A DNA stretch of 64,000 nucleotides. Source: a virus. Under the pieces are notes generated by a model. That model was given only the letters and a program-made list of their open reading frames with translations. It was not told where the DNA came from and did no database searches. This document shows, piece by piece, positions 1 to 64,000 of this stretch; position 1 is the stretch's first letter, and each line of letters starts with the position of its first letter. The position numbers were made by a program, and so were the translations under genes. Where the stretch lies: IMG/VR virus record IMGVR_UViG_3300036770_005504, positions 1-64,000 of that record; one strand, written 5' to 3'.

Positions 1-210
1 AATATAAACTTGAGCACCTGCTGATTGAAATGCAGCATAGTTGTCGGCAGCATCTTCGATTTCAGTAGGGCAGTTAAAGGTAAATGCTGCTGGCATGAAA
101 ATAAACACACTCCATTGGCCAAGAACTGATTTGCTAGTTACGGTTACAAATTCGCCATTGTGAAAAGCAGTGGTAGAGAATTCGGGGATAGGTTGATTGA
201 TGATTGTCAT
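1..210 (-). CDS. ahpC: Peroxiredoxin AhpC, N-terminal part (runs off window start)
   Basis: The first 70 residues are readable from the ATG at 208-210. They match the start of 2-Cys peroxiredoxins of the AhpC class, with the peroxidatic-cysteine motif FTFNCPTE followed by an IEDAADNYAAF helix as in bacterial AhpC. The family reduces hydrogen peroxide and organic peroxides in the cytoplasm. The C-terminal half with the resolving cysteine lies outside the window. An AAAGGAAT ribosome-binding site precedes the ATG. This is unusual phage cargo, and a Dps-like gene at 49722 fits a shared oxidative-stress role (inference). Confidence 0.85.
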   Translation of the reverse strand, partial: MTIINQPIPEFSTTAFHNGEFVTVTSKSVLGQWSVFIFMPAAFTFNCPTEIEDAADNYAAFQSAGAQVYI

Positions 211-273
211 AATTATTCCTTTATATTGTTTGACATTGTTTATTGTATAACATACATCTTGATAGAACAAGAC

Positions 274-801
274 TTATTGAGTATTATCGTTGATTTGTTG
301 AACATCAATACCACACCGATGTAAAAAATCAATGCCATCATTGTTGCGATATTGATTGCGATAATAAACAGATTTAATACCAGCTTGAAAAATTCCCTTG
401 GCACATTCCAAACAAGGAGAATGGGTAATAAACATTGTGGCTGCTTCACCTGATTCGTTACTGCGAGCCAATTTCATTAAGGCATTCATTTCGGCATGCA
501 ATACTTCTGGACGAGTTTTTAGCCTATAGCGACCACGCTCATCCTCAAGTGGATATTCGTCTTCTGTGCCGGGAAAGTAATTACCGTTGAAATCTCTCTC
601 AATGCAATAATCTCGATATTCACAATTGTTGTCCCACCCGGTGGGTGTGCCATTAAACCCAATACTGATTATTCGATCTTGTTTAACTACAATAGCGCCA
701 ACTTTGAGTCGTTGTGCTGGACTTAATTGTGCAAATTGTTGAGCCACATTGAGATAAACTGTAATAAATTTATCTTTCACGAGTTGATCTCCAATCAACA
801 C
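274..801 (-). CDS. dCMP deaminase
   Basis: This 175-residue protein has the zinc cytidine/deoxycytidylate deaminase signature: HAEMNAL near residue 101 (zinc His and catalytic Glu) and PCLECAK near 129 (two zinc Cys). The family converts dCMP to dUMP for dTTP synthesis, as T4 gene cd does. The insert between the GFNGTPTG substrate loop and HAE is typical of dCMP deaminases. Its start overlaps the end of the next upstream small ORF, as expected in a phage operon. Confidence 0.9.
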   Translation of the reverse strand: MLIGDQLVKDKFITVYLNVAQQFAQLSPAQRLKVGAIVVKQDRIISIGFNGTPTGWDNNCEYRDYCIERDFNGNYFPGTEDEYPLEDERGRYRLKTRPEVLHAEMNALMKLARSNESGEAATMFITHSPCLECAKGIFQAGIKSVYYRNQYRNNDGIDFLHRCGIDVQQINDNTQ

Positions 802-952
802 GACCCAACTGATCGATTCGTGCTATACTTTCCAGTCGTTGGATTTCAATGTAGTCTTTACGTTCGAATATAATTTGACCACCTCGCTCCAACAGTAGAC
901 TTACTGTATTTTTTGTTTGATCAGTGAGAGGTTGAAATTTTTTAAAATTCAT
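770..952 (-). CDS. Small hypothetical phage protein
   Basis: This encodes about 60 residues, charged and without a recognised motif. It overlaps the dCMP deaminase start by about 30 bases and begins inside the end of the gene at 942. An ATG at 950-952 is preferred over the GTG two codons upstream. Tight overlaps on both sides support a real gene, but no function can be assigned. Confidence 0.5.
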   Translation of the reverse strand: MNFKKFQPLTDQTKNTVSLLLERGGQIIFERKDYIEIQRLESIARIDQLGRVDWRSTRER

Positions 953-1235
953 GATCACTCCATCGTAATTTAAACCATTCTAATTGTTGGTCGGTTATCA
1001 ATATACGGAATTTCTCGATTGAGAAACACCAATTTGGATTTCGTTGTTCAGGAGGTAGTCTGGTCCAAACTACATAGTCGTTGCTTCCGCCCCATGTATC
1101 CCAACACCAATGTAAACAGCGATCAAAATTTGATTCTAGATTTGATTTCCATTTAAAAAATTCCACATGATATGTGAAATTGGGAAATCCTGTAAATCTC
1201 AAATCTAGTTTTTTAATTTTGTATGATTTTGTCAT
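942..1235 (-). CDS. Hypothetical phage protein
   Basis: This 97-residue protein is rich in Trp and aromatic residues, with a WCWDTWGGSNDYVVW stretch mid-protein. No signal peptide, membrane segment or known family was recognised. It is the first gene downstream of the tRNA-Arg gene and continues into the deaminase operon. Confidence 0.55.
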   Translation of the reverse strand: MTKSYKIKKLDLRFTGFPNFTYHVEFFKWKSNLESNFDRCLHWCWDTWGGSNDYVVWTRLPPEQRNPNWCFSIEKFRILITDQQLEWFKLRWSDHEF

Positions 1236-1249
1236 AGTATTGATAGAAA

Positions 1250-1325
1250 TGGCCCGCCCGCCAGGATTCGAACCTGGAATAGAGGTTTAGAAGACCTCTG
1301 TGATCATCCCTTTCACCACGGGCAG
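1250..1325 (-). tRNA. tRNA-Arg (anticodon UCU)
   Basis: A 76-nt cloverleaf. The 7-bp acceptor stem pairs 1319-1325 with 1254-1260 (one G-U). The D stem is GTGA/TCAC, the anticodon loop is CTTCTAA, the T arm is CCAGG/CCTGG with loop TTCGAAT, and discriminator G is followed by an encoded CCA. It reads AGA codons, which are common in this A+T-rich genome and often rare in hosts. Confidence 0.95.
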
Positions 1326-1347
1326 TTTAATAAATTAATTATACAGG

Positions 1348-1653
1348 TTATCTGCAGACTTGTCTATAGTAGGCCAATCTGCCAAATTGATCGTAATAGG
1401 GAACATGACGGCAAACTGGTGGACGATAATAGACAGCAGGCGGTGGGTCTGGATAGACATAAACAGTTTGCGGAGGTTGAACTATTGCAGGTGGCTGTGC
1501 TGGTTGTGATTCGTTGTTTTGCATTATACGGCCCAGCAGCCAAGCACCGGCGAGTCCTTGTAATACACCTTGTTCGCGTTCGCCCCAGGCTTGCGCAGTG
1601 GTCATGACCAAAGAAATAGACAGACCGACGAGTGCTTTATAGAAACTTTTCAT
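1348..1653 (-). CDS. Exported small Pro/Tyr-rich protein
   Basis: 101 residues. A clear Sec signal peptide (basic start, hydrophobic core, cleavage predicted after AQA near residue 22) is followed by a short helical region and a proline-rich tail with several YYRP/PYYDQ segments and two cysteines. It is probably periplasmic or envelope-associated. The family is not recognised. It starts exactly at the predicted +1 of a late promoter at 1659-1666, so it may be translated from a leaderless late mRNA. Confidence 0.65.
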   Translation of the reverse strand: MKSFYKALVGLSISLVMTTAQAWGEREQGVLQGLAGAWLLGRIMQNNESQPAQPPAIVQPPQTVYVYPDPPPAVYYRPPVCRHVPYYDQFGRLAYYRQVCR

Positions 1654-1658
1654 AATGA

Positions 1659-1666
1659 TATTTATG
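1659..1666 (-). promoter_or_regulatory. T4-type late promoter (CATAAATA)
   Basis: On the minus strand CATAAATA is followed by five bases and then the ATG of the exported protein. T4 late promoters have TATAAATA at about -13 to -6, so transcription should begin at the A of the ATG. Confidence 0.6.
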
Positions 1667-1703
1667 TTGATTGGGTTTTTTATCTTGAATAGACAACAAT
1701 TTT

Positions 1704-1777
1704 TGGTAGGGGTACCAGGAATCGAACCTAGACAAGCGGAATCAAAATCCGATGTGCTGCCATTGCACCATACCCCA
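1704..1777 (-). tRNA. tRNA-Gln (anticodon UUG)
   Basis: A 74-nt cloverleaf with D stem GTGC/GCAC and anticodon loop TTTTGAT as in bacterial tRNA-Gln. The T loop is TTCGATT and CCA is encoded. The terminal pair of the acceptor stem is a T-T mismatch; the known glutaminyl tRNAs have a weak U1-A72 pair here. It reads CAA. Confidence 0.93.
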
Positions 1778-1786
1778 TCTAATCTT

Positions 1787-1871
1787 TGGTGCGGATAGTC
1801 GGACTCGAACCGACAAGGCTTATGCCGAGGGATTTTAAATCCCTTATGTTTACCAATTTCATCATATCCGC
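1787..1871 (-). tRNA. tRNA-Leu (anticodon UAA)
   Basis: An 85-nt class II tRNA. The acceptor stem GCGGATA/TATCCGC is perfect, the anticodon stem AGGGA/TCCCT encloses loop TTTAAAA, a long variable arm is present, the T loop is TTCGAGT, and CCA is encoded. It reads TTA. Unlike the cyanobacterial tRNA-Leu(UAA), it has no intron. Confidence 0.95.
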
Positions 1872-1883
1872 ATTTAGAAATTT

Positions 1884-2168
1884 TGGTGGCCCCACCTGGA
1901 CTCGAACCAGGAACCTAACGATTCAGATTTGTGTGACTTTCGCCACTCTCTGGACTATGCCTTCTCCATGTCATTTCTGATTTAGGAGGGTGCCGTCTAG
2001 TCTCTACACGTTCCAAAGTGATTTCTCACTGAGGCTTCGCTCGGCATTGCCTTATCATTTCTGACTTAGGTTTCACCGAATTTGACACCATTCACACAGC
2101 GTATTTCTACATCTGGTGCACGAATATTTACATGAGTCGTTTGCACTGACCAATTGTGCTATAGGGCC
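1884..2168 (-). tRNA. tRNA-Ile2 (anticodon CAU), split by a group I intron
   Basis: The 5' exon is 2132-2168 and the 3' exon is 1884-1923. Joined, they give a 77-nt tRNA: acceptor GGCCCTA pairs with TGGGGCC, D stem GCAC/GTGC, anticodon stem AACGA/TCGTT, loop CTCATAA, T stem CCTGG/CCAGG, encoded CCA. The joined sequence closely resembles E. coli tRNA-Ile2 as I recall it, including CGACTCATAATCG. This tRNA reads AUA only after C34 is changed to lysidine by TilS, and a TilS gene lies 136 bases upstream. The CAU anticodon could also mean Met, but the acceptor and anticodon-stem sequence favour Ile2. Confidence 0.9.
1924..2131 (-). ncRNA. Group I self-splicing intron (Azoarcus-like, IC3 type)
   Basis: A 208-nt insertion directly after the CAU anticodon. 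It carries hallmark core elements: GTGTAGAGACTAGACGGC (R region, P7 and G site), AAGGCATAGTCC (S region), AATGCCGAGCGAAGCC (Q region) and TGGTGTCAAATTCGGTGAAA (P3/P4 side). The 5' splice site is the U of CAU, paired as U-G with an internal guide GTG at about 2119-2121. The last base is G (1924). As recalled, the core is nearly the same as the Azoarcus pre-tRNA-Ile(CAU) intron, which sits at the same position. No intron ORF is present. Confidence 0.93.
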
Positions 2169-2303
2169 ATATTTTTAAAGAACTTTTTCAATACAGTGCT
2201 TTATGCACTATCGTTACAACCTTGTCAAGAATTTTCTTGATGAAGATTATTTACTACAGTTTCAACATTCTATACTTATTTGCAGTTTCTGTCAACAACT
2301 TTT

Positions 2304-2948
2304 TTACCTTTTTGATGATTGATTTTTTACTCTGTCTGAATTGCTTAATTGTCGTTCTACCACACGACGCACCACACGATCAATTCCTGGATTGATATGC
2401 CTGATGTGTGGCATGACTTGATGTCGAATATAATTGCGTTGATATTGTAGATCACTGTTGCTTTGATCTTCACACCAAGGAACATCGTGATGCTGACACC
2501 AACTTTGTAATTGTTGCTTTTTGGTCAGCAAAAATGGTCGAATGACATGATTTCTTTGTAATGGTATGGTTTTACTCAATCCATGCATACTACTCCATAC
2601 ATATGTTTCTACACAATCATCGAGATGGTGAGCAGTTACAATGGGCATGTCCAGACTATCAAAAAAATTATAACGCTCAATTCTCCAGTGCTCTTCTGGA
2701 CTACGCGAACTATCACGCTGGTTGTGCATATATCCGATTATCAATGGTATTTGATGTTGATTACAATAATCGGCCACAAAATTTGATGCCCTTTCACTGT
2801 CATTGGTTCCATGGTGAAAAAATACTGCAGTGACATCATGGTTACGCTTGAGAAAATCCAGTGCTGCCATACTGTCTACCCCTCCACTGACACCAATACC
2901 TAACTGTCGGGGCAATCGTTGTGCTAGTTTGATCACGTTTTTATCCAA
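2304..2948 (-). CDS. tilS: tRNA(Ile)-lysidine synthetase, short form
   Basis: This 214-residue N-type PP-loop ATPase has SGGVDS near residue 20, TAHHLDDCVET near 105 and the TilS-specific EDQSNSDLQYQRNYIRH block near 165. TilS adenylates C34 of tRNA-Ile2(CAU) and attaches lysine, so that the tRNA reads AUA. The E. coli enzyme has more than 400 residues. This one keeps the catalytic domain and lacks the C-terminal tRNA-binding domains. The start is a TTG; no in-frame ATG is available nearby. It lies next to its presumed substrate tRNA. Confidence 0.88.
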   Translation of the reverse strand: MDKNVIKLAQRLPRQLGIGVSGGVDSMAALDFLKRNHDVTAVFFHHGTNDSERASNFVADYCNQHQIPLIIGYMHNQRDSSRSPEEHWRIERYNFFDSLDMPIVTAHHLDDCVETYVWSSMHGLSKTIPLQRNHVIRPFLLTKKQQLQSWCQHHDVPWCEDQSNSDLQYQRNYIRHQVMPHIRHINPGIDRVVRRVVERQLSNSDRVKNQSSKR

Positions 2949-2962
2949 TTTGTGCGGTGCAA

Positions 2963-2970
2963 TATAAATA
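2963..2970 (+). promoter_or_regulatory. T4-type late promoter (TATAAATA)
   Basis: An exact match to the T4 late consensus on the plus strand, with +1 expected near 2976. It would transcribe the 58-residue ORF at 2996. Confidence 0.55.
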
Positions 2971-2995
2971 CATATGAGACTTCAACAAATACAAT

Positions 2996-3172
2996 ATGTT
3001 ACAATTTTTCAAAAATCTAACAAATAGATTACAGCAAAAAAGATTTTTTGTCAATGATTATTTTGCCAATATTGAGCAATATATAAAATCTCATAGGCCC
3101 AGCAATCATGCCGAAGTTGAAATGTTGATACGCAAATATGAAAGGAACAACATCAAATCATGGAAATACTAA
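2996..3172 (+). CDS. Small basic hypothetical protein (58 aa)
   Basis: An ATG at 2996 opens a 58-residue basic, helical-looking protein with the segments NDYFANIEQYIKSHRP and EVEMLIRKYER. This resembles small bacterial proteins of the DUF3563 kind, but only loosely. A perfect late promoter lies 26 bases upstream. It is divergent from tilS. Confidence 0.5.
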   Translation: MLQFFKNLTNRLQQKRFFVNDYFANIEQYIKSHRPSNHAEVEMLIRKYERNNIKSWKY

Positions 3173-3277
3173 ACCGTATATATCAAAAAATTATAGTTTT
3201 TTTTGAGATAGTAGCAGAAGCAAGAATTCGACACATTCAAGCCAATAACAGATACCGCGGTTATTATTGAAATAAAC

Positions 3278-3318
3278 TTCATGGTCGAGGGTATCAAATA
3301 AATATTCTCGACCATGAA
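3278..3318 (+). promoter_or_regulatory. Late promoter inside an inverted repeat over a start codon
   Basis: Perfect 12-bp arms (3278-3289 and 3307-3318) flank AATAAATA at 3297-3304. The 3' arm contains the ATG of the gene at 3314. Late transcripts should start near 3310 and so lack the 5' arm. Longer read-through transcripts would fold and hide the start codon. This matches the known T4 layout at genes such as e, soc and I-TevI. The repeat is seen directly; its regulatory role is inferred. Confidence 0.6.
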
Positions 3319-4234
3319 CAATACAATTGTCTGGAATGATGGATTAAACAATTATCGACACCATCAAATTTCTTTCCAAAATACACAGATACTTTATCAC
3401 TGTCATCTCGACGATGACCCAACCTCAACAAACAACCTAGATACTGCAATATCTCAAATACTAGAAACTTTTTGTAGTCAACCGATTGAACTATTGTATA
3501 GTGGTGGGCTAGACAGTGAATTATTATTGGTAAAGTTAAAAAAACTAAATTATCCAGTTCAAGCAATTACAATGAAATTGTATTGTCGTGGCTATCCTGT
3601 CAATACACATGATTTGTATTATAGTGAAAAATTTTGTCGACAGCATGATATTACACAAAAATTCATCGAACTAGACATTGAACAATTTTTCGAAAGCGGT
3701 CGTTATCTTGACTATCTGACCAAGTATTATATACAAGAACCACATGTGGCCACTCATTTTTGGATGTTTGAACAATGTGACAAATTTCCTGTGTTGGCTG
3801 GTGAATACACATGGCCCTGGGTGTCTGTACCAATTTTAAGTCCACATAGATTAGAATACAGTTGTTATGACCGTTATCTAGCTGACCATGGTATAACAGG
3901 AATTGGTAATTTTCTAAACTACAGTTATGATATTAATACTGCAATGATTTCTACTCACTGTGCTGTTTTTAAACAACACAATTTTATGTTAGATAATCGC
4001 AATTTACCTGTATTCAAAAAAAAATTCTACGATCAAATAAGTGATCATGATTTTGAAATACGTATGCGTAATTCAGGGTGGGAAAACCTGCCTAGATCTG
4101 TATTCAATAAAAATCGATATCGATTAGAATTAATACAACAATATCGACAAGTTGTTAAATCATCAATATCATGGTCAAAAAATCTAGCTGACATGTTAGG
4201 CGGAGAAATTTACTGTAATGATCGATACAACTAA
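3314..4234 (+). CDS. Asparagine-synthetase-like PP-loop ATPase
   Basis: 306 residues. LLYSGGLDSELLLVKL near residue 60 is the N-type ATP-pyrophosphatase loop, and the region VLAGEYTWPW near 157 sits where AsnB-type enzymes have a second active-site loop. There is no N-terminal glutaminase domain. Such domains adenylate a carboxylate before amide-bond formation. The substrate is unknown. The zinc site of QueC and the C-terminal motifs of TilS are absent, so it is neither. It is the first gene of a three-gene plus-strand unit and overlaps the next gene by 17 bases. Confidence 0.6.
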   Translation: MNNTIVWNDGLNNYRHHQISFQNTQILYHCHLDDDPTSTNNLDTAISQILETFCSQPIELLYSGGLDSELLLVKLKKLNYPVQAITMKLYCRGYPVNTHDLYYSEKFCRQHDITQKFIELDIEQFFESGRYLDYLTKYYIQEPHVATHFWMFEQCDKFPVLAGEYTWPWVSVPILSPHRLEYSCYDRYLADHGITGIGNFLNYSYDINTAMISTHCAVFKQHNFMLDNRNLPVFKKKFYDQISDHDFEIRMRNSGWENLPRSVFNKNRYRLELIQQYRQVVKSSISWSKNLADMLGGEIYCNDRYN

Positions 4235-4775
4235 TTTTAACTTTGACAGTTTTAGTCATGGCCAAATACTGAGTAAATTATGGTTATGCCAACAGTTGGA
4301 ACCACATCTTTTGAGTCAACAAAGTATTGCTGTTTTGGGTTGTTGGTATAATACCTTGGCATTGATGTTGAAAATACGTGGCAACAATCAATATATTGTG
4401 GGCTATGACCATGACCCACATGCTATTGCAATGGCCAACAGAATTTGTGATAGTTGGTGTCTTGATGGAACTGTCCGACATCAACAAGTAGATGTCAATG
4501 GCATCGATTTTGAACAATTCGATGTGATAATCAATACCAGCAGTGAACATATGAACGGTCATTGGTTTGATCGTGTCAACAGTGGCACATTGATCTGTAT
4601 ACAAAGCAGTGATATCACGGACCGCTCTCCCCCTTGGCTTGTGACTAATCCTGTGGAAGATTTCAATGATTTTGTCAATAAATACAGGTTGTCACAGACT
4701 TTATACACAGGAAAGAAATTTTTTGACTACGGTAAATTGACTTATCATAGATTTATGATCATCGGAATTAAATGA
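4218..4775 (+). CDS. SAM-dependent methyltransferase-like protein
   Basis: 185 residues of Rossmann-like architecture: SIAVLGCWYNTLALML (degenerate glycine loop), YIVGYDHDPHAIAMAN (acidic end of strand 2) and FDVIINTSSEHM (strand 4). The glycine-rich loop is weak (GCWYNT), so activity is uncertain. It overlaps both neighbours, a PP-loop ATPase and an oxygenase-like protein, which suggests one pathway. Confidence 0.5.
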   Translation: MIDTTNFNFDSFSHGQILSKLWLCQQLEPHLLSQQSIAVLGCWYNTLALMLKIRGNNQYIVGYDHDPHAIAMANRICDSWCLDGTVRHQQVDVNGIDFEQFDVIINTSSEHMNGHWFDRVNSGTLICIQSSDITDRSPPWLVTNPVEDFNDFVNKYRLSQTLYTGKKFFDYGKLTYHRFMIIGIK

Positions 4776-5338
4776 AACCACTGTGGGAAATCCGTTGGCC
4801 TCGTTTTGAAGAATTTTTCGACACCAATCAACTGAATTTTGATGACCTGGATTTAAAATTTAACTATTTGGTATTATCTAATTTAGATCAGTTGATTTTT
4901 AAAAAATACCACAGATATCAAGATATTGATTGGGATCATATAATTTATTTTAAAAAATCAAATATGGCCGGGTCTATACATACTGACAATACCAAATTGA
5001 CATCCGATCGAACCATCTGGGGTATAAATTGGGTAATTGATGGTGATGGGCGAATGGATTTCTGGGACCAATCACAAGTAACCCCAGTGGGATTGACCAA
5101 TGGCAGTTTGAATAGAGAAAACTTTGGCATCGTAACTAAATTCATAGCCAATGACAAACCATCATCCAGTTTTATATTAAAACGTGATCATGTTTATTTG
5201 ATCAATGCCAGTCAACCACATCGAGCCATTGGGTTTAATCAGCGAAAAATATTCAGTCTCAGAGTAGATCCAATGACTTCTCATTGGTCTTGGGAATCGT
5301 TATTGAAAAAATTTCAACATAGAATGATACCACCGTGA
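4772..5338 (+). CDS. Putative 2-oxoglutarate/Fe(II) oxygenase (DSBH fold)
   Basis: 188 residues. SIHTDN near residue 69 supplies a His-x-Asp pair. YLINASQPHRAIGF near 150 supplies the distal His, followed by an Arg in FSLRVDP that could bind 2-oxoglutarate. The spacing suits a double-stranded beta-helix oxygenase. It starts within the stop codon of the methyltransferase, and its 3' end overlaps the oppositely oriented gene at 5300 by 39 bases. Confidence 0.5.
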   Translation: MKPLWEIRWPRFEEFFDTNQLNFDDLDLKFNYLVLSNLDQLIFKKYHRYQDIDWDHIIYFKKSNMAGSIHTDNTKLTSDRTIWGINWVIDGDGRMDFWDQSQVTPVGLTNGSLNRENFGIVTKFIANDKPSSSFILKRDHVYLINASQPHRAIGFNQRKIFSLRVDPMTSHWSWESLLKKFQHRMIPP

Positions 5339-6079
5339 TTTTTTCCAACTATAGCTACCGCCAAAATAATCTCCCACAAAGTGTGCTTGGCCCAGTGGAT
5401 TTACTTTGTTGAATCTATTTTTGATTTGATTTCGATGCACAAGTTTAGAACTACGAGGCTTACTATTCATGAAACGACTGATAATGTCAACCACATCGAG
5501 ATCAAGCCGCCAATAGATATCAGTCCATAATTGTGCACGTGATGACATCGAGTTTTGCACAGATTGCCAATATGTCTCAAATGGATAATGCCAACACCAA
5601 GACGCTCGACTTCTTATAAAATCGATATTCTTAGGCCAAGTATCATTGGGATGTAAAAATACAAAATCATCATGATTAAGACCATTGGCATCAATAATAT
5701 CTCGAACTACATGCCAAGAATTATAATACCCATTGGTGGCATCTTGGTTATAAAATGTAAAATCTTTGCCAAAGTTTATGCCATCATAGTCAACTAAAAA
5801 TACCTTTAAGCCCGGGATCATTTGTTTAATAGCGATGGCATACAAACCCAATCCGCTGCCTATGTCCAATATTGAGTTAAAATTGTAATCTATCATGTCG
5901 GATGTAAAGGTCAAAATATGATGTAATTTTCGTTTGACCCAATTATCGAATCCATTGGGTTGATTTATCCAATACCAGTTGTTGCCGTTTTGTAGCAAAA
6001 AGTATTTTTTAAAGTCTTGAAAATTATTAATCATTAGACTAATTTTTTGACCCTGATAATCAAATGATAAATCGGTCAT
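5300..6079 (-). CDS. SAM-dependent methyltransferase
   Basis: About 259 residues starting at MTDLSFDYQG. This start is chosen because its ATGA overlaps the stop of the upstream gene; an in-frame start 11 codons further up lies inside that gene. SILDIGSGLGLYAIAI near 80 is a good motif I, VFLVDYDG is the motif II acidic strand and DDFVFLHPND is motif IV. Class I fold, substrate unknown. The two following features (6076 and 6590) are its operon partners. Confidence 0.7.
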   Translation of the reverse strand: MTDLSFDYQGQKISLMINNFQDFKKYFLLQNGNNWYWINQPNGFDNWVKRKLHHILTFTSDMIDYNFNSILDIGSGLGLYAIAIKQMIPGLKVFLVDYDGINFGKDFTFYNQDATNGYYNSWHVVRDIIDANGLNHDDFVFLHPNDTWPKNIDFIRSRASWCWHYPFETYWQSVQNSMSSRAQLWTDIYWRLDLDVVDIISRFMNSKPRSSKLVHRNQIKNRFNKVNPLGQAHFVGDYFGGSYSWKKSRWYHSMLKFFQ

Positions 6080-6600
6080 GGCAGAATCTCGTCGAATACA
6101 ACAAAAACCCAATCTTGATCACTGTGATTTTCATAGGCATGAGGTAAACATAATGCAAAGTCTACTAGACTATTCTGATAGTCATTGGGATTGGCCACAA
6201 TTTGATTGTCTAATATCAATGTCACGGGAGATGGAATCTCTAAATAAATCTGATATCGACGAACGATGTTCATCTTTTTGGCATGAATTAAGTCGTTGTG
6301 TAGTCTAATTTTGCATTTGGGCAAAATTTTATGTATATAAGCTCGACCCAACAAACCACCATTTAATACATTATCAATGATATTCATAGTATTGGGGAAC
6401 AATTCTGGTCTAGTTGGTATCAATGGATTGGACCAATTCAGATGTATAGTCAATCCTTCATAAAGAGCTGTTAAATTTTTTTGATATGGCAGAACATGTT
6501 TAATCCACACACTGGAATCTATTTGTGCTAATTCTGTGCAGATATTATGTTGTTCTTCCTGTGTCAATGATCTAATTATTTCAGTTTGATTAGCTGGCAT
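6076..6600 (-). CDS. Aspartyl/asparaginyl-hydroxylase-like oxygenase
   Basis: 174 residues. LPKCKIRLHND near 95 gives a His with a following Asp, RRYQIYLEIP matches the R-H/Y strand typical of the Asp/Asn beta-hydroxylase family, and LPHAYENHSDQDWVFVVFD near 155 matches the distal His-Asn-Ser-Asp block. The family hydroxylates side chains with Fe(II) and 2-oxoglutarate. Here the substrate is unknown. Coupled to the methyltransferase by an ATGA overlap. Confidence 0.55.
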   Translation of the reverse strand: MPANQTEIIRSLTQEEQHNICTELAQIDSSVWIKHVLPYQKNLTALYEGLTIHLNWSNPLIPTRPELFPNTMNIIDNVLNGGLLGRAYIHKILPKCKIRLHNDLIHAKKMNIVRRYQIYLEIPSPVTLILDNQIVANPNDYQNSLVDFALCLPHAYENHSDQDWVFVVFDEILP

Positions 6601-7198
6601 GATGTTGAATTTCTTTAACTATGTCTTGCCAGTATAAATCGTCGGGCTGGCTAAATCGAATAGTTAACACATGTCGATAGTTTGAACTTTGTGTATTATC
6701 GAAATCGTGGTAGATGTCTGTATTAAACAGTATACATTGATCTTGTTCAAACACAGTTGATGTGGCTGGTTGATGATGTTGTTTTTGAAAATTTTCCAAT
6801 TCTCTACTGACACCATTGAGATCATTGAGTTTATACGATTCTTCCACATTGTTGTCATACCAACTGGTAATACAAAATTGGTCACGACAATCAATTATGT
6901 AATTTAATGCAGCTCTGATAGTTTGTCCGTCTTTGTGTGCTCGATAGTAGTGCCCGGGTGCAGTAGAAAATATACTGGCATAGGCTTTTAGCCCCTGTGT
7001 GACATACCGAAATGGAGAAAGTTTTAATAACAGTTCGCAATCGTGTTTGTTTATGCGTTGATGACGAAAATGCTGTGTACCACGGACAAACTCAAATTTT
7101 TCCTCGATCAAAATTTGACGAGCATATTCCACAATTGTTTTTTGTTCACTGTGTTCGATTATACAATAATAGGGAAATTTTGTTGACACTATTTTCAT
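6590..7198 (-). CDS. Aspartyl/asparaginyl-hydroxylase-like oxygenase
   Basis: About 202 residues starting at MKIVSTKFPY; the in-frame extension upstream crosses a promoter repeat and is rejected. YRAHKDGQTIRAALNYII near 91 supplies His-x-Asp and the strand that follows. LFNTDIYHDFDN near 168 supplies the distal His, with a conserved Arg in LTIRF. It is the promoter-proximal gene of the 7198-5300 unit. Its ATG coincides with the predicted +1 of a late promoter. Confidence 0.5.
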   Translation of the reverse strand: MKIVSTKFPYYCIIEHSEQKTIVEYARQILIEEKFEFVRGTQHFRHQRINKHDCELLLKLSPFRYVTQGLKAYASIFSTAPGHYYRAHKDGQTIRAALNYIIDCRDQFCITSWYDNNVEESYKLNDLNGVSRELENFQKQHHQPATSTVFEQDQCILFNTDIYHDFDNTQSSNYRHVLTIRFSQPDDLYWQDIVKEIQHHAS

Positions 7199-7203
7199 CT
7201 GAA

Positions 7204-7236
7204 TATTTAGCTTAAAAAATACCCATAAGCTAAATA
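7204..7236. promoter_or_regulatory. Divergent late promoters forming an 11-bp inverted repeat
   Basis: Arms 7204-7214 and 7226-7236 are perfect complements. Each arm reads GCTAAATA outward. On the minus strand the five-base spacer leads exactly to the ATG at 7198. On the plus strand +1 would be near 7242, giving a 17-base leader with AAGGA before the gene at 7259. Confidence 0.5.
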
Positions 7237-7258
7237 GAACTATACAAGGAAAATTGTC

Positions 7259-7678
7259 ATGATTGGACTGATACTCAGAATTTCTATTATAGATCAATCT
7301 TCGATCGCTTGGCCTGGCCAATCAAAATTTCTCAAGAATGAGGCATACTATCTTGATCTGTTTGGGCAACAATTATTTGACAACATGAAAAATTATATTC
7401 AATCATTCCGTCAATTTAGTGTAGGTCATTTAATCAGTGCCACTGATTTCAAATCCGACAGCCAAGGAAATATTATTAGATGGCGATTGTTTTCCAGTCA
7501 AGAAGATTATGATTTATTTAATACACTGTCCAATGTTGAATTTGACAATCATAGAATTGCACTTTGTGACACCATGAACTTGTCAATTACTATCAAAGAA
7601 ATCACAGACCCCACAGTAATTGATCAAATTTTAGCAATCCCAGATCCCACATACGAAGATTATAACAGTTTTATCTAA
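7259..7678 (+). CDS. Hypothetical island protein
   Basis: 139 residues, no recognised family, no signal peptide or membrane helix. It has an AAGGA ribosome-binding site at good spacing and a late-type promoter upstream. It is an isolated plus-strand gene; its end overlaps the end of the PLP enzyme gene by 4 bases. The alternating pattern in the middle (KSDSQGNIIRWRLFSS) suggests a small alpha/beta fold. A role as a partner or substrate of the island enzymes is possible but unsupported. Confidence 0.55.
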   Translation: MIGLILRISIIDQSSIAWPGQSKFLKNEAYYLDLFGQQLFDNMKNYIQSFRQFSVGHLISATDFKSDSQGNIIRWRLFSSQEDYDLFNTLSNVEFDNHRIALCDTMNLSITIKEITDPTVIDQILAIPDPTYEDYNSFI

Positions 7679-8598
7679 TTCATTGGCAGAGTTCGGGATT
7701 TTAAATATTGACTAAAGCAAAGACGATTTTCTTTACCACCTCTGTTGTATTCAGGGTATTTAACAGTTGATAAACCGAATACCACAGTGGGGCTAGGGTC
7801 AACCTCTAGCTGTCGACAAAATTCGATTTGAGTGGATCGATATTGATTATAATTATAATCTGGACTGTAACCATTGATATATTCTAATCCCACTGCAGCC
7901 GACAATCGATTAGTATAATTGTTGCCATTATAGACAGATATTGGGTCGGACATTTTTTCAGCAGTTAATCTCATACCAATTCTAAGATGCCCGGCACCCG
8001 GAAATGCTTTACTAAGACTAAATGCAATTACTTGAATACAGGGGTGACTGAAATCAAATACCAAACCGCCGGCTAAATGTAAATAACTACAATCAATCAA
8101 CACTGGAATTTTTAATCTATTGCATTTCTCCAATATTTCTGTCATGTCAGGATGTGCACCGCCATTATTGGCAAATGGTAAACTTATGGCCACAACATCT
8201 GTGGGCAACAATTCTTGATCTTCGAGATAGGCAAACTCTTTAAAATATTGTTGATTGACAATAGACCAATACATGTATTCGCCGCGGAATGTTCTGAGTC
8301 GACGGTCACAATGTGAAAGACAAAACACATTAAAAGTTTCTGTAGTACCTTGTGTAAAATCACGGAACTGAAATCTGTCAATACCAATGATATCATTGTT
8401 GATTGTTTGTTGATTCCAATGCCAATATCTATCTAGAAACTTTTGATTTATGTCAACATCATTGAGGCAACCTGAATAAATCTGTTTAGTGATCATGTCA
8501 ATGACACGAGTCTCTAACTGTCGATCTGCCACGGGATATATACTGCCAAATGGCAGAGATTTCATGCTCAACAATTGATTCCAGTTTTTCTGACTCAT
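7675..8598 (-). CDS. PLP-dependent aminotransferase-like enzyme (fold type I)
   Basis: 307 residues. DFTQGTTETFNVF near 80 fits the cofactor phosphate-binding turn. PVLIDCSYLHLAGG near 170 contains the Asp that pairs with the PLP ring nitrogen and a Tyr three residues on. IAFSLSKAFPGAGHLRIG near 195 contains the Schiff-base Lys and the usual R-x-G after it. It is shorter than typical aminotransferases (about 400), because the small domain is reduced. It could transaminate or decarboxylate an island intermediate. It overlaps the oxygenase gene upstream by 4 bases. Confidence 0.7.
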   Translation of the reverse strand: MSQKNWNQLLSMKSLPFGSIYPVADRQLETRVIDMITKQIYSGCLNDVDINQKFLDRYWHWNQQTINNDIIGIDRFQFRDFTQGTTETFNVFCLSHCDRRLRTFRGEYMYWSIVNQQYFKEFAYLEDQELLPTDVVAISLPFANNGGAHPDMTEILEKCNRLKIPVLIDCSYLHLAGGLVFDFSHPCIQVIAFSLSKAFPGAGHLRIGMRLTAEKMSDPISVYNGNNYTNRLSAAVGLEYINGYSPDYNYNQYRSTQIEFCRQLEVDPSPTVVFGLSTVKYPEYNRGGKENRLCFSQYLKSRTLPMN

Positions 8599-9359
8599 AA
8601 TGTATATCTTGAGTTGGGTTCAGCTGATGACAATTTTTGATCTGTGATACTGGTTCTTAGACCTGTAATGACCAAATTGGGCCTAGGATGAACACTGAGA
8701 TTCATGGTGCCATGCGGTACATTCAGTGTATCGAACATGTGAATATCTCCAGCGTGCCAACCTGTTAATACCGCATTGCCGTAACACATGACTTGTCCAG
8801 GCTCGTAATCGGCCAAGTTTACTACAATTCTTATGATTCGACTGGGGTCGCTGGGATTACGATGCCATAGCTTGTCGATATGCATACCAAATGCTTGCCC
8901 AGGCCATTGCACATGAATTCGATATGTGACTTTTTCTAAACTCCAAAAATCAACCATTTTTTCTATGATCGGATAATTTTTTAATGTGTTTTCTAATACT
9001 AAATTAGTTTGATCTACATCCTCAAGCCCGTGCTGCTGTCGATCGTATTTTTCCTGTTGCTGCATAGGACTGGCTCCATCTTTAAATCCTGGGCGTAAAT
9101 TTTGAGATGTGCTTTGATCCCAAGTCAGTTGTTGACTTTGCTCTAAGATATTTGGCAATATTTCTGACCAATCGCCAATAAATCTACCCAATCGATGAAA
9201 CCATTGTCCTTCGAGATCAGTCTGCCATTTATCAAAATGATAGTTACTGAATGTCTTGGCATACTCATAACTGCTGTGAAATTTATTGCCATCTTGATGA
9301 TTGAAATCATCGGGCAGTTTGGGATATTTAACTCGTTGGGTATATATGTCAATATTCAT
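8595..9359 (-). CDS. 2OG/Fe(II) oxygenase-like protein (Asp hydroxylase type)
   Basis: 254 residues. FGMHIDKLWHR near 157 gives His-x-Asp; RIIRIVVNLADYEPGQ and WHAGDIHMFDTLNVPHGTMN near 205 give the core strands and distal His. The Arg in ITGLRT could hold 2-oxoglutarate. This is one of the clearest oxygenases in the island. Its ATG lies at the predicted +1 of a late-type promoter. Confidence 0.62.
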   Translation of the reverse strand: MNIDIYTQRVKYPKLPDDFNHQDGNKFHSSYEYAKTFSNYHFDKWQTDLEGQWFHRLGRFIGDWSEILPNILEQSQQLTWDQSTSQNLRPGFKDGASPMQQQEKYDRQQHGLEDVDQTNLVLENTLKNYPIIEKMVDFWSLEKVTYRIHVQWPGQAFGMHIDKLWHRNPSDPSRIIRIVVNLADYEPGQVMCYGNAVLTGWHAGDIHMFDTLNVPHGTMNLSVHPRPNLVITGLRTSITDQKLSSAEPNSRYTL

Positions 9360-9361
9360 AA

Positions 9362-9389
9362 TGATACTTATCTTGAATAATAAGTATCA
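9362..9389. promoter_or_regulatory. Divergent late-type promoters forming a 10-bp inverted repeat
   Basis: Arms 9362-9371 and 9380-9389 are perfect complements. Minus-strand GATAAGTA plus five bases reaches the ATG at 9359 exactly. Plus-strand AATAAGTA predicts +1 near 9392 and a leader containing AAAGG before the ATG at 9410. The G in the element departs from TATAAATA, so strength is uncertain. Confidence 0.45.
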
Positions 9390-9409
9390 ATACATTAAAG
9401 GTTTTTACA

Positions 9410-10549
9410 ATGGATCTTGTCAAGAATTATCCTCAGGGATATTATCAAGTTGGTAATAAGTTATATATTAATAAACACACTGCCATGGTAGAAGCAGTGA
9501 ATAACCACAACAATGAAAAAATTTCTTATCATTTTTTCGATGAGTCATGGACAAATTTTGATAGAAACAAAATAGGTCAGTATTCTCTCAATGAGCTTTA
9601 TCGTCAACGAGCTCAACAATTAAGAAATCAATATGATTATCTTATTTTATATTTCAGTGGTGGTGCCGACAGCTATAATGTATTAAGGTCTTTTTGTGAT
9701 AATAATATACATCTCGACGAAATATGTGTCAAATGGTGCACCGATGTGTTTAACAGTAATCGACACATATATACACCCAACACCGTCGATTTGACATCCT
9801 ACAACTATCTCAGTGAATGGGACTACGCAATAAAACCAGTATTAGAATGGGTAGCTCAACATCATTCAGACATAAAAATCACAATATTAGATTGGTTTAA
9901 AGATCGAGACTCGACCACTATCGCTAATGCATTTGCCCTGGTCAATCATTTTCACGATTGTGAAATTAATAGTTTAGCAATCTGGAGTCCAAACGAAGCT
10001 CGACAATTAGAGTTAGGCAAAACTGTGGGCAGTATATACGGTATAGACAAACCCAATATGTTCATTGATACTAATAGTCAACAATGGAAATTATTTTTTT
10101 CTGACACCACCGTGGCAATGGGCACACCAAATCCGGACAATGTCTGGGGGACAGAATATTTCTATATCACACCCAATATGCCCGAGATTATATTTGAAAT
10201 GGCACATCAATTGATTATCGAATCTCGTAATAATAATTTGTTAGCTCAGGTATTAGATATAAAAACAGCCAACAATATGTCCGAGTTTCAGGTCAGACAA
10301 AAAATTGTCAGACACATACTATACAATAATTGGACAGATAGGTTTCAATGTTTTAAACCCACTATCAAAGAAAGAAGCGACAAGCATTTTTGGATCTATA
10401 GGTCCGACGAGTTAAGTGACTACAAAAATCTCTACGAAGAACTCAAAACATATTATGATCAACAACTTGAGCACAGTCGATATCGTGGACAACGAGCATT
10501 AATTTATCAACCATTGAATTCAGCAGGATTTCCAATTTGCCCAAAATAA
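9410..10549 (+). CDS. Asparagine-synthetase-like PP-loop ATPase, paralogue A
   Basis: 379 residues. The segment LYRQRAQQLR is followed by LILYFSGGADSYNVLRSF near residue 85, the N-type PP-loop. The same order, with the conserved NNIHLD that follows, recurs in the protein at 13134, so the two are paralogues. The C-terminal half (LGKTVGSIYGIDKPN) is also shared. No glutaminase domain and no QueC zinc site. It presumably activates a carboxylate or carbonyl by adenylation; the substrate is unknown. Confidence 0.6.
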   Translation: MDLVKNYPQGYYQVGNKLYINKHTAMVEAVNNHNNEKISYHFFDESWTNFDRNKIGQYSLNELYRQRAQQLRNQYDYLILYFSGGADSYNVLRSFCDNNIHLDEICVKWCTDVFNSNRHIYTPNTVDLTSYNYLSEWDYAIKPVLEWVAQHHSDIKITILDWFKDRDSTTIANAFALVNHFHDCEINSLAIWSPNEARQLELGKTVGSIYGIDKPNMFIDTNSQQWKLFFSDTTVAMGTPNPDNVWGTEYFYITPNMPEIIFEMAHQLIIESRNNNLLAQVLDIKTANNMSEFQVRQKIVRHILYNNWTDRFQCFKPTIKERSDKHFWIYRSDELSDYKNLYEELKTYYDQQLEHSRYRGQRALIYQPLNSAGFPICPK

Positions 10550-11248
10550 TTTTTGCTGTTGATGAATTTCTACCCATCTCGACAAACCATAAGTCAAGAT
10601 ATCCTTGGAATCAATTGCCAGCTGCTGAAATTTTTGTCGGTCATATTGTCCTAATTCAAATACTTCAATCATTGATGACAAATAGTCTGGATAGATATCT
10701 CCTACATAGCAATAGTAGTAGTGGTCACTAACATTGTCTACCCAATGAGGTAAAAAACTGTTTAGAGTATATACAGTATGTTTGTTATAGGGTTCCAATA
10801 AATCATAGCTGTTTAAATTTTGATCTAAATTAGAAAAGTAAAGATTAATTAACTTGCTGTCAGACATGGGTATCATTATTCTGTGACAAAATTTATGAAG
10901 TTCATGTTCACCATCAATGTGACGATCAATCGATTGCCCCGGGCTAATTCTCAGTATACCACTTTTAATAATTCGCCCCGGTAACAATGTCAGTAGATCA
11001 CAAATTAATTGTTCATAATGATTTAATAATTGCTGATCGAGATGTTGATTACAGTCAAATGTATAAAATTTTTTATCATTTGACAATGGACTAGTTTTAA
11101 ACCATATCGTATTAGTATTTCGAAACTTAAAATTATTTTTGGGTCTAGTGTCTGCATTCCATGATTGCTCTGGGATGTCAACAACAAATTCTAATAATTT
11201 GTCTGTGTTTATTTGTCCCAAAACTTGCCGATGATCCGGTAACCACAT
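10520..11248 (-). CDS. Aspartyl-hydroxylase-like oxygenase
   Basis: 242 residues. RISPGQSIDRHIDGEH near 118 gives His-x-Asp; FCHRIMIPMSD is the typical following strand; YTLNSFLPHWVDNVSDHYYY near 177 gives the distal His-x-x-x-Asn-x-Ser-Asp block. It fits the Asp/Asn beta-hydroxylase family. The 3' end overlaps the oppositely oriented PP-loop gene by 30 bases. It is the last gene of a minus-strand unit beginning at 14294. Confidence 0.6.
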   Translation of the reverse strand: MWLPDHRQVLGQINTDKLLEFVVDIPEQSWNADTRPKNNFKFRNTNTIWFKTSPLSNDKKFYTFDCNQHLDQQLLNHYEQLICDLLTLLPGRIIKSGILRISPGQSIDRHIDGEHELHKFCHRIMIPMSDSKLINLYFSNLDQNLNSYDLLEPYNKHTVYTLNSFLPHWVDNVSDHYYYCYVGDIYPDYLSSMIEVFELGQYDRQKFQQLAIDSKDILTYGLSRWVEIHQQQKLFWANWKSC

Positions 11249-11258
11249 GATGCATTAT

Positions 11259-12173
11259 TTACCTGAGATTATCAACACTTTGTTTGACCAGCTGCTCGGC
11301 ATATTCCTGACCCATGGGCAAAGGTTCAAAAAATTGATCTTCGAAATTCTTTATGACCATGGGATCACTGACATATGACGATACTATGTTTCTCCAGGTA
11401 TCAACAATGGCAGTTGGTGTATTAGGTGGTAAAATTAAAACAAAACCATCAAAATCTTTCCAGTTGGGATATTTGTTTTGTATTAGATCTGCGTTGGGAT
11501 ATTGATATAATTTATTTTTAGCAGCTATACCCACTAATACCAGACGATTTGCTTGAATATGAGAATGAACCAAACTCAATGGTAGTGCTGCCAGATCTAT
11601 ATGACCTCCTAATAGATCATTGACAACCAGTGCTCCACCTCTGTAACTGATCAATGAATGTTGGTAATTTGGGTTTACTATATTGATCAGTTGTTGTAGA
11701 GACATTTTTTGCCCTGGCGCACCTTGCCCTATTTTTACGTGATTATTTTTTCTTATATCATAGTCAATATCTTGGAATGTGGTTAACCCGCTGGTTTTTG
11801 ATGTCACGAATGCAGTGACACTATTTCTAATAGCAGACACCACAATGAGATTGGAATTTGAATTCTTAATACGATGTATAGCCACTGTTCCTGCAGTCCC
11901 AACACTGACAGTGTAACCGTCGTTGGGGGACTTTTCAATTTCGTTCATTCCTATTAGGCCTTCGGCACCTGATTTATAAACTGCAGCAGTATTGATATTT
12001 TTATCCAAGAGATATTTTTTAAAATGTTGATATGTTTGATCAACTCCTCCACCAGGCGGAAAAGGGATCACAACTGTGACTGTTTTTTTATTAAAATCTA
12101 GTGCGTGAGCCCCTGGCCATTGCAGTAGCAACAGAATAGCAAAAACAACAAAAAATTTAATATTGTTTATCAT
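11259..12173 (-). CDS. Bug/TctC-family periplasmic solute-binding protein
   Basis: 304 residues with a Sec signal peptide (about 24 residues, ending AHA). VTVVIPFPPGGGVDQTY just after it is the first conserved block of tripartite tricarboxylate transporter receptors (Bug proteins), and GQGAPG and HIDLAALPLSLV are further family segments. The family binds organic acids in the periplasm and passes them to TctAB. No membrane partners are present here, so the phage protein would serve a host transporter or another purpose. It lies one base after a paralogue. Confidence 0.82.
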   Translation of the reverse strand: MINNIKFFVVFAILLLLQWPGAHALDFNKKTVTVVIPFPPGGGVDQTYQHFKKYLLDKNINTAAVYKSGAEGLIGMNEIEKSPNDGYTVSVGTAGTVAIHRIKNSNSNLIVVSAIRNSVTAFVTSKTSGLTTFQDIDYDIRKNNHVKIGQGAPGQKMSLQQLINIVNPNYQHSLISYRGGALVVNDLLGGHIDLAALPLSLVHSHIQANRLVLVGIAAKNKLYQYPNADLIQNKYPNWKDFDGFVLILPPNTPTAIVDTWRNIVSSYVSDPMVIKNFEDQFFEPLPMGQEYAEQLVKQSVDNLR

Positions 12174-12174
12174 A

Positions 12175-13137
12175 TTATTCTACCTTGAGATTCTGAATAA
12201 TTGTTCTGTATTTTTTTATTTCATCATCGATGAAATTTGACAATTCTTGTGTGGTCATCAATGGTCCTACAGTGGCTCCACTTTTTTCCAATAATTGCCG
12301 CAATGGTAGACTGGCAACTATCAAATTGATTTGATTATTTAAAAATTGACGATGTGCGTCTGGTATTCCACCGGGTGCCAGTATAGCATACCAACTTGAA
12401 TAGAAATAATTTTCATAACCGGATTCTTTAACAGTGGGTAAATTTGGATATTGTGGCAATCGTGAACGAGTTGCCACCGCTATTGCCCGGACTCGTTGTG
12501 ATTCCAGCAAGTGTCGAACAGTTAATATATTGGCTATCCACAAGTGAGTTTCACCACTGCCAAGGCTTAAAACAGCAGGACTAGCACTTTTAAATGGAAT
12601 ATGTAAGATATCAGTCTGTGTAATTTGTTTCAAATGTTCAGCAGCCAATTTAGGCAAACTGCTAGGCCCAGCTGATGCATAATTATATTTCCCGGGATTA
12701 TCTCGAACAAGTTTAATAAAATCTCCGAGAGTGTCTGCTGGCACTTGGGAGTTGACAAAAATCACATAAGGCATTTCACCAACAAATGCCAGTGGAGTGA
12801 AATCTAATTTAGTGTCATACGGTAATTTTTTAAAAACCGAAGGATTAGTGGCAAATGTTTGAGTAGCAAACAACAAAACATGCCCATTGGATTTGGCACT
12901 GGCAACTTCGTTGGCTGCAATAGTTTGCCCACCACCGGGTTTATTTTCTACAATGACATTAATACGAAGACGTTCGCTGAGTTGTTGAGCAATGAATCTT
13001 GCCACAACATCGACTCCACTACCTGGCGATACTCCAGTGACAATTCTAATAGATTTTGTAGGGAAATCCAATGCATACGCTGGATTAAACAGATTGATTG
13101 ACAATAGTATTGATAATATTTTAAATAGTTTTTTCAT
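12175..13137 (-). CDS. Bug/TctC-family periplasmic solute-binding protein
   Basis: 320 residues with a signal peptide of about 22 residues. SIRIVTGVSPGSGVDVVARF, VENKPGGGQTIAANEVA and YNYASAGPSSLPKLAAEHLK are classic Bug blocks, more typical than those of the neighbouring copy. The gene starts 4 bases inside the end of the PP-loop gene at 13134, so exported receptor and cytoplasmic enzyme are co-transcribed. Its closest relatives are probably in Burkholderiales (inference). Confidence 0.88.
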   Translation of the reverse strand: MKKLFKILSILLSINLFNPAYALDFPTKSIRIVTGVSPGSGVDVVARFIAQQLSERLRINVIVENKPGGGQTIAANEVASAKSNGHVLLFATQTFATNPSVFKKLPYDTKLDFTPLAFVGEMPYVIFVNSQVPADTLGDFIKLVRDNPGKYNYASAGPSSLPKLAAEHLKQITQTDILHIPFKSASPAVLSLGSGETHLWIANILTVRHLLESQRVRAIAVATRSRLPQYPNLPTVKESGYENYFYSSWYAILAPGGIPDAHRQFLNNQINLIVASLPLRQLLEKSGATVGPLMTTQELSNFIDDEIKKYRTIIQNLKVE

Positions 13138-14294
13138 GATAAAAATTTTCCAATGGTATAAAGACGGGTATTTAACGGAACCAGACTGCCACTTTCAGTG
13201 CGAAATCGATCGTCGATTTCGTCAAGGAATCCTTGAAATTGCCATCGCCATGATGAAATCAGTCTGTCAAAATTTGGACTTTGATAAAGCCAAAAATCTT
13301 TGTCTCGTATGACTGCACTGAATGATTTTTCAGTTTGGAAGGTATTTATGTTCCAGGTGTCTGGGTATAGCACTTTTCTGGCCACATAATTGTTAAATTC
13401 CACAACTTGATCAATAGGAGCTCTCAGTGGTCTTGATCTTAGATATTTTCTCAGATCAGGATTCTGTTCATAATACTTTAAAATCGAGTAAGCCATTTCA
13501 AAAATTAATTGGGGTAATTTAGGACTCCAATAAAACGCTTCAAACTCGCCCAAATAATTACTGGCAGTTTGCATAGATACGTCTGAAAAAAACATACTGA
13601 CAGTGGTTAGATCTCGGTTTAAAAACAGTCTGGGTTTGTCATATCCATAAATTGATGCAACTTTCTTGCCTTGGTCCAGATTTTTTTGGCTGTGTTTACT
13701 GAAATTCTGATTTCGAGGCAAACACCCTGCTCCATAATATGTTGAGGATTTCAAAAAAGATTCAGGTTGATACAGCCGGTCATTGAGATTCGCCGACCAA
13801 TCACCTACTTCGATATTGATCTCAGGTCGATAACGTGCAATCCATTGCAGAGTTGGTAATACACAATAATCCCACTCACTGAGTAGGTTAAATGATGATT
13901 TGTCAATGTCATTGGGTTTGTAAATTTTACTATCAATGGCAATTTTCGGCCAGTTGGTAAAAATATTATCCAAATGAATATTGTTTTGCACAAAGGTCAT
14001 TAAAATATTATGACTATCTGCACCACCAGAATAATGCAATGTTAGATAGTCATATTCGTCACGTAGTTGTTGAGCTCGTTGGCGGTATAGATGTTGCAAC
14101 GAACTACTGCCCAACTTTGATTTGTCAAACTCGGACCAAATATCATCATACCAGTGATATGTGACATTACTGTCTTTGTGTTTAGATGCTGCAATTAATG
14201 CTGATCTTTTATCAAAATATCGATTGGTAGCATCGAGTCTCGACACTTGCCAATGCCCCAATGGGCCTGTTATTTGCGATTCGACACCAATCAT
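13134..14294 (-). CDS. Asparagine-synthetase-like PP-loop ATPase, paralogue B
   Basis: 386 residues. LTLHYSGGADSHNILMTF near residue 90 is the PP-loop, preceded by LYRQRAQQLRDEYDY and followed by NNIHLDNI as in paralogue A at 9410. The GKKVASIYGYDKPR segment is shared too. It begins at the predicted +1 of a late promoter with exact TATAAATA, and its first codons lie in a 20-bp inverted repeat shared with the divergent gene at 14337. It leads a unit with two solute-binding proteins and an oxygenase. Confidence 0.6.
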   Translation of the reverse strand: MIGVESQITGPLGHWQVSRLDATNRYFDKRSALIAASKHKDSNVTYHWYDDIWSEFDKSKLGSSSLQHLYRQRAQQLRDEYDYLTLHYSGGADSHNILMTFVQNNIHLDNIFTNWPKIAIDSKIYKPNDIDKSSFNLLSEWDYCVLPTLQWIARYRPEINIEVGDWSANLNDRLYQPESFLKSSTYYGAGCLPRNQNFSKHSQKNLDQGKKVASIYGYDKPRLFLNRDLTTVSMFFSDVSMQTASNYLGEFEAFYWSPKLPQLIFEMAYSILKYYEQNPDLRKYLRSRPLRAPIDQVVEFNNYVARKVLYPDTWNINTFQTEKSFSAVIRDKDFWLYQSPNFDRLISSWRWQFQGFLDEIDDRFRTESGSLVPLNTRLYTIGKFLS

Positions 14295-14344
14295 TGAAAT
14301 ATTTATATTTGGATATATTGTCGGATAAATATTTCAATGATTGG
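14287..14344. promoter_or_regulatory. Divergent late promoters in a 20-bp perfect inverted repeat
   Basis: Arms 14287-14306 and 14325-14344 are perfect complements with an 18-base centre. Minus-strand TATAAATA (14300-14307) and plus-strand GATAAATA (14324-14331) each sit five bases before an ATG (14294 and 14337). Both start codons and the first Ile-Gly codons lie in the arms, so promoter, start site and N-terminus are mirrored. Confidence 0.7.
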
Positions 14345-15080
14345 ATTGGGATCAAATTCTGCAGCATTTAAGTATTTAGATGAGTTTGTTAGTTGTCCGG
14401 ATTGGAGTCAACTTCACACTGATGTTTGTTATGGAATAGCCCGAAGCCACTGGAATAAAAGATATGTCAGCAGTGGAATTCATGATGATTTTGCTGACAA
14501 AGAAATAACCCCTTATGTTCGAACACTAGAGCATCATCTAACAGATCATGCACTGGACAAATTTAATCTATTAGACAACACAGATCAACGGTTGAAATTT
14601 GTGTCCGCATGGGGACCAATCCCTCATCCCTTTTGGTTAATTTATATTAGAGATAATAAACGTATCGAACCCACTGGTATTTTTAATAAATCTCTGGCAC
14701 AAGATTGTGATTGGACAGACAATAAAAAGTATTTTGGCAGTTTAATTGATTTCATAGAGCAACTGCCTTTTCAACAGTTGGGAAGAATAATTTTGTTTAT
14801 GACTGAAGCCAATAATGCCACACTACCACATTATGATGGTGCTCATCGATTTGAGCGGCCATCTGATGATTTTGTTTGGTTTACCACAAAACCTTCCACT
14901 AAACAGATATTTGTATTTGATGAGTTAACCAAGAAAAAACACTATCCTGACCCTGGCAAAAAACTAATATGGTTCAATGAGATGGATTTTCACGGCACTG
15001 ATCCAGTGGACCATTTTTCTTTTAGTATACGCATAGACGGACAATTTAGGTCAGACATAAAACAAAGATTATTAAAATGA
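14337..15080 (+). CDS. 2OG/Fe(II) oxygenase-like protein
   Basis: 247 residues. TLPHYDGAHRFE near 163 gives His-x-Asp, the strand DFVWFTTKP follows, and FNEMDFHGTDPVDHFSFSIRIDG near 222 gives the distal His plus an Arg that could bind 2-oxoglutarate. The N-terminal 130 residues are unlike the other island oxygenases. Translationally coupled to the radical SAM gene by a 4-base overlap. Confidence 0.58.
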   Translation: MIGLGSNSAAFKYLDEFVSCPDWSQLHTDVCYGIARSHWNKRYVSSGIHDDFADKEITPYVRTLEHHLTDHALDKFNLLDNTDQRLKFVSAWGPIPHPFWLIYIRDNKRIEPTGIFNKSLAQDCDWTDNKKYFGSLIDFIEQLPFQQLGRIILFMTEANNATLPHYDGAHRFERPSDDFVWFTTKPSTKQIFVFDELTKKKHYPDPGKKLIWFNEMDFHGTDPVDHFSFSIRIDGQFRSDIKQRLLK

Positions 15081-16537
15081 ATATTATATTTTGGACCGGG
15101 GTGTTTGAATTGTCCACTCATTACCGCGCGATTGGTGCTTATCAGTTGGCCAGCTGGATGAGAAAGCACGGTTATAGTTGTCAGGTCATTGATTTTGTTC
15201 ATCATATGTCTGTGGATGAATTAATAAAGTTTACTGAAAAATTCATTACGTCAGACACAATATGTATAGGGATAAGTTCGACGTTTTGGAGTCAATTAGT
15301 TCCTAGAAATAAAACCTGGTCTATGTCAAGATTTTCTCCAATCACTGTGCCGGACATCATAGAATCAGCATTGCTTGAACTTCGTAAAAAATATCCCACG
15401 GTGAAATGGGTATTGGGCGGAGTCAGTGCTGACTTCATCCCTCCGGAATCCTATCAACTATTTGATGTTTCTATAGTGGGCGATGCTGAAGATACTTTTC
15501 TTGATTTGGTAAATTCTTGGAAAAATCAAAAAAGAATTTTTCACAGTGTGACTCGTGGCGGTCGTCCTTTTATGAATGCACAGCCCAATCGGATTTTTGA
15601 TATTCAACATTCAACACATCGATTTCTGCAGCAAGATTGCATAGTGCCCGGGGAAACATTACCTATAGAAATCAGTCGTGGTTGTATATTTCGTTGTGCA
15701 TTTTGTCAATATCCTCATTTGGGCAAAACTAAATTTGATTATCTCAGACAGCCAGAATTGATCGGTGAAGAAATTGAATATAATTACCAACAATTTAAAA
15801 CTCAAAATTATTATATCTTAGATGACACATTCAATGACAGTGATTATAAAATGCAGGGATGGCAAACTTCATTGTCTAAACTGAATTTTACAATTAATTA
15901 TACTGCATATCTCAGAGCTGACTTGTTGAACAGAAATCCAGACCATATCCATCTATTGCAAAATACAGGATTGGTCAGTGGTTTTTTTGGTATAGAAAGT
16001 TTTAATCCCGAAGCCAGTCGAATTGTGGGCAAAGGATGGAGCGGAAAACAAGCACAAAAATTTTTACCAGAATTGAAATCATTATGGAAAGATAATACCA
16101 CTTTTCATTGTAGTTTCATTGTGGGTCTCCCACCGGAAACAGTCAACGAATATTTTGCCGCTCAACAATGGCTGATAGACAACAATATAGATTCTTGGGT
16201 GTTTAAACCTTTGTTGATCACGCCCGGCACACGAACAATGAGCAGTGATTTTGATCGTAATTACGAAAAATACGGTTTTGTCTATGATCCAGGCACACAG
16301 GGATGGTCTAGTCAATATTTAAACAGCAAAAAAGCAGTTACAATCGCAGCCACCCTTAATAAGATCAGCGAAAAATATATAAAAACCACATCCTGGAAGG
16401 CATTGAGTTTGATGGGGTTGGGTGTGGATAAATCACAACTATTGAACAAAAAAGCCAATGAATTGGATTGGAACGATATTCATAAAAAAAAGCAAGACTT
16501 TATCGCAACCTATAAAGAAAAATTAAATGCTTTATAG
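15077..16537 (+). CDS. B12-binding-type radical SAM enzyme
   Basis: 486 residues. The N-terminal 150 residues have the layout of a cobalamin-binding Rossmann domain (YQLASWMRKHGYSCQVIDF, VLGGVSADFIP, SIVGDAED) but lack the DxHxxG cobalamin ligand, as many members do. ISRGCIFRCAFCQYP near 203 is the CxxxCxxC cluster. FFGIESFNPEASRIVGKG and GLPPETVNEY match the Elp3/MiaB-like core. These enzymes methylate or rearrange unreactive carbons. The pairing with an oxygenase is reminiscent of natural-product or peptide-tailoring clusters. Confidence 0.85.
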   Translation: MNIIFWTGVFELSTHYRAIGAYQLASWMRKHGYSCQVIDFVHHMSVDELIKFTEKFITSDTICIGISSTFWSQLVPRNKTWSMSRFSPITVPDIIESALLELRKKYPTVKWVLGGVSADFIPPESYQLFDVSIVGDAEDTFLDLVNSWKNQKRIFHSVTRGGRPFMNAQPNRIFDIQHSTHRFLQQDCIVPGETLPIEISRGCIFRCAFCQYPHLGKTKFDYLRQPELIGEEIEYNYQQFKTQNYYILDDTFNDSDYKMQGWQTSLSKLNFTINYTAYLRADLLNRNPDHIHLLQNTGLVSGFFGIESFNPEASRIVGKGWSGKQAQKFLPELKSLWKDNTTFHCSFIVGLPPETVNEYFAAQQWLIDNNIDSWVFKPLLITPGTRTMSSDFDRNYEKYGFVYDPGTQGWSSQYLNSKKAVTIAATLNKISEKYIKTTSWKALSLMGLGVDKSQLLNKKANELDWNDIHKKKQDFIATYKEKLNAL

Positions 16538-16545
16538 AAAATGTT

Positions 16546-17079
16546 TCAATGTTCGAATAATTCCGTCTGTCGTATTGACTCAGGATACTTGTATCTCATG
16601 GTGATAAAATATCTGTGGTCGGGGCCTCCATTGGCCACACTGTGCATCACAATATTATTGATGACATAGACTCCTCCTTTGACAAAATGGCAGACATGAC
16701 TACGTGCATTGACTCGGTCATACCACATCATCAAGACTTGAGGATTGGTTATGATGGGAATTTGTAATTTAATTAGATTAGTGGGTCCGTAATGCTCGGG
16801 AATTCTGTTTTTTAAAATATCTGTGTGCTCGGGCATATAAGTGTAAGGGCTCATTCTTGCTATATTACTATTGAAATGACCATCGGATCGTAACCAATTA
16901 TTTAAAAACAACAACAATGATTCCAATAAATCCGACTTAATAGGTGCATACACTTGTATTATATCATCTGGAAAACTACTTGAAGCAAAATAGTCTAGAG
17001 TAGTAACATAATCGACAAATTTTTCAATGACATTGTCTGGCAGTGTGCAGATATGTCGGCAAAAAAAATTATGTTTCAT
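16546..17079 (-). CDS. Oxygenase-like protein (Asp hydroxylase type)
   Basis: 177 residues. YTYMPEHTDIL near 103 provides His-x-Asp; LIKLQIPIITNPQVLMMWYD and YVINNIVMHSVANGGPDHRYFI near 150 provide core strands, the distal His and Asn, and an Arg. Same general family as 6076, 8595 and 10520. It ends 8 bases from the end of the radical SAM gene on the other strand and overlaps the gene upstream by 4 bases. Confidence 0.55.
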   Translation of the reverse strand: MKHNFFCRHICTLPDNVIEKFVDYVTTLDYFASSSFPDDIIQVYAPIKSDLLESLLLFLNNWLRSDGHFNSNIARMSPYTYMPEHTDILKNRIPEHYGPTNLIKLQIPIITNPQVLMMWYDRVNARSHVCHFVKGGVYVINNIVMHSVANGGPDHRYFITMRYKYPESIRQTELFEH

Positions 17080-17654
17080 ATTATGGGATTCAACTCTGAA
17101 TTATATTTGGTGTTGATAATACAATTATTTTTGTCTGCATTTTGTTCTAAAAACTGTTGATAATATTTCAATGCCAACTGCTGTGATATTTGTCGGTAAG
17201 GCAGCAAATGTCTGACTTCAAAACCACTGTCATAAATGCCTTGCCCCAAAGAAATTTTTTCTTGTTCAGTCCATTGGTGTCCTGACTTCAGTGTCGGTGT
17301 TTGATCAAATATACTTTTGATTATGTCAACACTGCGCCAAATTTCAATGTAGTCGATACTGTGACTGATACTATTTAATACTTTGACTCTCCAAACTAGA
17401 TTACCATTGGCTCCACTGTCATCAAATACTTGATTGTGATTACGCCACACCTGACCTAGATGTTGAGTTTGTGTCCTGACATTGAGCCCTCGAGTATGCC
17501 CATTGGCAAAATAGTTTTTTATGAATTGCTCATTTTCAAAACGATGTTGAATCCATAGATATCTCACAGCCCAACCAGGCTGGTTGTCAGGATCTATTAG
17601 ACCGAACATTTCTTTGAGATTGTCATTGAAAAAGCATTCTGTCAAATAGTTCAT
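17076..17654 (-). CDS. Hypothetical island protein
   Basis: 192 residues, soluble, rich in Gln, Asn and aromatics, with no recognised motif. It lies between the desaturase and an oxygenase and overlaps the latter by 4 bases, so it is probably part of the same pathway. Confidence 0.55.
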   Translation of the reverse strand: MNYLTECFFNDNLKEMFGLIDPDNQPGWAVRYLWIQHRFENEQFIKNYFANGHTRGLNVRTQTQHLGQVWRNHNQVFDDSGANGNLVWRVKVLNSISHSIDYIEIWRSVDIIKSIFDQTPTLKSGHQWTEQEKISLGQGIYDSGFEVRHLLPYRQISQQLALKYYQQFLEQNADKNNCIINTKYNSELNPII

Positions 17655-17657
17655 ATG

Positions 17658-18449
17658 TTATTTCAATAGAGGTAACCAAATTCGACAAGGATCCCATTCC
17701 CACCAACGACCACTGACACTAGACCCAAAATCAAATGAACCGGGTGAATGGTGATGATTGTTATGCCACCCTTGACCCCAACCCAGATATCCCATTACAA
17801 CATTGTTATGAGAGTTATCATGTGTATCAAAGTTTCTATAACCAATGCCCAGTGGCAAATGTCCCACTATATTAATGGTGTTGTCCTGCAGAAGACTCAA
17901 TGCAGTGGGCAAACATAATAAACACAAACTCAATTTCCAATCAAATAAACTCACCACAATTGGTGCTAACCATAATATTTTAAAATGATTTTGATGAAAC
18001 CAAATATGGTTGGGTTTACGTAATAAGTCACTGGCATATTTTAAACTAATGCCAGGATTATTTTCTGTGATTTGATTTGCCCAGCCAAAAAATGCATGAT
18101 AAATTCCATGTTTTGGACTATGTATGTCTCGATCAGTGTCGGCAAATCTGTGGTGATATCCACGATGTATAGCAGTCCATGTAATACTAGATCCTTGACC
18201 GCCTAGGCTGCCCAAGAATAATATGAAATTTTCTTTCCACAGTGGTAGATTGGGATGTGTTTTATGACTGAAAATTCTATGATAACCCACTGCTATACCC
18301 AGGCCAGAGATCAACGTCCAGCCCAATAATGTAGCAAATAGATATTGAACTGGAATAATATTCATGATTATCAATGCAATTGTGATTGCACCCAAACACA
18401 TAAATGGAATGAAACTGAACCAAGTATACTTAGAAATATTTTTAAACAT
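17658..18449 (-). CDS. Membrane fatty-acid (acyl-CoA delta-9 type) desaturase
   Basis: About 263 residues with four hydrophobic segments and the three histidine boxes of stearoyl-CoA-type desaturases: HRIFSH, HRGYHH and HNNHHH. It would place a double bond in an acyl chain at the inner membrane using a di-iron centre and O2. An in-frame TTG seven codons upstream is possible. The ATG at 18449 is preferred because a late promoter at 18471-18478 predicts a start near 18465. A role in membrane lipids or in a lipid part of the island product is inferred. Confidence 0.88.
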   Translation of the reverse strand: MFKNISKYTWFSFIPFMCLGAITIALIIMNIIPVQYLFATLLGWTLISGLGIAVGYHRIFSHKTHPNLPLWKENFILFLGSLGGQGSSITWTAIHRGYHHRFADTDRDIHSPKHGIYHAFFGWANQITENNPGISLKYASDLLRKPNHIWFHQNHFKILWLAPIVVSLFDWKLSLCLLCLPTALSLLQDNTINIVGHLPLGIGYRNFDTHDNSHNNVVMGYLGWGQGWHNNHHHSPGSFDFGSSVSGRWWEWDPCRIWLPLLK

Positions 18450-18470
18450 TGCAAAAACCCATTGGTTCAA

Positions 18471-18478
18471 TATTTATT
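18471..18478 (-). promoter_or_regulatory. Late promoter upstream of the desaturase (AATAAATA)
   Basis: AATAAATA on the minus strand with +1 predicted near 18465, 16 bases before the desaturase ATG. It overlaps the stop region of the gene at 18477. Confidence 0.45.
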
Positions 18479-19082
18479 ATAAACCAGCACCCAATATCAG
18501 TTTCGACCTATATTTTTGTCTAAGGAAGCTACACCTTACCACAGTGTCAACTGGTAATAAAACTCTGTTAAATAAAATTTGCCAATGGTGTGTATAGAGA
18601 CATCGATGTCTAGCTGGCACATAGTATTCATCAAAGTAATCATATCTTTGTTGACTGTGTGTCGACAACGCAAATCTTCTCATTGATCGCATATACCGTT
18701 GATGCCAAAGACTATAAAATTTTAGTCTGCCGGTTGATTCTTGAAATTCAATCATTCGATCAGTCATCTGATGAACATAGTGCAATTTACAATCTTTGTT
18801 GGATTTGATCTGTGTATAAAACCAGCTGGGTTCGTCGATACTTTGATATGATGAAATCAAAGCCACTAATTTATTGTCTACCCATGCACCCAATGCATGA
18901 TAGCCAGTCAAGTCACTGAGATAAGCATTAACAAAGTTGTGATAGTATTGTGTATTTTGGTCGTGTTGTTCGTAGGGTTTCAAATAGAATTCGTTGATAT
19001 TATTCTTGCCCATATAACGGTCATCTAAAAATAGTTCACGAACTGATGGACGATCGTCGGCAGTCAAAAACTTTATTTCCAT
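18477..19082 (-). CDS. GNAT-like acyltransferase (putative)
   Basis: 201 residues. FLTADDRPSVRELFLDD at the N-terminus and GYHALGAWVDNKLVALISSY near 75 follow the first helix and the beta2-beta4 sheet of GNAT proteins. The acetyl-CoA loop is not obvious, so function is tentative. It overlaps the PP-loop gene upstream by 10 bases, as if the acid-activating and acyl-transfer steps were paired. Confidence 0.45.
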   Translation of the reverse strand: MEIKFLTADDRPSVRELFLDDRYMGKNNINEFYLKPYEQHDQNTQYYHNFVNAYLSDLTGYHALGAWVDNKLVALISSYQSIDEPSWFYTQIKSNKDCKLHYVHQMTDRMIEFQESTGRLKFYSLWHQRYMRSMRRFALSTHSQQRYDYFDEYYVPARHRCLYTHHWQILFNRVLLPVDTVVRCSFLRQKYRSKLILGAGL

Positions 19083-19996
19083 AATGGAGCACTCAACTGT
19101 TGAATAATTTGTGTATATGAGATACCATCAATATTGTGCACCAGACGTCGACATTGATTTCTACCAATTGTTTTTGTTGATAAAAAGTTAAAAGCCAATA
19201 ATTCTTCAAAGCCATGAGTCTTTTTTTTGGGTGTGACATAGGGGCACAATCGTTTTAGTATACGATTTTTACTACTGACCGAAGTCAATTTATAGTTATA
19301 TTTTTCACTGACTAGATTTTTTATATCTGTATCGGTTAGATAATACAACAATAATTCTGGAGTATAACTGAACCATTCGTTGACCAGTGGTAAATTATAC
19401 TTTAAACTAAAACGAATAGCACTGGCATCTTCATTTTCTCTAAATGTCCAATACCAGTAACTGGGATCAGCATTGACATGTCTAGACAGCAGTGCCTCGC
19501 CGCCCATTACTGCTGCAGTCTGTAATTGATGAATAATTTTGTAACAGATCAAGTAAGTGATTTGTGTGCATTGTATAGAATTGCCAAACTCCTCAGCCTC
19601 ACCACTGAATAAAAAATCTTTGACATCAAAATCAACGACCTTGAGTGGCAAGTTCAGTGATGTAGCGATACGTTGAGCTTCTTCCACATCAGTTATATTG
19701 TGATTGTTTTTAAAACGTATGGTCACACAAGTTGGGCGATGGCCAATTTGAACAAAATTATTAGCCACTATTTCGCTGTCTGTGCCTCCGCTCAACAGTA
19801 ATATAAAATCTCGACCATAGTCATTGGCAACCAAATGAGCAGTTCTTTGTAATTCAGACTCAAAATTACTTTTGTTAAATCTGTCGGGATCAACTGAACC
19901 CACCGAACACTGATAAGTTTCATATCCTTGTTGTCGATATCCATATAGTCTATCGTCGATATGATATTTCAAATGATTTTGATAAGTGAAATTCAT
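19073..19996 (-). CDS. Asparagine-synthetase-like PP-loop ATPase
   Basis: 307 residues. FILLLSGGTDSEIVANNF near residue 67 is the N-type PP-loop. AVMGGEALLSRH near 160 resembles the second AsnB loop more closely than in the other island members. No glutaminase domain. It is flanked by two GNAT-like genes (18477 and 19993) with short overlaps on both sides, suggesting amide formation on an acyl or amino intermediate (inference). Confidence 0.62.
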   Translation of the reverse strand: MNFTYQNHLKYHIDDRLYGYRQQGYETYQCSVGSVDPDRFNKSNFESELQRTAHLVANDYGRDFILLLSGGTDSEIVANNFVQIGHRPTCVTIRFKNNHNITDVEEAQRIATSLNLPLKVVDFDVKDFLFSGEAEEFGNSIQCTQITYLICYKIIHQLQTAAVMGGEALLSRHVNADPSYWYWTFRENEDASAIRFSLKYNLPLVNEWFSYTPELLLYYLTDTDIKNLVSEKYNYKLTSVSSKNRILKRLCPYVTPKKKTHGFEELLAFNFLSTKTIGRNQCRRLVHNIDGISYTQIIQQLSAPLWK

Positions 19997-20520
19997 GCTC
20001 TATATTCTGCCACCCATTGAGGAGTAAAGTATATATTTTTTTCACCAATGGGATGGAATTTTTTGTAGATAGGTGGCCAATTGTCGAACAATGCAGTTCT
20101 ACGTCCTTGTTGTGACCTCACAAACCAATTGTATATAGCAGAATTATAATCGTTGACAGTTATCCACCGATTAATATAATTTTGTGTATCAGATATTTGG
20201 GATGGTAAAATATGTTGAGCTAATAGATATTGTGTTCTATATTGCTGGTTGACATAGGACCTTGACAACAATAATGCAGTATTGTTGTTGTATTCGTTCC
20301 AACCGGCACTGGCTATAAACTTTCCGTCTTCCTCTAATACTGTATAACAACCTTGTTTATATCTTCCGTTTTTTAACAGATAAAAAACATTACCAGTTTT
20401 GTCACTGTGATCCGGGTGGTAATTTTCTATAATGTCATTATTTGTAATAGTGGCAAATTCTGATTTTAGTATATTGATGATTTTGTTATTGGCAAGATCA
20501 TGAATATGATGTATAGTCAT
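19993..20520 (-). CDS. GNAT-like acyltransferase (putative)
   Basis: 175 residues. The segment YTVLEEDGKFIASAGWNEY followed by LLLSRSYVNQQYR looks like GNAT strands beta2-beta4 and the start of the CoA-binding helix, and the end (NRWITVNDYNSAIYNWF) fits the GNAT C-terminal lobe. The assignment is by pattern only. Overlaps both neighbours by 4 bases. Confidence 0.45.
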   Translation of the reverse strand: MTIHHIHDLANNKIINILKSEFATITNNDIIENYHPDHSDKTGNVFYLLKNGRYKQGCYTVLEEDGKFIASAGWNEYNNNTALLLSRSYVNQQYRTQYLLAQHILPSQISDTQNYINRWITVNDYNSAIYNWFVRSQQGRRTALFDNWPPIYKKFHPIGEKNIYFTPQWVAEYRA

Positions 20521-21239
20521 GAATTTAATACCGCCGATATTTGTGCAGCATTTAGTATATTATCCCAAGGATTTCCTTTGATAGTTTTGCCGTCGAGAAC
20601 ACCAAATGGATGATGATAAATTTTTTCCAGGTCTTGATAGATGTTTTCGTAAGTCACTGAATCGAATGTGATACCCGACAAACATTTATCAACATTGTGA
20701 TGAAAATTTTCAATACTGGGTTTTAGAATTTTCAGTGTATAGTCAATGATTTCTGGGCTGATATAAATTTTATCAGTCAAGGAGCTACCGATACCGAAAA
20801 TATTTCTTTTGTAGATTTTTTTAGAACTCAGTGCAATAGCATAGCTCAACAATTGTTCGTTGATGTTTGCTCTTGACAGTTTAACAAATTTAAATCCTAT
20901 TTTGTTCAATGACGAACATATTGACAATAATGTTTGTTGACTATAGTGATTCATTACAAAAAGTCGAATAGTCATGGGCTGGGTTTGGTCAGCAGCAGAT
21001 AAAAATTTAATTTTATTCTGGTAATCCGAATCAATTTCAAACAATGAATCTTGAGATTTTGTGTGAGACAACACAATATAATTTTTATCATCGCATTGAT
21101 ATTCGCTGCGATTCCAGTTTTCGAAGTATTCGCCTAGATCAGTGGCAGAATTTAGTTCGCTGATTATTTTTGCACATAGTTGACTACCGGACCGCGGAGT
21201 GCACAATATACAAACACGACCATTTAGATAGTCATTCAT
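20517..21239 (-). CDS. Sulfotransferase-like protein
   Basis: About 240 residues from the ATG at 21237-21239. Extending the frame upstream would overlap the next gene and is rejected. RVCILCTPRSGSQLCAKII at the N-terminus is the 5'-phosphosulfate loop of PAPS-dependent sulfotransferases (PRSGS), and IGFKFVKLSRANINEQLLSYA near 122 fits the 3'-phosphate-binding region (Arg and Ser). It would transfer sulfate to a carbohydrate or small molecule. It lies just downstream of an APS-kinase-like gene that could supply PAPS. Confidence 0.65.
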   Translation of the reverse strand: MNDYLNGRVCILCTPRSGSQLCAKIISELNSATDLGEYFENWNRSEYQCDDKNYIVLSHTKSQDSLFEIDSDYQNKIKFLSAADQTQPMTIRLFVMNHYSQQTLLSICSSLNKIGFKFVKLSRANINEQLLSYAIALSSKKIYKRNIFGIGSSLTDKIYISPEIIDYTLKILKPSIENFHHNVDKCLSGITFDSVTYENIYQDLEKIYHHPFGVLDGKTIKGNPWDNILNAAQISAVLNS

Positions 21240-21246
21240 TGAACAA

Positions 21247-22104
21247 TTATTCAAGACCCATGCTTTGTCGTATCTTAGTAGCAGATATACTGTGGATCTC
21301 GTCAGACAGCATTTCTTGAGTAATACGATAGCCCACATCTCTACCGTAGACAATTTCTGTAATATTTGGAACAGTGATAACCTGATATTGTCCTTGATAG
21401 AATGGGTCAAGGTCTCTGCGAATCATCGATGATATCTGACTGAAATCAAATGGGTTACTATTGTTCCATCCTTGACAATCTCGAACTTGTATAACAACTT
21501 GTCCAGTTTTAGTCAGTGCACGTTCAAACAATGCACGATGTCCTGCATGCCAAGGTTGATATCGACCCAACATTAATGCAGTTTCTTTCTGCCAATTAAA
21601 AATTGGTCGTCGTTGGTTGTTCAATATATGGTGGCCCACAAACGGCACCCATTTTTCGGCATTTTTTTCTGTAATACGGAAATCGTAATCGTTGGGTGGC
21701 ACAAATATGCGATTAGTGTCTTCGTAACGACCCTCATCAATGGTGTCCATCCAAATAGTCCAATCGGCTTTAAAATTATAGCGCATTTCGGGCAATGGAG
21801 CCACAAAGTCGCAGATCACAAAATCGCTATTACATTCCAATGCAAATTGTGCCATACGTAGACTTTGGCGTATACGGCCATCATGACTAAAATCCCAATC
21901 GTTATATTTTTGTCGCACTTGGTCGGCGTTGAACCAATCAACTTGAGCATGCCAATTATGTGGAGGTTGATCAAATTGACACATACGTTCTGTTGAAATG
22001 TTAGAGATATTGCTGAAATCCTCGAGATATTTTTTTAATTTCTCAGCAAAATGTGTCTTGCCAGACCCAGGAAGGCCGCAGATTAATATTTTTTTTGGTT
22101 TCAT
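21247..22104 (-). CDS. Fused APS-kinase-like / HxGH nucleotidyltransferase
   Basis: 285 residues from MKPKKILICG; the longer frame runs into tRNA-Pro. The N-terminal part has GLPGSGKTHFAEKL (P-loop) and the layout of adenylylsulfate kinases (VDWFNADQVRQ, GRIRQSLRMAQFAL, DFVICDFVAPLPEMR). The C-terminal part has LGRYQPWHAGHRALFERA (HxGH) and ISATKIRQSM, as in NMN/cytidylyl-type nucleotidyltransferases. Together they could make PAPS or activate a sulfur or sugar compound. The second half is not a standard ATP sulfurylase, so the overall reaction is unsure. Confidence 0.7.
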   Translation of the reverse strand: MKPKKILICGLPGSGKTHFAEKLKKYLEDFSNISNISTERMCQFDQPPHNWHAQVDWFNADQVRQKYNDWDFSHDGRIRQSLRMAQFALECNSDFVICDFVAPLPEMRYNFKADWTIWMDTIDEGRYEDTNRIFVPPNDYDFRITEKNAEKWVPFVGHHILNNQRRPIFNWQKETALMLGRYQPWHAGHRALFERALTKTGQVVIQVRDCQGWNNSNPFDFSQISSMIRRDLDPFYQGQYQVITVPNITEIVYGRDVGYRITQEMLSDEIHSISATKIRQSMGLE

Positions 22105-22121
22105 TATTACAATAACATTTA

Positions 22122-22198
22122 TGGTCTCCGAGGACGGATTCGAACCGCCGTCACATGGTCCCAAACCACGGATAATGACCTGGCTATACGACTCGGAG
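22122..22198 (-). tRNA. tRNA-Pro (anticodon UGG)
   Basis: 77 nt. The acceptor stem CTCCGAG/CTCGGAG is perfect, anticodon loop TTTGGGA, T loop TTCGAAT, encoded CCA. The D stem is weak (only two clear pairs). It reads CCA/CCG. Confidence 0.92.
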
Positions 22199-22206
22199 TT
22201 TTTTAT

Positions 22207-22923
22207 TTATTGTTGTTCCCAATGCACCACATTAAATTCTTGATAAAAGTCCAATTTGCTTTGTCCATTGCCCAATTGAAATGTGTTGGGATCAAATTTA
22301 AAAACTATGGTATCATTGGGCAATGATTCCTTGTAAGTTTTAATAAAACTATGATATGACAATTGTTGTCTTATTTTTTCAAAAATCTCTGGACCCGGAT
22401 CAACATCTATCATGTAGCCCATTAATTCTTGTGTTATACCGTGCATATAAGTCTGTGAACCCAAATAATAGGTATGCGTTATGCCGCTATATCTTCTTTT
22501 TAAATTTAATTCAATGACCCGTTGATATATAGGATTTCCGGGTTCGCTACACATGATATCTTGACTGAAATCATAATCGCCGTCGGTGGGCAACAAACAT
22601 TTTATCCCGGGTTCAACAATCTGACTCATTGGGATATTATAGTATCGATCTAGATCCAGATACATACCACCTTCGTTATAGAGTTTTAGTAATCTCCAAA
22701 TATCGCTTCGTTCCACAAAAGGTCTTTGCTGTAACAATGCATAATCGCGAATGCCGATATGTTGACGGATATATTCATCAACTTCATGGTCGAGATATAT
22801 GTTGACTGTCCAGTCAGGATTGAGATCCCTGACATTACGTAATCCATTCATTATCATGGGATTCTGGTGATCGAAAATATCACGGTCAACCCAAGTCATA
22901 TGAATTTGTCGAGGAATACTCAT
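22207..22923 (-). CDS. DXD glycosyltransferase (Och1/capsular type)
   Basis: 238 residues. IPRQIHMTWVD at the N-terminus, PFVERSDIWRLLKLYNEGG and the catalytic YLDLDRYY near residue 88 are the signature of the DXD sugar-binding family related to Och1 mannosyltransferases. It uses a nucleotide sugar and a metal ion. The product could be a glycan on the virion, host surface or island metabolite. Confidence 0.82.
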   Translation of the reverse strand: MSIPRQIHMTWVDRDIFDHQNPMIMNGLRNVRDLNPDWTVNIYLDHEVDEYIRQHIGIRDYALLQQRPFVERSDIWRLLKLYNEGGMYLDLDRYYNIPMSQIVEPGIKCLLPTDGDYDFSQDIMCSEPGNPIYQRVIELNLKRRYSGITHTYYLGSQTYMHGITQELMGYMIDVDPGPEIFEKIRQQLSYHSFIKTYKESLPNDTIVFKFDPNTFQLGNGQSKLDFYQEFNVVHWEQQ

Positions 22924-22924
22924 G

Positions 22925-23530
22925 TCACATTACCACACCGTGATTACCATTTTTGAATCCCACAATTCCGCCCTGGGCAACGATTCTTTTACAAACATCT
23001 TCGAACAAGATGGGAGTAAAATCAATTTGTTCTACACTTACATTAAAGTATCTAGTATCAATTTCATTACCGTATAATACTTCTCCGGTTTTTGTGTCGA
23101 CACCGCAGGCCTTCATAACCCGATTGGCATGAAGATGTCCGTGGATATTACAACCAAAACGGGCAAGACTATCGGGATGCACCGGAACATGACTAAGGAT
23201 CAAACCATTCATGACATGGTAACCACGAATGTCTCTAAAGTAGGGAGTATAGTCCTCAAGTTTGAAGATATCATGGTTTCCACGGATCAGAACTTTGTCG
23301 CCATTGAGTCTACCCACAGTATGAAGGAAGCGACGATTGATTACTACATCTCCAAGAAAATAGACCTTGTCCGAGGGTTTGACTCTTTCGTTGTGACGAC
23401 GGACTAATTCTTCATCCATTTCCTCAGCAGAGGCAAAGGGACGCAAAGGACTACCGTCATTCCGTTTGAATACTGTACAAGTCTTTTCATGACCAAAGTG
23501 ATGGTCAGAGCAGAGAAAAACAGAGGGCAT
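22925..23530 (-). CDS. Calcineurin-like metallophosphoesterase
   Basis: 201 residues with the dinuclear metal motifs in order: SDHHFGH, FLGDVV, IRGNHD, ILSHVPVH and IHGHLH. Proteins of this size in phages are usually called phosphoesterases. Substrates may be nucleotides or 2',3'-cyclic phosphates. It ends one base before the glycosyltransferase start. Confidence 0.88.
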   Translation of the reverse strand: MPSVFLCSDHHFGHEKTCTVFKRNDGSPLRPFASAEEMDEELVRRHNERVKPSDKVYFLGDVVINRRFLHTVGRLNGDKVLIRGNHDIFKLEDYTPYFRDIRGYHVMNGLILSHVPVHPDSLARFGCNIHGHLHANRVMKACGVDTKTGEVLYGNEIDTRYFNVSVEQIDFTPILFEDVCKRIVAQGGIVGFKNGNHGVVM

Positions 23531-23551
23531 GATACGGTTCCTTAAAATTTT

Positions 23552-23643
23552 TGGCGGAGATGGTGAGATTCGAACTCACGGAGCCAATTACTTGACTCGA
23601 CGGGTTAGCAACCCGCTACCTTAAGCCACTCGGTCACATCTCC
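23552..23643 (-). tRNA. tRNA-Ser (anticodon GCU)
   Basis: A 92-nt class II tRNA. Acceptor GGAGATG/CATCTCC, anticodon loop TTGCTAA, a long variable arm, T loop TTCGAAT, discriminator G and encoded CCA. It reads AGC/AGT. Confidence 0.95.
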
Positions 23644-23652
23644 ATGTGTCTA

Positions 23653-24126
23653 TTAGATATTCAACAACTTTCTTTTCAACTTGTCAGCAGCACCACTGGC
23701 TGCAATAGCATCGGGTTTGACTACTGGCATGACATTACATACCCCCTTGATATATCCAATTGCTTCGTTTAATACCACATTAGAATTATACATTTCATTG
23801 GGATTGATGTCAAGATGAACTTCGATGTCAATGTCTACTACTTCTACTAATTTTAGATACATATCAGCAGCACGATAAACTTCGTTCATCAACCGTAATC
23901 TTGGTCGATTGCGATTTTTTTCGTAATTGATTTCTCTTTCAACTTGTCCGAAAACACGGCAACCATAACGCCCGCCGATATGAATCACCACAGCAGTGGT
24001 ATAATCAACATATTCGATATTGTCTTTGTAAACAAGTTCTGAATCACACCCGAGATAAATTTTAGTGTCAGGGCCGCAGTTATCTACAAACTCTTTAATT
24101 TCTTTGAGATCGATTTGATTTTTCAT
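23653..24126 (-). CDS. RNase H-fold protein of the YkuK/DUF458 type
   Basis: 157 residues. KIYLGCDSELVY gives the first acidic strand, YTTAVVIHIGGRYGCRVFG the second, and VHLDINPNEMYNSN plus KPDAIAASGAADKL the late acidic blocks, in the order seen in the YkuK family. A nuclease role is likely but untested. It lies between the tRNA-Ser and tRNA-Thr genes. Confidence 0.72.
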   Translation of the reverse strand: MKNQIDLKEIKEFVDNCGPDTKIYLGCDSELVYKDNIEYVDYTTAVVIHIGGRYGCRVFGQVEREINYEKNRNRPRLRLMNEVYRAADMYLKLVEVVDIDIEVHLDINPNEMYNSNVVLNEAIGYIKGVCNVMPVVKPDAIAASGAADKLKRKLLNI

Positions 24127-24171
24127 TTACGGGAATCATTGTTATTATGAATAGATGTTGAATTAATAGTT

Positions 24172-24254
24172 TGGTGCTGGAGGTGAGACTCGAACTCACG
24201 GAGGTTCCCCGCCGGATTACAAATCCGGTGCAATTGCCACTATGCGACTCCAGC
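24172..24254 (-). tRNA. tRNA-Thr (anticodon UGU) with an extended variable arm
   Basis: 83 nt. Acceptor GCTGGAG/CTCCAGC is perfect, anticodon stem CCGGA/TCCGG with loop TTTGTAA, T arm GTGAG/CTCAC, discriminator A, encoded CCA. The variable region is 12 nt and can fold as GGGG-AAC-CTCC. Normal tRNA-Thr has 4-5 nt there. Identity by anticodon and by G1-C72 and C2-G71 pairs is threonine. Confidence 0.88.
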
Positions 24255-24318
24255 CATGATTAATAAAAATCAATCTATTATATATGACAACTTTTGTCCA
24301 TGGATATTAATTTGTCAA

Positions 24319-24777
24319 TTACCAACTAGATTGATATTCAAATCGCCACTCCTGAGGCAACGATAACACCTCTTGACAAATATCTATAGTATTTTCAATA
24401 TCCCAAAAATAGTCATCATCATATTGAATGTTACCAAAAAAGAAACCTGATTTTCTGGGCAACAATTCATTGGCTAGATGTCGAAATCCCAATACTCGTT
24501 CACAGATTTGTTGAAGTTCAACCAGTTGACCTCGTGACACTGGGTATGAATTGCAATCATCTTGATTGTTTTGAACATTACGCACAAACCAATCATGAAT
24601 ATGATTAGCTTTACGCCAATATCCAGCTTCAATTTCAACTTCTTTAATGACAGGGTCACCTCCGCGGAAATTCGCTAGTTCAGGAAAATTTTGTTGCACA
24701 GATTCCACTTGACTACGATTTTTTTCATCATATGTATTGAGATATTTACGTCCTTTGAGATACATATCTAGACCCAT
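24319..24777 (-). CDS. Conserved phage protein
   Basis: 152 residues starting MGLDMYLKGRKY, a start seen in many phage and bacterial proteins of unknown role as I recall. AGYWRKANHIHDWFV in the middle is another typical segment of that group. No catalytic motif is evident. Confidence 0.7.
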   Translation of the reverse strand: MGLDMYLKGRKYLNTYDEKNRSQVESVQQNFPELANFRGGDPVIKEVEIEAGYWRKANHIHDWFVRNVQNNQDDCNSYPVSRGQLVELQQICERVLGFRHLANELLPRKSGFFFGNIQYDDDYFWDIENTIDICQEVLSLPQEWRFEYQSSW

Positions 24778-24844
24778 GATAGTTGCCTTTTTAATTGAAT
24801 TAACTCTATTATAACAAATTCTTTTTTTGTAGTCAATGAGTTTG

Positions 24845-24852
24845 ATTAAATA
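24845..24852 (+). promoter_or_regulatory. Late promoter (ATTAAATA) with GTG at +1
   Basis: The element is followed by five bases and then the GTG start of the HNH gene, the same spacing as at five ATG starts in this window. Confidence 0.5.
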
Positions 24853-24857
24853 GTGTT

Positions 24858-25130
24858 GTGAAAAAACAACATATCCCTATTCATATAAGACGTCAAGTCA
24901 TAGAACGAGATGGGCTTTATTGTGTGTATTGTGATGATGATTTGTCCGACCAAGAAGTTCATCTTGACCATATTATCCCCGAAAGTCAAAGTGGTCCCAC
25001 TACAGTGGACAATCTACAAGTAACTTGTCGACGATGCAATACTGCCAAAGGTGTGTTGACTGAAGACGAGTTTGTTAATAGACTACGTATAAGAGCACAA
25101 AATATCTTATGGCGCCTGGGATCAAAATAA
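24858..25130 (+). CDS. Small HNH endonuclease
   Basis: 90 residues with a GTG start. CVYCDDDL and CRRCNTAKG give the two zinc-knuckle Cys pairs, and VHLDHIIPES gives the HNH catalytic His, with the Asn in VDNLQ. Stand-alone HNH proteins of this size in phages act in homing or packaging. It may be expressed late as a leaderless message. Confidence 0.85.
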   Translation: MKKQHIPIHIRRQVIERDGLYCVYCDDDLSDQEVHLDHIIPESQSGPTTVDNLQVTCRRCNTAKGVLTEDEFVNRLRIRAQNILWRLGSK

Positions 25131-25160
25131 TTGCTGTATCTCTCGAATCAATAATAAAAA

Positions 25161-25168
25161 CATAAATA
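25161..25168 (+). promoter_or_regulatory. Late promoter (CATAAATA)
   Basis: +1 is predicted near 25174, giving a short leader with GGGAGA at 25179-25184. That site is well placed for initiation at 25191, which supports the upstream start of the next gene. Confidence 0.55.
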
Positions 25169-25190
25169 TTGTTATATCGGGAGAATTAAA

Positions 25191-26900
25191 ATTTTACTAC
25201 GAGAATTTGATCAATTAGGAGAACGATCTCCACAACCTCGTGGATTTCGAAAATATCAAGATTCGAGCATTAGAGGGCCGCAGGGGCAGGATCTAGTGAT
25301 CAATAGTCGTGGTGAAGTTGGATATCTAAAAAGGTCAGGGCGTGCCACTAACTTTGTGCCCTTTGATCCAGTAGTGGCAAAACAACAACAAGATGACCGA
25401 TGGAAAATGGAACCCAGTCGGGCTCAACAGACTGCTGCTGAACCAGTGGCAGATCGGTCATCTACCACAGGTGGCGCGGCATTTTTACCTGGGCGAGCTG
25501 CAAAACAACGAGCACAAGGGCTTACTACACCGGATCCTAAATTGCAACAACAATTTGCACGTGGTGTAGCATCAGTTATACCGGGTGTAAGTTCGGCCGC
25601 AGATGTCTACGATGCATATCGAAGTGCCAAGGCCGGAGAATACGGAAAAGCTGCTTTACAAGCAGGTGCAGCAGGTTTGGGGGTAGTGCCTGGGGTAGCA
25701 GTCGGTCGAGCAATTGCAGCACCGTATCGATCGGCCCGAACTGCAACTGGCCCTTCACGGGCAGCATCTACTGCAACAAAACCAGCTGATCCCAGTGCTC
25801 GGGATATAGCAGCAGGTGAAGTAAGTGGACCACCGAGTATTGCTAGACCATCTGCTGTAACTCGTCAAGAACCCACATTAACCGATCCCAACATCAGCAG
25901 TGCTCAAGCAACCCGAGGACGCCAGGAACCCACCGGAGCAGGGCCTACCATATCCGATATTGGTGTATCAGGTCAGTATGATCCTATGCTGAACACTGTG
26001 GTCAAAACACCAAGAAAAGTTGAACCTTATCTTTCTTCTAGCCCAAATATCAAGACAGGAAGAAAGGAACCCGATCTACCAACTAAACCTAGAATTCAAA
26101 GAAAACCTGGTGAAACTCCAGCTGATGCAATAAAACGTGTACAAAGTCAATCAGCAGCCTCTGCAATAAGACCCACTTCTACTACAACACCTGGTGTATC
26201 TATTAATCCTGTAGACGATTTGTCACCAAGCACAGGAAGATCAACTTCGACAATTAAACCAACAATGTCTCAAGCAGCAGCATCGGCAATATCAACTGCA
26301 GCCGCACCGTCCCTTCCAACAACACGAGCAGCACCAACCACACCTGAATTACAACCAGCTAGATCAACTCGAGCAGCACCAACCACACCTGAATTACAAC
26401 CAGCTAGATCAACTCGAGCAGCACCAACCACACCTGAATTACAACCAGCTAGATCAACTCGAGCAGCACCAACCACACCTGAATTACAACCAGCTAGATC
26501 AGCCACAACAGCACCAACTACACCAAGAACAGAACCAACTACACCAAAACCAGAACCAGCTAGATCAGCCACAGCAGCACCAACTACACCAAGACCAGAA
26601 CCAACTACACCAAAATCAGAGCCAGCTAGATCAGCCACAGTGAGCCCTAAGACTTCAGATCAGTCTACAGAATTTAAACCACAAACTCCATCGGGCGGTG
26701 GCGTTGGCGACGATGTTAGATTAAGAGCAATGCAATATCTGTCTGGATTAAGACCAGATGCCAGCGGTAAAGTTAATCCTAACCCACCAGGCATTAATCC
26801 AGCAGCTTGGAGTCCAGAACAATTATCTCAATATAATACTGTCAAAGAACACACTGACGATCAAGAGTTAAACCGTATCATGGTTCTGTCAGGTAGATAA
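25191..26900 (+). CDS. Late protein with Thr/Pro repeat and membrane-like Gly/Ala region
   Basis: About 569 residues if it starts at ATT (25191), or 534 from a GTG at 25296. The upstream start is favoured by GGGAGA six bases before it, the late promoter at 25161, and an N-terminus (x-LLREF) like the capsid-targeting starts at 50-55 kb. Residues about 125-190 (GVASVIPGVSSAADVYDAY, GAAGLGVVPGVAVGRAIA) look like a helical hairpin of the kind seen before toxin domains or in membrane-active proteins. A Thr/Pro-rich repeat follows, then a 70-residue C-terminal domain. Possibly a virion or ejection protein. No family recognised. Confidence 0.6.
   Translation: MLLREFDQLGERSPQPRGFRKYQDSSIRGPQGQDLVINSRGEVGYLKRSGRATNFVPFDPVVAKQQQDDRWKMEPSRAQQTAAEPVADRSSTTGGAAFLPGRAAKQRAQGLTTPDPKLQQQFARGVASVIPGVSSAADVYDAYRSAKAGEYGKAALQAGAAGLGVVPGVAVGRAIAAPYRSARTATGPSRAASTATKPADPSARDIAAGEVSGPPSIARPSAVTRQEPTLTDPNISSAQATRGRQEPTGAGPTISDIGVSGQYDPMLNTVVKTPRKVEPYLSSSPNIKTGRKEPDLPTKPRIQRKPGETPADAIKRVQSQSAASAIRPTSTTTPGVSINPVDDLSPSTGRSTSTIKPTMSQAAASAISTAAAPSLPTTRAAPTTPELQPARSTRAAPTTPELQPARSTRAAPTTPELQPARSTRAAPTTPELQPARSATTAPTTPRTEPTTPKPEPARSATAAPTTPRPEPTTPKSEPARSATVSPKTSDQSTEFKPQTPSGGGVGDDVRLRAMQYLSGLRPDASGKVNPNPPGINPAAWSPEQLSQYNTVKEHTDDQELNRIMVLSGR
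26325..26504 (+). repeat. Four tandem exact 45-bp repeats
   Basis: Units begin at 26325, 26370, 26415 and 26460 and encode RAAPTTPELQPARST. Two degenerate, longer units continue to about 26640. The DNA identity suggests recent expansion by slippage or recombination. The repeat is coding, with no CRISPR-like spacers. Confidence 0.95.
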
Positions 26901-27491
26901 AACAATTTGACAAATATGTTCGAGGCGTTCTAAATGTTCAAATGCACGCCATGGACTAGTGTCTACAGCAATCGCACCATGACGATCCATACCAATGATA
27001 TTGTATTTTAGACTTCCATCTTCCTGCACCCCGATATTTTCAATACAGGCATCTGCTAATTCTTGAGTAATAGGCGGAATCATGGGCACTGTGGGTCCTA
27101 CACTGGTATACCTGCTGAGTTCCGGAAACTCATCTACTAATTTTTGTAGATCGATACCTCGATACATGGCAGCATTGATATAAGTGGGGTGCATATGTAA
27201 AACCACACGCACGTCGGTATTGATTTTTCTTTGCAGTCCCCAGTGCATAGGGATTTCGCCGCTGGGTTCTAATTGTGAGCTGATATCGGTGTATTTCATT
27301 TCATACCAATTGTGTTCACCAATTCCGATTTTTTTAAACATATCGGGTTGTAGTGTTTGTTTTCTAACACCCTTGGGAGTGATGTGAAAATGATCTACAG
27401 TGTTATATCGTAGACTGGCATTACCATCTCGGGTGGTAATCCAGCCACGACGATAACCTTCTCGAAAAATTTCTCCAATTGTTTCTAACAT
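26889..27491 (-). CDS. Class II aldolase/adducin-family protein
   Basis: 200 residues. TTRDGNASLRY, PSGEIPMHW (catalytic Glu region) and VVLHMHPTYINAAMY (zinc HxH) with a late IGMDRHGAIAVD (third zinc His) follow the fuculose/ribulose-phosphate aldolase order. Members cleave or epimerise sugar phosphates. The phage role is unknown. It lies directly after a 51-residue gene, and its end overlaps the end of the plus-strand late protein by 12 bases. Confidence 0.85.
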   Translation of the reverse strand: MLETIGEIFREGYRRGWITTRDGNASLRYNTVDHFHITPKGVRKQTLQPDMFKKIGIGEHNWYEMKYTDISSQLEPSGEIPMHWGLQRKINTDVRVVLHMHPTYINAAMYRGIDLQKLVDEFPELSRYTSVGPTVPMIPPITQELADACIENIGVQEDGSLKYNIIGMDRHGAIAVDTSPWRAFEHLERLEHICQIVLST

Positions 27492-27494
27492 AAT

Positions 27495-27650
27495 TTAGCC
27501 CTTGGGTTTGGCGTCAAACGCATCAAAGCATTCTTTGATAAATTTTACCACACGACGATGCGTGTCAAAAATATATTCTCGACTTTCATCTTCGTCATTG
27601 ACTACTACAATATATCCATTTGCTACCTTGCGGATTTCGATTGATTCCAT
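27495..27650 (-). CDS. Small hypothetical protein (51 aa)
   Basis: ATG at 27648-27650, 51 residues (begins MESIEIRKVANGYIVVV), acidic then basic, probably a small beta-hairpin plus helix. It ends 3 bases before the aldolase start and is likely co-transcribed. Confidence 0.65.
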   Translation of the reverse strand: MESIEIRKVANGYIVVVNDEDESREYIFDTHRRVVKFIKECFDAFDAKPKG

Positions 27651-27667
27651 GATTGTTCTTTCGATGA

Positions 27668-27880
27668 TTAATATTTAAGAGACAACATAATAGCATGTGT
27701 TTGATCTTGTAATTCAACCTGTATCGTTTGGTCTATAGGTTGAGTAGTTATACGCCAATCTTTACCGCCATACCATAAATGTAAATAATAAGTTTGTTGA
27801 CTGATCTGAGTCTGACAATATTTTGAAATTTCTGATCGATGCTGACTATTAAATTTTAAAATATATTGAAACTTAGACAT
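27668..27880 (-). CDS. Small hypothetical protein
   Basis: About 70 residues from MSKFQYILKF; an earlier in-frame start adds eight residues. Beta-rich, no known family. It is followed closely by the 51-residue gene. Confidence 0.5.
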   Translation of the reverse strand: MSKFQYILKFNSQHRSEISKYCQTQISQQTYYLHLWYGGKDWRITTQPIDQTIQVELQDQTHAIMLSLKY

Positions 27881-27935
27881 ATAACAAATATAGCATAAAA
27901 TCAATCATTGAATCAATTTTTTTGGCAAAATCGTT

Positions 27936-27967
27936 AAAAAAAAGAAAGGTTCCATTATGGAACCTTT
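27936..27967 (-). terminator. Rho-independent terminator
   Basis: On the minus strand a perfect hairpin (AAAGGTTCCA stem, short TAA-type loop, 27945-27967) is followed by CTTTTTTTT. It ends transcription of the barrel-protein gene at 27988. Confidence 0.9.
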
Positions 27968-27987
27968 GTTATCAATGGAAATAAGAT

Positions 27988-28434
27988 TTAAAAGTTATAC
28001 TTTAGTCCTACGCCCACACTAGTTCCGTTGTGCACTTTCATACTACCACCTCCTACATTTCGTCGCAGATCAGCGGCAACAGAAATGTTTTTGTATAGTG
28101 GCATCGATGCGCCCAAACCGACCACACTGGTTAGACCATCTTTGGCAGTATCACTGGTAATATAACTAGCACCGAATTGTCCTTCTACAGTTAGCCCGGC
28201 CACCTGAAGTAGTTGATAGCCTGCAACCAAAGACAGTTGGTTTTGTTCACCCACTGCCACATCATATCGTTCTGCTGATGCAGAGAGGCTAAATTTTTGC
28301 CAAGAATCGGTGACAGACACAGATACACCATTGAGGTCATTGGTGACATCTCGACTATAGCCCACACCAAAATCCACAGCAGAAGCAGTGTTCAATGCTG
28401 ACAACAAAGCAAGAGTAATAAGTGGTTTTTTCAT
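27988..28434 (-). CDS. Outer-membrane beta-barrel-like exported protein
   Basis: 148 residues with a signal peptide ending ASA near residue 19. Alternating amphipathic strands with many Gly/Ser turns and a C-terminal Phe (LKYNF) are the hallmark of small outer-membrane barrels recognised by Bam. It has its own terminator, so it is probably a single-gene unit. A phage-made barrel could change receptor exposure or permeability (inference). Confidence 0.7.
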   Translation of the reverse strand: MKKPLITLALLSALNTASAVDFGVGYSRDVTNDLNGVSVSVTDSWQKFSLSASAERYDVAVGEQNQLSLVAGYQLLQVAGLTVEGQFGASYITSDTAKDGLTSVVGLGASMPLYKNISVAADLRRNVGGGSMKVHNGTSVGVGLKYNF

Positions 28435-28484
28435 ATAGTTTCCTTTTTGTTTAGTATATACCTATATAATTTCGCATGAGTTTT

Positions 28485-28805
28485 TTATTGAGCAACACGG
28501 ACATCAGTGTTCAGTGAAGGGCAATACTCTCGAATCAGTTCGCGTTCGCGTTGATGAGCTTGAGTTTTGCCACGAACAGTATCAATGATACTGACAACAA
28601 ATGATTCAACACCGTGTTCGCGGATAGCTTGATATAGCTTCCATCCGTGGCTTTCGCTACGAGCACGATAAACATGTTTGTTCCAACGAACCATAACACT
28701 GCGATTGACTGTGGATTGAGTTTTGGCTGTGACACCGATATAAAACTCTTGCCCACATTCCAACATGTAGATGATATGGGTCCGGTCGCTGCGTTTTTTT
28801 CTCAT
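28485..28805 (-). CDS. GIY-YIG nuclease-like protein
   Basis: 106 residues. [16 protein letters not shown] is a variant of the GIY-YIG core, [12 protein letters not shown] holds the catalytic Arg and His region, and a Glu occurs later (RERELIREY). There is no DNA-binding domain. It may be a homing or repair nuclease remnant. Its ATG sits at the expected +1 of a consensus sigma-70 promoter. Confidence 0.72.
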
Positions 28806-28811
28806 GTTGTA

Positions 28812-28840
28812 ATTATACGATCAAGTGTGATTTTTGTCAA
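28812..28840 (-). promoter_or_regulatory. Consensus sigma-70 promoter
   Basis: Minus strand TTGACA (28835-28840), 17-base spacer, TATAAT (28812-28817). A perfect host-type promoter, probably early. The predicted +1 falls on the GIY-YIG ATG. Confidence 0.85.
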
Positions 28841-28921
28841 GTCAATTTTTACAAATTCTGTAAAAATTTTGTTACAAAACTACAACTTCAACTACTATTA
28901 TACAGGAATAGTCTTTTTTGG

Positions 28922-29296
28922 TCAAGTGTTTTTTCGATAATTTTTTAAAAAACATTCAAGATCGTTGTATAGCGACATCCAGAAAATTTCTTGACTGTCA
29001 CCAAACATACAAATATCTAGACATGAAATTTTTGGTTCAACATGATAGAAAAATGGGGTGCTAAATGCTCTATCTAATGCCAATACATTAGATAAAGTCA
29101 TATTTTTATAGAGTTTTAGTTTCAGATGATGTTGTGGTAGTTCACTAAATGTGTTGAAAAGATAGTGTCCTGTATTGGTCAATCTAAAACTATTGACATT
29201 GGGATTCAACCAGATTTGCAATTTTTCTGTATCAAACAGTTGGTCTTGTTTGGCCAGTTGGTTTAAAATATACTGATGATAATCATCTTTAGTCAT
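28922..29296 (-). CDS. Hypothetical phage protein
   Basis: 124 residues, soluble. The second half (TPFFYHVEPKISCLDICMFG) looks like a small alpha/beta domain. It overlaps the next upstream gene by 8 bases. No family recognised. Confidence 0.6.
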   Translation of the reverse strand: MTKDDYHQYILNQLAKQDQLFDTEKLQIWLNPNVNSFRLTNTGHYLFNTFSELPQHHLKLKLYKNMTLSNVLALDRAFSTPFFYHVEPKISCLDICMFGDSQEIFWMSLYNDLECFLKNYRKNT

Positions 29297-29582
29297 CTGG
29301 ATAAATTTTTTGTCCAGCTCGTAACAGCACCACTGAAAATTTATCAGTTTTAAATTGTGTATTTAATTTTTTTGCCAGATTAATTGCATGACCTTTGTTG
29401 CTGAAACTGACTTTGCGATATTTAGGACCGGGCACACTGGTCAACAAGTAGCAGGTTTTTAAATTTATAGGTTGTTCATTATAAAAAACAGCCCAAATTC
29501 CCTCACTGGCTAATACTTGTTCACTGCGATAGTTGTTACGATTTGTGATCTCTGCGATGATTTTGGGCTTGGGTCTACTCAC
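29289..29582 (-). CDS. Conserved small phage protein
   Basis: 97 residues, basic, with segments EGIWAVFYNEQPINLKT and KYRKVSFSNKGHAINLAKKL that I associate with uncharacterised T4-like phage proteins. Function unknown. Confidence 0.65.
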   Translation of the reverse strand: MSRPKPKIIAEITNRNNYRSEQVLASEGIWAVFYNEQPINLKTCYLLTSVPGPKYRKVSFSNKGHAINLAKKLNTQFKTDKFSVVLLRAGQKIYPDD

Positions 29583-29614
29583 TGATATTTCCTTGAATTA
29601 TATCTACAGTTTAT

Positions 29615-29818
29615 TTATCGAAAATTTCCGCCGGACAGATCAACATTAATTTTTTCCTGTGTAGATGATTTGGATGACAGTTCCTCGACTCGATTCAATA
29701 AACGAGTTATATCCAATAAAAGATTTTTAGCGTCCTTCATAGACATAGAAAAGTCGTGTCGGCCACGTAATTCCTGTGAAGACACTTGGTCGATAAATTT
29801 ATTGATATACAAACTCAT
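29615..29818 (-). CDS. Small phage protein
   Basis: 67 residues, largely helical (KDAKNLLLDITRLLNRVEEL), possibly a short coiled coil. Coupled by a 4-base overlap to the MazG-like gene upstream. Confidence 0.65.
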   Translation of the reverse strand: MSLYINKFIDQVSSQELRGRHDFSMSMKDAKNLLLDITRLLNRVEELSSKSSTQEKINVDLSGGNFR

Positions 29819-30189
29819 AGTGGTTTAGTCAAATATTTTTTCAGTTCAGGAGGTTGCCAGCCCACGGGCTTAAGGATTTTTCCATCTTCTCTTTTTCTCA
29901 CCAGACCGGTGCTACGGTCGATTTTGGCAAAATTAGTTGACATAACTTCTTTCCACGCTCCTTCGCCGTCGGATCCCATACTATGGATAGCACCAATGGT
30001 CACTACCAAAATATCGATCAGTGCATCCAACATTTCCTCGTGATCGTTGTCTTTGTTGGCTGCGAATAATTCGTTGTATTCTTCTTTGATCAAATTTAGA
30101 TATAGATCAAATTGTTTATGATTAAATTCGTTGACTGTTTGACCGCAAGCTCGCATAAATTTTTCTTGGTCACGAAACACGTTTGACAT
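29815..30189 (-). CDS. MazG/HisE-like nucleotide pyrophosphohydrolase
   Basis: 124 residues. LIKEEYNELFAA (E-x-x-E) and EEMLDALIDILVVTIG (E-x-x-D) are the metal-binding helices of the all-alpha NTP pyrophosphatase superfamily. It would hydrolyse nucleoside triphosphates or alarmone-like nucleotides. A second member lies at 33309. Confidence 0.8.
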   Translation of the reverse strand: MSNVFRDQEKFMRACGQTVNEFNHKQFDLYLNLIKEEYNELFAANKDNDHEEMLDALIDILVVTIGAIHSMGSDGEGAWKEVMSTNFAKIDRSTGLVRKREDGKILKPVGWQPPELKKYLTKPL

Positions 30190-30197
30190 GATTTTCC

Positions 30198-30644
30198 TTA
30201 TTTAATTTCAGTATTTTGTGCAGATTGACAAGTATAAAAGGGTCCTTGATATGGATATCGATTAATAGATATCAACTTGGGATTTTGTATCACAGACCAA
30301 TCATCTCGAAATTTGATTCGATACCAACCGGCAGCGAACCAACATCGACTTTTTCTTTGTTTAGTAAACAATGGCAATTTCCTTTTCAAGTCCCATACAG
30401 CATTATATGCTGGACATCCGGTATCAAATCCATAGACTTGATTTGAGTTTTGTGGTTTTTTAAAATTAATTTTTTCAAAAACTACATCATTTTTCTGTAT
30501 AGACTGAATGTTCTTTGCTGTAAATTTTTGGTTACCGATTGTGATCGAATAGCCTTGCCCCAAAGATTTAATGTTTCCTATTTTTTCTTGATCTTTTTGT
30601 AATATCCAAAATTCATTTTTTAATACTGGTTTCGCTACTATCAT
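30198..30644 (-). CDS. Conserved T4-like phage protein
   Basis: 148 residues. Segments FDTGCPAYNAVWDLKRKLPLF and RCWFAAGWYRIKF are, as I recall, conserved in uncharacterised T4-like phage proteins found next to the RNase H gene. It overlaps that gene by 32 bases. Function unknown. Confidence 0.7.
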   Translation of the reverse strand: MIVAKPVLKNEFWILQKDQEKIGNIKSLGQGYSITIGNQKFTAKNIQSIQKNDVVFEKINFKKPQNSNQVYGFDTGCPAYNAVWDLKRKLPLFTKQRKSRCWFAAGWYRIKFRDDWSVIQNPKLISINRYPYQGPFYTCQSAQNTEIK

Positions 30645-31638
30645 CTAGTATCCCTTGATATTTTTGATTTAACCATCGACCATATTGTTCAGATGATTCA
30701 CTGAGTTTTATCAGTTCAAATTTTCCACAAAACTTAATAAATTTCGTGCCCACTTGTCCAACATCTTGTGTGCGAATTTGTGTTTGTATTGCTTGATCCA
30801 CTGCTTGTTTGACCCAGTCTGGTTGAGCACGAAGATCAATCAATACTCGATTGCGTTGATAGTCATCAATTACTCGATGCTCAATGCCCAAATGATCTAC
30901 CCATCTTTGTAGCATGAGATTGTTCCATGCAAAACCTCGATGATTTCGATCTTGGAATGCTTCAAGCAACCCAATTTTATTTTTACTACTTTTCAGTCTT
31001 ACATTGGGATAAGCTGAAAAAATATTGTCGGTGGGATCACCTCGCATACATTTCTCAAATAATAACCATTCGGGGTCGGGCACGGGGCGTGGTTGTCGAG
31101 TCCGTCGGTCGCGACATAATTGTCCTTTGGAATCAAATATTCCTTCCACGGTGATTAATTCGTCAGTGATACCGTTATATTGTCGAACAGTGGGCGTCAA
31201 CAATTGCACAAAATCAGTGTCACTGCTGATAATTACATGTTCATCATTGGGATGCAATGCAATCCACCTAGCAATGATATCATCGGCTTCGGCATTGGGG
31301 TGTTGAATCACTGAGCAATTGGTTTGATTTTTAAGGTATTCAACAAAACGATCATAAGTTTCCCAAAACAATTGATCTTCTTTTTGTTGAGATGCGGTTT
31401 GTGCTGCTCTAGCAACTGCACGATTTTTTTTGTAAGGCTCATAATGATCTTTTCGCCAACTACGTCCTTCTAGTGCAAACATGATATGATCTGCAGGAAA
31501 CTGTCGACAAATTCGATTGATAGAGCTCATTGTGATATGTAGTGCATATCCGATTTTTTCATTGTCATCTGATGCTCGACTGGCAGTATGTCTTGCCCGA
31601 AAAAATGTATTGGCTGTGTCTATAAGAAGATATCGCAT
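30613..31638 (-). CDS. rnh: RNase H / 5'-3' flap exonuclease
   Basis: 341 residues. LLIDTANTFFRARH at the N-terminus, MFALEGRSWRKDHYEPYKKNR, EADDIIARW and IISSDTDFVQLL are the acidic metal sites and helical arch of the FEN/RNase H (T4 Rnh) family, and the region RGDPTDNIFSAYPNV is the helix-hairpin-helix lead. It removes RNA primers from lagging-strand fragments. It is part of the replication set with the polymerase and clamp. Confidence 0.88.
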   Translation of the reverse strand: MRYLLIDTANTFFRARHTASRASDDNEKIGYALHITMSSINRICRQFPADHIMFALEGRSWRKDHYEPYKKNRAVARAAQTASQQKEDQLFWETYDRFVEYLKNQTNCSVIQHPNAEADDIIARWIALHPNDEHVIISSDTDFVQLLTPTVRQYNGITDELITVEGIFDSKGQLCRDRRTRQPRPVPDPEWLLFEKCMRGDPTDNIFSAYPNVRLKSSKNKIGLLEAFQDRNHRGFAWNNLMLQRWVDHLGIEHRVIDDYQRNRVLIDLRAQPDWVKQAVDQAIQTQIRTQDVGQVGTKFIKFCGKFELIKLSESSEQYGRWLNQKYQGILDDSSETSIKK

Positions 31639-31696
31639 GATTTAGGATGGTTTCTCTAATTTGAGAAAAATATTATAATATAATATTTCTAATGCG
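31639..31696 (-). other. Intergenic A/T palindrome upstream of RNase H
   Basis: A short inverted repeat centred near 31679 (ten-base AAATATTATA arms) contains TATAAT on the minus strand. It could be part of a promoter or a weak terminator. The evidence is slight. Confidence 0.3.
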
Positions 31697-31888
31697 TCAA
31701 CTAATTTTGTGGACCTTGTTGGTCAATGTTAACCAAACCACCATGGGTTGGTGATTTGTGGTAATTGTTATTTGTCGATAGTTACCAACAAAACTCCATT
31801 CATTGCCAGGTGCGCCCCAATTTTCTCGACATGATCTCAATGTTTCGACTATATGGGATTGTGTTCCTTTGATAGTGATATTTGACAT
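31697..31888 (-). CDS. Small hypothetical phage protein
   Basis: 63 residues, starting from an ATG that overlaps the upstream stop (TGATG). Contains WGAPGNEWSFVGNYRQI. Unknown function. Confidence 0.6.
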   Translation of the reverse strand: MSNITIKGTQSHIVETLRSCRENWGAPGNEWSFVGNYRQITITTNHQPMVVWLTLTNKVHKIS

Positions 31889-32262
31889 CAACTGATCTCT
31901 GATCGATTATTACCGATTTTTTTATCTTTGATAAAATTGGGCGAGTTATTAAAATTAATAGCTTGTTCTTGTTCCCATGTTTCCATGACCACATGTCGAC
32001 AAATATTTTGAAACCAACGATCTACAATTTCGTTGTCGCGGTCCTCCTTTTTAAGTTGATACCCAGCACGAATCAAGTCAGCTACAAATTTATCGTTCCA
32101 GTCCAATTCAAAACTGCCTTGGTGAGGATTATCTATATCAAGTTCGAAACTGACAATTTTGATATAGGGTTCACCTCGTTCCGTGGCCAATTGTTTGGCT
32201 GATTTTTCATCAGTGGTTGTGTTTGACGATTTCTTACTAAATTTTTTAAACCAATTCCACAT
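31888..32262 (-). CDS. Conserved T4-like phage protein
   Basis: About 124 residues from MWNWFKKF. The core segments PYIKIVSFELD and SFELDWNDKFVADLIRAGY, and DRWFQNICRHVV, are conserved among uncharacterised T4-like phage proteins as I recall. No known activity. Confidence 0.7.
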   Translation of the reverse strand: MWNWFKKFSKKSSNTTTDEKSAKQLATERGEPYIKIVSFELDIDNPHQGSFELDWNDKFVADLIRAGYQLKKEDRDNEIVDRWFQNICRHVVMETWEQEQAINFNNSPNFIKDKKIGNNRSEIS

Positions 32263-32264
32263 GG

Positions 32265-32447
32265 TTACCAACTTTCGATATCAGTGATATCAATTTTAAT
32301 TTTTGATTTAGATTCAAACTCAGCAGTGACTACAGATCCAATTCCACTGGAATTATCGAATATCAAATCTACATGATCAGGGTCATATTTTTCGAAAATT
32401 TCTAGTAATTTTTTAAATTCACCACGAGTCATTCGAAAAGATTTCAT
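32265..32447 (-). CDS. Small hypothetical phage protein
   Basis: 60 residues if it starts at the ATG overlapping the QueE stop (TAATG). An N-terminal helix is followed by a beta hairpin (VVTAEFESKSKIKIDIT). Function unknown. Confidence 0.55.
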   Translation of the reverse strand: MKSFRMTRGEFKKLLEIFEKYDPDHVDLIFDNSSGIGSVVTAEFESKSKIKIDITDIESW

Positions 32448-33316
32448 TACGTTCCCCATTGATTTTTGAATAGTGGTACTTGAAGTCGATCGCTATATCT
32501 AAGACCGTTCTTCATTGCAAAGTCGGCAACACGTCGATTGTTTAAAGTATAGACACTTTCAACGCCTCCTACCGGCATGAGATAGCAAGGGCCTTGGAAA
32601 CCTTCTGCACGATATATGTCTAAAGTTTCTATAGCTTCTTCAGCATCATCTTCAGAGGCAACAACAAATTTAAGATATGTATAACCAACTTCCTCATATT
32701 CGCAGACAACGTCTGGGCGGATAGCTTCGTGTCGTTCCTCACCAGAGCAGCTAAGTTTAGCACTAACTGAAAATGTTACATCATCTCTGGATCTATCACT
32801 GCCCGACCAATTGACAAGATAGTTTTTAAATTCTGGTGTGAGTTTTTGAGTACCGTTGGTCTCGAAAGTGATTTCTTTAAGACCTGCCATCTTAGGATGA
32901 TTCAGTAGATCGGAATAAGCACGTTGCCAACCCAGCAATGGTTCACCGCCGGTGATTACTAAGTGTTCGTTTTGCCATTCTTTGTGTGGAAGGAGATCAA
33001 CAATATTTTGAGCTAGGCCATCAATCTCAACCAGTGGACTCAAATGTTTGAATTCTGGATAGACCGCAGCATAACTATCGCATCCTGTTTCGACTAATGG
33101 TAAACTTTTATAATCTTGATACCTATTAATATTATCAATAATAGAGACTACTTCAGGATTATGTGTTTCTTGATCTGGGATGGAGTTTTTGTCCCTGCCA
33201 AAGCCTTGACAACGAAAATTACAACCAAAAGTTCTTAGAAAGACACTGGGCACTCCCATATATCGGCCTTCGCCCTGAATAGAGTAAAATAGTTCCGATA
33301 TTTTAATTTTAGACAT
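32447..33316 (-). CDS. queE: 7-carboxy-7-deazaguanine synthase-like radical SAM enzyme
   Basis: 289 residues from MSKIKISELF. SIQGEGRYMGVPSVFLR at the start and ITGGEPLLGWQ near 130 are QueE marks. The cluster region reads CNFRCQGFG: the usual third Cys of CxxxCxxC is absent. A Cys in ETGCDSYAAV about 45 residues later could replace it. QueE converts 6-carboxytetrahydropterin to CDG. With FolE and QueD also present, a 7-deazaguanine pathway is likely. A ribosome-binding site AAGGA precedes the ATG. Confidence 0.8.
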   Translation of the reverse strand: MSKIKISELFYSIQGEGRYMGVPSVFLRTFGCNFRCQGFGRDKNSIPDQETHNPEVVSIIDNINRYQDYKSLPLVETGCDSYAAVYPEFKHLSPLVEIDGLAQNIVDLLPHKEWQNEHLVITGGEPLLGWQRAYSDLLNHPKMAGLKEITFETNGTQKLTPEFKNYLVNWSGSDRSRDDVTFSVSAKLSCSGEERHEAIRPDVVCEYEEVGYTYLKFVVASEDDAEEAIETLDIYRAEGFQGPCYLMPVGGVESVYTLNNRRVADFAMKNGLRYSDRLQVPLFKNQWGT

Positions 33317-33620
33317 GTTGATCCTTATTGATTGCCTGCCCATTGTCGCCTATGAAAATAGTTGACCATTTACGCAGTTTTGTTCTTTTGTTTACAGCAG
33401 CAGAATCTATGTTTGCTTGATTTATGAGATTATTTTCTACCAGCAGTTCTATCATACAGATTAAATCACCAATTTCTTCTTCAAGATGTTGACGATTATT
33501 TCTGTGATCTTTTGGGTTCATTCCTAAAAACCCAAATCTATTTACTTTACTAACTGCTTGGATTACCTCAGCACATTCTTCTTGCAATATAGCAAGTATT
33601 TCATCGGTATTGTCTATCAT
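33309..33620 (-). CDS. MazG-like pyrophosphohydrolase
   Basis: 103 residues. LQEECAEVIQAVSK (E-x-x-E) and HLEEEIGDLICMIELL (E-x-x-D) are the metal-binding helices. Similar phage proteins degrade dNTP analogues or alarmones. It overlaps both the methyltransferase and QueE genes by a few bases. Confidence 0.8.
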   Translation of the reverse strand: MIDNTDEILAILQEECAEVIQAVSKVNRFGFLGMNPKDHRNNRQHLEEEIGDLICMIELLVENNLINQANIDSAAVNKRTKLRKWSTIFIGDNGQAINKDQHV

Positions 33621-34393
33621 TTTTTAATTGCCTTCACACATAGATGCCATCCTAAATATTGTTTTATCGCCAATCTCATGGCCTCGGGCATGGCAGAAAA
33701 CCAAGGTTCTAAGACATAGTTACCACGACGATATTCTTCTACATTATACATGAAACAATGATTTTGTCTAATATCATTTATATCAAACAGCCCGGTAATT
33801 AACCAATGTATTTTGTCTACATCATATGTTTCTGCGTAGGGGCAACCGGCTTGAGCCTCATATTGATCAAGACCGGCTTGAATCATGGCAGATTTCCAAC
33901 TATGTTCAGCATAAACTAAAAATCTAAATTCTCCTTGGTCCTTGAGTAAGTTGTGGGCATTTTGAACTATCTGTCGTGGTTGTGGACTATGATGTATCAC
34001 TCCCATACTATAAACCAAATCAAATTGACCCAAATGTTTCAATTGTGACCAATCGGTGGAATCTAGACAAAAAAATTGTGCTTCTAATTGCTGAATTGAA
34101 AACCGTTTTCGACAAAGATCTACACTGTTTTGACTGATGTCTATGCCCACATATTCAGCGCCGTGGCGAACGAATTGCTCGGCATCAGTGCCAATACCGC
34201 ATCCAATTTCCAAAACTCTGCGCCCTTGCCAAAGATGAAAATTTGCCAATTCATGGATATGTGGTTCTACAAAATATCTACGATGAGTTATTTCGTTCCA
34301 ATATTGTGCAGTGTCAGGATCGGCCCGACTATGCAATACATTACAAGGTTGATTATCCCAGTATTCGACGATTTTTTGTTCTAAATTTTTCAT
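33617..34393 (-). CDS. SAM-dependent methyltransferase
   Basis: 258 residues. RVLEIGCGIGTDAEQFVRHG (motif I), YVGIDISQNSVDLCRKRF (motif II) and FDLVYSMGVIHHSPQPRQIV (motif IV) define a class I enzyme of the UbiE/small-molecule type. The substrate is unknown. It is coupled by a 4-base overlap to the glycosyltransferase at 34390. Confidence 0.8.
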   Translation of the reverse strand: MKNLEQKIVEYWDNQPCNVLHSRADPDTAQYWNEITHRRYFVEPHIHELANFHLWQGRRVLEIGCGIGTDAEQFVRHGAEYVGIDISQNSVDLCRKRFSIQQLEAQFFCLDSTDWSQLKHLGQFDLVYSMGVIHHSPQPRQIVQNAHNLLKDQGEFRFLVYAEHSWKSAMIQAGLDQYEAQAGCPYAETYDVDKIHWLITGLFDINDIRQNHCFMYNVEEYRRGNYVLEPWFSAMPEAMRLAIKQYLGWHLCVKAIKK

Positions 34394-35217
34394 TGATTAA
34401 CATCGATCCTAGTCAGTCGATTTTTAGTATCTGCAGCATACATTTTTGCCCAAATATCAATCTTGCCAGCACAACCATCTCGGAACCAATCACAAATTCG
34501 ATTTTCGGTTTTTTCGATATAATTGCAAATTTTGTTGGCATCGCGTAAACGAATCTCTCTCCAATTACTGTGATTAAAGTCACGGGGGTCGTTGTGATTA
34601 CCTTCTAACATGGGACGATTTTTGTATGTTTCGTCGTTGTTGAGACCAGTTAGATCAAATCTTTCATGATGAACAAATACTGGTATATCGACCATGATGT
34701 CTAGTAGATATGCAATATGACTGACCCATGCATCATTGATCTGATGTGGGCTGATATACCCAGTGACCTGTGTCCACTCACGGGGAATAATAGGAAAGAT
34801 AGCATAGGGATGTTGATTAGTAGTTTCGGCTCTTAAAACTCGAAACTGCCCTGTATATTTTTTAATTTCTAAATCCCAATCCTGTGTGTCCATCACTGCA
34901 TCGTCATTGTAAAAAAACAACCAATCACCTTGACTGATCCGGGCCAATGCATTGAGATATTCATTGAGTCGAATATAACCAATGGGATTAAATGCCATTG
35001 CAGTATACCCACATCGATATTGCGTCTCTAACAATTTTTTAAGATCGGTGGTGGCAAAATTAATTACTTCTTTGTCATCTCGATCTAATGCCAATAGTAT
35101 TTCGATTTGTGTGGGATCATGTGCTCGTGACAACAAAGAAACCAAAGATTTTTCCAAAGATTGTATTCGTCCACGAGTGGGTAACAGTATACTGATTTTG
35201 TATTTTTGTTGATTCAT
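34390..35217 (-). CDS. GT-A glycosyltransferase-like protein (family 2 type)
   Basis: 275 residues. ISILLPTRGRIQSLEKSL at the N-terminus, EILLALDRDD and GDWLFFYNDDAVMD near 120 (DxD-like) match the nucleotide-sugar-binding fold. The acceptor is unknown; it could decorate DNA, virion or host glycans. Confidence 0.72.
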   Translation of the reverse strand: MNQQKYKISILLPTRGRIQSLEKSLVSLLSRAHDPTQIEILLALDRDDKEVINFATTDLKKLLETQYRCGYTAMAFNPIGYIRLNEYLNALARISQGDWLFFYNDDAVMDTQDWDLEIKKYTGQFRVLRAETTNQHPYAIFPIIPREWTQVTGYISPHQINDAWVSHIAYLLDIMVDIPVFVHHERFDLTGLNNDETYKNRPMLEGNHNDPRDFNHSNWREIRLRDANKICNYIEKTENRICDWFRDGCAGKIDIWAKMYAADTKNRLTRIDVNQ

Positions 35218-35453
35218 AAAAAAGACTTTATCAAAGGTGGCAAATATATTATTGTAATTACTGTTTGAACAGTCAACAAACTATATTTTTTCCACATTAT
35301 AGCTTGTATTGCCCAACCTAAATTACTTAAAAAAAGAAACCAAATGTTTAATGGATATATGTTGAGTGAGGTCAATACAGCACCAATAATCAGTAATGCA
35401 GTAATACCCCACTCAAACCAAAATGTCCAGGGTTGCCTGAACAATTTTATCAT
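35214..35453 (-). CDS. Small two- to three-helix membrane protein
   Basis: 79 residues with hydrophobic segments ITALLIIGAVLTSLNIY, IWFLFLSNLGWAIQAIM and VQTVITIIYL. Similar small proteins occur in T4-like phages as I recall. It is coupled to the YhhQ-type transporter by a 4-base overlap, so it may assist transport. Confidence 0.65.
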   Translation of the reverse strand: MIKLFRQPWTFWFEWGITALLIIGAVLTSLNIYPLNIWFLFLSNLGWAIQAIMWKKYSLLTVQTVITIIYLPPLIKSFL

Positions 35454-36145
35454 TTCATGTCTCTAGCTTCTTCGCGTGTGGGTGCTAGACTTACCAATGG
35501 AGTCAGCAGTAAAATAATAACCAATTTAAACAATGTTGACCCGGACACGATTCTTGCAATTGCAGTGTCAAATGCCATGACCGAACCACCGAGAATCATC
35601 GGGAAAACAATAAATGCCAAAATTGTAAAAAATACAGCATCAACTGGCAAGCTCAGTAAGTTACTAAAGAATGTTCTAGCCCAACTGCTGTAGTCACGAT
35701 CCCATAACCATTGATAGATATAAGTATTAACCCATTGACTAATAATAGTTGCTATCTCTGAACCTAATACGATTCCCAGACTCATTCGAAAAACTGCATC
35801 AAAATTCACACTGGGTCGAAAACTCGGGGCAGGCAAAAAAGTCATTGCATACATAAATGCTGCAATAGCTAAATTCAATACTACACCAATCAGGATTGTT
35901 TGTCGAACAATCTCAGCACCGGCCAGTTTGTGCAACATATCGCGAACCACAAATACCACAGCAAATAATAGTGCCCCGGCTGGTGTTACTACCCAACCAA
36001 AATCTAAAAACTTCGCCGCAGCAAAATCTGCCACTGTCATGGTCATGATCAGGGTAGCAGCTAATCCCAAAATCCAATAGAACGTTTTGTGATCTAATGT
36101 CATTGATGGATGATTTAAAAATTTATCATGTAATGAAGTTGTCAT
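35450..36145 (-). CDS. yhhQ: YhhQ-type queuosine-precursor transporter
   Basis: 231 residues with about six membrane helices, and the family segments VVRDMLHKLAG, LGIVLGSEIATIISQ and SNLLSLPVDAVFFT. YhhQ/VUT proteins import 7-deazaguanine precursors (preQ0, preQ1) through the inner membrane. Its place between QueD and QueE supports a role in feeding phage DNA modification. Confidence 0.85.
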   Translation of the reverse strand: MTTSLHDKFLNHPSMTLDHKTFYWILGLAATLIMTMTVADFAAAKFLDFGWVVTPAGALLFAVVFVVRDMLHKLAGAEIVRQTILIGVVLNLAIAAFMYAMTFLPAPSFRPSVNFDAVFRMSLGIVLGSEIATIISQWVNTYIYQWLWDRDYSSWARTFFSNLLSLPVDAVFFTILAFIVFPMILGGSVMAFDTAIARIVSGSTLFKLVIILLLTPLVSLAPTREEARDMK

Positions 36146-36167
36146 TTTTTTCCTTTTCTAGAATGTG

Positions 36168-36175
36168 TATTTAAA
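36168..36175 (-). promoter_or_regulatory. Late-type promoter (TTTAAATA)
   Basis: Minus strand, +1 expected near 36162. The leader holds AAAGGAAA before the YhhQ ATG. Confidence 0.4.
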
Positions 36176-36179
36176 ATTA

Positions 36180-36710
36180 TTACAAAGATGACTCGTATAT
36201 AGCACTATTGCCTGTGTGCTCAAAAACTTCTACCGAACGCAAACGAACATTAGCGCCCACAGGATAACGTGCTTCGAATAATCGACCATCTGGATGTGTC
36301 CACCCTCGCCCTTCTTGATATGCTTGGAGTATTTCGTTCATTGTTCGATATGCCAACTCAGCAAATTTTTCACAGCCCACAGCTTCTACAATCCGTAGAT
36401 CGCATACCCCACCTTGATCCTGTAGACCCAATTGAGCCATTTGCTTGAACATTTTGAGATGTGGATCATCCTGTGCAATGATCAGGGTATGATCAAATTG
36501 CCATTCGCTCCATTCCTTAAAGGCCTTAAGCCCGCCGAAATCCATGACCCAATTACGATCATCTAATGTTGAGCTTTCGAATACCAATCTGATTCCTATG
36601 CTATAGCCATGTAGAAGCGAACAATGGCTATGAGTCGATCGCCACTGTCTAAAACAGCAACTCAGTCCTCGATCATTGCCATAGGTTTTTGTTGATAGGT
36701 AAGTTGCCAT
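36180..36710 (-). CDS. queD: 6-carboxytetrahydropterin synthase (QueD)
   Basis: 176 residues of the PTPS/QueD T-fold family. FRQWRSTHSHCSLLHGYSIG supplies zinc His residues and the catalytic Cys region, WVMDFGGLKAFKEW follows, then QFDHTLII (catalytic His/Asp) and VEVFEHTGNSAIY (pterin-binding Glu). It acts after FolE and before QueE. Confidence 0.85.
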   Translation of the reverse strand: MATYLSTKTYGNDRGLSCCFRQWRSTHSHCSLLHGYSIGIRLVFESSTLDDRNWVMDFGGLKAFKEWSEWQFDHTLIIAQDDPHLKMFKQMAQLGLQDQGGVCDLRIVEAVGCEKFAELAYRTMNEILQAYQEGRGWTHPDGRLFEARYPVGANVRLRSVEVFEHTGNSAIYESSL

Positions 36711-36717
36711 AACTTAG

Positions 36718-37410
36718 TTATTCCTCACGATTACCAAATAAGTTTAGTAGTGATAAGAATATATTAATGAAATTAAGATACAATGTCAATGCTCCTATAA
36801 TCTCAACATTGCCATTTCCTGCTAGACTAACCGATTCTCGAATACGTTGTGTATCCCAAGCAGTTAGTCCCAAAAAGACTACCACAGCAATGGCCGAGAT
36901 CACCATAGACATAACACTACTACCGATGAAAACATTGATGATACTGGCAATGACAACTGCAATCAAGCCCACAAACATAAACTGGCCCATACTTTCGAGA
37001 CTTTTTTTGGTAAAATATCCATAAAAGCTCATTGTGCCAAATAAAATAGCAGCCGCCATAAAGGCACTGATAATACTACCTGTGGTATAGACCATAAAAA
37101 TAGTAGCAGTGCTAATACCCATCAATGCAGCAAATCCATGCAGCATCAATAGTGCAATTTCACGAGGCGGGTTGGCATTTAATGCCATAGTGATGCCAAA
37201 AATTGCTGCCAATGGGGCAAAAATCACAATCCATTTGACCCATCCAGTAAACAAAAAGCTCATCAACGCTGGACTGGTGCTGATCAATAATCCCACAATC
37301 ATACTGGTCAAAACTGCCAACATCATGTGATTGTATACACGTAACATGGCAGAATTGATTTCACTAGCACTGCGATAAATTGATGCAGTTTCGATCGAGT
37401 TCATTAGCAT
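36718..37410 (-). CDS. Bax-inhibitor-1/YccA-like membrane protein
   Basis: 230 residues, seven predicted hydrophobic helices. FYGYFTKKSLESMGQFMFVGL and LTAWDTQRIRE are typical of bacterial BI-1/YbhL-type proteins. The family conducts Ca2+ or guards membrane integrity. Homologues occur in several phages. It may modulate the host membrane during infection (inference). Confidence 0.82.
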   Translation of the reverse strand: MLMNSIETASIYRSASEINSAMLRVYNHMMLAVLTSMIVGLLISTSPALMSFLFTGWVKWIVIFAPLAAIFGITMALNANPPREIALLMLHGFAALMGISTATIFMVYTTGSIISAFMAAAILFGTMSFYGYFTKKSLESMGQFMFVGLIAVVIASIINVFIGSSVMSMVISAIAVVVFLGLTAWDTQRIRESVSLAGNGNVEIIGALTLYLNFINIFLSLLNLFGNREE

Positions 37411-37424
37411 ATAATTATTCTCCT

Positions 37425-38111
37425 TTATCGATGACAGTTATTGACAATGTTCATAAATTCCAATCTGACAGAATTGTCAGTTTTGAACACCCCTCCAAGT
37501 TTACTGGTCACTGTGGAACTACCAGTATCTTGAATGCCTCTACTTTTTACACAATAATGTTGTGCATCAATTACCACTGCAATATTATCTGTTTCTAGAA
37601 TGTATTGTAGTGCGTGATAGATCTGTTCAGTCAACCGTTCTTGAATTTGAGGACGTTTGCTGAAATATTCAACCACTCGATTAATTTTACTCAACCCTAA
37701 CACTTTGCCATTGGGAATATAGGCCACGGTGGCTAGCCCATCAATGACAACTCCGTGATGTTCACAGTTACTTTGCACATTGACATTACGTTCTACTACC
37801 ATTTCGTCGTAGCGCATTTTATTATCCACTGTGGTGCACTTGGGGAAATTTTCTTCTTTGAGTCCAAAATAAATTTCATTGATATACATTTTGGCCATGC
37901 GGTTTGGTGTTTCTGCCAAACTGTCATCATTGAGATCCATGCCCACAGTTTTCCAGATTGTAGTAAATGCTTGCTCTAAGATATCAATTTTCTTTTTATT
38001 CTCCACAGATAGAGCTGTGTCGATAATGGGTGTTTCTACTCCCATTTTAATTAGATGTTGACGGATTTTGTGACCCAGGACGGGATCACATTTGGTTTTA
38101 TCGAAACTCAT
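37425..38111 (-). CDS. folE: GTP cyclohydrolase I
   Basis: 228 residues, close to the usual length. SNCEHHGVVIDGLATVAYIP has the zinc Cys and His residues, GLSKINRVVEYFSKRPQIQE is the signature, and VVIDAQHYCVKSRG has the second zinc Cys. It makes dihydroneopterin triphosphate from GTP, the first step towards preQ0/CDG. A hairpin and a late promoter lie upstream. Confidence 0.93.
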   Translation of the reverse strand: MSFDKTKCDPVLGHKIRQHLIKMGVETPIIDTALSVENKKKIDILEQAFTTIWKTVGMDLNDDSLAETPNRMAKMYINEIYFGLKEENFPKCTTVDNKMRYDEMVVERNVNVQSNCEHHGVVIDGLATVAYIPNGKVLGLSKINRVVEYFSKRPQIQERLTEQIYHALQYILETDNIAVVIDAQHYCVKSRGIQDTGSSTVTSKLGGVFKTDNSVRLEFMNIVNNCHR

Positions 38112-38157
38112 ATTTGTTCTCCTTACTCAAATTCTGAGATTGCTTGATAACGAAAAT

Positions 38158-38181
38158 GTTGAGATCTATCATACCTCAACA
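38158..38181 (-). terminator. Hairpin after the glycosyltransferase gene
   Basis: Seven-base arms (38158-38164 and 38175-38181) followed on the minus strand by TTTTCGTT. It is a weak terminator for the 38192 gene or a structured leader for folE. Confidence 0.4.
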
Positions 38182-38185
38182 ATGA

Positions 38186-38193
38186 TATTTATT
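38186..38193 (-). promoter_or_regulatory. Late promoter for folE (AATAAATA)
   Basis: Minus strand, overlapping the stop codon of the glycosyltransferase. +1 is near 38180. The leader ends with AAGGAG before the folE ATG. Confidence 0.5.
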
Positions 38194-39370
38194 AATATTT
38201 TTCTTGACTAGTATATTTGCGATAATCGACACTATCACGACGCCAATGATCTGCCTGACCTTGCATAATATCAACAATTCTGTCAATGGTTTTATCAGTC
38301 CAGTCGCTGATCTTACCTTGATTTGCATGTGGTGATTCTAGTAATTTTTCCAGTTTGTTTAAGGCATCTGTCAATGACCAAGGAATATACATTCTTTCAT
38401 GGTCGTTAGCAAATGTTTCCGGAAAACTTCGATATGCAGGATATAAGACATTGCAGCCTAGTGCATCAGCTTCACTGACTGTATTGGAAACCCAATCTTG
38501 CAGAGCGCAATTAAAGAGGACTCGTGTATTGTTTAATAAGGCATAGTAGTCATTTTTCGTGAGATTGGTATAGATCTTAAGTAGACCTTGTTGTTCTAAC
38601 TCACGAGCTTGTGTGACATGATCGAGATTGTTACTACGCAGTTCAGAGGCACCAGACAGCACACAGAATTCCACAGGCATATTGGGATAACGTCGGTGCC
38701 ATTCTTTAATCAAGTCCATATAAAAGTCGGGTTGTTTTTCCTGATCCCATCGTGCTGCAAATCCCACACGCATAGCACGCTGCTCAAATGGTCTAATGTC
38801 TTTTACTCGTTCTTTTACTTCTTCTTTGCCAAATGCAAGACCGCTGACATTATAGATAGGAGCAGACCATCCGGCAATGCGCATATGCGCTACCATTTCT
38901 TCATTGGTGGCCAATACTCCATCTACGAATTCGTTGACCATTTTTTCATAAAGGCCCATCCATTTCGACATACCCCACACATGAACGAAATCGTCCGGAT
39001 CAATGGATTGAGCAAGACAGCGGACAAAAATGCGAGGACGCTGATCAGCATTAATTTGATTGAGAATATAAGGTAAGCTCTCGATACCGGGTTGAAACAT
39101 GTCTTCAAAAAATATGACATCATTGCAGTCGATCTCTCCGTTACGCATCATTTGAACAAGATTCATCATTTGGCTCATGCTAAAATAACTGCGACCATGA
39201 GCATCTAACACTTGTCCTACAGAAATAGCTCGAGTGTTATCTAAAGTGGACCCAGGCACATATACTACGTTTAATCCTCTACGGTCAAACACACGACGAT
39301 TCCATTCTGTCAGCTGTAGAGTGTATCTTTCTTGGTATGGTTCGAGTCCCATATAGATCAATTTTCTCAT
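38192..39370 (-). CDS. GT-B glycosyltransferase (family 1/4-like)
   Basis: About 392 residues from MRKLIYMGLEP; this ATG overlaps the upstream stop (ATGA). ATNEEMVAHMRIAGWSAPIYNV and VGFAARWDQEKQPDFYMDL mark the start of the C-terminal Rossmann lobe, and ALQDWVSNTVSEADALGCNVLYP is the E-x7-E-like nucleotide-sugar site. It could glucosylate phage DNA, as T4 enzymes do, or modify surface glycans. The sequence alone does not decide. Confidence 0.75.
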   Translation of the reverse strand: MRKLIYMGLEPYQERYTLQLTEWNRRVFDRRGLNVVYVPGSTLDNTRAISVGQVLDAHGRSYFSMSQMMNLVQMMRNGEIDCNDVIFFEDMFQPGIESLPYILNQINADQRPRIFVRCLAQSIDPDDFVHVWGMSKWMGLYEKMVNEFVDGVLATNEEMVAHMRIAGWSAPIYNVSGLAFGKEEVKERVKDIRPFEQRAMRVGFAARWDQEKQPDFYMDLIKEWHRRYPNMPVEFCVLSGASELRSNNLDHVTQARELEQQGLLKIYTNLTKNDYYALLNNTRVLFNCALQDWVSNTVSEADALGCNVLYPAYRSFPETFANDHERMYIPWSLTDALNKLEKLLESPHANQGKISDWTDKTIDRIVDIMQGQADHWRRDSVDYRKYTSQEKY

Positions 39371-39588
39371 GCCAGTCCTTCGAGTTTTTTTAGATCTTCG
39401 GCCCATTGATTTTTAAAATTTTTGCCGGCTGCATATTTACTATATTGTTGCCAGGCATAGCTGCGAAAGTTATTGATATCATTTTCACTATAACGATATC
39501 CATACTCACGACAGAAATTGAGATATTTTTCTAGCAGATCAAACACTTCAGATACTTGTGGGTTATGTTGAATTTTAATTTTTGACAT
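39367..39588 (-). CDS. Small helical phage protein
   Basis: 73 residues, predicted helical (VFDLLEKYLNFCREYGYRYS). Overlaps the glycosyltransferase start by 4 bases. Function unknown. Confidence 0.6.
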   Translation of the reverse strand: MSKIKIQHNPQVSEVFDLLEKYLNFCREYGYRYSENDINNFRSYAWQQYSKYAAGKNFKNQWAEDLKKLEGLA

Positions 39589-39594
39589 AATATA

Positions 39595-40026
39595 TTACCT
39601 TGATTGTGGATATTGAATAAAACAACCGTTCTCGCCGTCCTCGGACACTTCGATCCAGACATCTCGTTGAGGATATCGAGCCGAAATTTGTAAATAAAGA
39701 TCGTCGGCTATCATTTCGCAACTTTTGTAATCTAGTTGCAAAACACCTTGTGGGCCAGAATACAACCCTTCAAGCCATCTTTTAAATTGTATGAATTCAA
39801 TGTCTCGGTCGTCTGTAAAGACATCAATCCAAACACGAAAGTGAAAAATATGCCTATGAGGGCTCGCCAAAAAACTGACGTCATACTGGTCTCCTGTGGC
39901 TAGTAATGGATCTGTGGCAGCAGCCGGGTAACAATGAATACCTTCTTTTTGAAAGGTCACCCAGATTTTTCGTTGTGCAACAGCAATGGTATGATCGATT
40001 TTGATTCGTTCAGAATGTGTGATCAT
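39595..40026 (-). CDS. PTPS/QueD-like T-fold protein, divergent
   Basis: 143 residues. ASPHRHIFHFRVWIDVF resembles the QueD His-x-His strand, DIEFIQFKRWLEG the DF-x-x-LK strand, and DVWIEVSEDGENG the pterin-binding Glu region. Conserved catalytic residues are not all obvious. A canonical QueD lies at 36180, so this may be a second or repurposed enzyme. Alternatively it is an unrelated conserved phage protein. Confidence 0.4.
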   Translation of the reverse strand: MITHSERIKIDHTIAVAQRKIWVTFQKEGIHCYPAAATDPLLATGDQYDVSFLASPHRHIFHFRVWIDVFTDDRDIEFIQFKRWLEGLYSGPQGVLQLDYKSCEMIADDLYLQISARYPQRDVWIEVSEDGENGCFIQYPQSR

Positions 40027-40295
40027 GATTTTAATGACTCCAAAGTGATAATTTTTGTAATAGTATCAGAAATATCATCGCTGTTGGCAATGACATACAA
40101 ATTATAATTATGTCGATCTATTTTATTGACTTGTTCGGGAGCAATAACTTGAATTACTGTGCCACCATTGGCACGGTATACATTAAATCGAATAGGTCGA
40201 TCGGTCAATGATATATAATCATTGTCCACCGGGGTTGTCAAATTGCCGAGCAATTCTTGCTTTTTTGGAAATATTTTACGCCATAACTTTTTCAT
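40023..40295 (-). CDS. Small hypothetical phage protein
   Basis: 90 residues with a basic N-terminus and beta-rich middle (RFNVYRANGGTVIQVIAP). Coupled by 4-base overlaps on both sides. Function unknown. Confidence 0.6.
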   Translation of the reverse strand: MKKLWRKIFPKKQELLGNLTTPVDNDYISLTDRPIRFNVYRANGGTVIQVIAPEQVNKIDRHNYNLYVIANSDDISDTITKIITLESLKS

Positions 40296-40831
40296 AATGG
40301 TTGATCTTGGTTGTATTTAGACCAATCAGTAAATACTGATCGATCCGTAAGTTGATTGACATAATGACACCATACTCCGGGGTTACTGCAATTAAAATCT
40401 CGATCGTCGATTTTTAATACTGCATTATACCCCAGTTGACTTAGATACGGTATTGGTGCACTGATCATGGGAATAAATTGATTGTTTTCACACAAACCAC
40501 TTTCAAGTAGCCCTTCGACTTGGCTGATATTGATATCTAAACTACACCAAAATCCATGTGCTAAACAAATTTCGATCATATTTTCCCATTGACTCCAATT
40601 TTTGTAGTCGTTGGTAGTTATTGTAATCGGGAAACTGCGATCAGCACCGAAGTAAATATGTGTGATATGTTTTTGACAATCACTGTCCTGTTTTGACTGT
40701 TGAACAATTTCAAGAATTTTTTCAACTGGTTGAACCCCGATTACGAACAATGTAGTTCTACCGTAAGCAGGAGTGTGTTCGACCTCTTGACCAATAAAAA
40801 AGTCTCTGTCTTGGTGATTGGGTCTATTCAT
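40292..40831 (-). CDS. Conserved phage protein next to dpdA
   Basis: 179 residues. VEHTPAYGRTTLFVIGVQP at the N-terminus, THIYFGADRSFP and LKIDDRDFNCSNPGVWCHYV at the end suggest an alpha/beta barrel-like domain. It overlaps dpdA by 4 bases, so a role in DNA-base modification is plausible. I do not recognise a characterised family. Confidence 0.6.
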   Translation of the reverse strand: MNRPNHQDRDFFIGQEVEHTPAYGRTTLFVIGVQPVEKILEIVQQSKQDSDCQKHITHIYFGADRSFPITITTNDYKNWSQWENMIEICLAHGFWCSLDINISQVEGLLESGLCENNQFIPMISAPIPYLSQLGYNAVLKIDDRDFNCSNPGVWCHYVNQLTDRSVFTDWSKYNQDQPL

Positions 40832-42507
40832 TGATTTTCTAATACCTCTAATAAAGTTTCATCAAATTGTGTTTGTTCTTGCTCTGGTGATTCCAGCTCA
40901 TCAGGATTTTCTGCTTCAAACAATGAATTAAACACAGATTGATTCGGTCTCATCAGTCGTTTGCCAGTAAATCCTCTTGTGCCGATAATTAGATCAAAAC
41001 AAGATTCATAGTATGATATACGTTCGAGACTTTTTTGTCTAGTTTTTTGGCTAAACACATCATCCACAATAGATCGAAAATCAAACTGCTCGTCAGTTTT
41101 ACCAGACAACATCAGTGGCATTAGTCCATTTTCATACTGTTGATTGGCAGTTTGAACTGCATTGATATGATGCCAAACATTATGAGACATCAATAATGCA
41201 TAGCTAAAACTATCCCAACTGGTGTTACCAATGTTGCCTAATTTATTTTTATCTGTGGGCCCATACACACAGATGTCAGAAATTTTCAATAATTTCGAAA
41301 CTGGGCTGTCATCAAATGTATCATGTATACCATCTTGTAACACCACATCACGAAATGCTCTTTGGTCGGTTTTATACTTTTTATCATCGGCAGTGGGTTC
41401 CATACGATAAACCCACTTGGATCTATGTTGACATTTGTTGTGAGTATATAACTGTCCATTTGCTGTGGCCAAAAATGGGCTGGCGCAATCAAAACTGATA
41501 GAGAATCGAGGATTGTGATATTTTCTTACTGAATTTTGTATATCAGTTAATAGACAAGCCCATTCCAGTTTACTGGTTCCTAAAAAGTGCATCCAGTCAT
41601 GAACTCCGGGTACCAATAAGCCATCATAGATGATATTCACAAGTCTTTTCAATACCAAATGAACATCACACATGTTTTGGCCACCCATGGCCCAACCATC
41701 AAAATGTCGTCCTGGATATTGTTGAGGATCACAATAACCTTTCATAGTTTGATACCAATCCTCGGCACTATCGTGATTATCTCCCTGTAATACATTTAGA
41801 ATTCGTGTGCCACCGTTTTCGATACCACGACGATTGTTGATAAAATATTCATTGTTATATCGTGTGGCATCAATGGCTTCTTTGAGTGTGGTGATACCAC
41901 AGGCTTGACCTGCTGCTTTGTCATGTATTACCCAGGTAGGAATATCTAATGTCATACTATAATCAGCAATGGTATCAAGCCATGTCAGCACCGATCGACG
42001 ACGTTGTTCTGTGTCTTTGAGAGACTTTTGATATTCTGCCACTGGATCTATTGTTTTGGTACGACCTTTTTTGTTGATCTGTGTTTGAGTTCCTAGTGCT
42101 GCAAGATTGGCAATATGTGCTGCAACTTCGTTACTATTAGGTGCACGCCATTCACCTGGCCATCGTCCTTTGGCTATTTGAAAGCCACCACTATCACCTA
42201 ACATAAAAGACCCGGATTCTCTATTGCGGACCATATCCTCGCTGGGGTCGGATTTGGTCAAGTCCAAATTAGCATGCCCAGCACTATACAAACTCCATTT
42301 GTAGGGGAACATAGATTTTTGATTATTAAGCCAATTTAGTTGTTCCATATCATGAAGTCCCGCGGGCATACGAGCAGGATCTACATAGTTTTCTACTCGC
42401 TGCCGACCAATGAAAGTTGCATAAAATCCGCTAATAGCGGGCAAGAAAATAGCCCATTTGCTGAGACCATTTTGATTCAATTGTCTTTGTGTAAAGTTAT
42501 GTTGCAT
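40828..42507 (-). CDS. dpdA: DpdA-like DNA guanine transglycosylase
   Basis: 559 residues. LGDSGGFQIAKG near 104 matches the D-S-G-G-[FY]-Q motif of tRNA-guanine transglycosylases, TLDIPTWVIHD near 189 has the nucleophile-type Asp region, RILNVLQGD follows, and FDGWAMGGQNMCD near 273 is the GG loop. Insertions and the C-terminus differ from bacterial Tgt, as in phage DpdA, which exchanges guanine for a 7-deazaguanine base in DNA. FolE, QueD, QueE and YhhQ genes nearby support this. Confidence 0.78.
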   Translation of the reverse strand: MQHNFTQRQLNQNGLSKWAIFLPAISGFYATFIGRQRVENYVDPARMPAGLHDMEQLNWLNNQKSMFPYKWSLYSAGHANLDLTKSDPSEDMVRNRESGSFMLGDSGGFQIAKGRWPGEWRAPNSNEVAAHIANLAALGTQTQINKKGRTKTIDPVAEYQKSLKDTEQRRRSVLTWLDTIADYSMTLDIPTWVIHDKAAGQACGITTLKEAIDATRYNNEYFINNRRGIENGGTRILNVLQGDNHDSAEDWYQTMKGYCDPQQYPGRHFDGWAMGGQNMCDVHLVLKRLVNIIYDGLLVPGVHDWMHFLGTSKLEWACLLTDIQNSVRKYHNPRFSISFDCASPFLATANGQLYTHNKCQHRSKWVYRMEPTADDKKYKTDQRAFRDVVLQDGIHDTFDDSPVSKLLKISDICVYGPTDKNKLGNIGNTSWDSFSYALLMSHNVWHHINAVQTANQQYENGLMPLMLSGKTDEQFDFRSIVDDVFSQKTRQKSLERISYYESCFDLIIGTRGFTGKRLMRPNQSVFNSLFEAENPDELESPEQEQTQFDETLLEVLENQ

Positions 42508-42510
42508 TAA

Positions 42511-43983
42511 TTATTTCCGTGAATAAATCAAGTTACCACAATCCCATATTCTATAATATCTATTCAATGACATGTTTTGATATTCGCTGAGATCTGGGTC
42601 AAAAATTGACAATTTTTCAGCCAGTAAATGTTTTTGAAATTGATTTCTCGACAATAACAGACCAGGATTATTAAGGTGAAAATATTTATAATTGGGATCA
42701 GACTGTCCTATTAATTCAAATCCTGAATTTTGATATAAATTGCCGTTAATACTGTTGGTCCATCTACGGTCGGCATAGGATATCACACCGACGTTACCCA
42801 CCAATCGATCAAAGTAAGCCAGTATTTTGGATAAGCCACCGACCACAGTGTGATATTTTTCTGAGCAATATCTCAATAGTTCAAATTGAAATTGTTTGTT
42901 AAATCTAGACTTGCCAAAACCAGCAGCTGAAACCAACTGATCTTGATAAAACAACCCGATTTTTATACCACTGGCAATGAAACCTTGCAAATGGTTTCTT
43001 TCTACAAAACTTTGATACAATTTATTATCTATTTCTTTGACTTGACATTTTCTTGCCGGTATCTTGATACTGCGCCCTAACAAATGATTTAGTTTGCTTT
43101 TTACTATATCATGTTTTACTGGATCAAGCCATTCTGAATCGTAGATTTGTATCAAATGTATATGTGATTTTTCGCATTCAATTGTTTTGTCTAGATGATA
43201 TTTTTTTGATTTTCCCTTTTCCTCACAGTGCCAATATATGCCATTGATTTCAATGGCAAGATTTTTGTCTGGGACAAAAATGTCAATCTCTTTGTTGTTG
43301 AGAATTGTTCTATTGCTTTGTTCAATTGATGCATCAGTGATAGATTGTAAGTATTCTATGACTTCTTGTTCTATTGATGATGTTGAGTGTCTAATTGCTG
43401 ATATATCGTTTTCTGCAAAAAAGTTTAAAATAGGTGTGGCAGATATTCCTAATTCTTTGGCAATTTGTCCACAAGATTTTTTAAGTTCAAAATGTTGATA
43501 CCTCAGCCACTCAAGGTCTTTCATTAGATGTAAAGATTCTTGAGATATATGTATTTGCTTGTTGGTTGCGCGACCATATTTTTCTAAATTAGTCTTTCTA
43601 CGTTTCTCAAGTATAGAATCTTTTTTTACTTCAAATCTCTCGATTGCACTTTTTTGAATCTTCTCAACAACAGCAGGATCTTTACTGGGATTGTCTACAC
43701 CATAACGAGACATGAAAGTTGATTTCATTTTTGCTTTGACCAACGGACTTTTTGAAGGGTTGTCAACACCATATTTGGTTTGAAAAGTATCAACTAGCTG
43801 TTGCCTTATGGCATCATTGTGCATGGGATGACCACCGAACTTGTCAATATTGGTTTTTTGTTTTTTCTCTAATATGGCAGGATCACGTCCCATACACTTA
43901 TTGCTACACCAATCCCAATATTCATTCCGACTTTTGATAAATTTAGTTACCGGATTATTACAGATTTTACATCGCTTTTCCAT
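42511..43983 (-). CDS. Free-standing homing endonuclease with Vsr-like nuclease domain
   Basis: 490 residues. N-terminal zinc ribbon (CKICNNPV with CSNKC), then several repeats of the form KYGVDNPSK (NUMOD-like), a helix-turn-helix (SCGQIAKELGISATPI) and a PD-(D/E)xK/Vsr-like core (EIDIFVPDKNLAIEINGIYWH). A C-terminal GNAT-like extension (LVSAAGFGKSRFNKQ) completes it. It is an egoistic element between clamp and dpdA. An inverted repeat and late promoter precede it. Confidence 0.82.
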   Translation of the reverse strand: MEKRCKICNNPVTKFIKSRNEYWDWCSNKCMGRDPAILEKKQKTNIDKFGGHPMHNDAIRQQLVDTFQTKYGVDNPSKSPLVKAKMKSTFMSRYGVDNPSKDPAVVEKIQKSAIERFEVKKDSILEKRRKTNLEKYGRATNKQIHISQESLHLMKDLEWLRYQHFELKKSCGQIAKELGISATPILNFFAENDISAIRHSTSSIEQEVIEYLQSITDASIEQSNRTILNNKEIDIFVPDKNLAIEINGIYWHCEEKGKSKKYHLDKTIECEKSHIHLIQIYDSEWLDPVKHDIVKSKLNHLLGRSIKIPARKCQVKEIDNKLYQSFVERNHLQGFIASGIKIGLFYQDQLVSAAGFGKSRFNKQFQFELLRYCSEKYHTVVGGLSKILAYFDRLVGNVGVISYADRRWTNSINGNLYQNSGFELIGQSDPNYKYFHLNNPGLLLSRNQFQKHLLAEKLSIFDPDLSEYQNMSLNRYYRIWDCGNLIYSRK

Positions 43984-44030
43984 ATTGAATACCCCTGTTG
44001 TTTATTTATGACTCAGGCGGGTATTCAATA
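43983..44030 (-). promoter_or_regulatory. Late promoter in the loop of a start-region hairpin
   Basis: Perfect 12-bp arms 43983-43994 and 44019-44030. CATAAATA (44003-44010) lies in the loop. A late RNA would start near 43997, keep AGGGG as ribosome-binding site and lose the pairing arm. A longer RNA from the clamp side would bury this site. This matches the control known for T4 I-TevI. Confidence 0.7.
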
Positions 44031-44042
44031 GGATATTTCGAT

Positions 44043-44768
44043 TTATTTAGTAAATGCCGAAATTGCATAGTTATAAGTGGCCAAACCAGAGTTGACAGTA
44101 ATTTGCATAGCACCAACATCACTGATGCGAATAAACTTGTCGCCGGCAAGACCCAAGATACCGATAATTTGATTAACAGGCCAAGACCAAGGATTTTTAA
44201 GTGTCCCTGCTACGTCTGGTTGAAAAACAAAATTACCAGCATGGCTACTATGATTACCAAAGTGGAATTTGAGATCATTATTTTTGACTTCAGTTCGAAA
44301 CACAGTTTCTTCAGCATTGGCCTGTGCTTGCATTTTCAATCTCATAATAGAATTAACACTGGGTTCAAATTCAATACACCATGGTGGTTGTTTAAAGTTA
44401 TAGGTTTTAAGTTGTTCATCTACAATTTTCGATGACATGAATCTATAACTATTATGAAAATCTCCCAAACTATTTTCAAAATTAATACCATCTAGTTGTT
44501 GGTCAGTGGATCGTTGTGACACACTGAGTTTGGCATTTTCTCGATATTCTGGCAGATTCAACAAAATCTTCAGTTTATTAAGATTTGGCATGCCAAATGT
44601 TCCGATGAATTCAGAAATTGGTCCAGCAAATTCGCCATGCAGCACCACCGATTTGTCCTCGGCCATGGAATAGATTCGTGTTTGCTCTTGTGTGCCTGTG
44701 ATTTTCAATAGATTAATAAATCCTAGATCGTATGTATGTTGAACAAGATCTAAAAGTTGGTCTCTCAT
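44043..44768 (-). CDS. Sliding clamp-like protein (T4 gp45 type)
   Basis: About 241 residues from MRDQLLDLVQ, a start preceded by AAGGAG; the in-frame extension overlaps the next gene. EFAGPISEFIGTFGMPNLNKL near 47 and the alternating strands fit a beta-clamp with two or three domains. Position directly downstream of the polymerase gene supports it. The sequence resemblance to gp45 is weak. Confidence 0.6.
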   Translation of the reverse strand: MRDQLLDLVQHTYDLGFINLLKITGTQEQTRIYSMAEDKSVVLHGEFAGPISEFIGTFGMPNLNKLKILLNLPEYRENAKLSVSQRSTDQQLDGINFENSLGDFHNSYRFMSSKIVDEQLKTYNFKQPPWCIEFEPSVNSIMRLKMQAQANAEETVFRTEVKNNDLKFHFGNHSSHAGNFVFQPDVAGTLKNPWSWPVNQIIGILGLAGDKFIRISDVGAMQITVNSGLATYNYAISAFTK

Positions 44769-44799
44769 TACATTCTCCTTGAGTAGTATATTATATGAT

Positions 44800-45714
44800 T
44801 TATTTAGATTTAGCAATGACTTTTGCCAAAGTTTGTCCACCTCTGATAGTGGAAATTTCTCCAGGTTTTTGTATCTCCCACCATGAAGTTCCCGAAAGAT
44901 CTCGACTGTGATAAATTAAATTGTAGCCCAAATTGACAATTTCCGGTCTTAACATAGAACCAGGTATATAAGAATATACATGTTGTTCAGTCATTCGAGT
45001 TTCGTAACTATGGTCACAATCATTGAAACTAAACGAACAGATACCCCCAGGCCGCAGTAACAAAAAAATTTCTTTGAGATATTTTTTCATAGTAGCAAAA
45101 TCTTTATAATTGAAAAAATCTAAAGCAACTACTAGTCCAAAATTTCCTTGTGGTAATGGATGTAGAAAATTTTTAGCACTAGAATCAACTACATAGGGCC
45201 TGAGACGTCGTTGGTATTCCGGTGGAAATTGTTTTAAAGAATAATCGATCAACTCTCGATCGCTGTCGACTAGATACAAAGGGTCACACGCAACCAATGG
45301 TCTAAGATCACTAAATGCCATTGGTCTGAAAACTAGACCTGGAAAAATCCAACTGCTACGAAGTTGAATTTTATGATTAATACGTTGTTGAGTATGATTT
45401 TGGATTTTACGTCGAGTATTCAAAATGTAATCAAAACTTTCTATCAATACTTTTCCGAAAAAATTTTCACTGTCAACAAGATACTGTTGATGTAAATGAT
45501 AGTGTTGTTGATTTAGTAACTCCAGTTGGTGGTCAATTTCACATAAAAAAGTTTCATCGAGTTGGCAGTATTGTTGATGAATATGGCTAAAACTCTGTGA
45601 TATTGTGGTTAATTTTTGAAACTGATCAGCACTGACTGGTGATCTGTTGTAAAAATTGTTCTTTAAACTCGACAGATATTGTCTGTCAGCTATGATATCA
45701 CTGAGCAATGCCAC
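44800..45714 (-). CDS. SAM-dependent methyltransferase-like protein
   Basis: 304 residues with a 120-residue helical N-terminal region, then a Rossmann core: PLVACDPLYLVDSDRELIDYS in place of motifs I-II, GNFGLVVALDFFNY (motif IV) and LLLRPGGICSFSFND (motif VI). The glycine loop is degenerate. It lies between the clamp and polymerase genes, 2 bases after the latter. Role unknown. Confidence 0.65.
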   Translation of the reverse strand: MALLSDIIADRQYLSSLKNNFYNRSPVSADQFQKLTTISQSFSHIHQQYCQLDETFLCEIDHQLELLNQQHYHLHQQYLVDSENFFGKVLIESFDYILNTRRKIQNHTQQRINHKIQLRSSWIFPGLVFRPMAFSDLRPLVACDPLYLVDSDRELIDYSLKQFPPEYQRRLRPYVVDSSAKNFLHPLPQGNFGLVVALDFFNYKDFATMKKYLKEIFLLLRPGGICSFSFNDCDHSYETRMTEQHVYSYIPGSMLRPEIVNLGYNLIYHSRDLSGTSWWEIQKPGEISTIRGGQTLAKVIAKSK

Positions 45715-45716
45715 AA

Positions 45717-48389
45717 TTATTCTTCAAGTTCAAAAAACATATTAAACGTGTTGGTAGTATTGGTACTATCTTTTAAATTCCAATTCAGCACACCTAACAG
45801 ATTTTCGATCTTTTGATCCACAATGGTAGTTTCCATTTCCGAATCATCAAATGGTAGTTCTTTGAACCATTCGGGCAATCGAGTTTCGTCGGTGGGATAA
45901 CCAACACTGGTCAATCCCAATGGATTGGGTCGCAATTTACAGACGATGGTCTTCATACCATCGACAATTTGCATACTATAATTATCGCTATGCATACGTC
46001 TTAGATTATTCCAATTCATAGCAGCACGAACATGTCCGGGCATATTGGCTCTACCCAGTTGTTGTTCCTTTTGCGCATAGTTAGTAAGATTGTTGACTCG
46101 TTTGGGTGTGCCTTTTTCCCATGATGGCCTTTGAGCAAATTTTGTTTTGAAATTTTTAATTTCATCAACAATAACAGAACGATCAATACCAGTCAACACA
46201 GCTTTTAAAATTTCATTGAGAAATTCCTGAACCACCTTGGGTGTGTCAGATCGTTTAAGATCAAGACCCATGGCTTTGATTTTTCCTGGTTGCTGATCTT
46301 GATCGTAACGACGGCCTTCTTTGTCATAGTATAACAATGCATACCGTTTTTTAGTAATAAACAATCCTCGTTCGGCCACAATCTCTCGACCGCATTTAAT
46401 AACTGAGCCTCGGTCTGTAGAGCAATTAAATGCTTGACTCATAAAGCCTGAGAAACTGTCGTTGACAAGGTCAGCAATATTGTCATAGACATCGACTGCA
46501 ATATCTTTGTTCCATGCCATCTTACCAGATTCGATATCAGCTTGTAAGACCGGCCATGCAGAAAAATAACAAGAATCTGTGTCATTGTATATAATGCTAC
46601 GCCCGAGGTGATTTCGATCGTTGTCGATGATATAGTTTATCTCTTGAGTCATATGTTGTGTGATTGCCCTGCCGCATAAAGTAGTGCTTTGCCCAATTCG
46701 TTTGTCAAAGAATCTACAGCCAGGATTCAAAATTGCACCGTACAGGCTGTTAAGATTAATTTTTTTAACCAACTGCCTTTTATCCCAGTATTCTTCGTCG
46801 GTTTTGTTTTCTTCTTTGATCGATTCTTTGAGTTTGGCCTGCAAATCTTTTCTTTCAGAATACCATCTTTTCAGTAGTCCAGGAATAATACCTTCTCGTT
46901 GACTGGTAAAGATTGTACCATTGGCACTCAACATCCAGGGATTATTTCCCTGAAAAATTATGTTGTAAATTTCAGCGGCTGAATGCTGTGTTTGTTCTCC
47001 GTTCTCCCAGTCTATGGTTATAATTTGATCAACACGTCTTTCCAATACTGCTGAGTATTCCAAACAGGCGAATAATCCTTCCCAAGCTTCAGCAAAACTA
47101 CGTCCTCGATCGATTCGTTCTTTGATATATGATTGGGTCATATCTTGTCTTAACTGACCCACAATCGTTTCCGGGCCCATATTTAATGCTCTAATAGTGG
47201 ACGGGTATAGACTATTAATATCAACACTGCCGACGTATTCGTGTATACCTTTTTTTGGATAGGCAACATAAGCACCAGCAGCTTGTAGATCTTCGTTGTC
47301 TCGGTTGTCTTTCCTATTAGGAACTACCATTCCTCGATCGTGTGCTTCATTGATAATAGCTTGCTCAGTGACTGCTACTGCGCCCATTGTAGTGGGCAAT
47401 AGCACAGTATTTTCATGTGCCAGTGTATTGGCTAGATCTAGGAATTTTAGTTTTTTATCAAGTCGAGCAATCAATGCCACATCTTCTCTATTGTATTGGA
47501 TGAATTTGCTGAATTCTCTATTATAGAGTTGATCTAGTGTGCCCTCATAGGCCACTTTACTGCCTACATTTTCGTATTCCCCAATGGCATCAAGACTATA
47601 GCTATGTCGTTCTTCGTAGGTATATTTTCTGTATAGTTGCATATAGTCCATATGCACACGACCTATTAGATCAAATGTAATATTCTCGGCACCGAATCTT
47701 TCAAAGGTTCTCTGTTTGGGCAGTTGATTCCAAAGACAATATCTACGTGTATCGTCACGACTGAGAACACGAGTAGTTCTCATCACCATATAGGGGATAT
47801 CAAAGCCTTCGCTGTTCCAGCCACTCAACACATCAGCATCATCGATCAGTTGCAAAAAAGTATTAAGCAATTCTTTTTCGTTTTCGCACACAAAGCAATT
47901 TTCGTATTCCTGTGCTATTGTCTGTGCCTGTTCATAATCAAGTGTGCGTGGTGGAATCACCAGTGTAATCAGTTGGTCTAACCAATCAAGATAAAGACTG
48001 ACTGCAGTGATAGGGTTAAAGGGATCTTCGGGCCGGCTATATCCTTTCAAAGGATCAAAATCTACCTCGATGTCAAAAAACACAGTATGTAGTTTGGGTG
48101 GGTCTTGATTTTTAAAATTTTCTTCGAGACACCTCAATACTGGATTGATATCAGATTCGTAGATTTTTTTGCCAGAGTGGACACGTAATTCTCGACGAAA
48201 CTCTTTGGAATTTTTTGTTTGAAATCGACTGACTGGTGTATCAAAAATTGATCGATATTTGCCTCGAGGATCGTCATAATAGAATCGATACTCAGCTGGA
48301 TATTCCTGATAATAACGTTCACCTTCACGTCGACCCACAATGTGGATTCGGTCTTTGGTTCGATCATGTAATGCATCGATATATGACAC
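45717..48389 (-). CDS. DNA polymerase, family B (T4 gp43 type)
   Basis: 890 residues with a GTG start. Exonuclease motif I FFDIEVDFD at 104-112; palm motif A around SLYPS near 394, motif B KKINLNSLYGAI near 546, motif C YNDTDSCYF near 603. The replicative polymerase of T4-like phages is of this size. A small DsbA-like gene precedes it. Its exonuclease Asp and Glu are intact. Confidence 0.95.
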   Translation of the reverse strand: MSYIDALHDRTKDRIHIVGRREGERYYQEYPAEYRFYYDDPRGKYRSIFDTPVSRFQTKNSKEFRRELRVHSGKKIYESDINPVLRCLEENFKNQDPPKLHTVFFDIEVDFDPLKGYSRPEDPFNPITAVSLYLDWLDQLITLVIPPRTLDYEQAQTIAQEYENCFVCENEKELLNTFLQLIDDADVLSGWNSEGFDIPYMVMRTTRVLSRDDTRRYCLWNQLPKQRTFERFGAENITFDLIGRVHMDYMQLYRKYTYEERHSYSLDAIGEYENVGSKVAYEGTLDQLYNREFSKFIQYNREDVALIARLDKKLKFLDLANTLAHENTVLLPTTMGAVAVTEQAIINEAHDRGMVVPNRKDNRDNEDLQAAGAYVAYPKKGIHEYVGSVDINSLYPSTIRALNMGPETIVGQLRQDMTQSYIKERIDRGRSFAEAWEGLFACLEYSAVLERRVDQIITIDWENGEQTQHSAAEIYNIIFQGNNPWMLSANGTIFTSQREGIIPGLLKRWYSERKDLQAKLKESIKEENKTDEEYWDKRQLVKKINLNSLYGAILNPGCRFFDKRIGQSTTLCGRAITQHMTQEINYIIDNDRNHLGRSIIYNDTDSCYFSAWPVLQADIESGKMAWNKDIAVDVYDNIADLVNDSFSGFMSQAFNCSTDRGSVIKCGREIVAERGLFITKKRYALLYYDKEGRRYDQDQQPGKIKAMGLDLKRSDTPKVVQEFLNEILKAVLTGIDRSVIVDEIKNFKTKFAQRPSWEKGTPKRVNNLTNYAQKEQQLGRANMPGHVRAAMNWNNLRRMHSDNYSMQIVDGMKTIVCKLRPNPLGLTSVGYPTDETRLPEWFKELPFDDSEMETTIVDQKIENLLGVLNWNLKDSTNTTNTFNMFFELEE

Positions 48390-48403
48390 TGATTATAACC
48401 TTT

Positions 48404-48664
48404 TTAAAGTGTTCGTCCTACAGTTTCAAGAATAGTTTCCAATACTTCGTGATCGTGTTTCTCTCGTCCAAATTCTGCTTTGTGTGCTAGTCTAATAGCT
48501 TTTTTCAAAATATTAGGTTTAATTTCCAATTCTTCCGCAATAGCTTTAATTGTATCACTGAGTCCGGCATTCAGTGTTTCAACTTCTTGCATGACCTGCA
48601 TACCTTCATTGATCAACCGTTGAAGTTTGGCTTTTTGTTCAGCAGAAAACATTTTGTCTGACAT
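48404..48664 (-). CDS. dsbA: DsbA-like dsDNA-binding protein
   Basis: 86 residues, all helical and charged. NAGLSDTIKAIAEELEIKP and LETILETVGRTL resemble proteins annotated as DsbA in T4-like cyanophages, which bind near late promoters. The assignment is from memory of the family pattern. An AAGGAC ribosome-binding site precedes the ATG. Confidence 0.6.
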   Translation of the reverse strand: MSDKMFSAEQKAKLQRLINEGMQVMQEVETLNAGLSDTIKAIAEELEIKPNILKKAIRLAHKAEFGREKHDHEVLETILETVGRTL

Positions 48665-48687
48665 ATATTTGTCCTTGTAAAAGTTAT

Positions 48688-48716
48688 ATTATAGTGTAGT
48701 TATCTAGAGAAAACAA
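48688..48716 (-). promoter_or_regulatory. Sigma-70-like promoter
   Basis: Minus strand TTGTTT, 17-base spacer, TATAAT, placed upstream of dsbA and the polymerase. Good -10, partial -35. It fits an early or middle start for the replication genes. Confidence 0.6.
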
Positions 48717-48733
48717 CCAGGCAATTTATCAGT

Positions 48734-49042
48734 TTATTGCCAAATTTGTTCCATGACAGACATCACATTATCTGTCCCTACAGTGTTTTCTAATCGAGAT
48801 ACCTTTTTTTGAAGACGTTGAATAGTTTTTTCAAGATTGCGTATTTTTGATTCGTGATCCTGGTCGTTGGTTTCGCTATGTTCAATACCACGCATCAGCC
48901 ATTTTAAAAATGCCTCCGACCGTGATTGATAACCTGGATAGTGCCCAAAAGCATAATCCATTTTTCTTTGCAACAAAGGATCATTGAATTTAGATTCATT
49001 ATCGGTTTGTTGTCGTTCATGGATCAAATCTTGGATAATCAT
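48734..49042 (-). CDS. Coiled-coil phage protein
   Basis: 102 residues. The C-terminal half (ESKIRNLEKTIQRLQKKVSR) is a heptad coiled coil. It is in the late operon after the gene at 49049, so it may be structural or a scaffold. Confidence 0.65.
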   Translation of the reverse strand: MIIQDLIHERQQTDNESKFNDPLLQRKMDYAFGHYPGYQSRSEAFLKWLMRGIEHSETNDQDHESKIRNLEKTIQRLQKKVSRLENTVGTDNVMSVMEQIWQ

Positions 49043-49048
49043 AATAAG

Positions 49049-49717
49049 TTATCTTTCTTCAATGTAATCGCCGGATTGCTGTGATTTATTTTTTCTAGAT
49101 CGGTATATATCAACTGCCATTACTGCATCATCAATGTTTTTGAATTGTCGATCAATAAAACGATCTCCCAAGCCCAATCGAAACCCTTGATTCTCATCTC
49201 CGTGTATTTCTAAAATTTTGCCATTTTCCAGTGTAATAGTTTTGATTGGTATACTGCCCGAATCGGACTGCATAGAAGATGATGATTCTGGTGGATCAGG
49301 ATTAGGTTCGGTTTCGGTAGGATCTTCTTCTACAGGAACCGAATCTGAATCGAGATTTTTTTCTATCACTGCTTGAGCTTTTTTCAATAGTTCATTATTT
49401 TCTTGAGTTTTGTTGGCCAACATATCTAGATATTGACGAAGATCATTGCGAGTTTTACTGATCATATCTTCTTCGACACTACGCATTGCTTCTTCCAATG
49501 GAGTTTGTGCTACATCAATGTCATCGCCAACAAAATGTCCAGCTGTGGGATGTTGTGGATCTGTTTTATTGGTCAGCACTGCAATCTTTTTTGGACGAAA
49601 TAATGCTGGTAGTTGATCAACACTTTTTTGTTGGGAAGTTAATCCAGACTTGGTACTAACTGGACTGGTGCGTCCTTCGATCATGTTAAAACTTTGTAAT
49701 ATTCTAGATATATCCAT
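49049..49717 (-). CDS. Late-operon protein with acidic Pro/Ser-rich linker
   Basis: 222 residues: an N-terminal helix (MDISRILQSFNMIEG), a helical middle (LDMLANKTQENNELL), an acidic Pro/Ser linker and a C-terminal beta-rich domain (LENGKILEIHGDENQGFRLG). Possibly head-associated by position. No family recognised. Confidence 0.6.
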   Translation of the reverse strand: MDISRILQSFNMIEGRTSPVSTKSGLTSQQKSVDQLPALFRPKKIAVLTNKTDPQHPTAGHFVGDDIDVAQTPLEEAMRSVEEDMISKTRNDLRQYLDMLANKTQENNELLKKAQAVIEKNLDSDSVPVEEDPTETEPNPDPPESSSSMQSDSGSIPIKTITLENGKILEIHGDENQGFRLGLGDRFIDRQFKNIDDAVMAVDIYRSRKNKSQQSGDYIEER

Positions 49718-49721
49718 GATG

Positions 49722-50162
49722 TTATGCTCTTTCTACTTTGAGGAAACTCTGTAACATCCATCGATGTTTGCCCATGGCATCAATTCTTCCGGCCACAAAA
49801 TCAGCAACACCTTGTTGGTTTTCACTTTCGGCCGATGAAAAACATCGATTTAGTAGATCTATTAAAGTTTGGCAGTCATTTAATAATTCTTCTAACATTA
49901 ATCTAGCTCGAGGAATTTTAGTTTGTCCAGAAATTAAACTTAATTCACTGAATCTTTCAAAACTACCCGGAGTATATTCTCCCAAAATTCTGATATATTC
50001 AGCAGTGGGATCTATTGCATCATAGACTTCTTCATAAATTTTACCAAAAAATTTATGTAATTGACTGAAGTCTGGACCTTCTACATTCCAATGAAATAAT
50101 TGTGCCTTTATAACAAACGCATATTCAGTGGCTAATAAAACTTTGAGATCATCTGTTAACAC
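49722..50162 (-). CDS. Dps-like ferritin
   Basis: 146 residues, four-helix bundle length. FHWNVEGPDFSQLHKFFGKIY is the Dps ferroxidase-site block (His, Asp, Glu), and the segment DAIDPTAEYIRILG follows. Dps 12-mers store iron and shield DNA from peroxide. In this operon of probably packaged proteins it may be loaded with the phage DNA. Confidence 0.78.
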   Translation of the reverse strand: MLTDDLKVLLATEYAFVIKAQLFHWNVEGPDFSQLHKFFGKIYEEVYDAIDPTAEYIRILGEYTPGSFERFSELSLISGQTKIPRARLMLEELLNDCQTLIDLLNRCFSSAESENQQGVADFVAGRIDAMGKHRWMLQSFLKVERA

Positions 50163-50337
50163 TTTTATCTCCTTGGCCGAACACAGTTAAATTCGGTGTA
50201 TTAGAATATTTAGCTGATTTAACAGATTCACCGGTTCTTGTGATGGGTTTATGATAATTCAATGGACCAGAAATCACTGCAATATTACCAGCACTAGTTG
50301 TTGCTGCTGAAGAATTTTCTTGTATATTTTTATTCAT
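50149..50337 (-). CDS. Small Ser/Asn-rich late protein
   Basis: 62 residues, low complexity, no motif. An ATGA overlap with the upstream stop (50334-50337) and a 14-base overlap with the Dps gene support it as real. Confidence 0.6.
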   Translation of the reverse strand: MNKNIQENSSAATTSAGNIAVISGPLNYHKPITRTGESVKSAKYSNTPNLTVFGQGDKSVNR

Positions 50338-50642
50338 GCACGTATCCTTAATGTATTTTTTATCAATTGAGTCGACCCAGTTGTTTCTAAAATTTCAATG
50401 TTTTTTAATTTTATCACTGCTGAAGTTGCCGGTATGACTTGATATTTAATCAAATAATCCCCCGGTGGTGCTGAGATTGGTATAATCTCTTTGAGATATG
50501 CATCATGCCATAACCATGTTCTTTCTGTAAACAATTCTTCATTGACATAAAGTCGATAGATAGGGTTTTGCTCGAGAATTTTACAATGAACATCGATGGC
50601 AACAACAACATTGACAATTTTTGATTTGTTTTTCTCGACCAT
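50334..50642 (-). CDS. Small beta-rich late protein
   Basis: 102 residues with repeated beta segments (NVVVAIDVHCKI, YRLYVNEELFTERTWLW). Probably an immunoglobulin- or carbohydrate-binding-like fold. Function unknown; position suggests a virion component. Confidence 0.6.
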   Translation of the reverse strand: MVEKNKSKIVNVVVAIDVHCKILEQNPIYRLYVNEELFTERTWLWHDAYLKEIIPISAPPGDYLIKYQVIPATSAVIKLKNIEILETTGSTQLIKNTLRIRA

Positions 50643-51506
50643 TTATTTTATGGATTTCCATTTTTCAGCTAAACTATCAACAAACTCCGATACTTTGGTA
50701 AATCCACGCTCTCGCATATATTGAATAATTGTAGTAGCGTGTCGACGATCTGGCCCACTGTCGGGTTTACGAGCGTTGGACAAATCATTGGCCAACCCCT
50801 GTGCGGAATTCGATCTATCGTAAGTATACATCAAATTGTATCTTATACGATCAGCATCTTTGCTTAATTGTGTTTTGTCTTTGGCTTTTATTAGTTCGAT
50901 CCATGGTGTCATGTATCCACGGCGGCGACTGGGAACATACCCCCGAGCAGTGTCCTGACCGGGCAATGCACCACTGGTAGTTTTTCTAGTATCTAACATT
51001 CTCCAACTGTTTTTATCACGATAGAAATATGTGTCAATTCCCCTACGTTTAGCAGCAATTAGACACTGTCGAGCCCATGCTTTGATTTGATCGTCTGCAT
51101 CAGGGCTTACATAAATGTGTACCGCAGTTACTCCATCAATGGATATAGTAGGCTCGGCACTGAATACACGATCTTCAGCTTCATGAGCACGATGATGCTG
51201 TTGATGAGGAGACCTATTAAGCCAATAATCAACCGGTTGAGATTTATAGTGTCTGTTAAACCAATTTCCATCTAACACAAACATCACCGCAGAACTACCG
51301 ATAATGTCATGATATCCACCAGTGCGTGTGCGTGTGGTACTAAGAAAGTAATATTGGCCGCGCGGCATATACTGTTGTTCCACGCTGCCCATGCCACTGC
51401 TGAGTTCAAATTGCCCCGATATTAAAATTTTTCGAGCCGCAGAGATATTGGTATAATGATAAGCTACTCTGCTGAGACTTTCTGCAATAAATTCTACAGC
51501 TTTCAT
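50643..51506 (-). CDS. Head-targeted protein with ADP-ribosyltransferase-like features
   Basis: 287 residues. MKAVEFIAES matches the T4 capsid-targeting sequence (MKTYQEFIAEA) with a prohead-protease site after IAE. SRVAYHYTNISAARKIL has the H-Y-T of an ADP-ribosyltransferase motif, YYFLSTTRTRTGGYHD the second block and EAEDRVFSAEP a later acidic one. T4 Alt is an injected ADP-ribosyltransferase with the same type of N-terminus. The catalytic Glu is not certain. Confidence 0.55.
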   Translation of the reverse strand: MKAVEFIAESLSRVAYHYTNISAARKILISGQFELSSGMGSVEQQYMPRGQYYFLSTTRTRTGGYHDIIGSSAVMFVLDGNWFNRHYKSQPVDYWLNRSPHQQHHRAHEAEDRVFSAEPTISIDGVTAVHIYVSPDADDQIKAWARQCLIAAKRRGIDTYFYRDKNSWRMLDTRKTTSGALPGQDTARGYVPSRRRGYMTPWIELIKAKDKTQLSKDADRIRYNLMYTYDRSNSAQGLANDLSNARKPDSGPDRRHATTIIQYMRERGFTKVSEFVDSLAEKWKSIK

Positions 51507-51979
51507 AGTAGTCCTATTTTGCCTGGATACAGTGGTCCACGTTCTATTCGTTCACCACCATCATAGTATTTAAGCTCAATGGGCAAACTGTTCCAACCCA
51601 AGCGAGCAGCAGCCATTATGCGATGATTGCCTTCGTTGACCCAAGCTTCTCCATTATGGGCCACCATTATGAATGGCACATACTCCTCACCGGATTTGGT
51701 TAAAGGTAAACGACCTGTGTCCTTCATTATCTGCATAATAGCAATCAAATCGTCCTGTCGAACATTTCGTTGTTCATTACGCATACCAGGCAAACTTTTC
51801 AGTATATCAACCGGTACACGAACATCGCCACGAACCGAGGCTGTGGTAGCACCAAAGTAAGGTGCTCCCCACCGATCGCGACCTTTTTCTTTAGCATAAG
51901 CAATTTTGCTGTTTAACCAATCTTCGTTGGGAACATCAATATTGAGTTGTGCTTCAATGATGAATTCTCTGGCTTTCAT
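51503..51979 (-). CDS. Head-targeted ParB/Srx-like protein
   Basis: 158 residues. MKAREFIIEA is a clear capsid-targeting sequence with a cut motif IIE-A. The body has DVRVPVDILKSLPG and AWVNEGNHRIMAAARLG, as in ParB/sulfiredoxin-fold domains (E/D-G-x-H-R). It is probably packaged and injected. Its target after injection is unknown. Confidence 0.65.
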   Translation of the reverse strand: MKAREFIIEAQLNIDVPNEDWLNSKIAYAKEKGRDRWGAPYFGATTASVRGDVRVPVDILKSLPGMRNEQRNVRQDDLIAIMQIMKDTGRLPLTKSGEEYVPFIMVAHNGEAWVNEGNHRIMAAARLGWNSLPIELKYYDGGERIERGPLYPGKIGLL

Positions 51980-52567
51980 TTAAGACCCCTGAGTTCTGAT
52001 GTTGACTTCGCTTATGAGTTGGAGACGATCTCGATTAAACCAAGCAGTGGATTCTACGTCCCACATGCTCATAAGTATGTTATTCAAACTACTGCCCCAA
52101 GTGCCGCTCAATCTAGCAGGGTATCTTATACCATCTACCAACTGACCTAATTTCGCCCAGGGATAATCATCTATAATACTATCTCCCTGTAACTTGTGCC
52201 CAAGAATCTGAGCTATTTTTCTTGCTGCTTGGTCACTACCGATATTTAATACTCGTGCTCCGGGTTTAACCTGATATAACTGTCCTTTGGGTGCCAACCA
52301 TTGAGCCATATTTTCTCGGCACCATTCAGCCCATTGACTGGTATACGAATCTTTGCCGGTGGGTATGGCTGTACTGGTCCATATACTTGCTCGTGGTTTG
52401 ACACTTTCCTTGACATATTGTGAATTACGAGGAATGTAGAGTTGATATTTCAAACTTCGACTGGCGGCCATCTTGTTGCCATTGTCTTGTGCTTGAGCTA
52501 TTAGAGCTTCAATGGCAGGAGTAATTTCCATATTGCTGTTTTCGAATGTGAATTCACTGGATCTCAT
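51980..52567 (-). CDS. Head-targeted protein, possibly ART-like
   Basis: 195 residues from MRSSEFTFEN, an ATGA overlap with the upstream gene; a longer in-frame start lies inside that gene. The N-terminus is a variant of the targeting sequence. SIWTSTAIPTGKDSY, WAEWCRENMAQW and MSMWDVESTAWF are distinctive and resemble phage proteins of the ART/RES style, but the match is weak. Confidence 0.5.
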   Translation of the reverse strand: MRSSEFTFENSNMEITPAIEALIAQAQDNGNKMAASRSLKYQLYIPRNSQYVKESVKPRASIWTSTAIPTGKDSYTSQWAEWCRENMAQWLAPKGQLYQVKPGARVLNIGSDQAARKIAQILGHKLQGDSIIDDYPWAKLGQLVDGIRYPARLSGTWGSSLNNILMSMWDVESTAWFNRDRLQLISEVNIRTQGS

Positions 52568-54909
52568 TTTTTCTTGTTCCTTCCTCGACGCATATTTAGT
52601 TGCCACTGAGCCATTCGTCGTCGTTCTCCATTACTGGATTTAGCTATTTTTTCTAATTGTCCCAATGTGGCTTTTTTTGGTATACCTACTCTACGACTCA
52701 GTCCTTTGCGGCCTGGGTTTCGACCGTCAGCAAAGTTTTCCTCCACATCTTGCTTTCCGGATATTTTTTTAAGAGTTTGGTGTGCTCGATCAGCTACAAA
52801 AGTTCCTTTTTCTTCATCATTGCCGCGATAAAGATACTTGGCAGTGCCACGATTATCAAGCCAAGGTCCAACTATTTCATATGTTCTTCCAGTTTTAGCA
52901 CTGTACACTATATCTCCAGGTTCCCACAGCCATGTATCTGGATGTTGAGCCTTTAGTATAGCCATATTGGCTTGCATCTGTGATACATGGCCACGAACAG
53001 CATTACCTAAACTTTGATGAAACCCTTTAAGTTTTTTGCTGTCATCGTCGCCCATGCTTTCTGTCACATTTTCATTGAAGGAGGCATTAAGCCATGGATC
53101 TGTTATTACCAATGTTTTACCGCGTAGCATGATATTAAAATCATCGTCGGACTTTATAAAGTCATTTTCAAAACCCAGTGCTCGGCCACGTTGGGCTACC
53201 GACTTTAGTGTTTTATAAAATAGTTCATAGCCCGGATATCGTTGTTCCAATGGTGTATTATTTTCTACGGAATTGATCATGTCAAATAGCATATCATCAT
53301 ATTCGCTGGGTGCTGGAATATCTAACAATCGTTCTTGGGCAATCTGAACGAATCTTTCGCCGTCAATATAGAAATCAGCGTAATCCTGTCCTTGTATTTC
53401 ACCAAATTTTGGAAGATGTGGGTTTTTCTGATTGGCCTGACAGTATTTGTAAAATTCTAAGAAAGGGATTTCTGCAGAACGCACAGTTTTTTCATCTTGG
53501 GGGATTAATATTTTTATAATATTGCCTTGTTGTTTTGCGTAAACTTGAGCGTCTCTACCACCCCCCAGCCGTTGGTAACCCATTTTTTTCATATGGGCAT
53601 TTATAAGTTTTAAATGGCGTTGATAGTCGATGTCTTCCACCACACCTTGTTTGCCAATTTCTTCTATATCTCTGTCGGGCACAATTCGTGATGGAATAGA
53701 TTTTAGGTCTAATAATTTGTAAGCCCAAAATCTGTGATGCCCATCTAATACTTGATAACCATCTTTGTATTTACGAACTAATATAGGAGGAAGTCGATCG
53801 CCTTTTTTCAAACCTGCAACAATTTTTTTAACATTAGCTCGGCTTTTAGGTTGACTCATTTTACTGTCTGGTTCAAACCCCACAAGTTTATTGACCGGAA
53901 TGTTGATAACTGGTAATCTATCAAACCCGGTGTCATCTACCTCAGCACCAAAATAGTCAGGTTCTGTATAGAGTTTTATCTTGCCTTCCGCCACATTTTG
54001 CCGAGCATTTTCTTCTATTTCTATGTTCGGTAAATGAGTATCAAATTTCAATGACAGTGCAGTTCGAAATTTATCGTATTCACCGATTGATAAAAATGTA
54101 AACGTATTGAAAATTGATAAATCTCTCATGGTCTTAGATGGATAAGTTCGTTTGCCCAATTTGGTTTTAAATGTCAATCCATCATTGCTTTTTGCTACAA
54201 ATACTGCAATTGATGGTGCATCAAGCGGCATTATTTTGTTACCTACTAGAGATAATGGAACTACAATATATTTTTTACCTTTGGTCAATTGCGACGACAT
54301 GTTAAATAGAGATACAAAATACTCTTTCTTGTCAATGTCAACTGATTCAGTTAAACTACCTTTTGTATAAAATTCCTCAAAAATGGACATCTTATCTTCC
54401 ATGCTCAGGCCTTCGTCTAACTCTGACCAGACGATGCCTTCCGCTACATCCTTTTTTATTTTTTTGAAAATGTAGTGTTGATGATAAGCATCATCTTTTG
54501 TGCTAAGTGCATACCCCAAGCCAGCAGCATATTTTTTTGCTAGAGCTGTATATAACTTTTGACGGCTACCTGTTTCGTCCTCATGCTTAATTGCGGAAAA
54601 TCTAATTTCATTAGGCTGTTGATTGTTGATAAATTGCTGTATGGCCGATAAAACGGTTGCAAAGATTCGTTGTTGATCCCCTTGTCCGGTTTTTTTAATA
54701 GTGCCGCCACGATAAAAATCCACATCCCAATCATTATAAAGCGGACTTTCCTTATTAAAATTAATTTCTAGATTTGTGCCATCTGGCAGAGCAGCCCAGG
54801 TCTTAAGTGGTTCACCAAAGTCTTCTTGATACCAGTCTATTAGGTTATAGGGTTGGTTGAGACTTTCATTAAGTTTACTTAAATCGATAATAAATTCTTT
54901 TGCTCTCAT
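52564..54909 (-). CDS. Large multidomain head-targeted protein (possible polyprotein)
   Basis: 781 residues. MRAKEFIIDL start, then five blocks separated by VxE-type sites at about residues 155, 306, 423, 615 and 722. Blocks: GNAT-like (SRQKLYTALAKKYAAGLGY, to 155); unknown (156-307); ParB-like (YQVLDGHHRFWAYKLLDL, 308-424); kinase-like (LGGGRDAQVYAKQ loop, LEFYKYC, DDFNIMLRGKTLVITDPW, 425-616); small beta (617-723). A C-terminal basic RKGLSRRVGIPKKATLGQL domain follows. Cutting by a prohead protease is inferred. Confidence 0.72.
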   Translation of the reverse strand: MRAKEFIIDLSKLNESLNQPYNLIDWYQEDFGEPLKTWAALPDGTNLEINFNKESPLYNDWDVDFYRGGTIKKTGQGDQQRIFATVLSAIQQFINNQQPNEIRFSAIKHEDETGSRQKLYTALAKKYAAGLGYALSTKDDAYHQHYIFKKIKKDVAEGIVWSELDEGLSMEDKMSIFEEFYTKGSLTESVDIDKKEYFVSLFNMSSQLTKGKKYIVVPLSLVGNKIMPLDAPSIAVFVAKSNDGLTFKTKLGKRTYPSKTMRDLSIFNTFTFLSIGEYDKFRTALSLKFDTHLPNIEIEENARQNVAEGKIKLYTEPDYFGAEVDDTGFDRLPVINIPVNKLVGFEPDSKMSQPKSRANVKKIVAGLKKGDRLPPILVRKYKDGYQVLDGHHRFWAYKLLDLKSIPSRIVPDRDIEEIGKQGVVEDIDYQRHLKLINAHMKKMGYQRLGGGRDAQVYAKQQGNIIKILIPQDEKTVRSAEIPFLEFYKYCQANQKNPHLPKFGEIQGQDYADFYIDGERFVQIAQERLLDIPAPSEYDDMLFDMINSVENNTPLEQRYPGYELFYKTLKSVAQRGRALGFENDFIKSDDDFNIMLRGKTLVITDPWLNASFNENVTESMGDDDSKKLKGFHQSLGNAVRGHVSQMQANMAILKAQHPDTWLWEPGDIVYSAKTGRTYEIVGPWLDNRGTAKYLYRGNDEEKGTFVADRAHQTLKKISGKQDVEENFADGRNPGRKGLSRRVGIPKKATLGQLEKIAKSSNGERRRMAQWQLNMRRGRNKKK

Positions 54910-54912
54910 TTT

Positions 54913-57900
54913 TTATCCTATGATCGGTAATACATCAATTTCTGACGAGTTACCAATGGTTAAGTTGCCCAGTCTTTGTTGATCCAATAGCCAACGTGTG
55001 GCGAATCTCACTGCATCTGCTTGAACATTGCCCACACCGCCGAATCTATGTACTTCTTCACCATCAATGGTAATTCGCCAGGATCCAGTAAATCCGCCCT
55101 GAGATCGTTGCTGTTGGAGATCCCGAGTGCTACCTGGAATAGGCTGGGACTGAGTAGTTGGCTCTGCTGGAATTTCACGTACTTCTGCATCTATTTCCAC
55201 GTCAGGATGTCGTTCGCGTCTCTGTGCTAAGAACTGTTCGGCGGCCTGTTGCGTAGGAAATCTACGCAACGGTATCTCTTGCCCTATTGGATATTCACCA
55301 GGCTGACGAGCAAAGCGTTGACTTGCCCTGACCCAAATACCCCAATTACCAGTGCTACCACTCTGTAGTATATCCAAAGATCTTGGAGGTATGAAACTGC
55401 TTCTGGGCTGTACAGGTACGAGTTCGTAAGTCCACGCATCTCCCATAGTTAAGCGGTCAAATTCAGTTTCAGCTTCGGCTGGGGTATTTCTGGTAAAGTA
55501 ATTTACAGGTCTGCCATCATGTTGGCGAACCACAGCCCAATTGGCATCGGGTTGAGTTTCAGGAGCAGTCAACTGTGGTCGTTGAGGTGTTTGGGTGGTC
55601 TGTGGTTGTGCTCTGCGTACATCATACAGGTTTCTATTAGGGCCCGAAAATATACTGTCAAAATACTGTAGTGCCTCTTCATCACTATTGGCATTGAAAG
55701 TGTCAATTACTTGATTTCTTTGAAGGTTAATGATTTCGTAAGTATTTCCAGTAGTCGAGCCAGGTAAAGGTTTTTTAGCAGTGCTGCGTTTCAACTGTGC
55801 TTGACGCAAGAAACTCTTTAGTGCCTGTTTGGGTAATTCACCTGAACTGTATTTAACAAAATAGTCAATGGGGTCATCCTCAGACTTTGGAGCCAAAAGT
55901 TTACGAAGTTTGCTGAGGTATTCTTTACGGTACTTATCGGGATCCATGGCAGCATCTAAGGCCACAATGAATCTCATCAAAGTAGATACTAATTTTTTGG
56001 GATCTTCATCTAACCAGTCCCCTCCAGGGCTACGAAATTCTATATATTTTCCCTGAGGATGAATGCTGGTATATTTGCCTACATCACTGCCCTGTATACT
56101 TCTGCTGGCGAATTTGTTCAATCCTGAACGCATTTGATCAAATAAACCTTGGACTTGATCCGGAGATAAATTTTTTGCTCTTGCTTGAATTTTACTTAGT
56201 GCGCTGGTTGCATATGTATTAGCACTGCGACCAAACTGATCTAGCACATATTGGTCTCCGACTAACAATGCTAGTTTTACGAAATCTAAATTTTTATCGT
56301 CATACCCGGGAATACTGACATTCATATGTAGACCCGTGCTGTTATTAGTGTAGGCACCGATTCGGTTAGCCCACTGACGAACTTTTTCTAAATCATCCAG
56401 CATTTCAGGAAAGGTCAGCGGTGGACTGACAAACTCCAGTCCCATGTCGTCGCTGTCATGAGGTCTTAAACTGCCATCGGGTTCTACCACATATTTGCCT
56501 GGCTCACGCCGAGCACTATGATAAGATGAACTGGCATTAATTGGTCGGCCAATGGCTTCACTGAAGTCATTTGCAATGGCATCAATGCTGGTACTAGATT
56601 CCGATTCTTCCGTGGTCCAGTAAGGCCAATGGATAGTATCGGAATATTCATCGTGCACATCACTCATATTTACTAGACCAGCTTCGCCCAACCATTCCTC
56701 TTCTAAATCTGGGTCTTCCAGAAAATCTTCTAGAGCCTGCTCTCGAATATTGTCTAATCTATCACCACCCTCTCTGATAATTAGATCGGCGGCTTCTTCG
56801 GCTTGTGTTCGTGTTAACCCGTCGAGCCTGTCGGGATCTAACCCCAATAACTCAGCAATATCCTCTACATCCATGTGATCTGTTACATAGTCATAGACAA
56901 AAGTTTCTTTGTTCGATTCCCACCGTGCGTCAAATGCTTCCGAGGTCCAATCACTGAAATCGCTTCTTAGCTGTATCTCCAAACTTCTGACAGCATTACG
57001 ACTATTATAGTCACGGTCATCGAAAAAATTCACAATGTCGGTGATGCTGCGAGTGCCCTCATTATAGTCCATGTCCATGACCATTTCGGGATAATCGACG
57101 CCGCCTGCAACATTGGGCACAATCATTTCAAATTCTATGCCCACACGAGCATCGATATCCTTGACTGCAGCAGCCAGACTGGTTGGATCCATACGGATTT
57201 CTAATAGGTCATCCTCGTTGATCAGAGTTGAATTACTAGAGAATTTATTTGAAATTTGTTTTAACTTATTTTCTAAATGGTCAATTGTGTCATACTCGGC
57301 ATTATAAAGAATTCCATAACCGCCGGCCTTGTTCCATTTTTCGATATTTGATGGTTTGTCATCTATTAAAACATTGGGTATTCCGTCACTGGTTGCATAT
57401 TTTTCTTTGTTACGAGTAAAAACTATATCGCTAGGCAAGGGAGATAAATTTGATAATAGCCACTGTTTTTTATTGTTGCTGCTGTTTTGTATATCGCCTC
57501 GCAACGGGCTGGAGCAAATCCCATAATGATTTCCACCATACTTTAATGCCAGATTGACCACTTGGTCACTGGTAGAAAATTTGTTTAATTTTCTAAAAAA
57601 GTCAGTACCTAAAATTTTGGGTATATTGGGATCGTTACGACTACTGATGTCTGGATCGACTCCAAATAAAGTTCGATATCGACCGGCAAAATCAGCCAAC
57701 ACACCATCCATATCTAGATAAATTTTAAGATTGGGTTTCTTTTGTTGACTTTCGTTGTGTTTTTTCTTTTTGCCTTGACAATGTGCTCGTTGGCTAAATC
57801 CTTTGGGGCGGTCACAATCGATAGATTTTTTATATTTGGTTGACCACTCTTCTTGCAGTTTTTTTGCCAACAATAGTGCAGGTCTACCTTGTGTATCAGT

Positions 57901-59223
57901 TTTTAGATGTAATTTATTGGCTTGACGTCCGGTTTCTCCTGGGCGAATATCTTTGGTCAATGCTGTGGAAAATCTAGGATCATTTTTTTGTTTTTCTGTG
58001 GGGATATATCCAGATGCTTCTGACAATTTGATATCTGTAAATAATTCTGGTCTACGCTCGGCAAATCCTCGCATGATTTGTCCAGCCAATGCATTGGCTT
58101 CGTTTTCGTAGGGACTACCAGTCTGTCCAGCATCGTCGGGAAATTTTCCTCGATGACGTTGTGCACAGTGCACTAACTCGTGAGCCAATGTTCTAATTAT
58201 ATCTAATATATGTCTATTAGAAATACTTAATTGTAAATGATTGTTGTCCGGACTATATTGTCCAAAGCTACCGGTCTTGGCAGTCCATCGGGGATCACTA
58301 TGTAAAATTATCTTTGGACGATTGACAATTTTTAACTCGTCCATGATCTCATTGGCAAACAATTTTATTTGAGATTCAATATTTTCGTTGATACTTTCAC
58401 CACCACCATCACCACCACCACCTTCTCCGCTGTCAGCCCAACTAAATCCCGGATACCAATACCCACTGAAACCATACTTGACTCGAGATTTTTTACGACG
58501 TTTTTTTCGTTCTGTCAGACTGAGTTCTTGATCATGTAACTGATTTCTACGATCATAGAGTTTTTTAATAAGACCATGATGTCTTAATAGTTTAAAAGTT
58601 AAATTTTCTACACTGAATTCGCCTCGATCTGCCAACCCCGAAACCCGCATATTTTTAATTTTATCAATCAATGATTGAAGTCTTTCAAGACTGTTGTCAT
58701 TGACAGCTGAATTAATTCTGTTTTCAAGATCTTGATATTTACTGATCACACTGTCATCATTGATGTCGGTTTTGATTTTTTTTGGAACTATTAACCATTG
58801 ATTATTGAGTAGACTATAGATTCCTTGACTGTAATGAGGTTGATTGGCATTTTGCACATATAATTCAACATCATATCCACCTATAGTGATATTGTGCTGG
58901 TCATTGTATTGGTATTTTTTTGCATCAAATAATTCTCTATAGACTTGACTACGATCTGCCTCAGGAAGATCCACTACTAGATGTAGATCTATATCACTGT
59001 GATCGTTGTAATTATAACCGGCATTACTACCACTGACGGTGATATCTTTGAGCCCAATGTCACTGACCCCTAGAAATTCACGAAAATCGTTGGCTATATC
59101 CAATAATATATTTCGAACTTTGGGATTCAAATTTTGATTTTCATCCCATAATACAGGATTCAGACGATCGTGAAATTTAACATAGTCTGACAGTTGTAGA
59201 GAATTAAGTTCTTTGAGGTTCAT
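54913..59223 (-). CDS. Giant multi-enzyme late protein
   Basis: 1436 residues. In order: nucleotidyltransferase (SGSNAGYNYNDHSDIDLHL, about 64-82); Gly/Glu linker; zinc metalloprotease (TLAHELVHCAQRH, 345-357); GYIPTEKQKNDPRFST block near 405; HAD/5'-nucleotidase-like phosphatase (IYLDMDGVLADF, 501-512; VLIDDKPSNIEKW, about 618); amidoligase-like domain (VGIEFEMIVP near 694, GLEFVSPPLTF, GLHMNVSI); four C-terminal beta-beta-alpha repeats of about 60-70 residues. Several Ile/Leu-x-Glu sites lie between domains. It is led by a late promoter. Confidence 0.78.
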   Translation of the reverse strand: MNLKELNSLQLSDYVKFHDRLNPVLWDENQNLNPKVRNILLDIANDFREFLGVSDIGLKDITVSGSNAGYNYNDHSDIDLHLVVDLPEADRSQVYRELFDAKKYQYNDQHNITIGGYDVELYVQNANQPHYSQGIYSLLNNQWLIVPKKIKTDINDDSVISKYQDLENRINSAVNDNSLERLQSLIDKIKNMRVSGLADRGEFSVENLTFKLLRHHGLIKKLYDRRNQLHDQELSLTERKKRRKKSRVKYGFSGYWYPGFSWADSGEGGGGDGGGESINENIESQIKLFANEIMDELKIVNRPKIILHSDPRWTAKTGSFGQYSPDNNHLQLSISNRHILDIIRTLAHELVHCAQRHRGKFPDDAGQTGSPYENEANALAGQIMRGFAERRPELFTDIKLSEASGYIPTEKQKNDPRFSTALTKDIRPGETGRQANKLHLKTDTQGRPALLLAKKLQEEWSTKYKKSIDCDRPKGFSQRAHCQGKKKKHNESQQKKPNLKIYLDMDGVLADFAGRYRTLFGVDPDISSRNDPNIPKILGTDFFRKLNKFSTSDQVVNLALKYGGNHYGICSSPLRGDIQNSSNNKKQWLLSNLSPLPSDIVFTRNKEKYATSDGIPNVLIDDKPSNIEKWNKAGGYGILYNAEYDTIDHLENKLKQISNKFSSNSTLINEDDLLEIRMDPTSLAAAVKDIDARVGIEFEMIVPNVAGGVDYPEMVMDMDYNEGTRSITDIVNFFDDRDYNSRNAVRSLEIQLRSDFSDWTSEAFDARWESNKETFVYDYVTDHMDVEDIAELLGLDPDRLDGLTRTQAEEAADLIIREGGDRLDNIREQALEDFLEDPDLEEEWLGEAGLVNMSDVHDEYSDTIHWPYWTTEESESSTSIDAIANDFSEAIGRPINASSSYHSARREPGKYVVEPDGSLRPHDSDDMGLEFVSPPLTFPEMLDDLEKVRQWANRIGAYTNNSTGLHMNVSIPGYDDKNLDFVKLALLVGDQYVLDQFGRSANTYATSALSKIQARAKNLSPDQVQGLFDQMRSGLNKFASRSIQGSDVGKYTSIHPQGKYIEFRSPGGDWLDEDPKKLVSTLMRFIVALDAAMDPDKYRKEYLSKLRKLLAPKSEDDPIDYFVKYSSGELPKQALKSFLRQAQLKRSTAKKPLPGSTTGNTYEIINLQRNQVIDTFNANSDEEALQYFDSIFSGPNRNLYDVRRAQPQTTQTPQRPQLTAPETQPDANWAVVRQHDGRPVNYFTRNTPAEAETEFDRLTMGDAWTYELVPVQPRSSFIPPRSLDILQSGSTGNWGIWVRASQRFARQPGEYPIGQEIPLRRFPTQQAAEQFLAQRRERHPDVEIDAEVREIPAEPTTQSQPIPGSTRDLQQQRSQGGFTGSWRITIDGEEVHRFGGVGNVQADAVRFATRWLLDQQRLGNLTIGNSSEIDVLPIIG

Positions 59224-59227
59224 AGTG

Positions 59228-59235
59228 TATTTATT
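59228..59235 (-). promoter_or_regulatory. Late promoter of the 59-49 kb operon (AATAAATA)
   Basis: Four bases separate it from the ATG at 59223, so the late mRNA would be essentially leaderless. It heads the operon of packaged proteins. Confidence 0.6.
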
Positions 59236-59261
59236 GATTTAGTAAAATCCATAGTATTCAG

Positions 59262-59289
59262 AATAATCCCGCATTGATGCGGGATTATT
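59262..59289 (-). terminator. Intrinsic hairpin after the 59315 gene
   Basis: A perfect 12-bp stem with a 4-base loop (AATAATCCCGCA arm). The following U run is short, so it may be a terminator or processing signal. It separates two late units. Confidence 0.65.
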
Positions 59290-59314
59290 TGATATATCAA
59301 TAAACAACAATAAT

Positions 59315-60130
59315 TTATGAGCTGACCAATACTTCTGGATCGGGCGACAGTGTCGCTGATTGTTGTTCTTGTTCGGATATAGTAGCAGTATTATTATCGT
59401 ATACCAGTTTTAAATCTTTGTAGAGTTTTTCTTGATTCATATAGTCAAATGTATAACTGCCTGTATGTTTCAGCAATACTCGGCGATCAATGAATACTTG
59501 TCCGCCAAGGTCTCTCCAGTTTTCACAAAAGGTCCAGTCCTCACTATAATAGCGATTGTCTCTGACCACTGTGGTAAAATACGTTCTCAGGTGTTGATTT
59601 ATATCGGCATCTAAACCCACATCATTGTTAAACTGCACCACCTCGGAGTGTTCGTTGAGTTTTTCAAACACTGATCGTTTTATCAACATAAATCCAGTGC
59701 CGGTTTTGCTGACTTCAACTAGACCCGATTGAGATTGCATATCACTATTGGCCAAGCCGTTGACACACCATTTGACCGGCAATGTTTTCATAGGATATAA
59801 TCCACCGACTACATCAACATCATGATTTAACAAGGCCAATAAGTGCCATGGTTCCCACCCGATGTCAGCATCGATGAACATGAGATGTGTGCTGGCCTCG
59901 GTCATTAAAAATTTTGCAGTCAATGTATTTCTGGCTCGACAAATTAAACTTTCATTGGTCATGGTTTCCAATGTCCAATCTATTTGTAGTTGTCTAGCTG
60001 TATTAGCCCATTTAATGTAGCTCATGAAAGTGCTTTCTGTCAATTGGCCACCATAACATGGCATACAGATATGCACACGAGTTTTACGAATTTTTTCAAG
60101 ATCAAGCTGAATTTGAATTTTGTCTGACAT
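59315..60130 (-). CDS. GT-A glycosyltransferase-like protein
   Basis: 271 residues. VHICMPCYGGQLTESTFMSY at the start, LICRARNTLTAKFL, THLMFIDADIGWEPWHLLAL near 88 (DxD) and GTGFMLIKRSVFEKL near 148 match the Anp1-like GT-A fold. Preceded by GAGGA and a late promoter. It may glycosylate virion or DNA. Confidence 0.75.
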   Translation of the reverse strand: MSDKIQIQLDLEKIRKTRVHICMPCYGGQLTESTFMSYIKWANTARQLQIDWTLETMTNESLICRARNTLTAKFLMTEASTHLMFIDADIGWEPWHLLALLNHDVDVVGGLYPMKTLPVKWCVNGLANSDMQSQSGLVEVSKTGTGFMLIKRSVFEKLNEHSEVVQFNNDVGLDADINQHLRTYFTTVVRDNRYYSEDWTFCENWRDLGGQVFIDRRVLLKHTGSYTFDYMNQEKLYKDLKLVYDNNTATISEQEQQSATLSPDPEVLVSS

Positions 60131-60152
60131 TGTGTCCTCTAAGATATTTCTA

Positions 60153-60160
60153 TATTTAAA
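60153..60160 (-). promoter_or_regulatory. Late-type promoter (TTTAAATA)
   Basis: Minus strand, +1 near 60147, with a GAGGA-containing leader before the ATG at 60130. Confidence 0.45.
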
Positions 60161-60180
60161 TAATTACAGTCGGCGGGGTA

Positions 60181-61014
60181 TTATTTTTCGTTGATGTAGT
60201 CGAGTCGACTATGTGTGTGTAAAAGTTTTTCTATATTGGAAACTTTGGTGTTTAACAATTTCCATTCATTGAGTAGTTTTTGTAGTTTAACATGATCGCC
60301 TGCACGAAATTCTGTCAATGCAGACTTTAAGTAAGGTAATACATTCGAAACCAAACTTTCAGTCAATGTATTCACACCTAGGCCCATGTCAATCAATTGT
60401 ATAGCTTGTTGTGTTAGTTTATCATTGTTGGCGGTCAGTGGATACATCTCTTTGACTAATTTTTGTTTTGCTGTTTGATCAAGTGTAGGCCAAAGATTTC
60501 TAATCTCTGTGGCCGATGTCATACCTGATCCAAATGTTTTGACAGGCAAATAGGCCATATAGGCGTGTCGAGTCATGGGATCAAGATGATTGCTATTGCT
60601 GTCATAATATGCCAAATAGTCACTGACAGGCTGTCCTTTACGTGGACCACGAGTTACCAATGGTAATCGCCCTTCTGCATCGCGTTCCGGTGGTAAAGGT
60701 GGTTTTCCTTGATCTTTCTCACTGCGAACAAATATTAAAGCAGTATTATCTTCTTGACCGTTGACAATTTGTGCAATTGCTGGATCCGCTGCGGAGAATT
60801 GTCTTTGCACTTGAATAAAATTTTTCTTAGGGACACCGGCTATTTGAGCCAAAGCCTGTTTGATTGCAAAAGGAAAAGGTCTTTTTTCTTGAACATCAGT
60901 GGCACCCACAATGACTTCAGCATCTGGAAATGCTGATTTTGCTGCTTGATATAATGCAGCATGTCCTGCATGAAATGGGTGAAATCCTCCGGAAATTAAA
61001 ACTATCTTGCGCAT
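60181..61014 (-). CDS. HxGH nucleotidyltransferase-like protein
   Basis: About 277 residues from MRKIVLISGG. The opening GGFHPFHAGHAALYQAA is the nucleotidyltransferase HxGH motif, VIVGATDVQEKRPFPF follows, and FGSGMTSATEIRNLW near 165 is the ISSTxIR-like loop. A C-terminal helical domain of about 80 residues is extra. The substrate could be a sugar or cofactor precursor. Confidence 0.78.
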   Translation of the reverse strand: MRKIVLISGGFHPFHAGHAALYQAAKSAFPDAEVIVGATDVQEKRPFPFAIKQALAQIAGVPKKNFIQVQRQFSAADPAIAQIVNGQEDNTALIFVRSEKDQGKPPLPPERDAEGRLPLVTRGPRKGQPVSDYLAYYDSNSNHLDPMTRHAYMAYLPVKTFGSGMTSATEIRNLWPTLDQTAKQKLVKEMYPLTANNDKLTQQAIQLIDMGLGVNTLTESLVSNVLPYLKSALTEFRAGDHVKLQKLLNEWKLLNTKVSNIEKLLHTHSRLDYINEK

Positions 61015-61018
61015 CAAT

Positions 61019-61026
61019 TATTTATC
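61019..61026 (-). promoter_or_regulatory. Late promoter (GATAAATA)
   Basis: Four bases before the ATG at 61014, so the transcript would be almost leaderless. Confidence 0.5.
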
Positions 61027-61040
61027 TATCATGAAAAATT

Positions 61041-61403
61041 TCAATATACCGCAGTGATAGAATCTATGTCGCCATCGGAAAAGTCTTGAATTCGAGCTCT
61101 TAGCCAGGTAAAATTTCCTGTCACATTAGATGAATATACACCTGACCATTGAGTGCTGAAATCAGCACCAAAACTGTCAACTTCGATCCAAGTGGCAGAG
61201 TTGGGGTCTTGATCCACAGTTGCTTCTATACTGATTCCACCAGTGAATCCATCGAATCTATAAAATATTGTCTGTAGACTGCCTCGACCTTGATAGTAAT
61301 TTGCTGCAGGCTGTGCATCTCCATAGAAATCCATACTGCTGCCATCATAATTACCTGATGGCACCCCGTATACTGTGAGAGGTAACAGCACCACTGTGGT
61401 CAT
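61041..61403 (-). CDS. Small phage structural-type protein
   Basis: 120 residues, beta-rich, with GGISIEATVDQDPNSATWIEV and TGNFTWLRARIQDFSDGDI. It looks like an immunoglobulin-like or baseplate/fibre-associated domain found in T4-like phages. ATGA overlap with the 57-residue gene upstream. Confidence 0.65.
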   Translation of the reverse strand: MTTVVLLPLTVYGVPSGNYDGSSMDFYGDAQPAANYYQGRGSLQTIFYRFDGFTGGISIEATVDQDPNSATWIEVDSFGADFSTQWSGVYSSNVTGNFTWLRARIQDFSDGDIDSITAVY

Positions 61404-61573
61404 GATTGATCTAAAATCTCAACTTCGACTACACACCCAATTCCAACTAATTGCTCAGTCAACTCCTGAATGGCGTCCACTAGCTCTGAACTAACTAGTT
61501 CCACTGGCTCACTGTTTGATTTAACCAGTTTACTGATTTTTACTGTGATAATTTGTTCGTGTATTTTGGCCAT
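61400..61573 (-). CDS. Small acidic phage protein (57 aa)
   Basis: 57 residues from MAKIHEQIITVKISKLVK; amphipathic, with a C-terminal VVEVEILDQS. The ATGA overlap with the next gene and an ATG with no competing ORF support it. Similar small proteins occur in T4-like phages as I recall. Confidence 0.7.
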   Translation of the reverse strand: MAKIHEQIITVKISKLVKSNSEPVELVSSELVDAIQELTEQLVGIGCVVEVEILDQS

Positions 61574-61577
61574 AATA

Positions 61578-62240
61578 TTATTTAGCTTTGATTTTGAATG
61601 TCTTTCTGACCAAATTTGGTATAATTAGATTTATCATCAAAATCTCCGAATCGGTGGTATGGTCAATAAAGTCACTTGAATGTATATATTTATGTTGTGT
61701 AACATCAGTTTCGTAGTTTAGTAACCAGTCTAATCTGGCATTGACTTTGATGTAATCTTTATTTTCTTGAATAAAATTTGTCAAAGTTTGATAGCCATTA
61801 TAGTTAATACGTTGGTTAGACAAATAAGATCTATATAAAAATTTGGGATTTTTTAAATAAACAAAATTTTTATCATAGACAACCATTGATTGTCTCACAA
61901 TGTGATATTGATTAGAGAAAAAATCAAGAGTCAACAGTTGATCAATATCGGACAAATTTGATGTATAAAAATATATTCCGTCATAATGAGTTGTAATCTT
62001 GAAATCTGTTTTGATATCAGTCAAATGACCACAACAGTGATGTAGATTATCGATTTGAATTTGATGTAACTTTCCGATCGCCCAATGATGATTGTTGCGG
62101 AATTCAATTAATTTGTTTATTTGTTCATGATTCAACGATTTTAAATAGATTGCACCTGGTAAAAACAACCAAATCGAGTAAAGATATTTTCCATAGAAAT
62201 ATGAATTTCTATTCTGTTGAATAATTTTGTAAGTGGTCAT
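61578..62240 (-). CDS. Hypothetical phage protein
   Basis: 220 residues, rich in Tyr, His and Ile; no motif recognised. It follows the AAA+ gene closely (2 bases), so it may be a partner. Confidence 0.6.
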   Translation of the reverse strand: MTTYKIIQQNRNSYFYGKYLYSIWLFLPGAIYLKSLNHEQINKLIEFRNNHHWAIGKLHQIQIDNLHHCCGHLTDIKTDFKITTHYDGIYFYTSNLSDIDQLLTLDFFSNQYHIVRQSMVVYDKNFVYLKNPKFLYRSYLSNQRINYNGYQTLTNFIQENKDYIKVNARLDWLLNYETDVTQHKYIHSSDFIDHTTDSEILMINLIIPNLVRKTFKIKAK

Positions 62241-62242
62241 TG

Positions 62243-64000
62243 TTAACTTTTTTTCTTGATTCGAATGGGTTTAGCAGAGATCACAGTTTGTTGATTTTTG
62301 ATATCAATGTTACATTGAGTATTCTCGAGATTTTCAAACAAAATTTTCCTTGCCAGTGGAATCTTGATCATTTCGTCGATTTTTCTCGACAGCTGACGAG
62401 CACCCATTCGATTGTCATAGCCATTTACTGCCAAATAGTTTAATGCAGATTCTGTGACATTGATTCGAATATTTTTGGACAAGAGACTTGTTTGCAGTTC
62501 GTTGATAAATTTTTCTACAATCTTTCTCACAGCCGACTGATCCAGCTTGTTGAATTTACAAATAACATCAATTCTGTTTCTTAGCTCAGGACGAAAAAAG
62601 TCTCGAACTGCTCGATCTTCACTACCGGTCTTTTCTAGATCAACAGAAAATCCAATATTGTTTTGCTCGTTGTCTTGACTGCCTAAATTACTGGTCATGA
62701 TGACAATACAATTTTTTAAATTGACTTTTTTGCCATTGTTGCCAGTCACAGTGCCTTCGTCTAAGATTTGCAATAAAATGTTACTGACATCCGGATGTGC
62801 CTTTTCAATTTCATCAAACAACAATACAGCATGAGGATGTCGATTAATATCACTGATTAATTTGCCACCGCCTACATTACCATCTTCAAAACCTACATAA
62901 CCCGGTGGTGCACCAATCAGTGAACTGACAGTGTGTTTTTCTTGAAATTCACTCATATCATATTTCAATAGTGTCATATCGAGATTATGTGCCAACAATT
63001 TGGCCAGTTCGGTTTTACCTGTGCCAGTGGGTCCTAAAAATAGATAACTAGCAATGGGTTTGTTGGTATTACTCAATCCCGAGAAACTGATATAAATTCT
63101 TTCCAAAACTTGATTGACAATAGAATCTTGACCATATAGTGACTGTCTAATGGAATTTTCTAAATTAGAAATTTTTTGACTGCTGGTATTTTGCAAATTC
63201 TCTAAGCCAATACCTGTGATTTTACTGATCTGTTGTTGAATCAGTGTTCGATCGATCCGGGCCGGGTTGGGTAAAATTCGTTGTCGAGCACAAGCCGAAT
63301 CTAATAGATCAATGCTTTTGTCAGGATTTTTCTTGTCTGTGATGTATCTATTTCCTAACTCCAGTGCTGCCGAAATCGCACTATTGTCAATGACAACATT
63401 ATGAAACTGTTCAAGACGAACACTGACTCCAATTAAAATTTGTTCGGTGGTAGTGAGATCAGGCTCGTCAATGGCTAACTTATGAAATCTACGCATCAAT
63501 GCACGATCTTTTTCAAAACTTTCGTAGAATTCCTCCCATGTGGTACTGGCAATTACTTTGAAATGACCTTTGGTGATTGCTGGTTTGATCATATTGGCAA
63601 AATCTAAACTACTACCACTGCCGGACCCAGCACCTTTCATGGTATGAGCTTCATCAATGAACAAGATACAATTTTTTTTGATTTCCAATGCCGAGATAAT
63701 CAATTTCAATTTTTCTTCAAAATCTCCCCTATATTTACTACCGGCCAAAATGTTACCAATTTCCAAACTCCAAACTTCATAACCTTTGAGAAATTCAGGA
63801 ACTTGTTGATCAATGATATCTTGTGCTAACCCTTCGATGATACTGGTTTTTCCTACACCTGGATCACCAACTAACAGAATATTGGATTTAAATTTTCTAG
63901 CCAATACTGTGATCATTTCGTCTAATTCATCTCGACGACCAATCATGGGTTCAAGTTTCTTTTCTTCTGCCAGTCGACTGAGATTAATACAGTATTCTTC
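62243..64000 (-). CDS. ClpA/ClpB-like AAA+ protein (start outside window)
   Basis: Two AAA+ modules. D1: PMIGRRDELDEMITVL, LLVGDPGVGKTSIIEGLAQ, ILFIDEAHTMKGAG. D2: YLFLGPTGTGKTELAKLLAH, SSLIGAPPGYVGFEDGN, LLFDEIEKAHPDVSNILLQI, TSNLGSQ, then the C-terminal GARQLSRKIDEM. No ClpB-type middle coiled coil is seen, so it is closer to ClpA/ClpC. A ClpP-binding loop is not evident (LIGAPPGY is the pore loop). The N-domain lies beyond position 64000. It may unfold proteins during infection or assembly. Confidence 0.9.
   Translation of the reverse strand, partial: EEYCINLSRLAEEKKLEPMIGRRDELDEMITVLARKFKSNILLVGDPGVGKTSIIEGLAQDIIDQQVPEFLKGYEVWSLEIGNILAGSKYRGDFEEKLKLIISALEIKKNCILFIDEAHTMKGAGSGSGSSLDFANMIKPAITKGHFKVIASTTWEEFYESFEKDRALMRRFHKLAIDEPDLTTTEQILIGVSVRLEQFHNVVIDNSAISAALELGNRYITDKKNPDKSIDLLDSACARQRILPNPARIDRTLIQQQISKITGIGLENLQNTSSQKISNLENSIRQSLYGQDSIVNQVLERIYISFSGLSNTNKPIASYLFLGPTGTGKTELAKLLAHNLDMTLLKYDMSEFQEKHTVSSLIGAPPGYVGFEDGNVGGGKLISDINRHPHAVLLFDEIEKAHPDVSNILLQILDEGTVTGNNGKKVNLKNCIVIMTSNLGSQDNEQNNIGFSVDLEKTGSEDRAVRDFFRPELRNRIDVICKFNKLDQSAVRKIVEKFINELQTSLLSKNIRINVTESALNYLAVNGYDNRMGARQLSRKIDEMIKIPLARKILFENLENTQCNIDIKNQQTVISAKPIRIKKKS

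Follow-up and report, generated by a model that had tools for sequence, protein, structure and literature searches.

The DNA analysed here (hereafter the window) comprises positions 1-64,000 of the IMG/VR viral record IMGVR_UViG_3300036770_005504, which is linear and 73,044 bases long in full. On the minus strand of the window, a gene for a tRNA(Ile)-lysidine synthase (tilS) is followed after 135 nt by a tRNA-Ile2(CAU) gene that is interrupted by a 208-nt insert, and then by further tRNA genes (Table 1); the order tilS-(Ile2)-Leu-Gln-small ORF-Arg is common to the window and contig L002. The 73-kb record encodes a T4-like DNA polymerase, a clamp loader, an endolysin and an exonuclease. As contigs of 230 and 264 kb with TilS and a gp23-type capsid gene encode a polymerase that shares 58% identity with the one found here, the record probably derives from a jumbo T4-related phage. 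A 490-aa protein with PHROGs matches labelled homing endonuclease is encoded elsewhere in the window (42514-43983, minus strand) and represents a possible source of DNA mobility.

Table 1. Features of the tilS/tRNA region, in window coordinates.
Feature	Position	Strand	Remarks
tRNA-Gln(UUG)	1704..1777	-	next in cluster
tRNA-Leu(UAA)	1787..1871	-	intronless; next in cluster
tRNA-Ile2(CAU) 3' exon	1884..1923	-	starts AAUCG at position 37; CCA encoded at end
Group I intron	1924..2131	-	208 nt, no ORF, between tRNA positions 36 and 37, terminal G; RF00028, covariation, tree
P7 3' strand UAGUC	1953..1957	-	guanosine-binding helix with 2002-1998; invariant
P3 3' strand GGCACC	1989..1994	-	partner of P3 5' strand
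P7 5' strand GACUA	1998..2002	-	guanosine-binding helix with 1953-1957
P3 5' strand GGUGUC	2084..2089	-	partner 1994-1989; both-side changes in 2/6 pairs
Guide (IGS) GUG	2119..2121	-	pairs with exon CAU, giving P1 with U-G at the splice site; invariant in 35 introns
tRNA-Ile2(CAU) 5' exon	2132..2168	-	ends ...CUCAU at position 36
Sigma-70-like promoter TTGACA-17-TAGAAT	2267..2295	-	tilS/tRNA intergenic; consensus match only, 11/12
tilS, tRNA(Ile)-lysidine synthase	2304..2936	-	single N-type PP-loop domain; 210 aa from GTG; 214 aa from TTG at 2948

When the minus-strand exons (2168-2132 and 1923-1884) are joined, they form a complete 77-nt tRNA, GGCCCUAUAGCACAAUUGGUCAGUGCAAACGACUCAUAAUCGUUAGGUUCCUGGUUCGAGUCCAGGUGGGGCCACCA, with the loop CUCAUAA, the pairs C4-G69 and C5-G68, an encoded CCA and every arm paired. 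The spliced tRNA agrees with E. coli ileX (annotated as tRNA-Ile(CAU)) at 61 of 77 positions, with elongator tRNA-Met at 53 of 77 and with initiator tRNA-Met at 42 of 78, and its best matches in E. coli are annotated tRNA-Ile (81.8%). By its full cloverleaf with a CAU anticodon, and by its closer resemblance to Ile2 than to Met tRNAs, the interrupted gene is a tRNA-Ile2(CAU), the identity given to it in a preliminary description of this DNA. ARAGORN, when run with its intron search, reported c[1884,2168] with anticodon cat and an insert of 208, in agreement to the base with the exons and insert of that description; without the intron search, it missed the tRNA-Ile2 gene of the window.

The same description had listed a set of group I core motifs in the insert and had named an Infernal comparison with Rfam as a check. 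That comparison placed the insert above the threshold of the covariance model RF00028 (54.0 bits against a gathering score of 50; E 6e-11), with a match extending over the full length of the model (positions 1-253). The insert was further aligned with related introns of tRNA-Ile2 genes, giving a set of 35 (7 from phages and 28 from bacteria), and a structure consisting of P1-P9, including the P3/P7 pseudoknot, was scored against shuffled and slid versions. Standard pairs fill 95.5% of the pair cells, and changes on both sides are present in 20 of 41 pairs; the slid versions reach 24-42%, and no shuffle attains the observed values. The core helices P3, P4, P6, P7 and P8, together with the P3/P7 pseudoknot, are present and backed by covariation, with P7, which never varies, itself giving no covariation either way. 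Invariant throughout the alignment are the sequence CTCAT before the intron, GAA spanning the 3' junction and the guide GUG, and in each of the 35 rows the terminal U of the 5' exon is paired to G in P1 and the intron ends in G. An A-U to U-A compensatory swap in P8 is found in the window alone. By model score and by compensatory pairing across its relatives, the insert is an ORF-less group I intron with the core motifs claimed for it, and is predicted to splice. We take it to belong to subgroup IC3, and it is about 77% identical to the Azoarcus intron.

Immediately before the guide GUG, all 28 bacterial introns have U, whereas the window has C and contigs L003, L103 and L127 have G, A and A, respectively. 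The C at this point removes the first P10 pair, the one formed with A37, and could thereby weaken exon ligation; P10 is not a strict requirement for every group I intron.

An intron-minus allele in an equivalent gene context is provided by contig L025, in which a CAU tRNA gene without an intron lies 25 nt downstream of tilS, and the proposed junctions restore this allele. The spliced tRNA of L103 is identical to the intronless tRNA at 76 of 77 positions, which supports the splice sites, while those of L003 and the window differ from it at 4 and 13 positions. Because the interrupted arrangement is seen independently in L003 and L103, a mis-joined contig is an unlikely source of the combination of tRNA and intron.

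The product of the neighbouring gene scores 130.4 bits against the NCBIfam model TIGR02432 (cutoff 93.6), an N-domain model that by itself defines the TilS equivalog domain; it also matches Pfam PF01171 and aligns with the solved TilS proteins 1wy5, 1ni5 and 3a2k. It keeps SGGVDS, AHHLDDCVET and RNYIRH, corresponding to the PP-loop motifs SGGxDS, HHxDDxxET and RNxxRxxxxP, and these motifs are conserved in 27 phage homologs of 196-215 aa; the alignment thus reveals an intact protein rather than the variant without catalytic residues that the preliminary description had allowed for. In cellular TilS, C-terminal domains serve tRNA recognition. Such a domain is absent from the window protein, which ends after the N domain, and from the 27 aligned phage homologs, and the full-length model PRK10660 gives a score of 84 against a cutoff of 606. 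By its domain matches and motifs, the window ORF is a genuine TilS composed of the catalytic domain only, which would be expected to form lysidine. It adjoins the tRNA as had been described, with its start amended to the GTG at 2936, which is likelier than the TTG at 2948 since homologs begin at the GTG position.

Two observations in the vicinity of this family may be added. Adjoining tilS on the opposite strand is a 306-aa ORF (3314-4231, plus strand) with a PP-loop-like SGGLDSE, for which no family match was found in Pfam, NCBIfam or PHROGs. Single-domain TilS proteins are encoded by hundreds of viral contigs (L295-L371, G011, G014, G042), mostly beside a DNA polymerase gene and without tRNA genes.

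Searches with an intron-core pattern returned at least 119 viral and at least 120 bacterial stretches (the viral status of contigs being that of their IMG/VR labels), and more than 80 viral contigs carry such an intron in a tRNA gene. Junctions were re-placed before tRNA type and site were assigned; ARAGORN had labelled tRNAs of many contigs 'Tyr(ata)', and tRNAs of L003 and L103 'Gln(ttg)', labels that were rejected because they stem from wrongly placed junctions in Leu(UAA) and Ile2(CAU). In about 80 of the 119 viral stretches listed, the intron lies in tRNA-Leu(UAA), after position 34; another 14 of the viral matches listed are in CAU tRNAs, ten of them after position 36 and four after position 33. 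A pattern near the Ile2 form, for which the listing is complete, matches just 13 viral stretches, some of them in other tRNAs, so the intron type of the window appears to be rare. Short contigs could be misclassified, and the strongest cases are therefore the window, L003 and L103. Blast matches in Alteromonas phage AD45, Enterococcus phage EF1 and KT997847 were discarded, as they yielded no tRNA, and a search of plasmids gave no full match.

The intron site of the window, after position 36, is that of 34 bacterial Ile2 genes, and what had been described as an Azoarcus-like intron at the anticodon edge is accordingly of the betaproteobacterial tRNA-Ile2 type. Phylogenetic analysis sorts the introns by site and places all site-36 Ile2 introns, phage and bacterial, in one clade with 100/100 support, in which the bacteria are mostly Betaproteobacteria and some Arg introns are included. 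The phage introns are dispersed within this clade; a single phage clade, and with it one origin for all phage Ile2 introns, is rejected (p-AU 7e-5), while one origin of the three TilS-linked introns (window, L003 and L103) is not (p 0.067). The rows nearest to the window intron are a proteobacterial MAG and Burkholderiaceae, including Polynucleobacter, a position that is poorly resolved within the clade. Since the phage introns do not form one clade, crossing between bacteria and phages happened more than once. On the evidence of the tree, the movement between bacterial and phage tRNA genes that the preliminary description had suggested is borne out as exchange.

Several related elements were observed in the course of these searches. 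Contig L003 has two tRNA introns, in Leu and Ile2, with its stretch 6244-6535 noted for a tRNA intron. In L071, L077, L080 and L136, a CAU tRNA is interrupted after position 33, not 36, and because these introns group with those of tRNA-Leu, a Leu-type intron seems to have switched gene. A related intron is present in a tRNA-Lys(CUU)-like gene, apparently inside the anticodon, in L292 (6025-6311) and L293 (822-1108), and in T7-like marine phages (L268, KT997847; Pelagibacter phage HTVC120P, H86) small intron cores of a related kind are located within capsid genes or next to them. Public phage sequences offer four further candidates that are not annotated as introns: Agrobacterium phage Atu_ph07 (L391) and a 735-kb uncultured phage (L267), both in Leu(UAA); Gordonia phage Daredevil (L393), in Lys(UUU); and Microcoleus phage My-WqHQDG (L394), in Arg(CCU), where the locus is annotated as a 286-nt tRNA-Arg. 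An Rfam scan of these four regions gave scores below the gathering score in every case. A broader reading of this distribution, which we advance tentatively and at slightly less than even odds, is that phages regularly host ORF-less group I introns of tRNA genes and act as vectors for them, ferrying them between bacteria by recombination at conserved tRNA genes, with the tRNA-Ile2 intron beside TilS being one of several independent arrivals; if true, such ferrying would explain the lateral movement of tRNA introns that lack endonucleases.

How closely tilS, the tRNA and the intron belong together was considered from the distribution of each. A tilS gene lies directly upstream of Ile2 (by 19-135 nt) in four contigs, namely the window, L003, L103 and L025; the linked TilS proteins fall into two supported TilS clades, and the linkage occurs both with and without the intron. 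Contigs L002 and L090 have apparent Ile2 remnants downstream of tilS. There (L002:5672-6500 and L090:8197-8990), Ile2 seems to have been cut to its 5' half; next come TAAATA, a sequence resembling a T4 late promoter, and an endonuclease-like ORF, and invasion of the tRNA site by a homing endonuclease is likely. L002 also has an 88-nt CAU tRNA with A73, CCA and a long variable arm (6518-6605); such a class II shape combined with CAU is unusual beside tilS.

Viewed more widely, TilS is mostly found apart from tRNAs. A profile search recovered 549 viral stretches with TilS; in the best 80 of these loci, a DNA polymerase relative is nearby in 72 and tRNAs in 4, and 20 of 26 TilS records, including the 230- and 264-kb contigs, are without any tRNA. 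This pattern, and the equal use of AUA by phages with and without tRNAs, would fit a phage TilS that acts chiefly on the host tRNA-Ile2 or tops up host TilS, its adjacency to the phage tRNA being incidental. We consider that explanation unlikely, as the position of tilS directly upstream of Ile2 is retained in two TilS clades and the cultured phage MIJ3 has a short TilS plus ileX-like CAU tRNAs; where they are linked, TilS and Ile2 probably work together.

An improbable alternative is that TilS, tRNA and intron constitute one selected AUA-decoding module, in which the intron might, for example, delay C34 modification until splicing or shield the anticodon loop from host nucleases. The window, L003 and L103 do combine all three, and the splitting of the anticodon loop by the intron suggests that modification would need prior splicing. 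These contigs are nonetheless the only intron-bearing phage Ile2 contigs with TilS, L025 has the tilS-Ile2 pair without an intron, and a search of 15 other tRNA-intron records (mostly of CAU tRNAs, several of them short fragments, and with no positive control) gave no TilS match. Enrichment of AUA also fails as support: AUA accounts for 19 per 1000 codons and 26.5% of Ile codons in the window, or 0.67 of the expectation from four-fold sites, and TilS phages without tRNAs use it about equally. The phrase 'self-contained AUA-decoding module' of the preliminary description is overstated on these counts; charging of the tRNA still requires an isoleucyl-tRNA synthetase, presumably that of the host, and the TilS of the phage is limited to its catalytic domain. 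As intron presence varies while the tilS-Ile2 order persists, the intron appears instead to be an independent passenger, most likely a near-neutral one.

A degenerate intron within a dead tRNA gene, to which the Rfam score only 4 bits above threshold and the lost P10 pairing might point, is highly improbable given the intact P3, P7, P8 and P9, a compensatory change to U-A in P8 that only the window has, the fully paired tRNA arms, the encoded CCA and a spliced tRNA still near ileX.

The preferred reading, to which we assign a probability of roughly 0.8, is that a small group I intron of betaproteobacterial tRNA-Ile2 type, without an ORF, invaded a phage tRNA-Ile2(CAU) gene beside a phage-type single-domain TilS, and that this intron is a near-neutral passenger. 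Transcription may proceed from tilS or from the promoter-like sequence at 2295-2267, a match that is weak evidence because such sites are about as numerous in the region as the shuffled mean. Once the pre-tRNA had folded, guanosine would attack after U36 at the U-G pair of P1, and the freed U36 would then attack after the last G of the intron, joining the exons to a normal tRNA. TilS would add lysine to C34 of the spliced phage tRNA, and perhaps also to that of the host; because the anticodon loop is divided by the intron, lysidine would probably have to be formed after splicing, and the lysine at C34 would in turn lead to isoleucine charging by the host synthetase and to the reading of AUA. 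Such introns would have entered phages several times, through recombination with the tRNA genes of bacteria or of other phages.

This locus would extend self-splicing introns to phage tRNA genes, of which a 2014 review knew none, all phage introns then known being in protein-coding genes (PMC3984707). A literature search, with most subscription journals outside it, yielded no subsequent publication describing a group I intron in a tRNA gene of a phage. One suggested cause of the oversight is that a common tRNA finder, tRNAscan-SE, is by its authors' own account not designed for the detection of group I introns (PMC8450103). The existence of intron-plus and intron-minus phage alleles of one gene makes it possible to test how tRNA introns spread and what they cost a phage, and a minimal single-domain TilS beside its likely substrate offers a system for studying discrimination between tRNA-Ile2 and tRNA-Met without a C-terminal domain. 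The scattered occurrence of these introns across viruses suggests viral help in spreading them.

The introns of T4-like phages (td, nrdB and sunY) are likewise group I introns of large tailed phages, found in protein genes and often with homing endonucleases; the window intron, in contrast, interrupts a tRNA gene and is ORF-less. The tRNA-Leu(UAA) introns of proteobacteria and phages are related small anticodon-loop introns, but are inserted after position 34, form a separate clade and are far commoner among the viral contigs listed. The short TilS of the cultured jumbo phages vB_PaeM_MIJ3 and PA5oct (PMC6892783) similarly consists of one catalytic domain, with a length of about 200 aa and 41% identity to that of the window, and these phages also have ileX-like CAU tRNAs; in them, however, some 8-10 kb separate tilS from the tRNAs, and a tRNA intron was not found. 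The window intron differs from the tRNA-Ile2(CAU) introns of Betaproteobacteria (the Azoarcus type) in residing in a phage and in having lost the first P10 pair, yet it shares with them the tRNA, the site after position 36, the 100/100 clade, a length of about 200 nt, the lack of an ORF and the guide GUG, and group I introns in Ile2 have been reported by the authors of tRNAscan-SE from Acidovorax and Burkholderia (PMC8450103).

Follow-up and report, generated by a model that had tools for sequence, protein, structure and literature searches.

A phage enzyme island and its PP-loop/TctC gene module: a possible small-molecule assembly system

Introduction

The DNA analysed here (the window, 64,000 nucleotides, positions 1 to 64,000 of IMG/VR record IMGVR_UViG_3300036770_005504) comes from a bacterial virus of lake type, in which some 20 genes for enzymes sit together in a single block. 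A preliminary description read the block as a phage biosynthetic system; a conserved enzyme system is what we find, and judged by the genes present it may well be biosynthetic.

Layout and gene content of the island

The coordinates, two-strand arrangement and short gene overlaps described previously are borne out by the sequence, with 39 bp shared by P3/P4 and 4 bp each by P14/P13, P21/P22 and P2/P3. Of the span 3314-22104 first described, the island proper takes up 3314 to 21410. The island is flanked by tRNA groups, with a TilS-like gene also at its border, and its G+C content is lower. What had been called an APS-kinase/nucleotidyltransferase fusion is instead a P-loop kinase with an NMN-adenylyltransferase-like domain, a protein kept at 57-58% in related phages and probably not an island member. 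For P6 and P24 the annotated starts seem to lie too far upstream, and ATGs inside the reading frames are a better fit. A PHROGs search was uninformative for almost every gene of the island, and a PADLOC scan of ten island proteins found no known anti-phage defence system, with superfamily-level matches for P16 and P21 only. The genes are as follows.

P1, 3314..4234 (+): AsnB-like PP-loop protein without glutaminase domain; SGGLDS at residue 63, weak QueC/PP-loop Pfam matches, aligns with P21
P2, 4218..4775 (+): methyltransferase-like; sub-threshold MTS/Methyltransf_25, homologues in other islands
P3, 4772..5338 (+): 2OG/Fe(II)-type oxygenase by motif; HTD70 and distal H, no Pfam match
P4, 5300..6112 (-): methyltransferase-like; sub-threshold GidB/Methyltransf_16
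P5, 6076..6600 (-): Asp/Asn hydroxylase-type oxygenase; PF05118 at 23.1 bits (cut-off 22.6), HND101 and distal H
P6, 6590..7321 (-): 2OG-type oxygenase; HKD129 and distal H, 33-38% homologues in 3 loci
P7, 7259..7678 (+): small protein; matched no family
P8, 7675..8598 (-): small PLP enzyme, aminotransferase I/II type; sub-threshold Aminotran_1_2, 44-52% relatives in 13 viral loci
P9, 8595..9359 (-): 2OG-type oxygenase kept across islands; 26 viral loci, up to 65-67% identity
P10, 9410..10549 (+): hallmark PP-loop family of new architecture; at least 265 viral contigs, AF2 pLDDT 92.7
P11, 10520..11248 (-): 2OG-type oxygenase; HID110 and distal H, homologue in phage L002
P12, 11259..12173 (-): exported TctC solute-binding protein; PF03401 E=2e-21, signal peptide
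P13, 12175..13137 (-): exported TctC, start overlapping P14 by 4 bp; PF03401 E=7e-57, signal peptide
P14, 13134..14294 (-): PP-loop paralogue of P10 (36%); SGGADS
P15, 14337..15080 (+): 2OG-type oxygenase; HYD165 and distal H, 53-55% relatives in L029/L088
P16, 15077..16537 (+): radical SAM enzyme with B12-binding-like N-terminus (sub-threshold); PF04055 E=4.5e-14, CxxxCxxC
P17, 16546..17079 (-): Asp/Asn hydroxylase-type oxygenase; PF05118 at 21.4 bits, just below cut-off, HTD85 and distal H
P18, 17076..17654 (-): no assigned function; 44-51% conservation in other islands
P19, 17658..18470 (-): fatty-acid desaturase; PF00487 E=2.4e-11, three His boxes
P20, 18477..19082 (-): candidate GNAT-like protein; 41-47% relatives, adjoins a P21 homologue in 4 groups
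P21, 19073..19996 (-): AsnB-type PP-loop synthetase without glutaminase domain; AF2 pLDDT 90, Foldseek AsnB 3e-7
P22, 19993..20520 (-): weakly GNAT-like; Acetyltransf_1 E=0.15, 49% relatives
P23, 20517..21410 (-): sulfotransferase-like by motif (TPRSGS); no Pfam match

Catalytic motifs and enzyme assignments

The possibility had been raised that most of the oxygenases and PP-loop proteins lack their catalytic sites, which is not what was found: SGGxDS is present in all four PP-loop proteins and the HxD...H iron set is kept in all seven 2OG/Fe(II)-type oxygenases. These seven, as originally proposed, have Pfam contact only in P5 and P17; in the P9 family the HxD and distal H are invariant in a 24-row alignment, and a jelly-roll fold would be expected for all of them on sequence grounds.

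The proposal of four AsnB-like PP-loop ATPases holds in part, as there are four PP-loop proteins, P21 has a predicted AsnB fold (Foldseek AsnB E 3e-7; beta-lactam synthetase TMq 0.48) and P1 aligns with it, but P10 and P14 stand apart. A domain search of P1 and P21 (306-307 aa) found no N-terminal Ntn glutaminase domain. Going by the predicted model, P10 and P14 are a new family in which nothing but the PP-loop core resembles known folds; the P10 family has no convincing profile match to solved structures, and Foldseek with the AF2 model returned no PDB match at E<=1e-3. PP-loop enzymes also carry out thiolation, tRNA and nucleotide chemistry, and the PP-loop core is the one feature by which carboxylate-ligase chemistry may be suggested for P10. 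A QueC identity for the PP-loop proteins was considered and rejected, since P21 folds like AsnB and the TIGR00364 scores of P21 (25 bits) and P1 (17 bits) compare with a cut-off of 150.

The nucleotide chemistry of PP-loops bears on one alternative, that these proteins modify DNA or tRNA beside the phage tRNAs and 7-deazaguanine genes. It draws on the TilS-like gene and tRNAs at the border, on FolE, QueD, QueE and YhhQ-type genes at 32-38 kb and on a weak QueC similarity of P21; however, the AsnB-like fold of P21 and scores far below the QueC cut-offs speak against it, it offers no role for the solute-binding proteins, and we consider it very improbable.

Amongst the other tailoring enzymes the radical SAM protein (P16, PF04055) and the acyl desaturase (P19, PF00487, 44 bits against a cut-off of 29.7) are both confirmed above their Pfam cut-offs, the B12-binding domain of P16 falling below its own. 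The remaining assignments stand with qualification. P8 has its viral relatives as a PLP enzyme and P2 and P4 resemble methyltransferases, but the Pfam matches of all three are sub-threshold; of the two GNAT-like proteins P22 retains a weak match and P20 was not confirmed; and the sulfotransferase-like P23 has its motif, and a counterpart in related islands, but no Pfam match. P7 was considered as an ABM-like small barrel, which was not supported.

Several of these enzymes would also suit the modification of surface glycans, lipids or parts of the virion (O-antigen, lipid A or a membrane lipid, for instance). LPS pathways employ AsnB-type proteins that lack a glutaminase (WbpG), PF05118 includes the lipid hydroxylases LpxO/OlsC, the P19 desaturase adjoins P21 in 6 groups, and the best NCBIfam matches of P16 include lipid-type B12 radical SAMs. 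Those matches, however, fall well short of the equivalog cut-offs, the island yielded no glycosyltransferase, and the coupling of TctC and DctP described below is left unexplained, so that such modification seems to us rather unlikely.

Distribution among viruses and cells

A search for co-occurrence of the island families in other viruses recovered related blocks in hundreds of viral sequences. The P10-type PP-loop family is found in at least 265 viral contigs, and among 84,980 prokaryote genomes in one phage-like MAG contig only. By tblastn no relatives of P10, P21 or P9 were found in 50,697 GenBank phages, the TctC and radical SAM matches there being weak and confined to unannotated faecal contigs. 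Related islands additionally encode P450, carbamoyltransferase, Rieske, TauD, SPASM radical SAM, ATP-grasp, AMP-ligase, fatty-acid hydroxylase and amidohydrolase proteins. The TauD, Rieske and amidohydrolase proteins could be catabolic.

These data bear on whether the island is simply a hot spot where passenger genes from hosts, unrelated and sharing no pathway, have gathered. Its content differs greatly from phage to phage, which together with genes on both strands and the lower G+C fits such an origin, and as the islands are variable and gene-rich some neighbours are therefore hitchhikers. Yet the genes are not unrelated singletons, with 11 families common to a single related phage (L002) and adjacencies conserved across non-redundant groups; across 398 other Pseudomonadota genomes the families of P10 and P9 are all but missing, and the catalytic motifs are kept. 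A passenger hot spot is already disfavoured and we regard it as quite improbable.

The PP-loop/TctC/DctP module

The two exported solute-binding proteins reported in the window are indeed TctC proteins with signal stretches, P12 and P13 scoring 77 and 193 bits for PF03401 against a cut-off of 27. Their presence was correctly noted; rather than extras, they prove to be the most conserved partners of the PP-loop enzymes. The conserved module, which the preliminary description did not pick up, runs from a PP-loop gene to TctC and then often a DctP-like protein, and is well supported; in the window the order is PP-loop-TctC-TctC (P14, P13, P12). Among 90 distinct P10-type genes, 24 are followed by TctC on the same strand, mostly with a 4-bp overlap; the gene after that is DctP in 5 of these and another PP-loop in 13. 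In 18/35 cases TctC is found no more than 400 bp from a PP-loop, whereas random placement within those records predicts 0.57 and reached at most 5 in 2000 runs. P13 alone as query found no viral relatives and a P12-type alignment was used for the TctC search instead; in the reverse direction, 35 of the 38 loci fetched by TctC alone contained a PP-loop. The TctCs adjoining PP-loops are spread across several TctC lineages.

The DctP-like proteins of related phages match PF03480 (E 1.6e-46 and 7e-51). An SGGxDS protein lies within 3 kb of 47 of 57 distinct DctP genes, the other 10 loci having no PP-loop within that distance, and amongst ORFs of at least 250 aa SGGxDS is enriched near DctP (64/153 against 16/189 far from it, p=2.7e-13). 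TctC and a DUF2061 membrane protein were never found together near DctP (29 and 10 loci respectively, p=3e-4). Judged by hydrophobicity, a signal-peptide-like stretch is present in 54/54 TctC and missing from DctP in 17/17 and then 56/57 cases. The DctP-like proteins look cytoplasmic, and in some records they are split into two half-length ORFs. TctA is carried by 6 of 50 related phage records, whilst neither DctP nor TctA was found in the 73-kb record of the window phage, which may be a fragment.

Uptake components of this kind invite an explanation as nutrient scavenging, in which the binding proteins raise organic-acid uptake, the oxygenases degrade the acids for energy or carbon during infection, and the PP-loops are secondary. 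The TctA genes of some phages fit this, as do the TauD, Rieske, P450 and amidohydrolase genes of related islands, and tctA has been reported, with unknown role, on SUP05 viral contigs (PMC4164917). Nevertheless TctC is linked most closely to a protein of ligase type that consumes ATP, not to a catabolic enzyme, and DctP-like proteins that look cytoplasmic and are sometimes split are a poor fit to ordinary transport. Scavenging is in our judgement unlikely.

A possible assembly system

In the related blocks an ATP-using enzyme hardly known outside viruses is paired with proteins that bind nutrients, a combination that suggests the capture of small acids and assembly of a molecule from them. We therefore favour, tentatively, a phage-encoded small-molecule assembly system, its mechanism conjectural. 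A PP-loop ligase that uses ATP and is coupled to the solute-binding proteins would form its conserved core, and the tailoring enzymes its variable part. Exported TctC would capture a carboxylate in the periplasm, to be imported by the host TctAB permease or with TctA supplied by some related phages themselves; in many related phages the cytoplasmic DctP-like protein may then bind or hand on the ligand. P10, P14 and the AsnB-type P1 and P21 would adenylate the carboxylate and join it to an amine, and the product may be modified by PLP, methyl-, acyl- and sulfo-transfer, desaturase, radical SAM and 2OG enzymes. The substrate class, direction of flux and ligase chemistry in this scheme are what we infer.

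A wider and more speculative claim, which we think unlikely, is that hundreds of aquatic phages carry an undescribed module of PP-loop ligase, TctC or DUF2061 membrane protein, and cytoplasmic DctP-like protein. This module would produce a small molecule and either sense or recycle it; the molecule might be a signal or metabolite that infected cells release. Should the module work as its make-up suggests, phages would own an ATP-driven small-molecule assembly linked to solute capture in hundreds of metagenomic viral sequences, based on an enzyme family that is scarcely found beyond viruses. Which carboxylate is bound by phage TctC/DctP, and whether the adjacent PP-loop enzyme activates it, becomes a testable question.

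Comparison with known systems

AsnB, beta-lactam synthetase and carbapenam synthetase are the closest enzymes, P21 having SGGxDS and their fold, with a Foldseek E of 3e-7 and TMq values reaching 0.48, and beta-lactam pathways also pair an AsnB-type enzyme with 2OG oxygenases. Unlike AsnB-type amide synthetases, the island proteins have no N-terminal glutaminase, and P10/P14 are separate, with only the PP-loop core in common. P12 and P13 resemble tripartite tricarboxylate transporter and Bug orphan TctCs, the orphans being typical of Burkholderiales, but here the TctC gene shares 4 bp with a PP-loop gene to which it is coupled, in a record where no TctA was found. The DctP-like proteins are related to those of TRAP transporters by their PF03480 matches and differ from them in lacking a signal peptide, in their occasional splitting and in lying beside PP-loop genes. 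A description of the module was not found in the open-access literature. Auxiliary metabolic genes such as 2OG oxygenases and SUP05 tctA (PMC4164917) are likewise metabolic genes on aquatic phages, but whereas those are reported singly, the genes described here form a module of several genes that recurs, and its ligase-like family is almost confined to phages.

The phage and its enzyme island

The window belongs to a 73-kb virus record (G000) whose phage has replication genes like those of T4 and further phage genes (DNA polymerase, clamp loader, dCMP deaminase, GroES-like and PhoH-like). Nearly all window genes beyond 3.3-21.4 kb are on the minus strand; within this block, which has tRNA groups on either side, both strands carry genes and the G+C content is a little below that of the rest. 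A TilS-like PP-loop protein (window 2304-2948, PF01171 E 1.8e-36) adjoins the phage tRNA genes.

The preliminary description, made from sequence alone, had listed the enzyme classes of this island (proteins P1-P23), and motif checks bear out much of that list. All seven 2OG/Fe(II)-type oxygenases (P3, P5, P6, P9, P11, P15 and P17) retain HxD...H, the radical SAM protein P16 has CxxxCxxC with a sub-threshold B12 domain, the desaturase P19 has three His boxes, and the two exported solute-binding proteins, P12 and P13, belong to the TctC family and carry signal peptides as judged by hydrophobicity. The small PLP enzyme P8 and the methyltransferase-like P2/P4 score under the Pfam cut-offs, and the GNAT and sulfotransferase calls (P20, P22 and P23) are based on motifs and relatives.

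Two kinds of PP-loop protein

SGGxDS is intact in all four PP-loop proteins (P1, P10, P14 and P21), which are of two kinds. The modelled fold of P21 (pLDDT 90) has matches in AsnB (E 3e-7), beta-lactam synthetase (TMq 0.48), carbapenam synthetase and LarE, which makes it a synthetase domain of the AsnB type that lacks a glutaminase domain. For the predicted fold of P10, a paralogue of P14 (36%), the PDB offers no match at E<=1e-3 (pLDDT 92.7, alignment of 76 sequences); its likeness is limited to the PP-loop core of LarE, GMP synthetase and NAD synthetase, and among viral models its close matches all come from uncultured phages and are uncharacterised.

At least 265 viral contigs, which are metagenomic and may be fragments, have a member of the P10 family; the loci obtained from any one scan are at most its best 80. 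No relatives were found in GenBank phages, and 84,980 prokaryote species genomes gave one occurrence, on a MAG contig of 3 kb with PP-loop and DctP genes of its own. The family is absent from 398 other sampled Pseudomonadota genomes, as is that of the oxygenase P9 except for one weak partial match.

The PP-loop-TctC module

The next same-strand gene downstream of 90 distinct P10-type genes is a TctC in 24 cases, a PP-loop gene in 13 and a DctP-like gene in 5, the TctC junction usually being a 4-bp overlap; the window order P14, P13, P12 is the same. Counted over whole records, TctC is no more than 400 bp away from a PP-loop gene in 18 of 35 cases, against 0.57 expected if genes were placed at random (at most 5 in any of 2000 runs). 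A reverse search with P12-type TctC, which involved no selection on PP-loops and shared part of its contigs with the first set, found a P10-type PP-loop in 35 of 38 loci. TctCs next to a PP-loop gene are dispersed across the TctC tree, whose supported branches require at least 9 changes of label, and therefore the pattern is not explained by one adjacency passed on by descent. Searches of the open-access literature found no account of a module of this composition.

All 54 TctCs have a signal peptide, judged by hydrophobicity. TctA was found in 6 of 50 records and not in that of the window phage. The TctC-rich genomes of the sampled class would be compatible with Burkholderiales as hosts. In one related locus (L053 8816-13184) an AhpC-type peroxiredoxin and an AhpD-like gene stand immediately upstream of PP-loop, TctC and DctP.

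When near-identical contigs were merged, roughly, into 67 groups, P10-P12 type adjacency was seen in 16, P19-P21 and P9-P12 in 6 each, P20-P21 in 4 and P8-P10 in 3. Eleven island families are common to the window phage and that of L002, and further enzymes in related islands are P450, carbamoyltransferase, Rieske, TauD, SPASM radical SAM, ATP-grasp, AMP-ligase and FA hydroxylase. One island (L016 79-5070) has four SPASM radical SAM genes in tandem.

DctP-like proteins and a possible role

DctP relatives, found in 457 viral contigs but not in the window phage's record, lack a signal peptide by hydrophobicity in 17/17 of a first set and 56/57 of a second. An SGGxDS protein, of several different PP-loop types, lies within 3 kb of 47 of 57 DctP genes, an enrichment (64/153 vs 16/189 for farther ORFs, p=2.7e-13). 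By motif count, a small DUF2061 membrane protein (PF09834) is near DctP at 10 loci, never alongside TctC (p=3e-4), and in L211 and L249 it lies between PP-loop and DctP, in the position that TctC has elsewhere. Three records (G031, G036 and G037) have the DctP-like protein split into two half-length ORFs.

Carboxylates are the typical ligands of both TctC and DctP proteins, and are activated as adenylates by PP-loop enzymes of the AsnB kind, such as AsnB and beta-lactam synthetase. The tight coupling of PP-loop to TctC/DctP suggests that the captured ligand is the substrate activated: TctC/DctP would capture a carboxylate-type ligand, the PP-loop enzyme would activate it, and tailoring enzymes would then alter the product. 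Less probable, though still possible, roles for the island are catabolic uptake, decoration of the envelope and modification of nucleic acids. A class I glutamine amidotransferase encoded at a distance of 2.5-7 kb from PP-loop genes (L211 11327-12037; also L055 and L057) is a possible ammonia source.

Other features of the window

A 7-deazaguanine set (QueE-like, YhhQ-type Vut_1, PTPS/QueD and GTP cyclohydrolase) lies at 32447-38111, with no clear QueC or DpdA noticed beside it, and a phage-borne Bax1-I family membrane protein (PF01027 E 7.7e-52) at 36718-37410. Amid minus-strand genes, a plus-strand 534-aa protein (25296-26900) has tandem TRAAPTTPELQPARS repeats. A 1436-aa protein (54913-59223) has deoxyribonucleotidase-like and metalloprotease-like regions.
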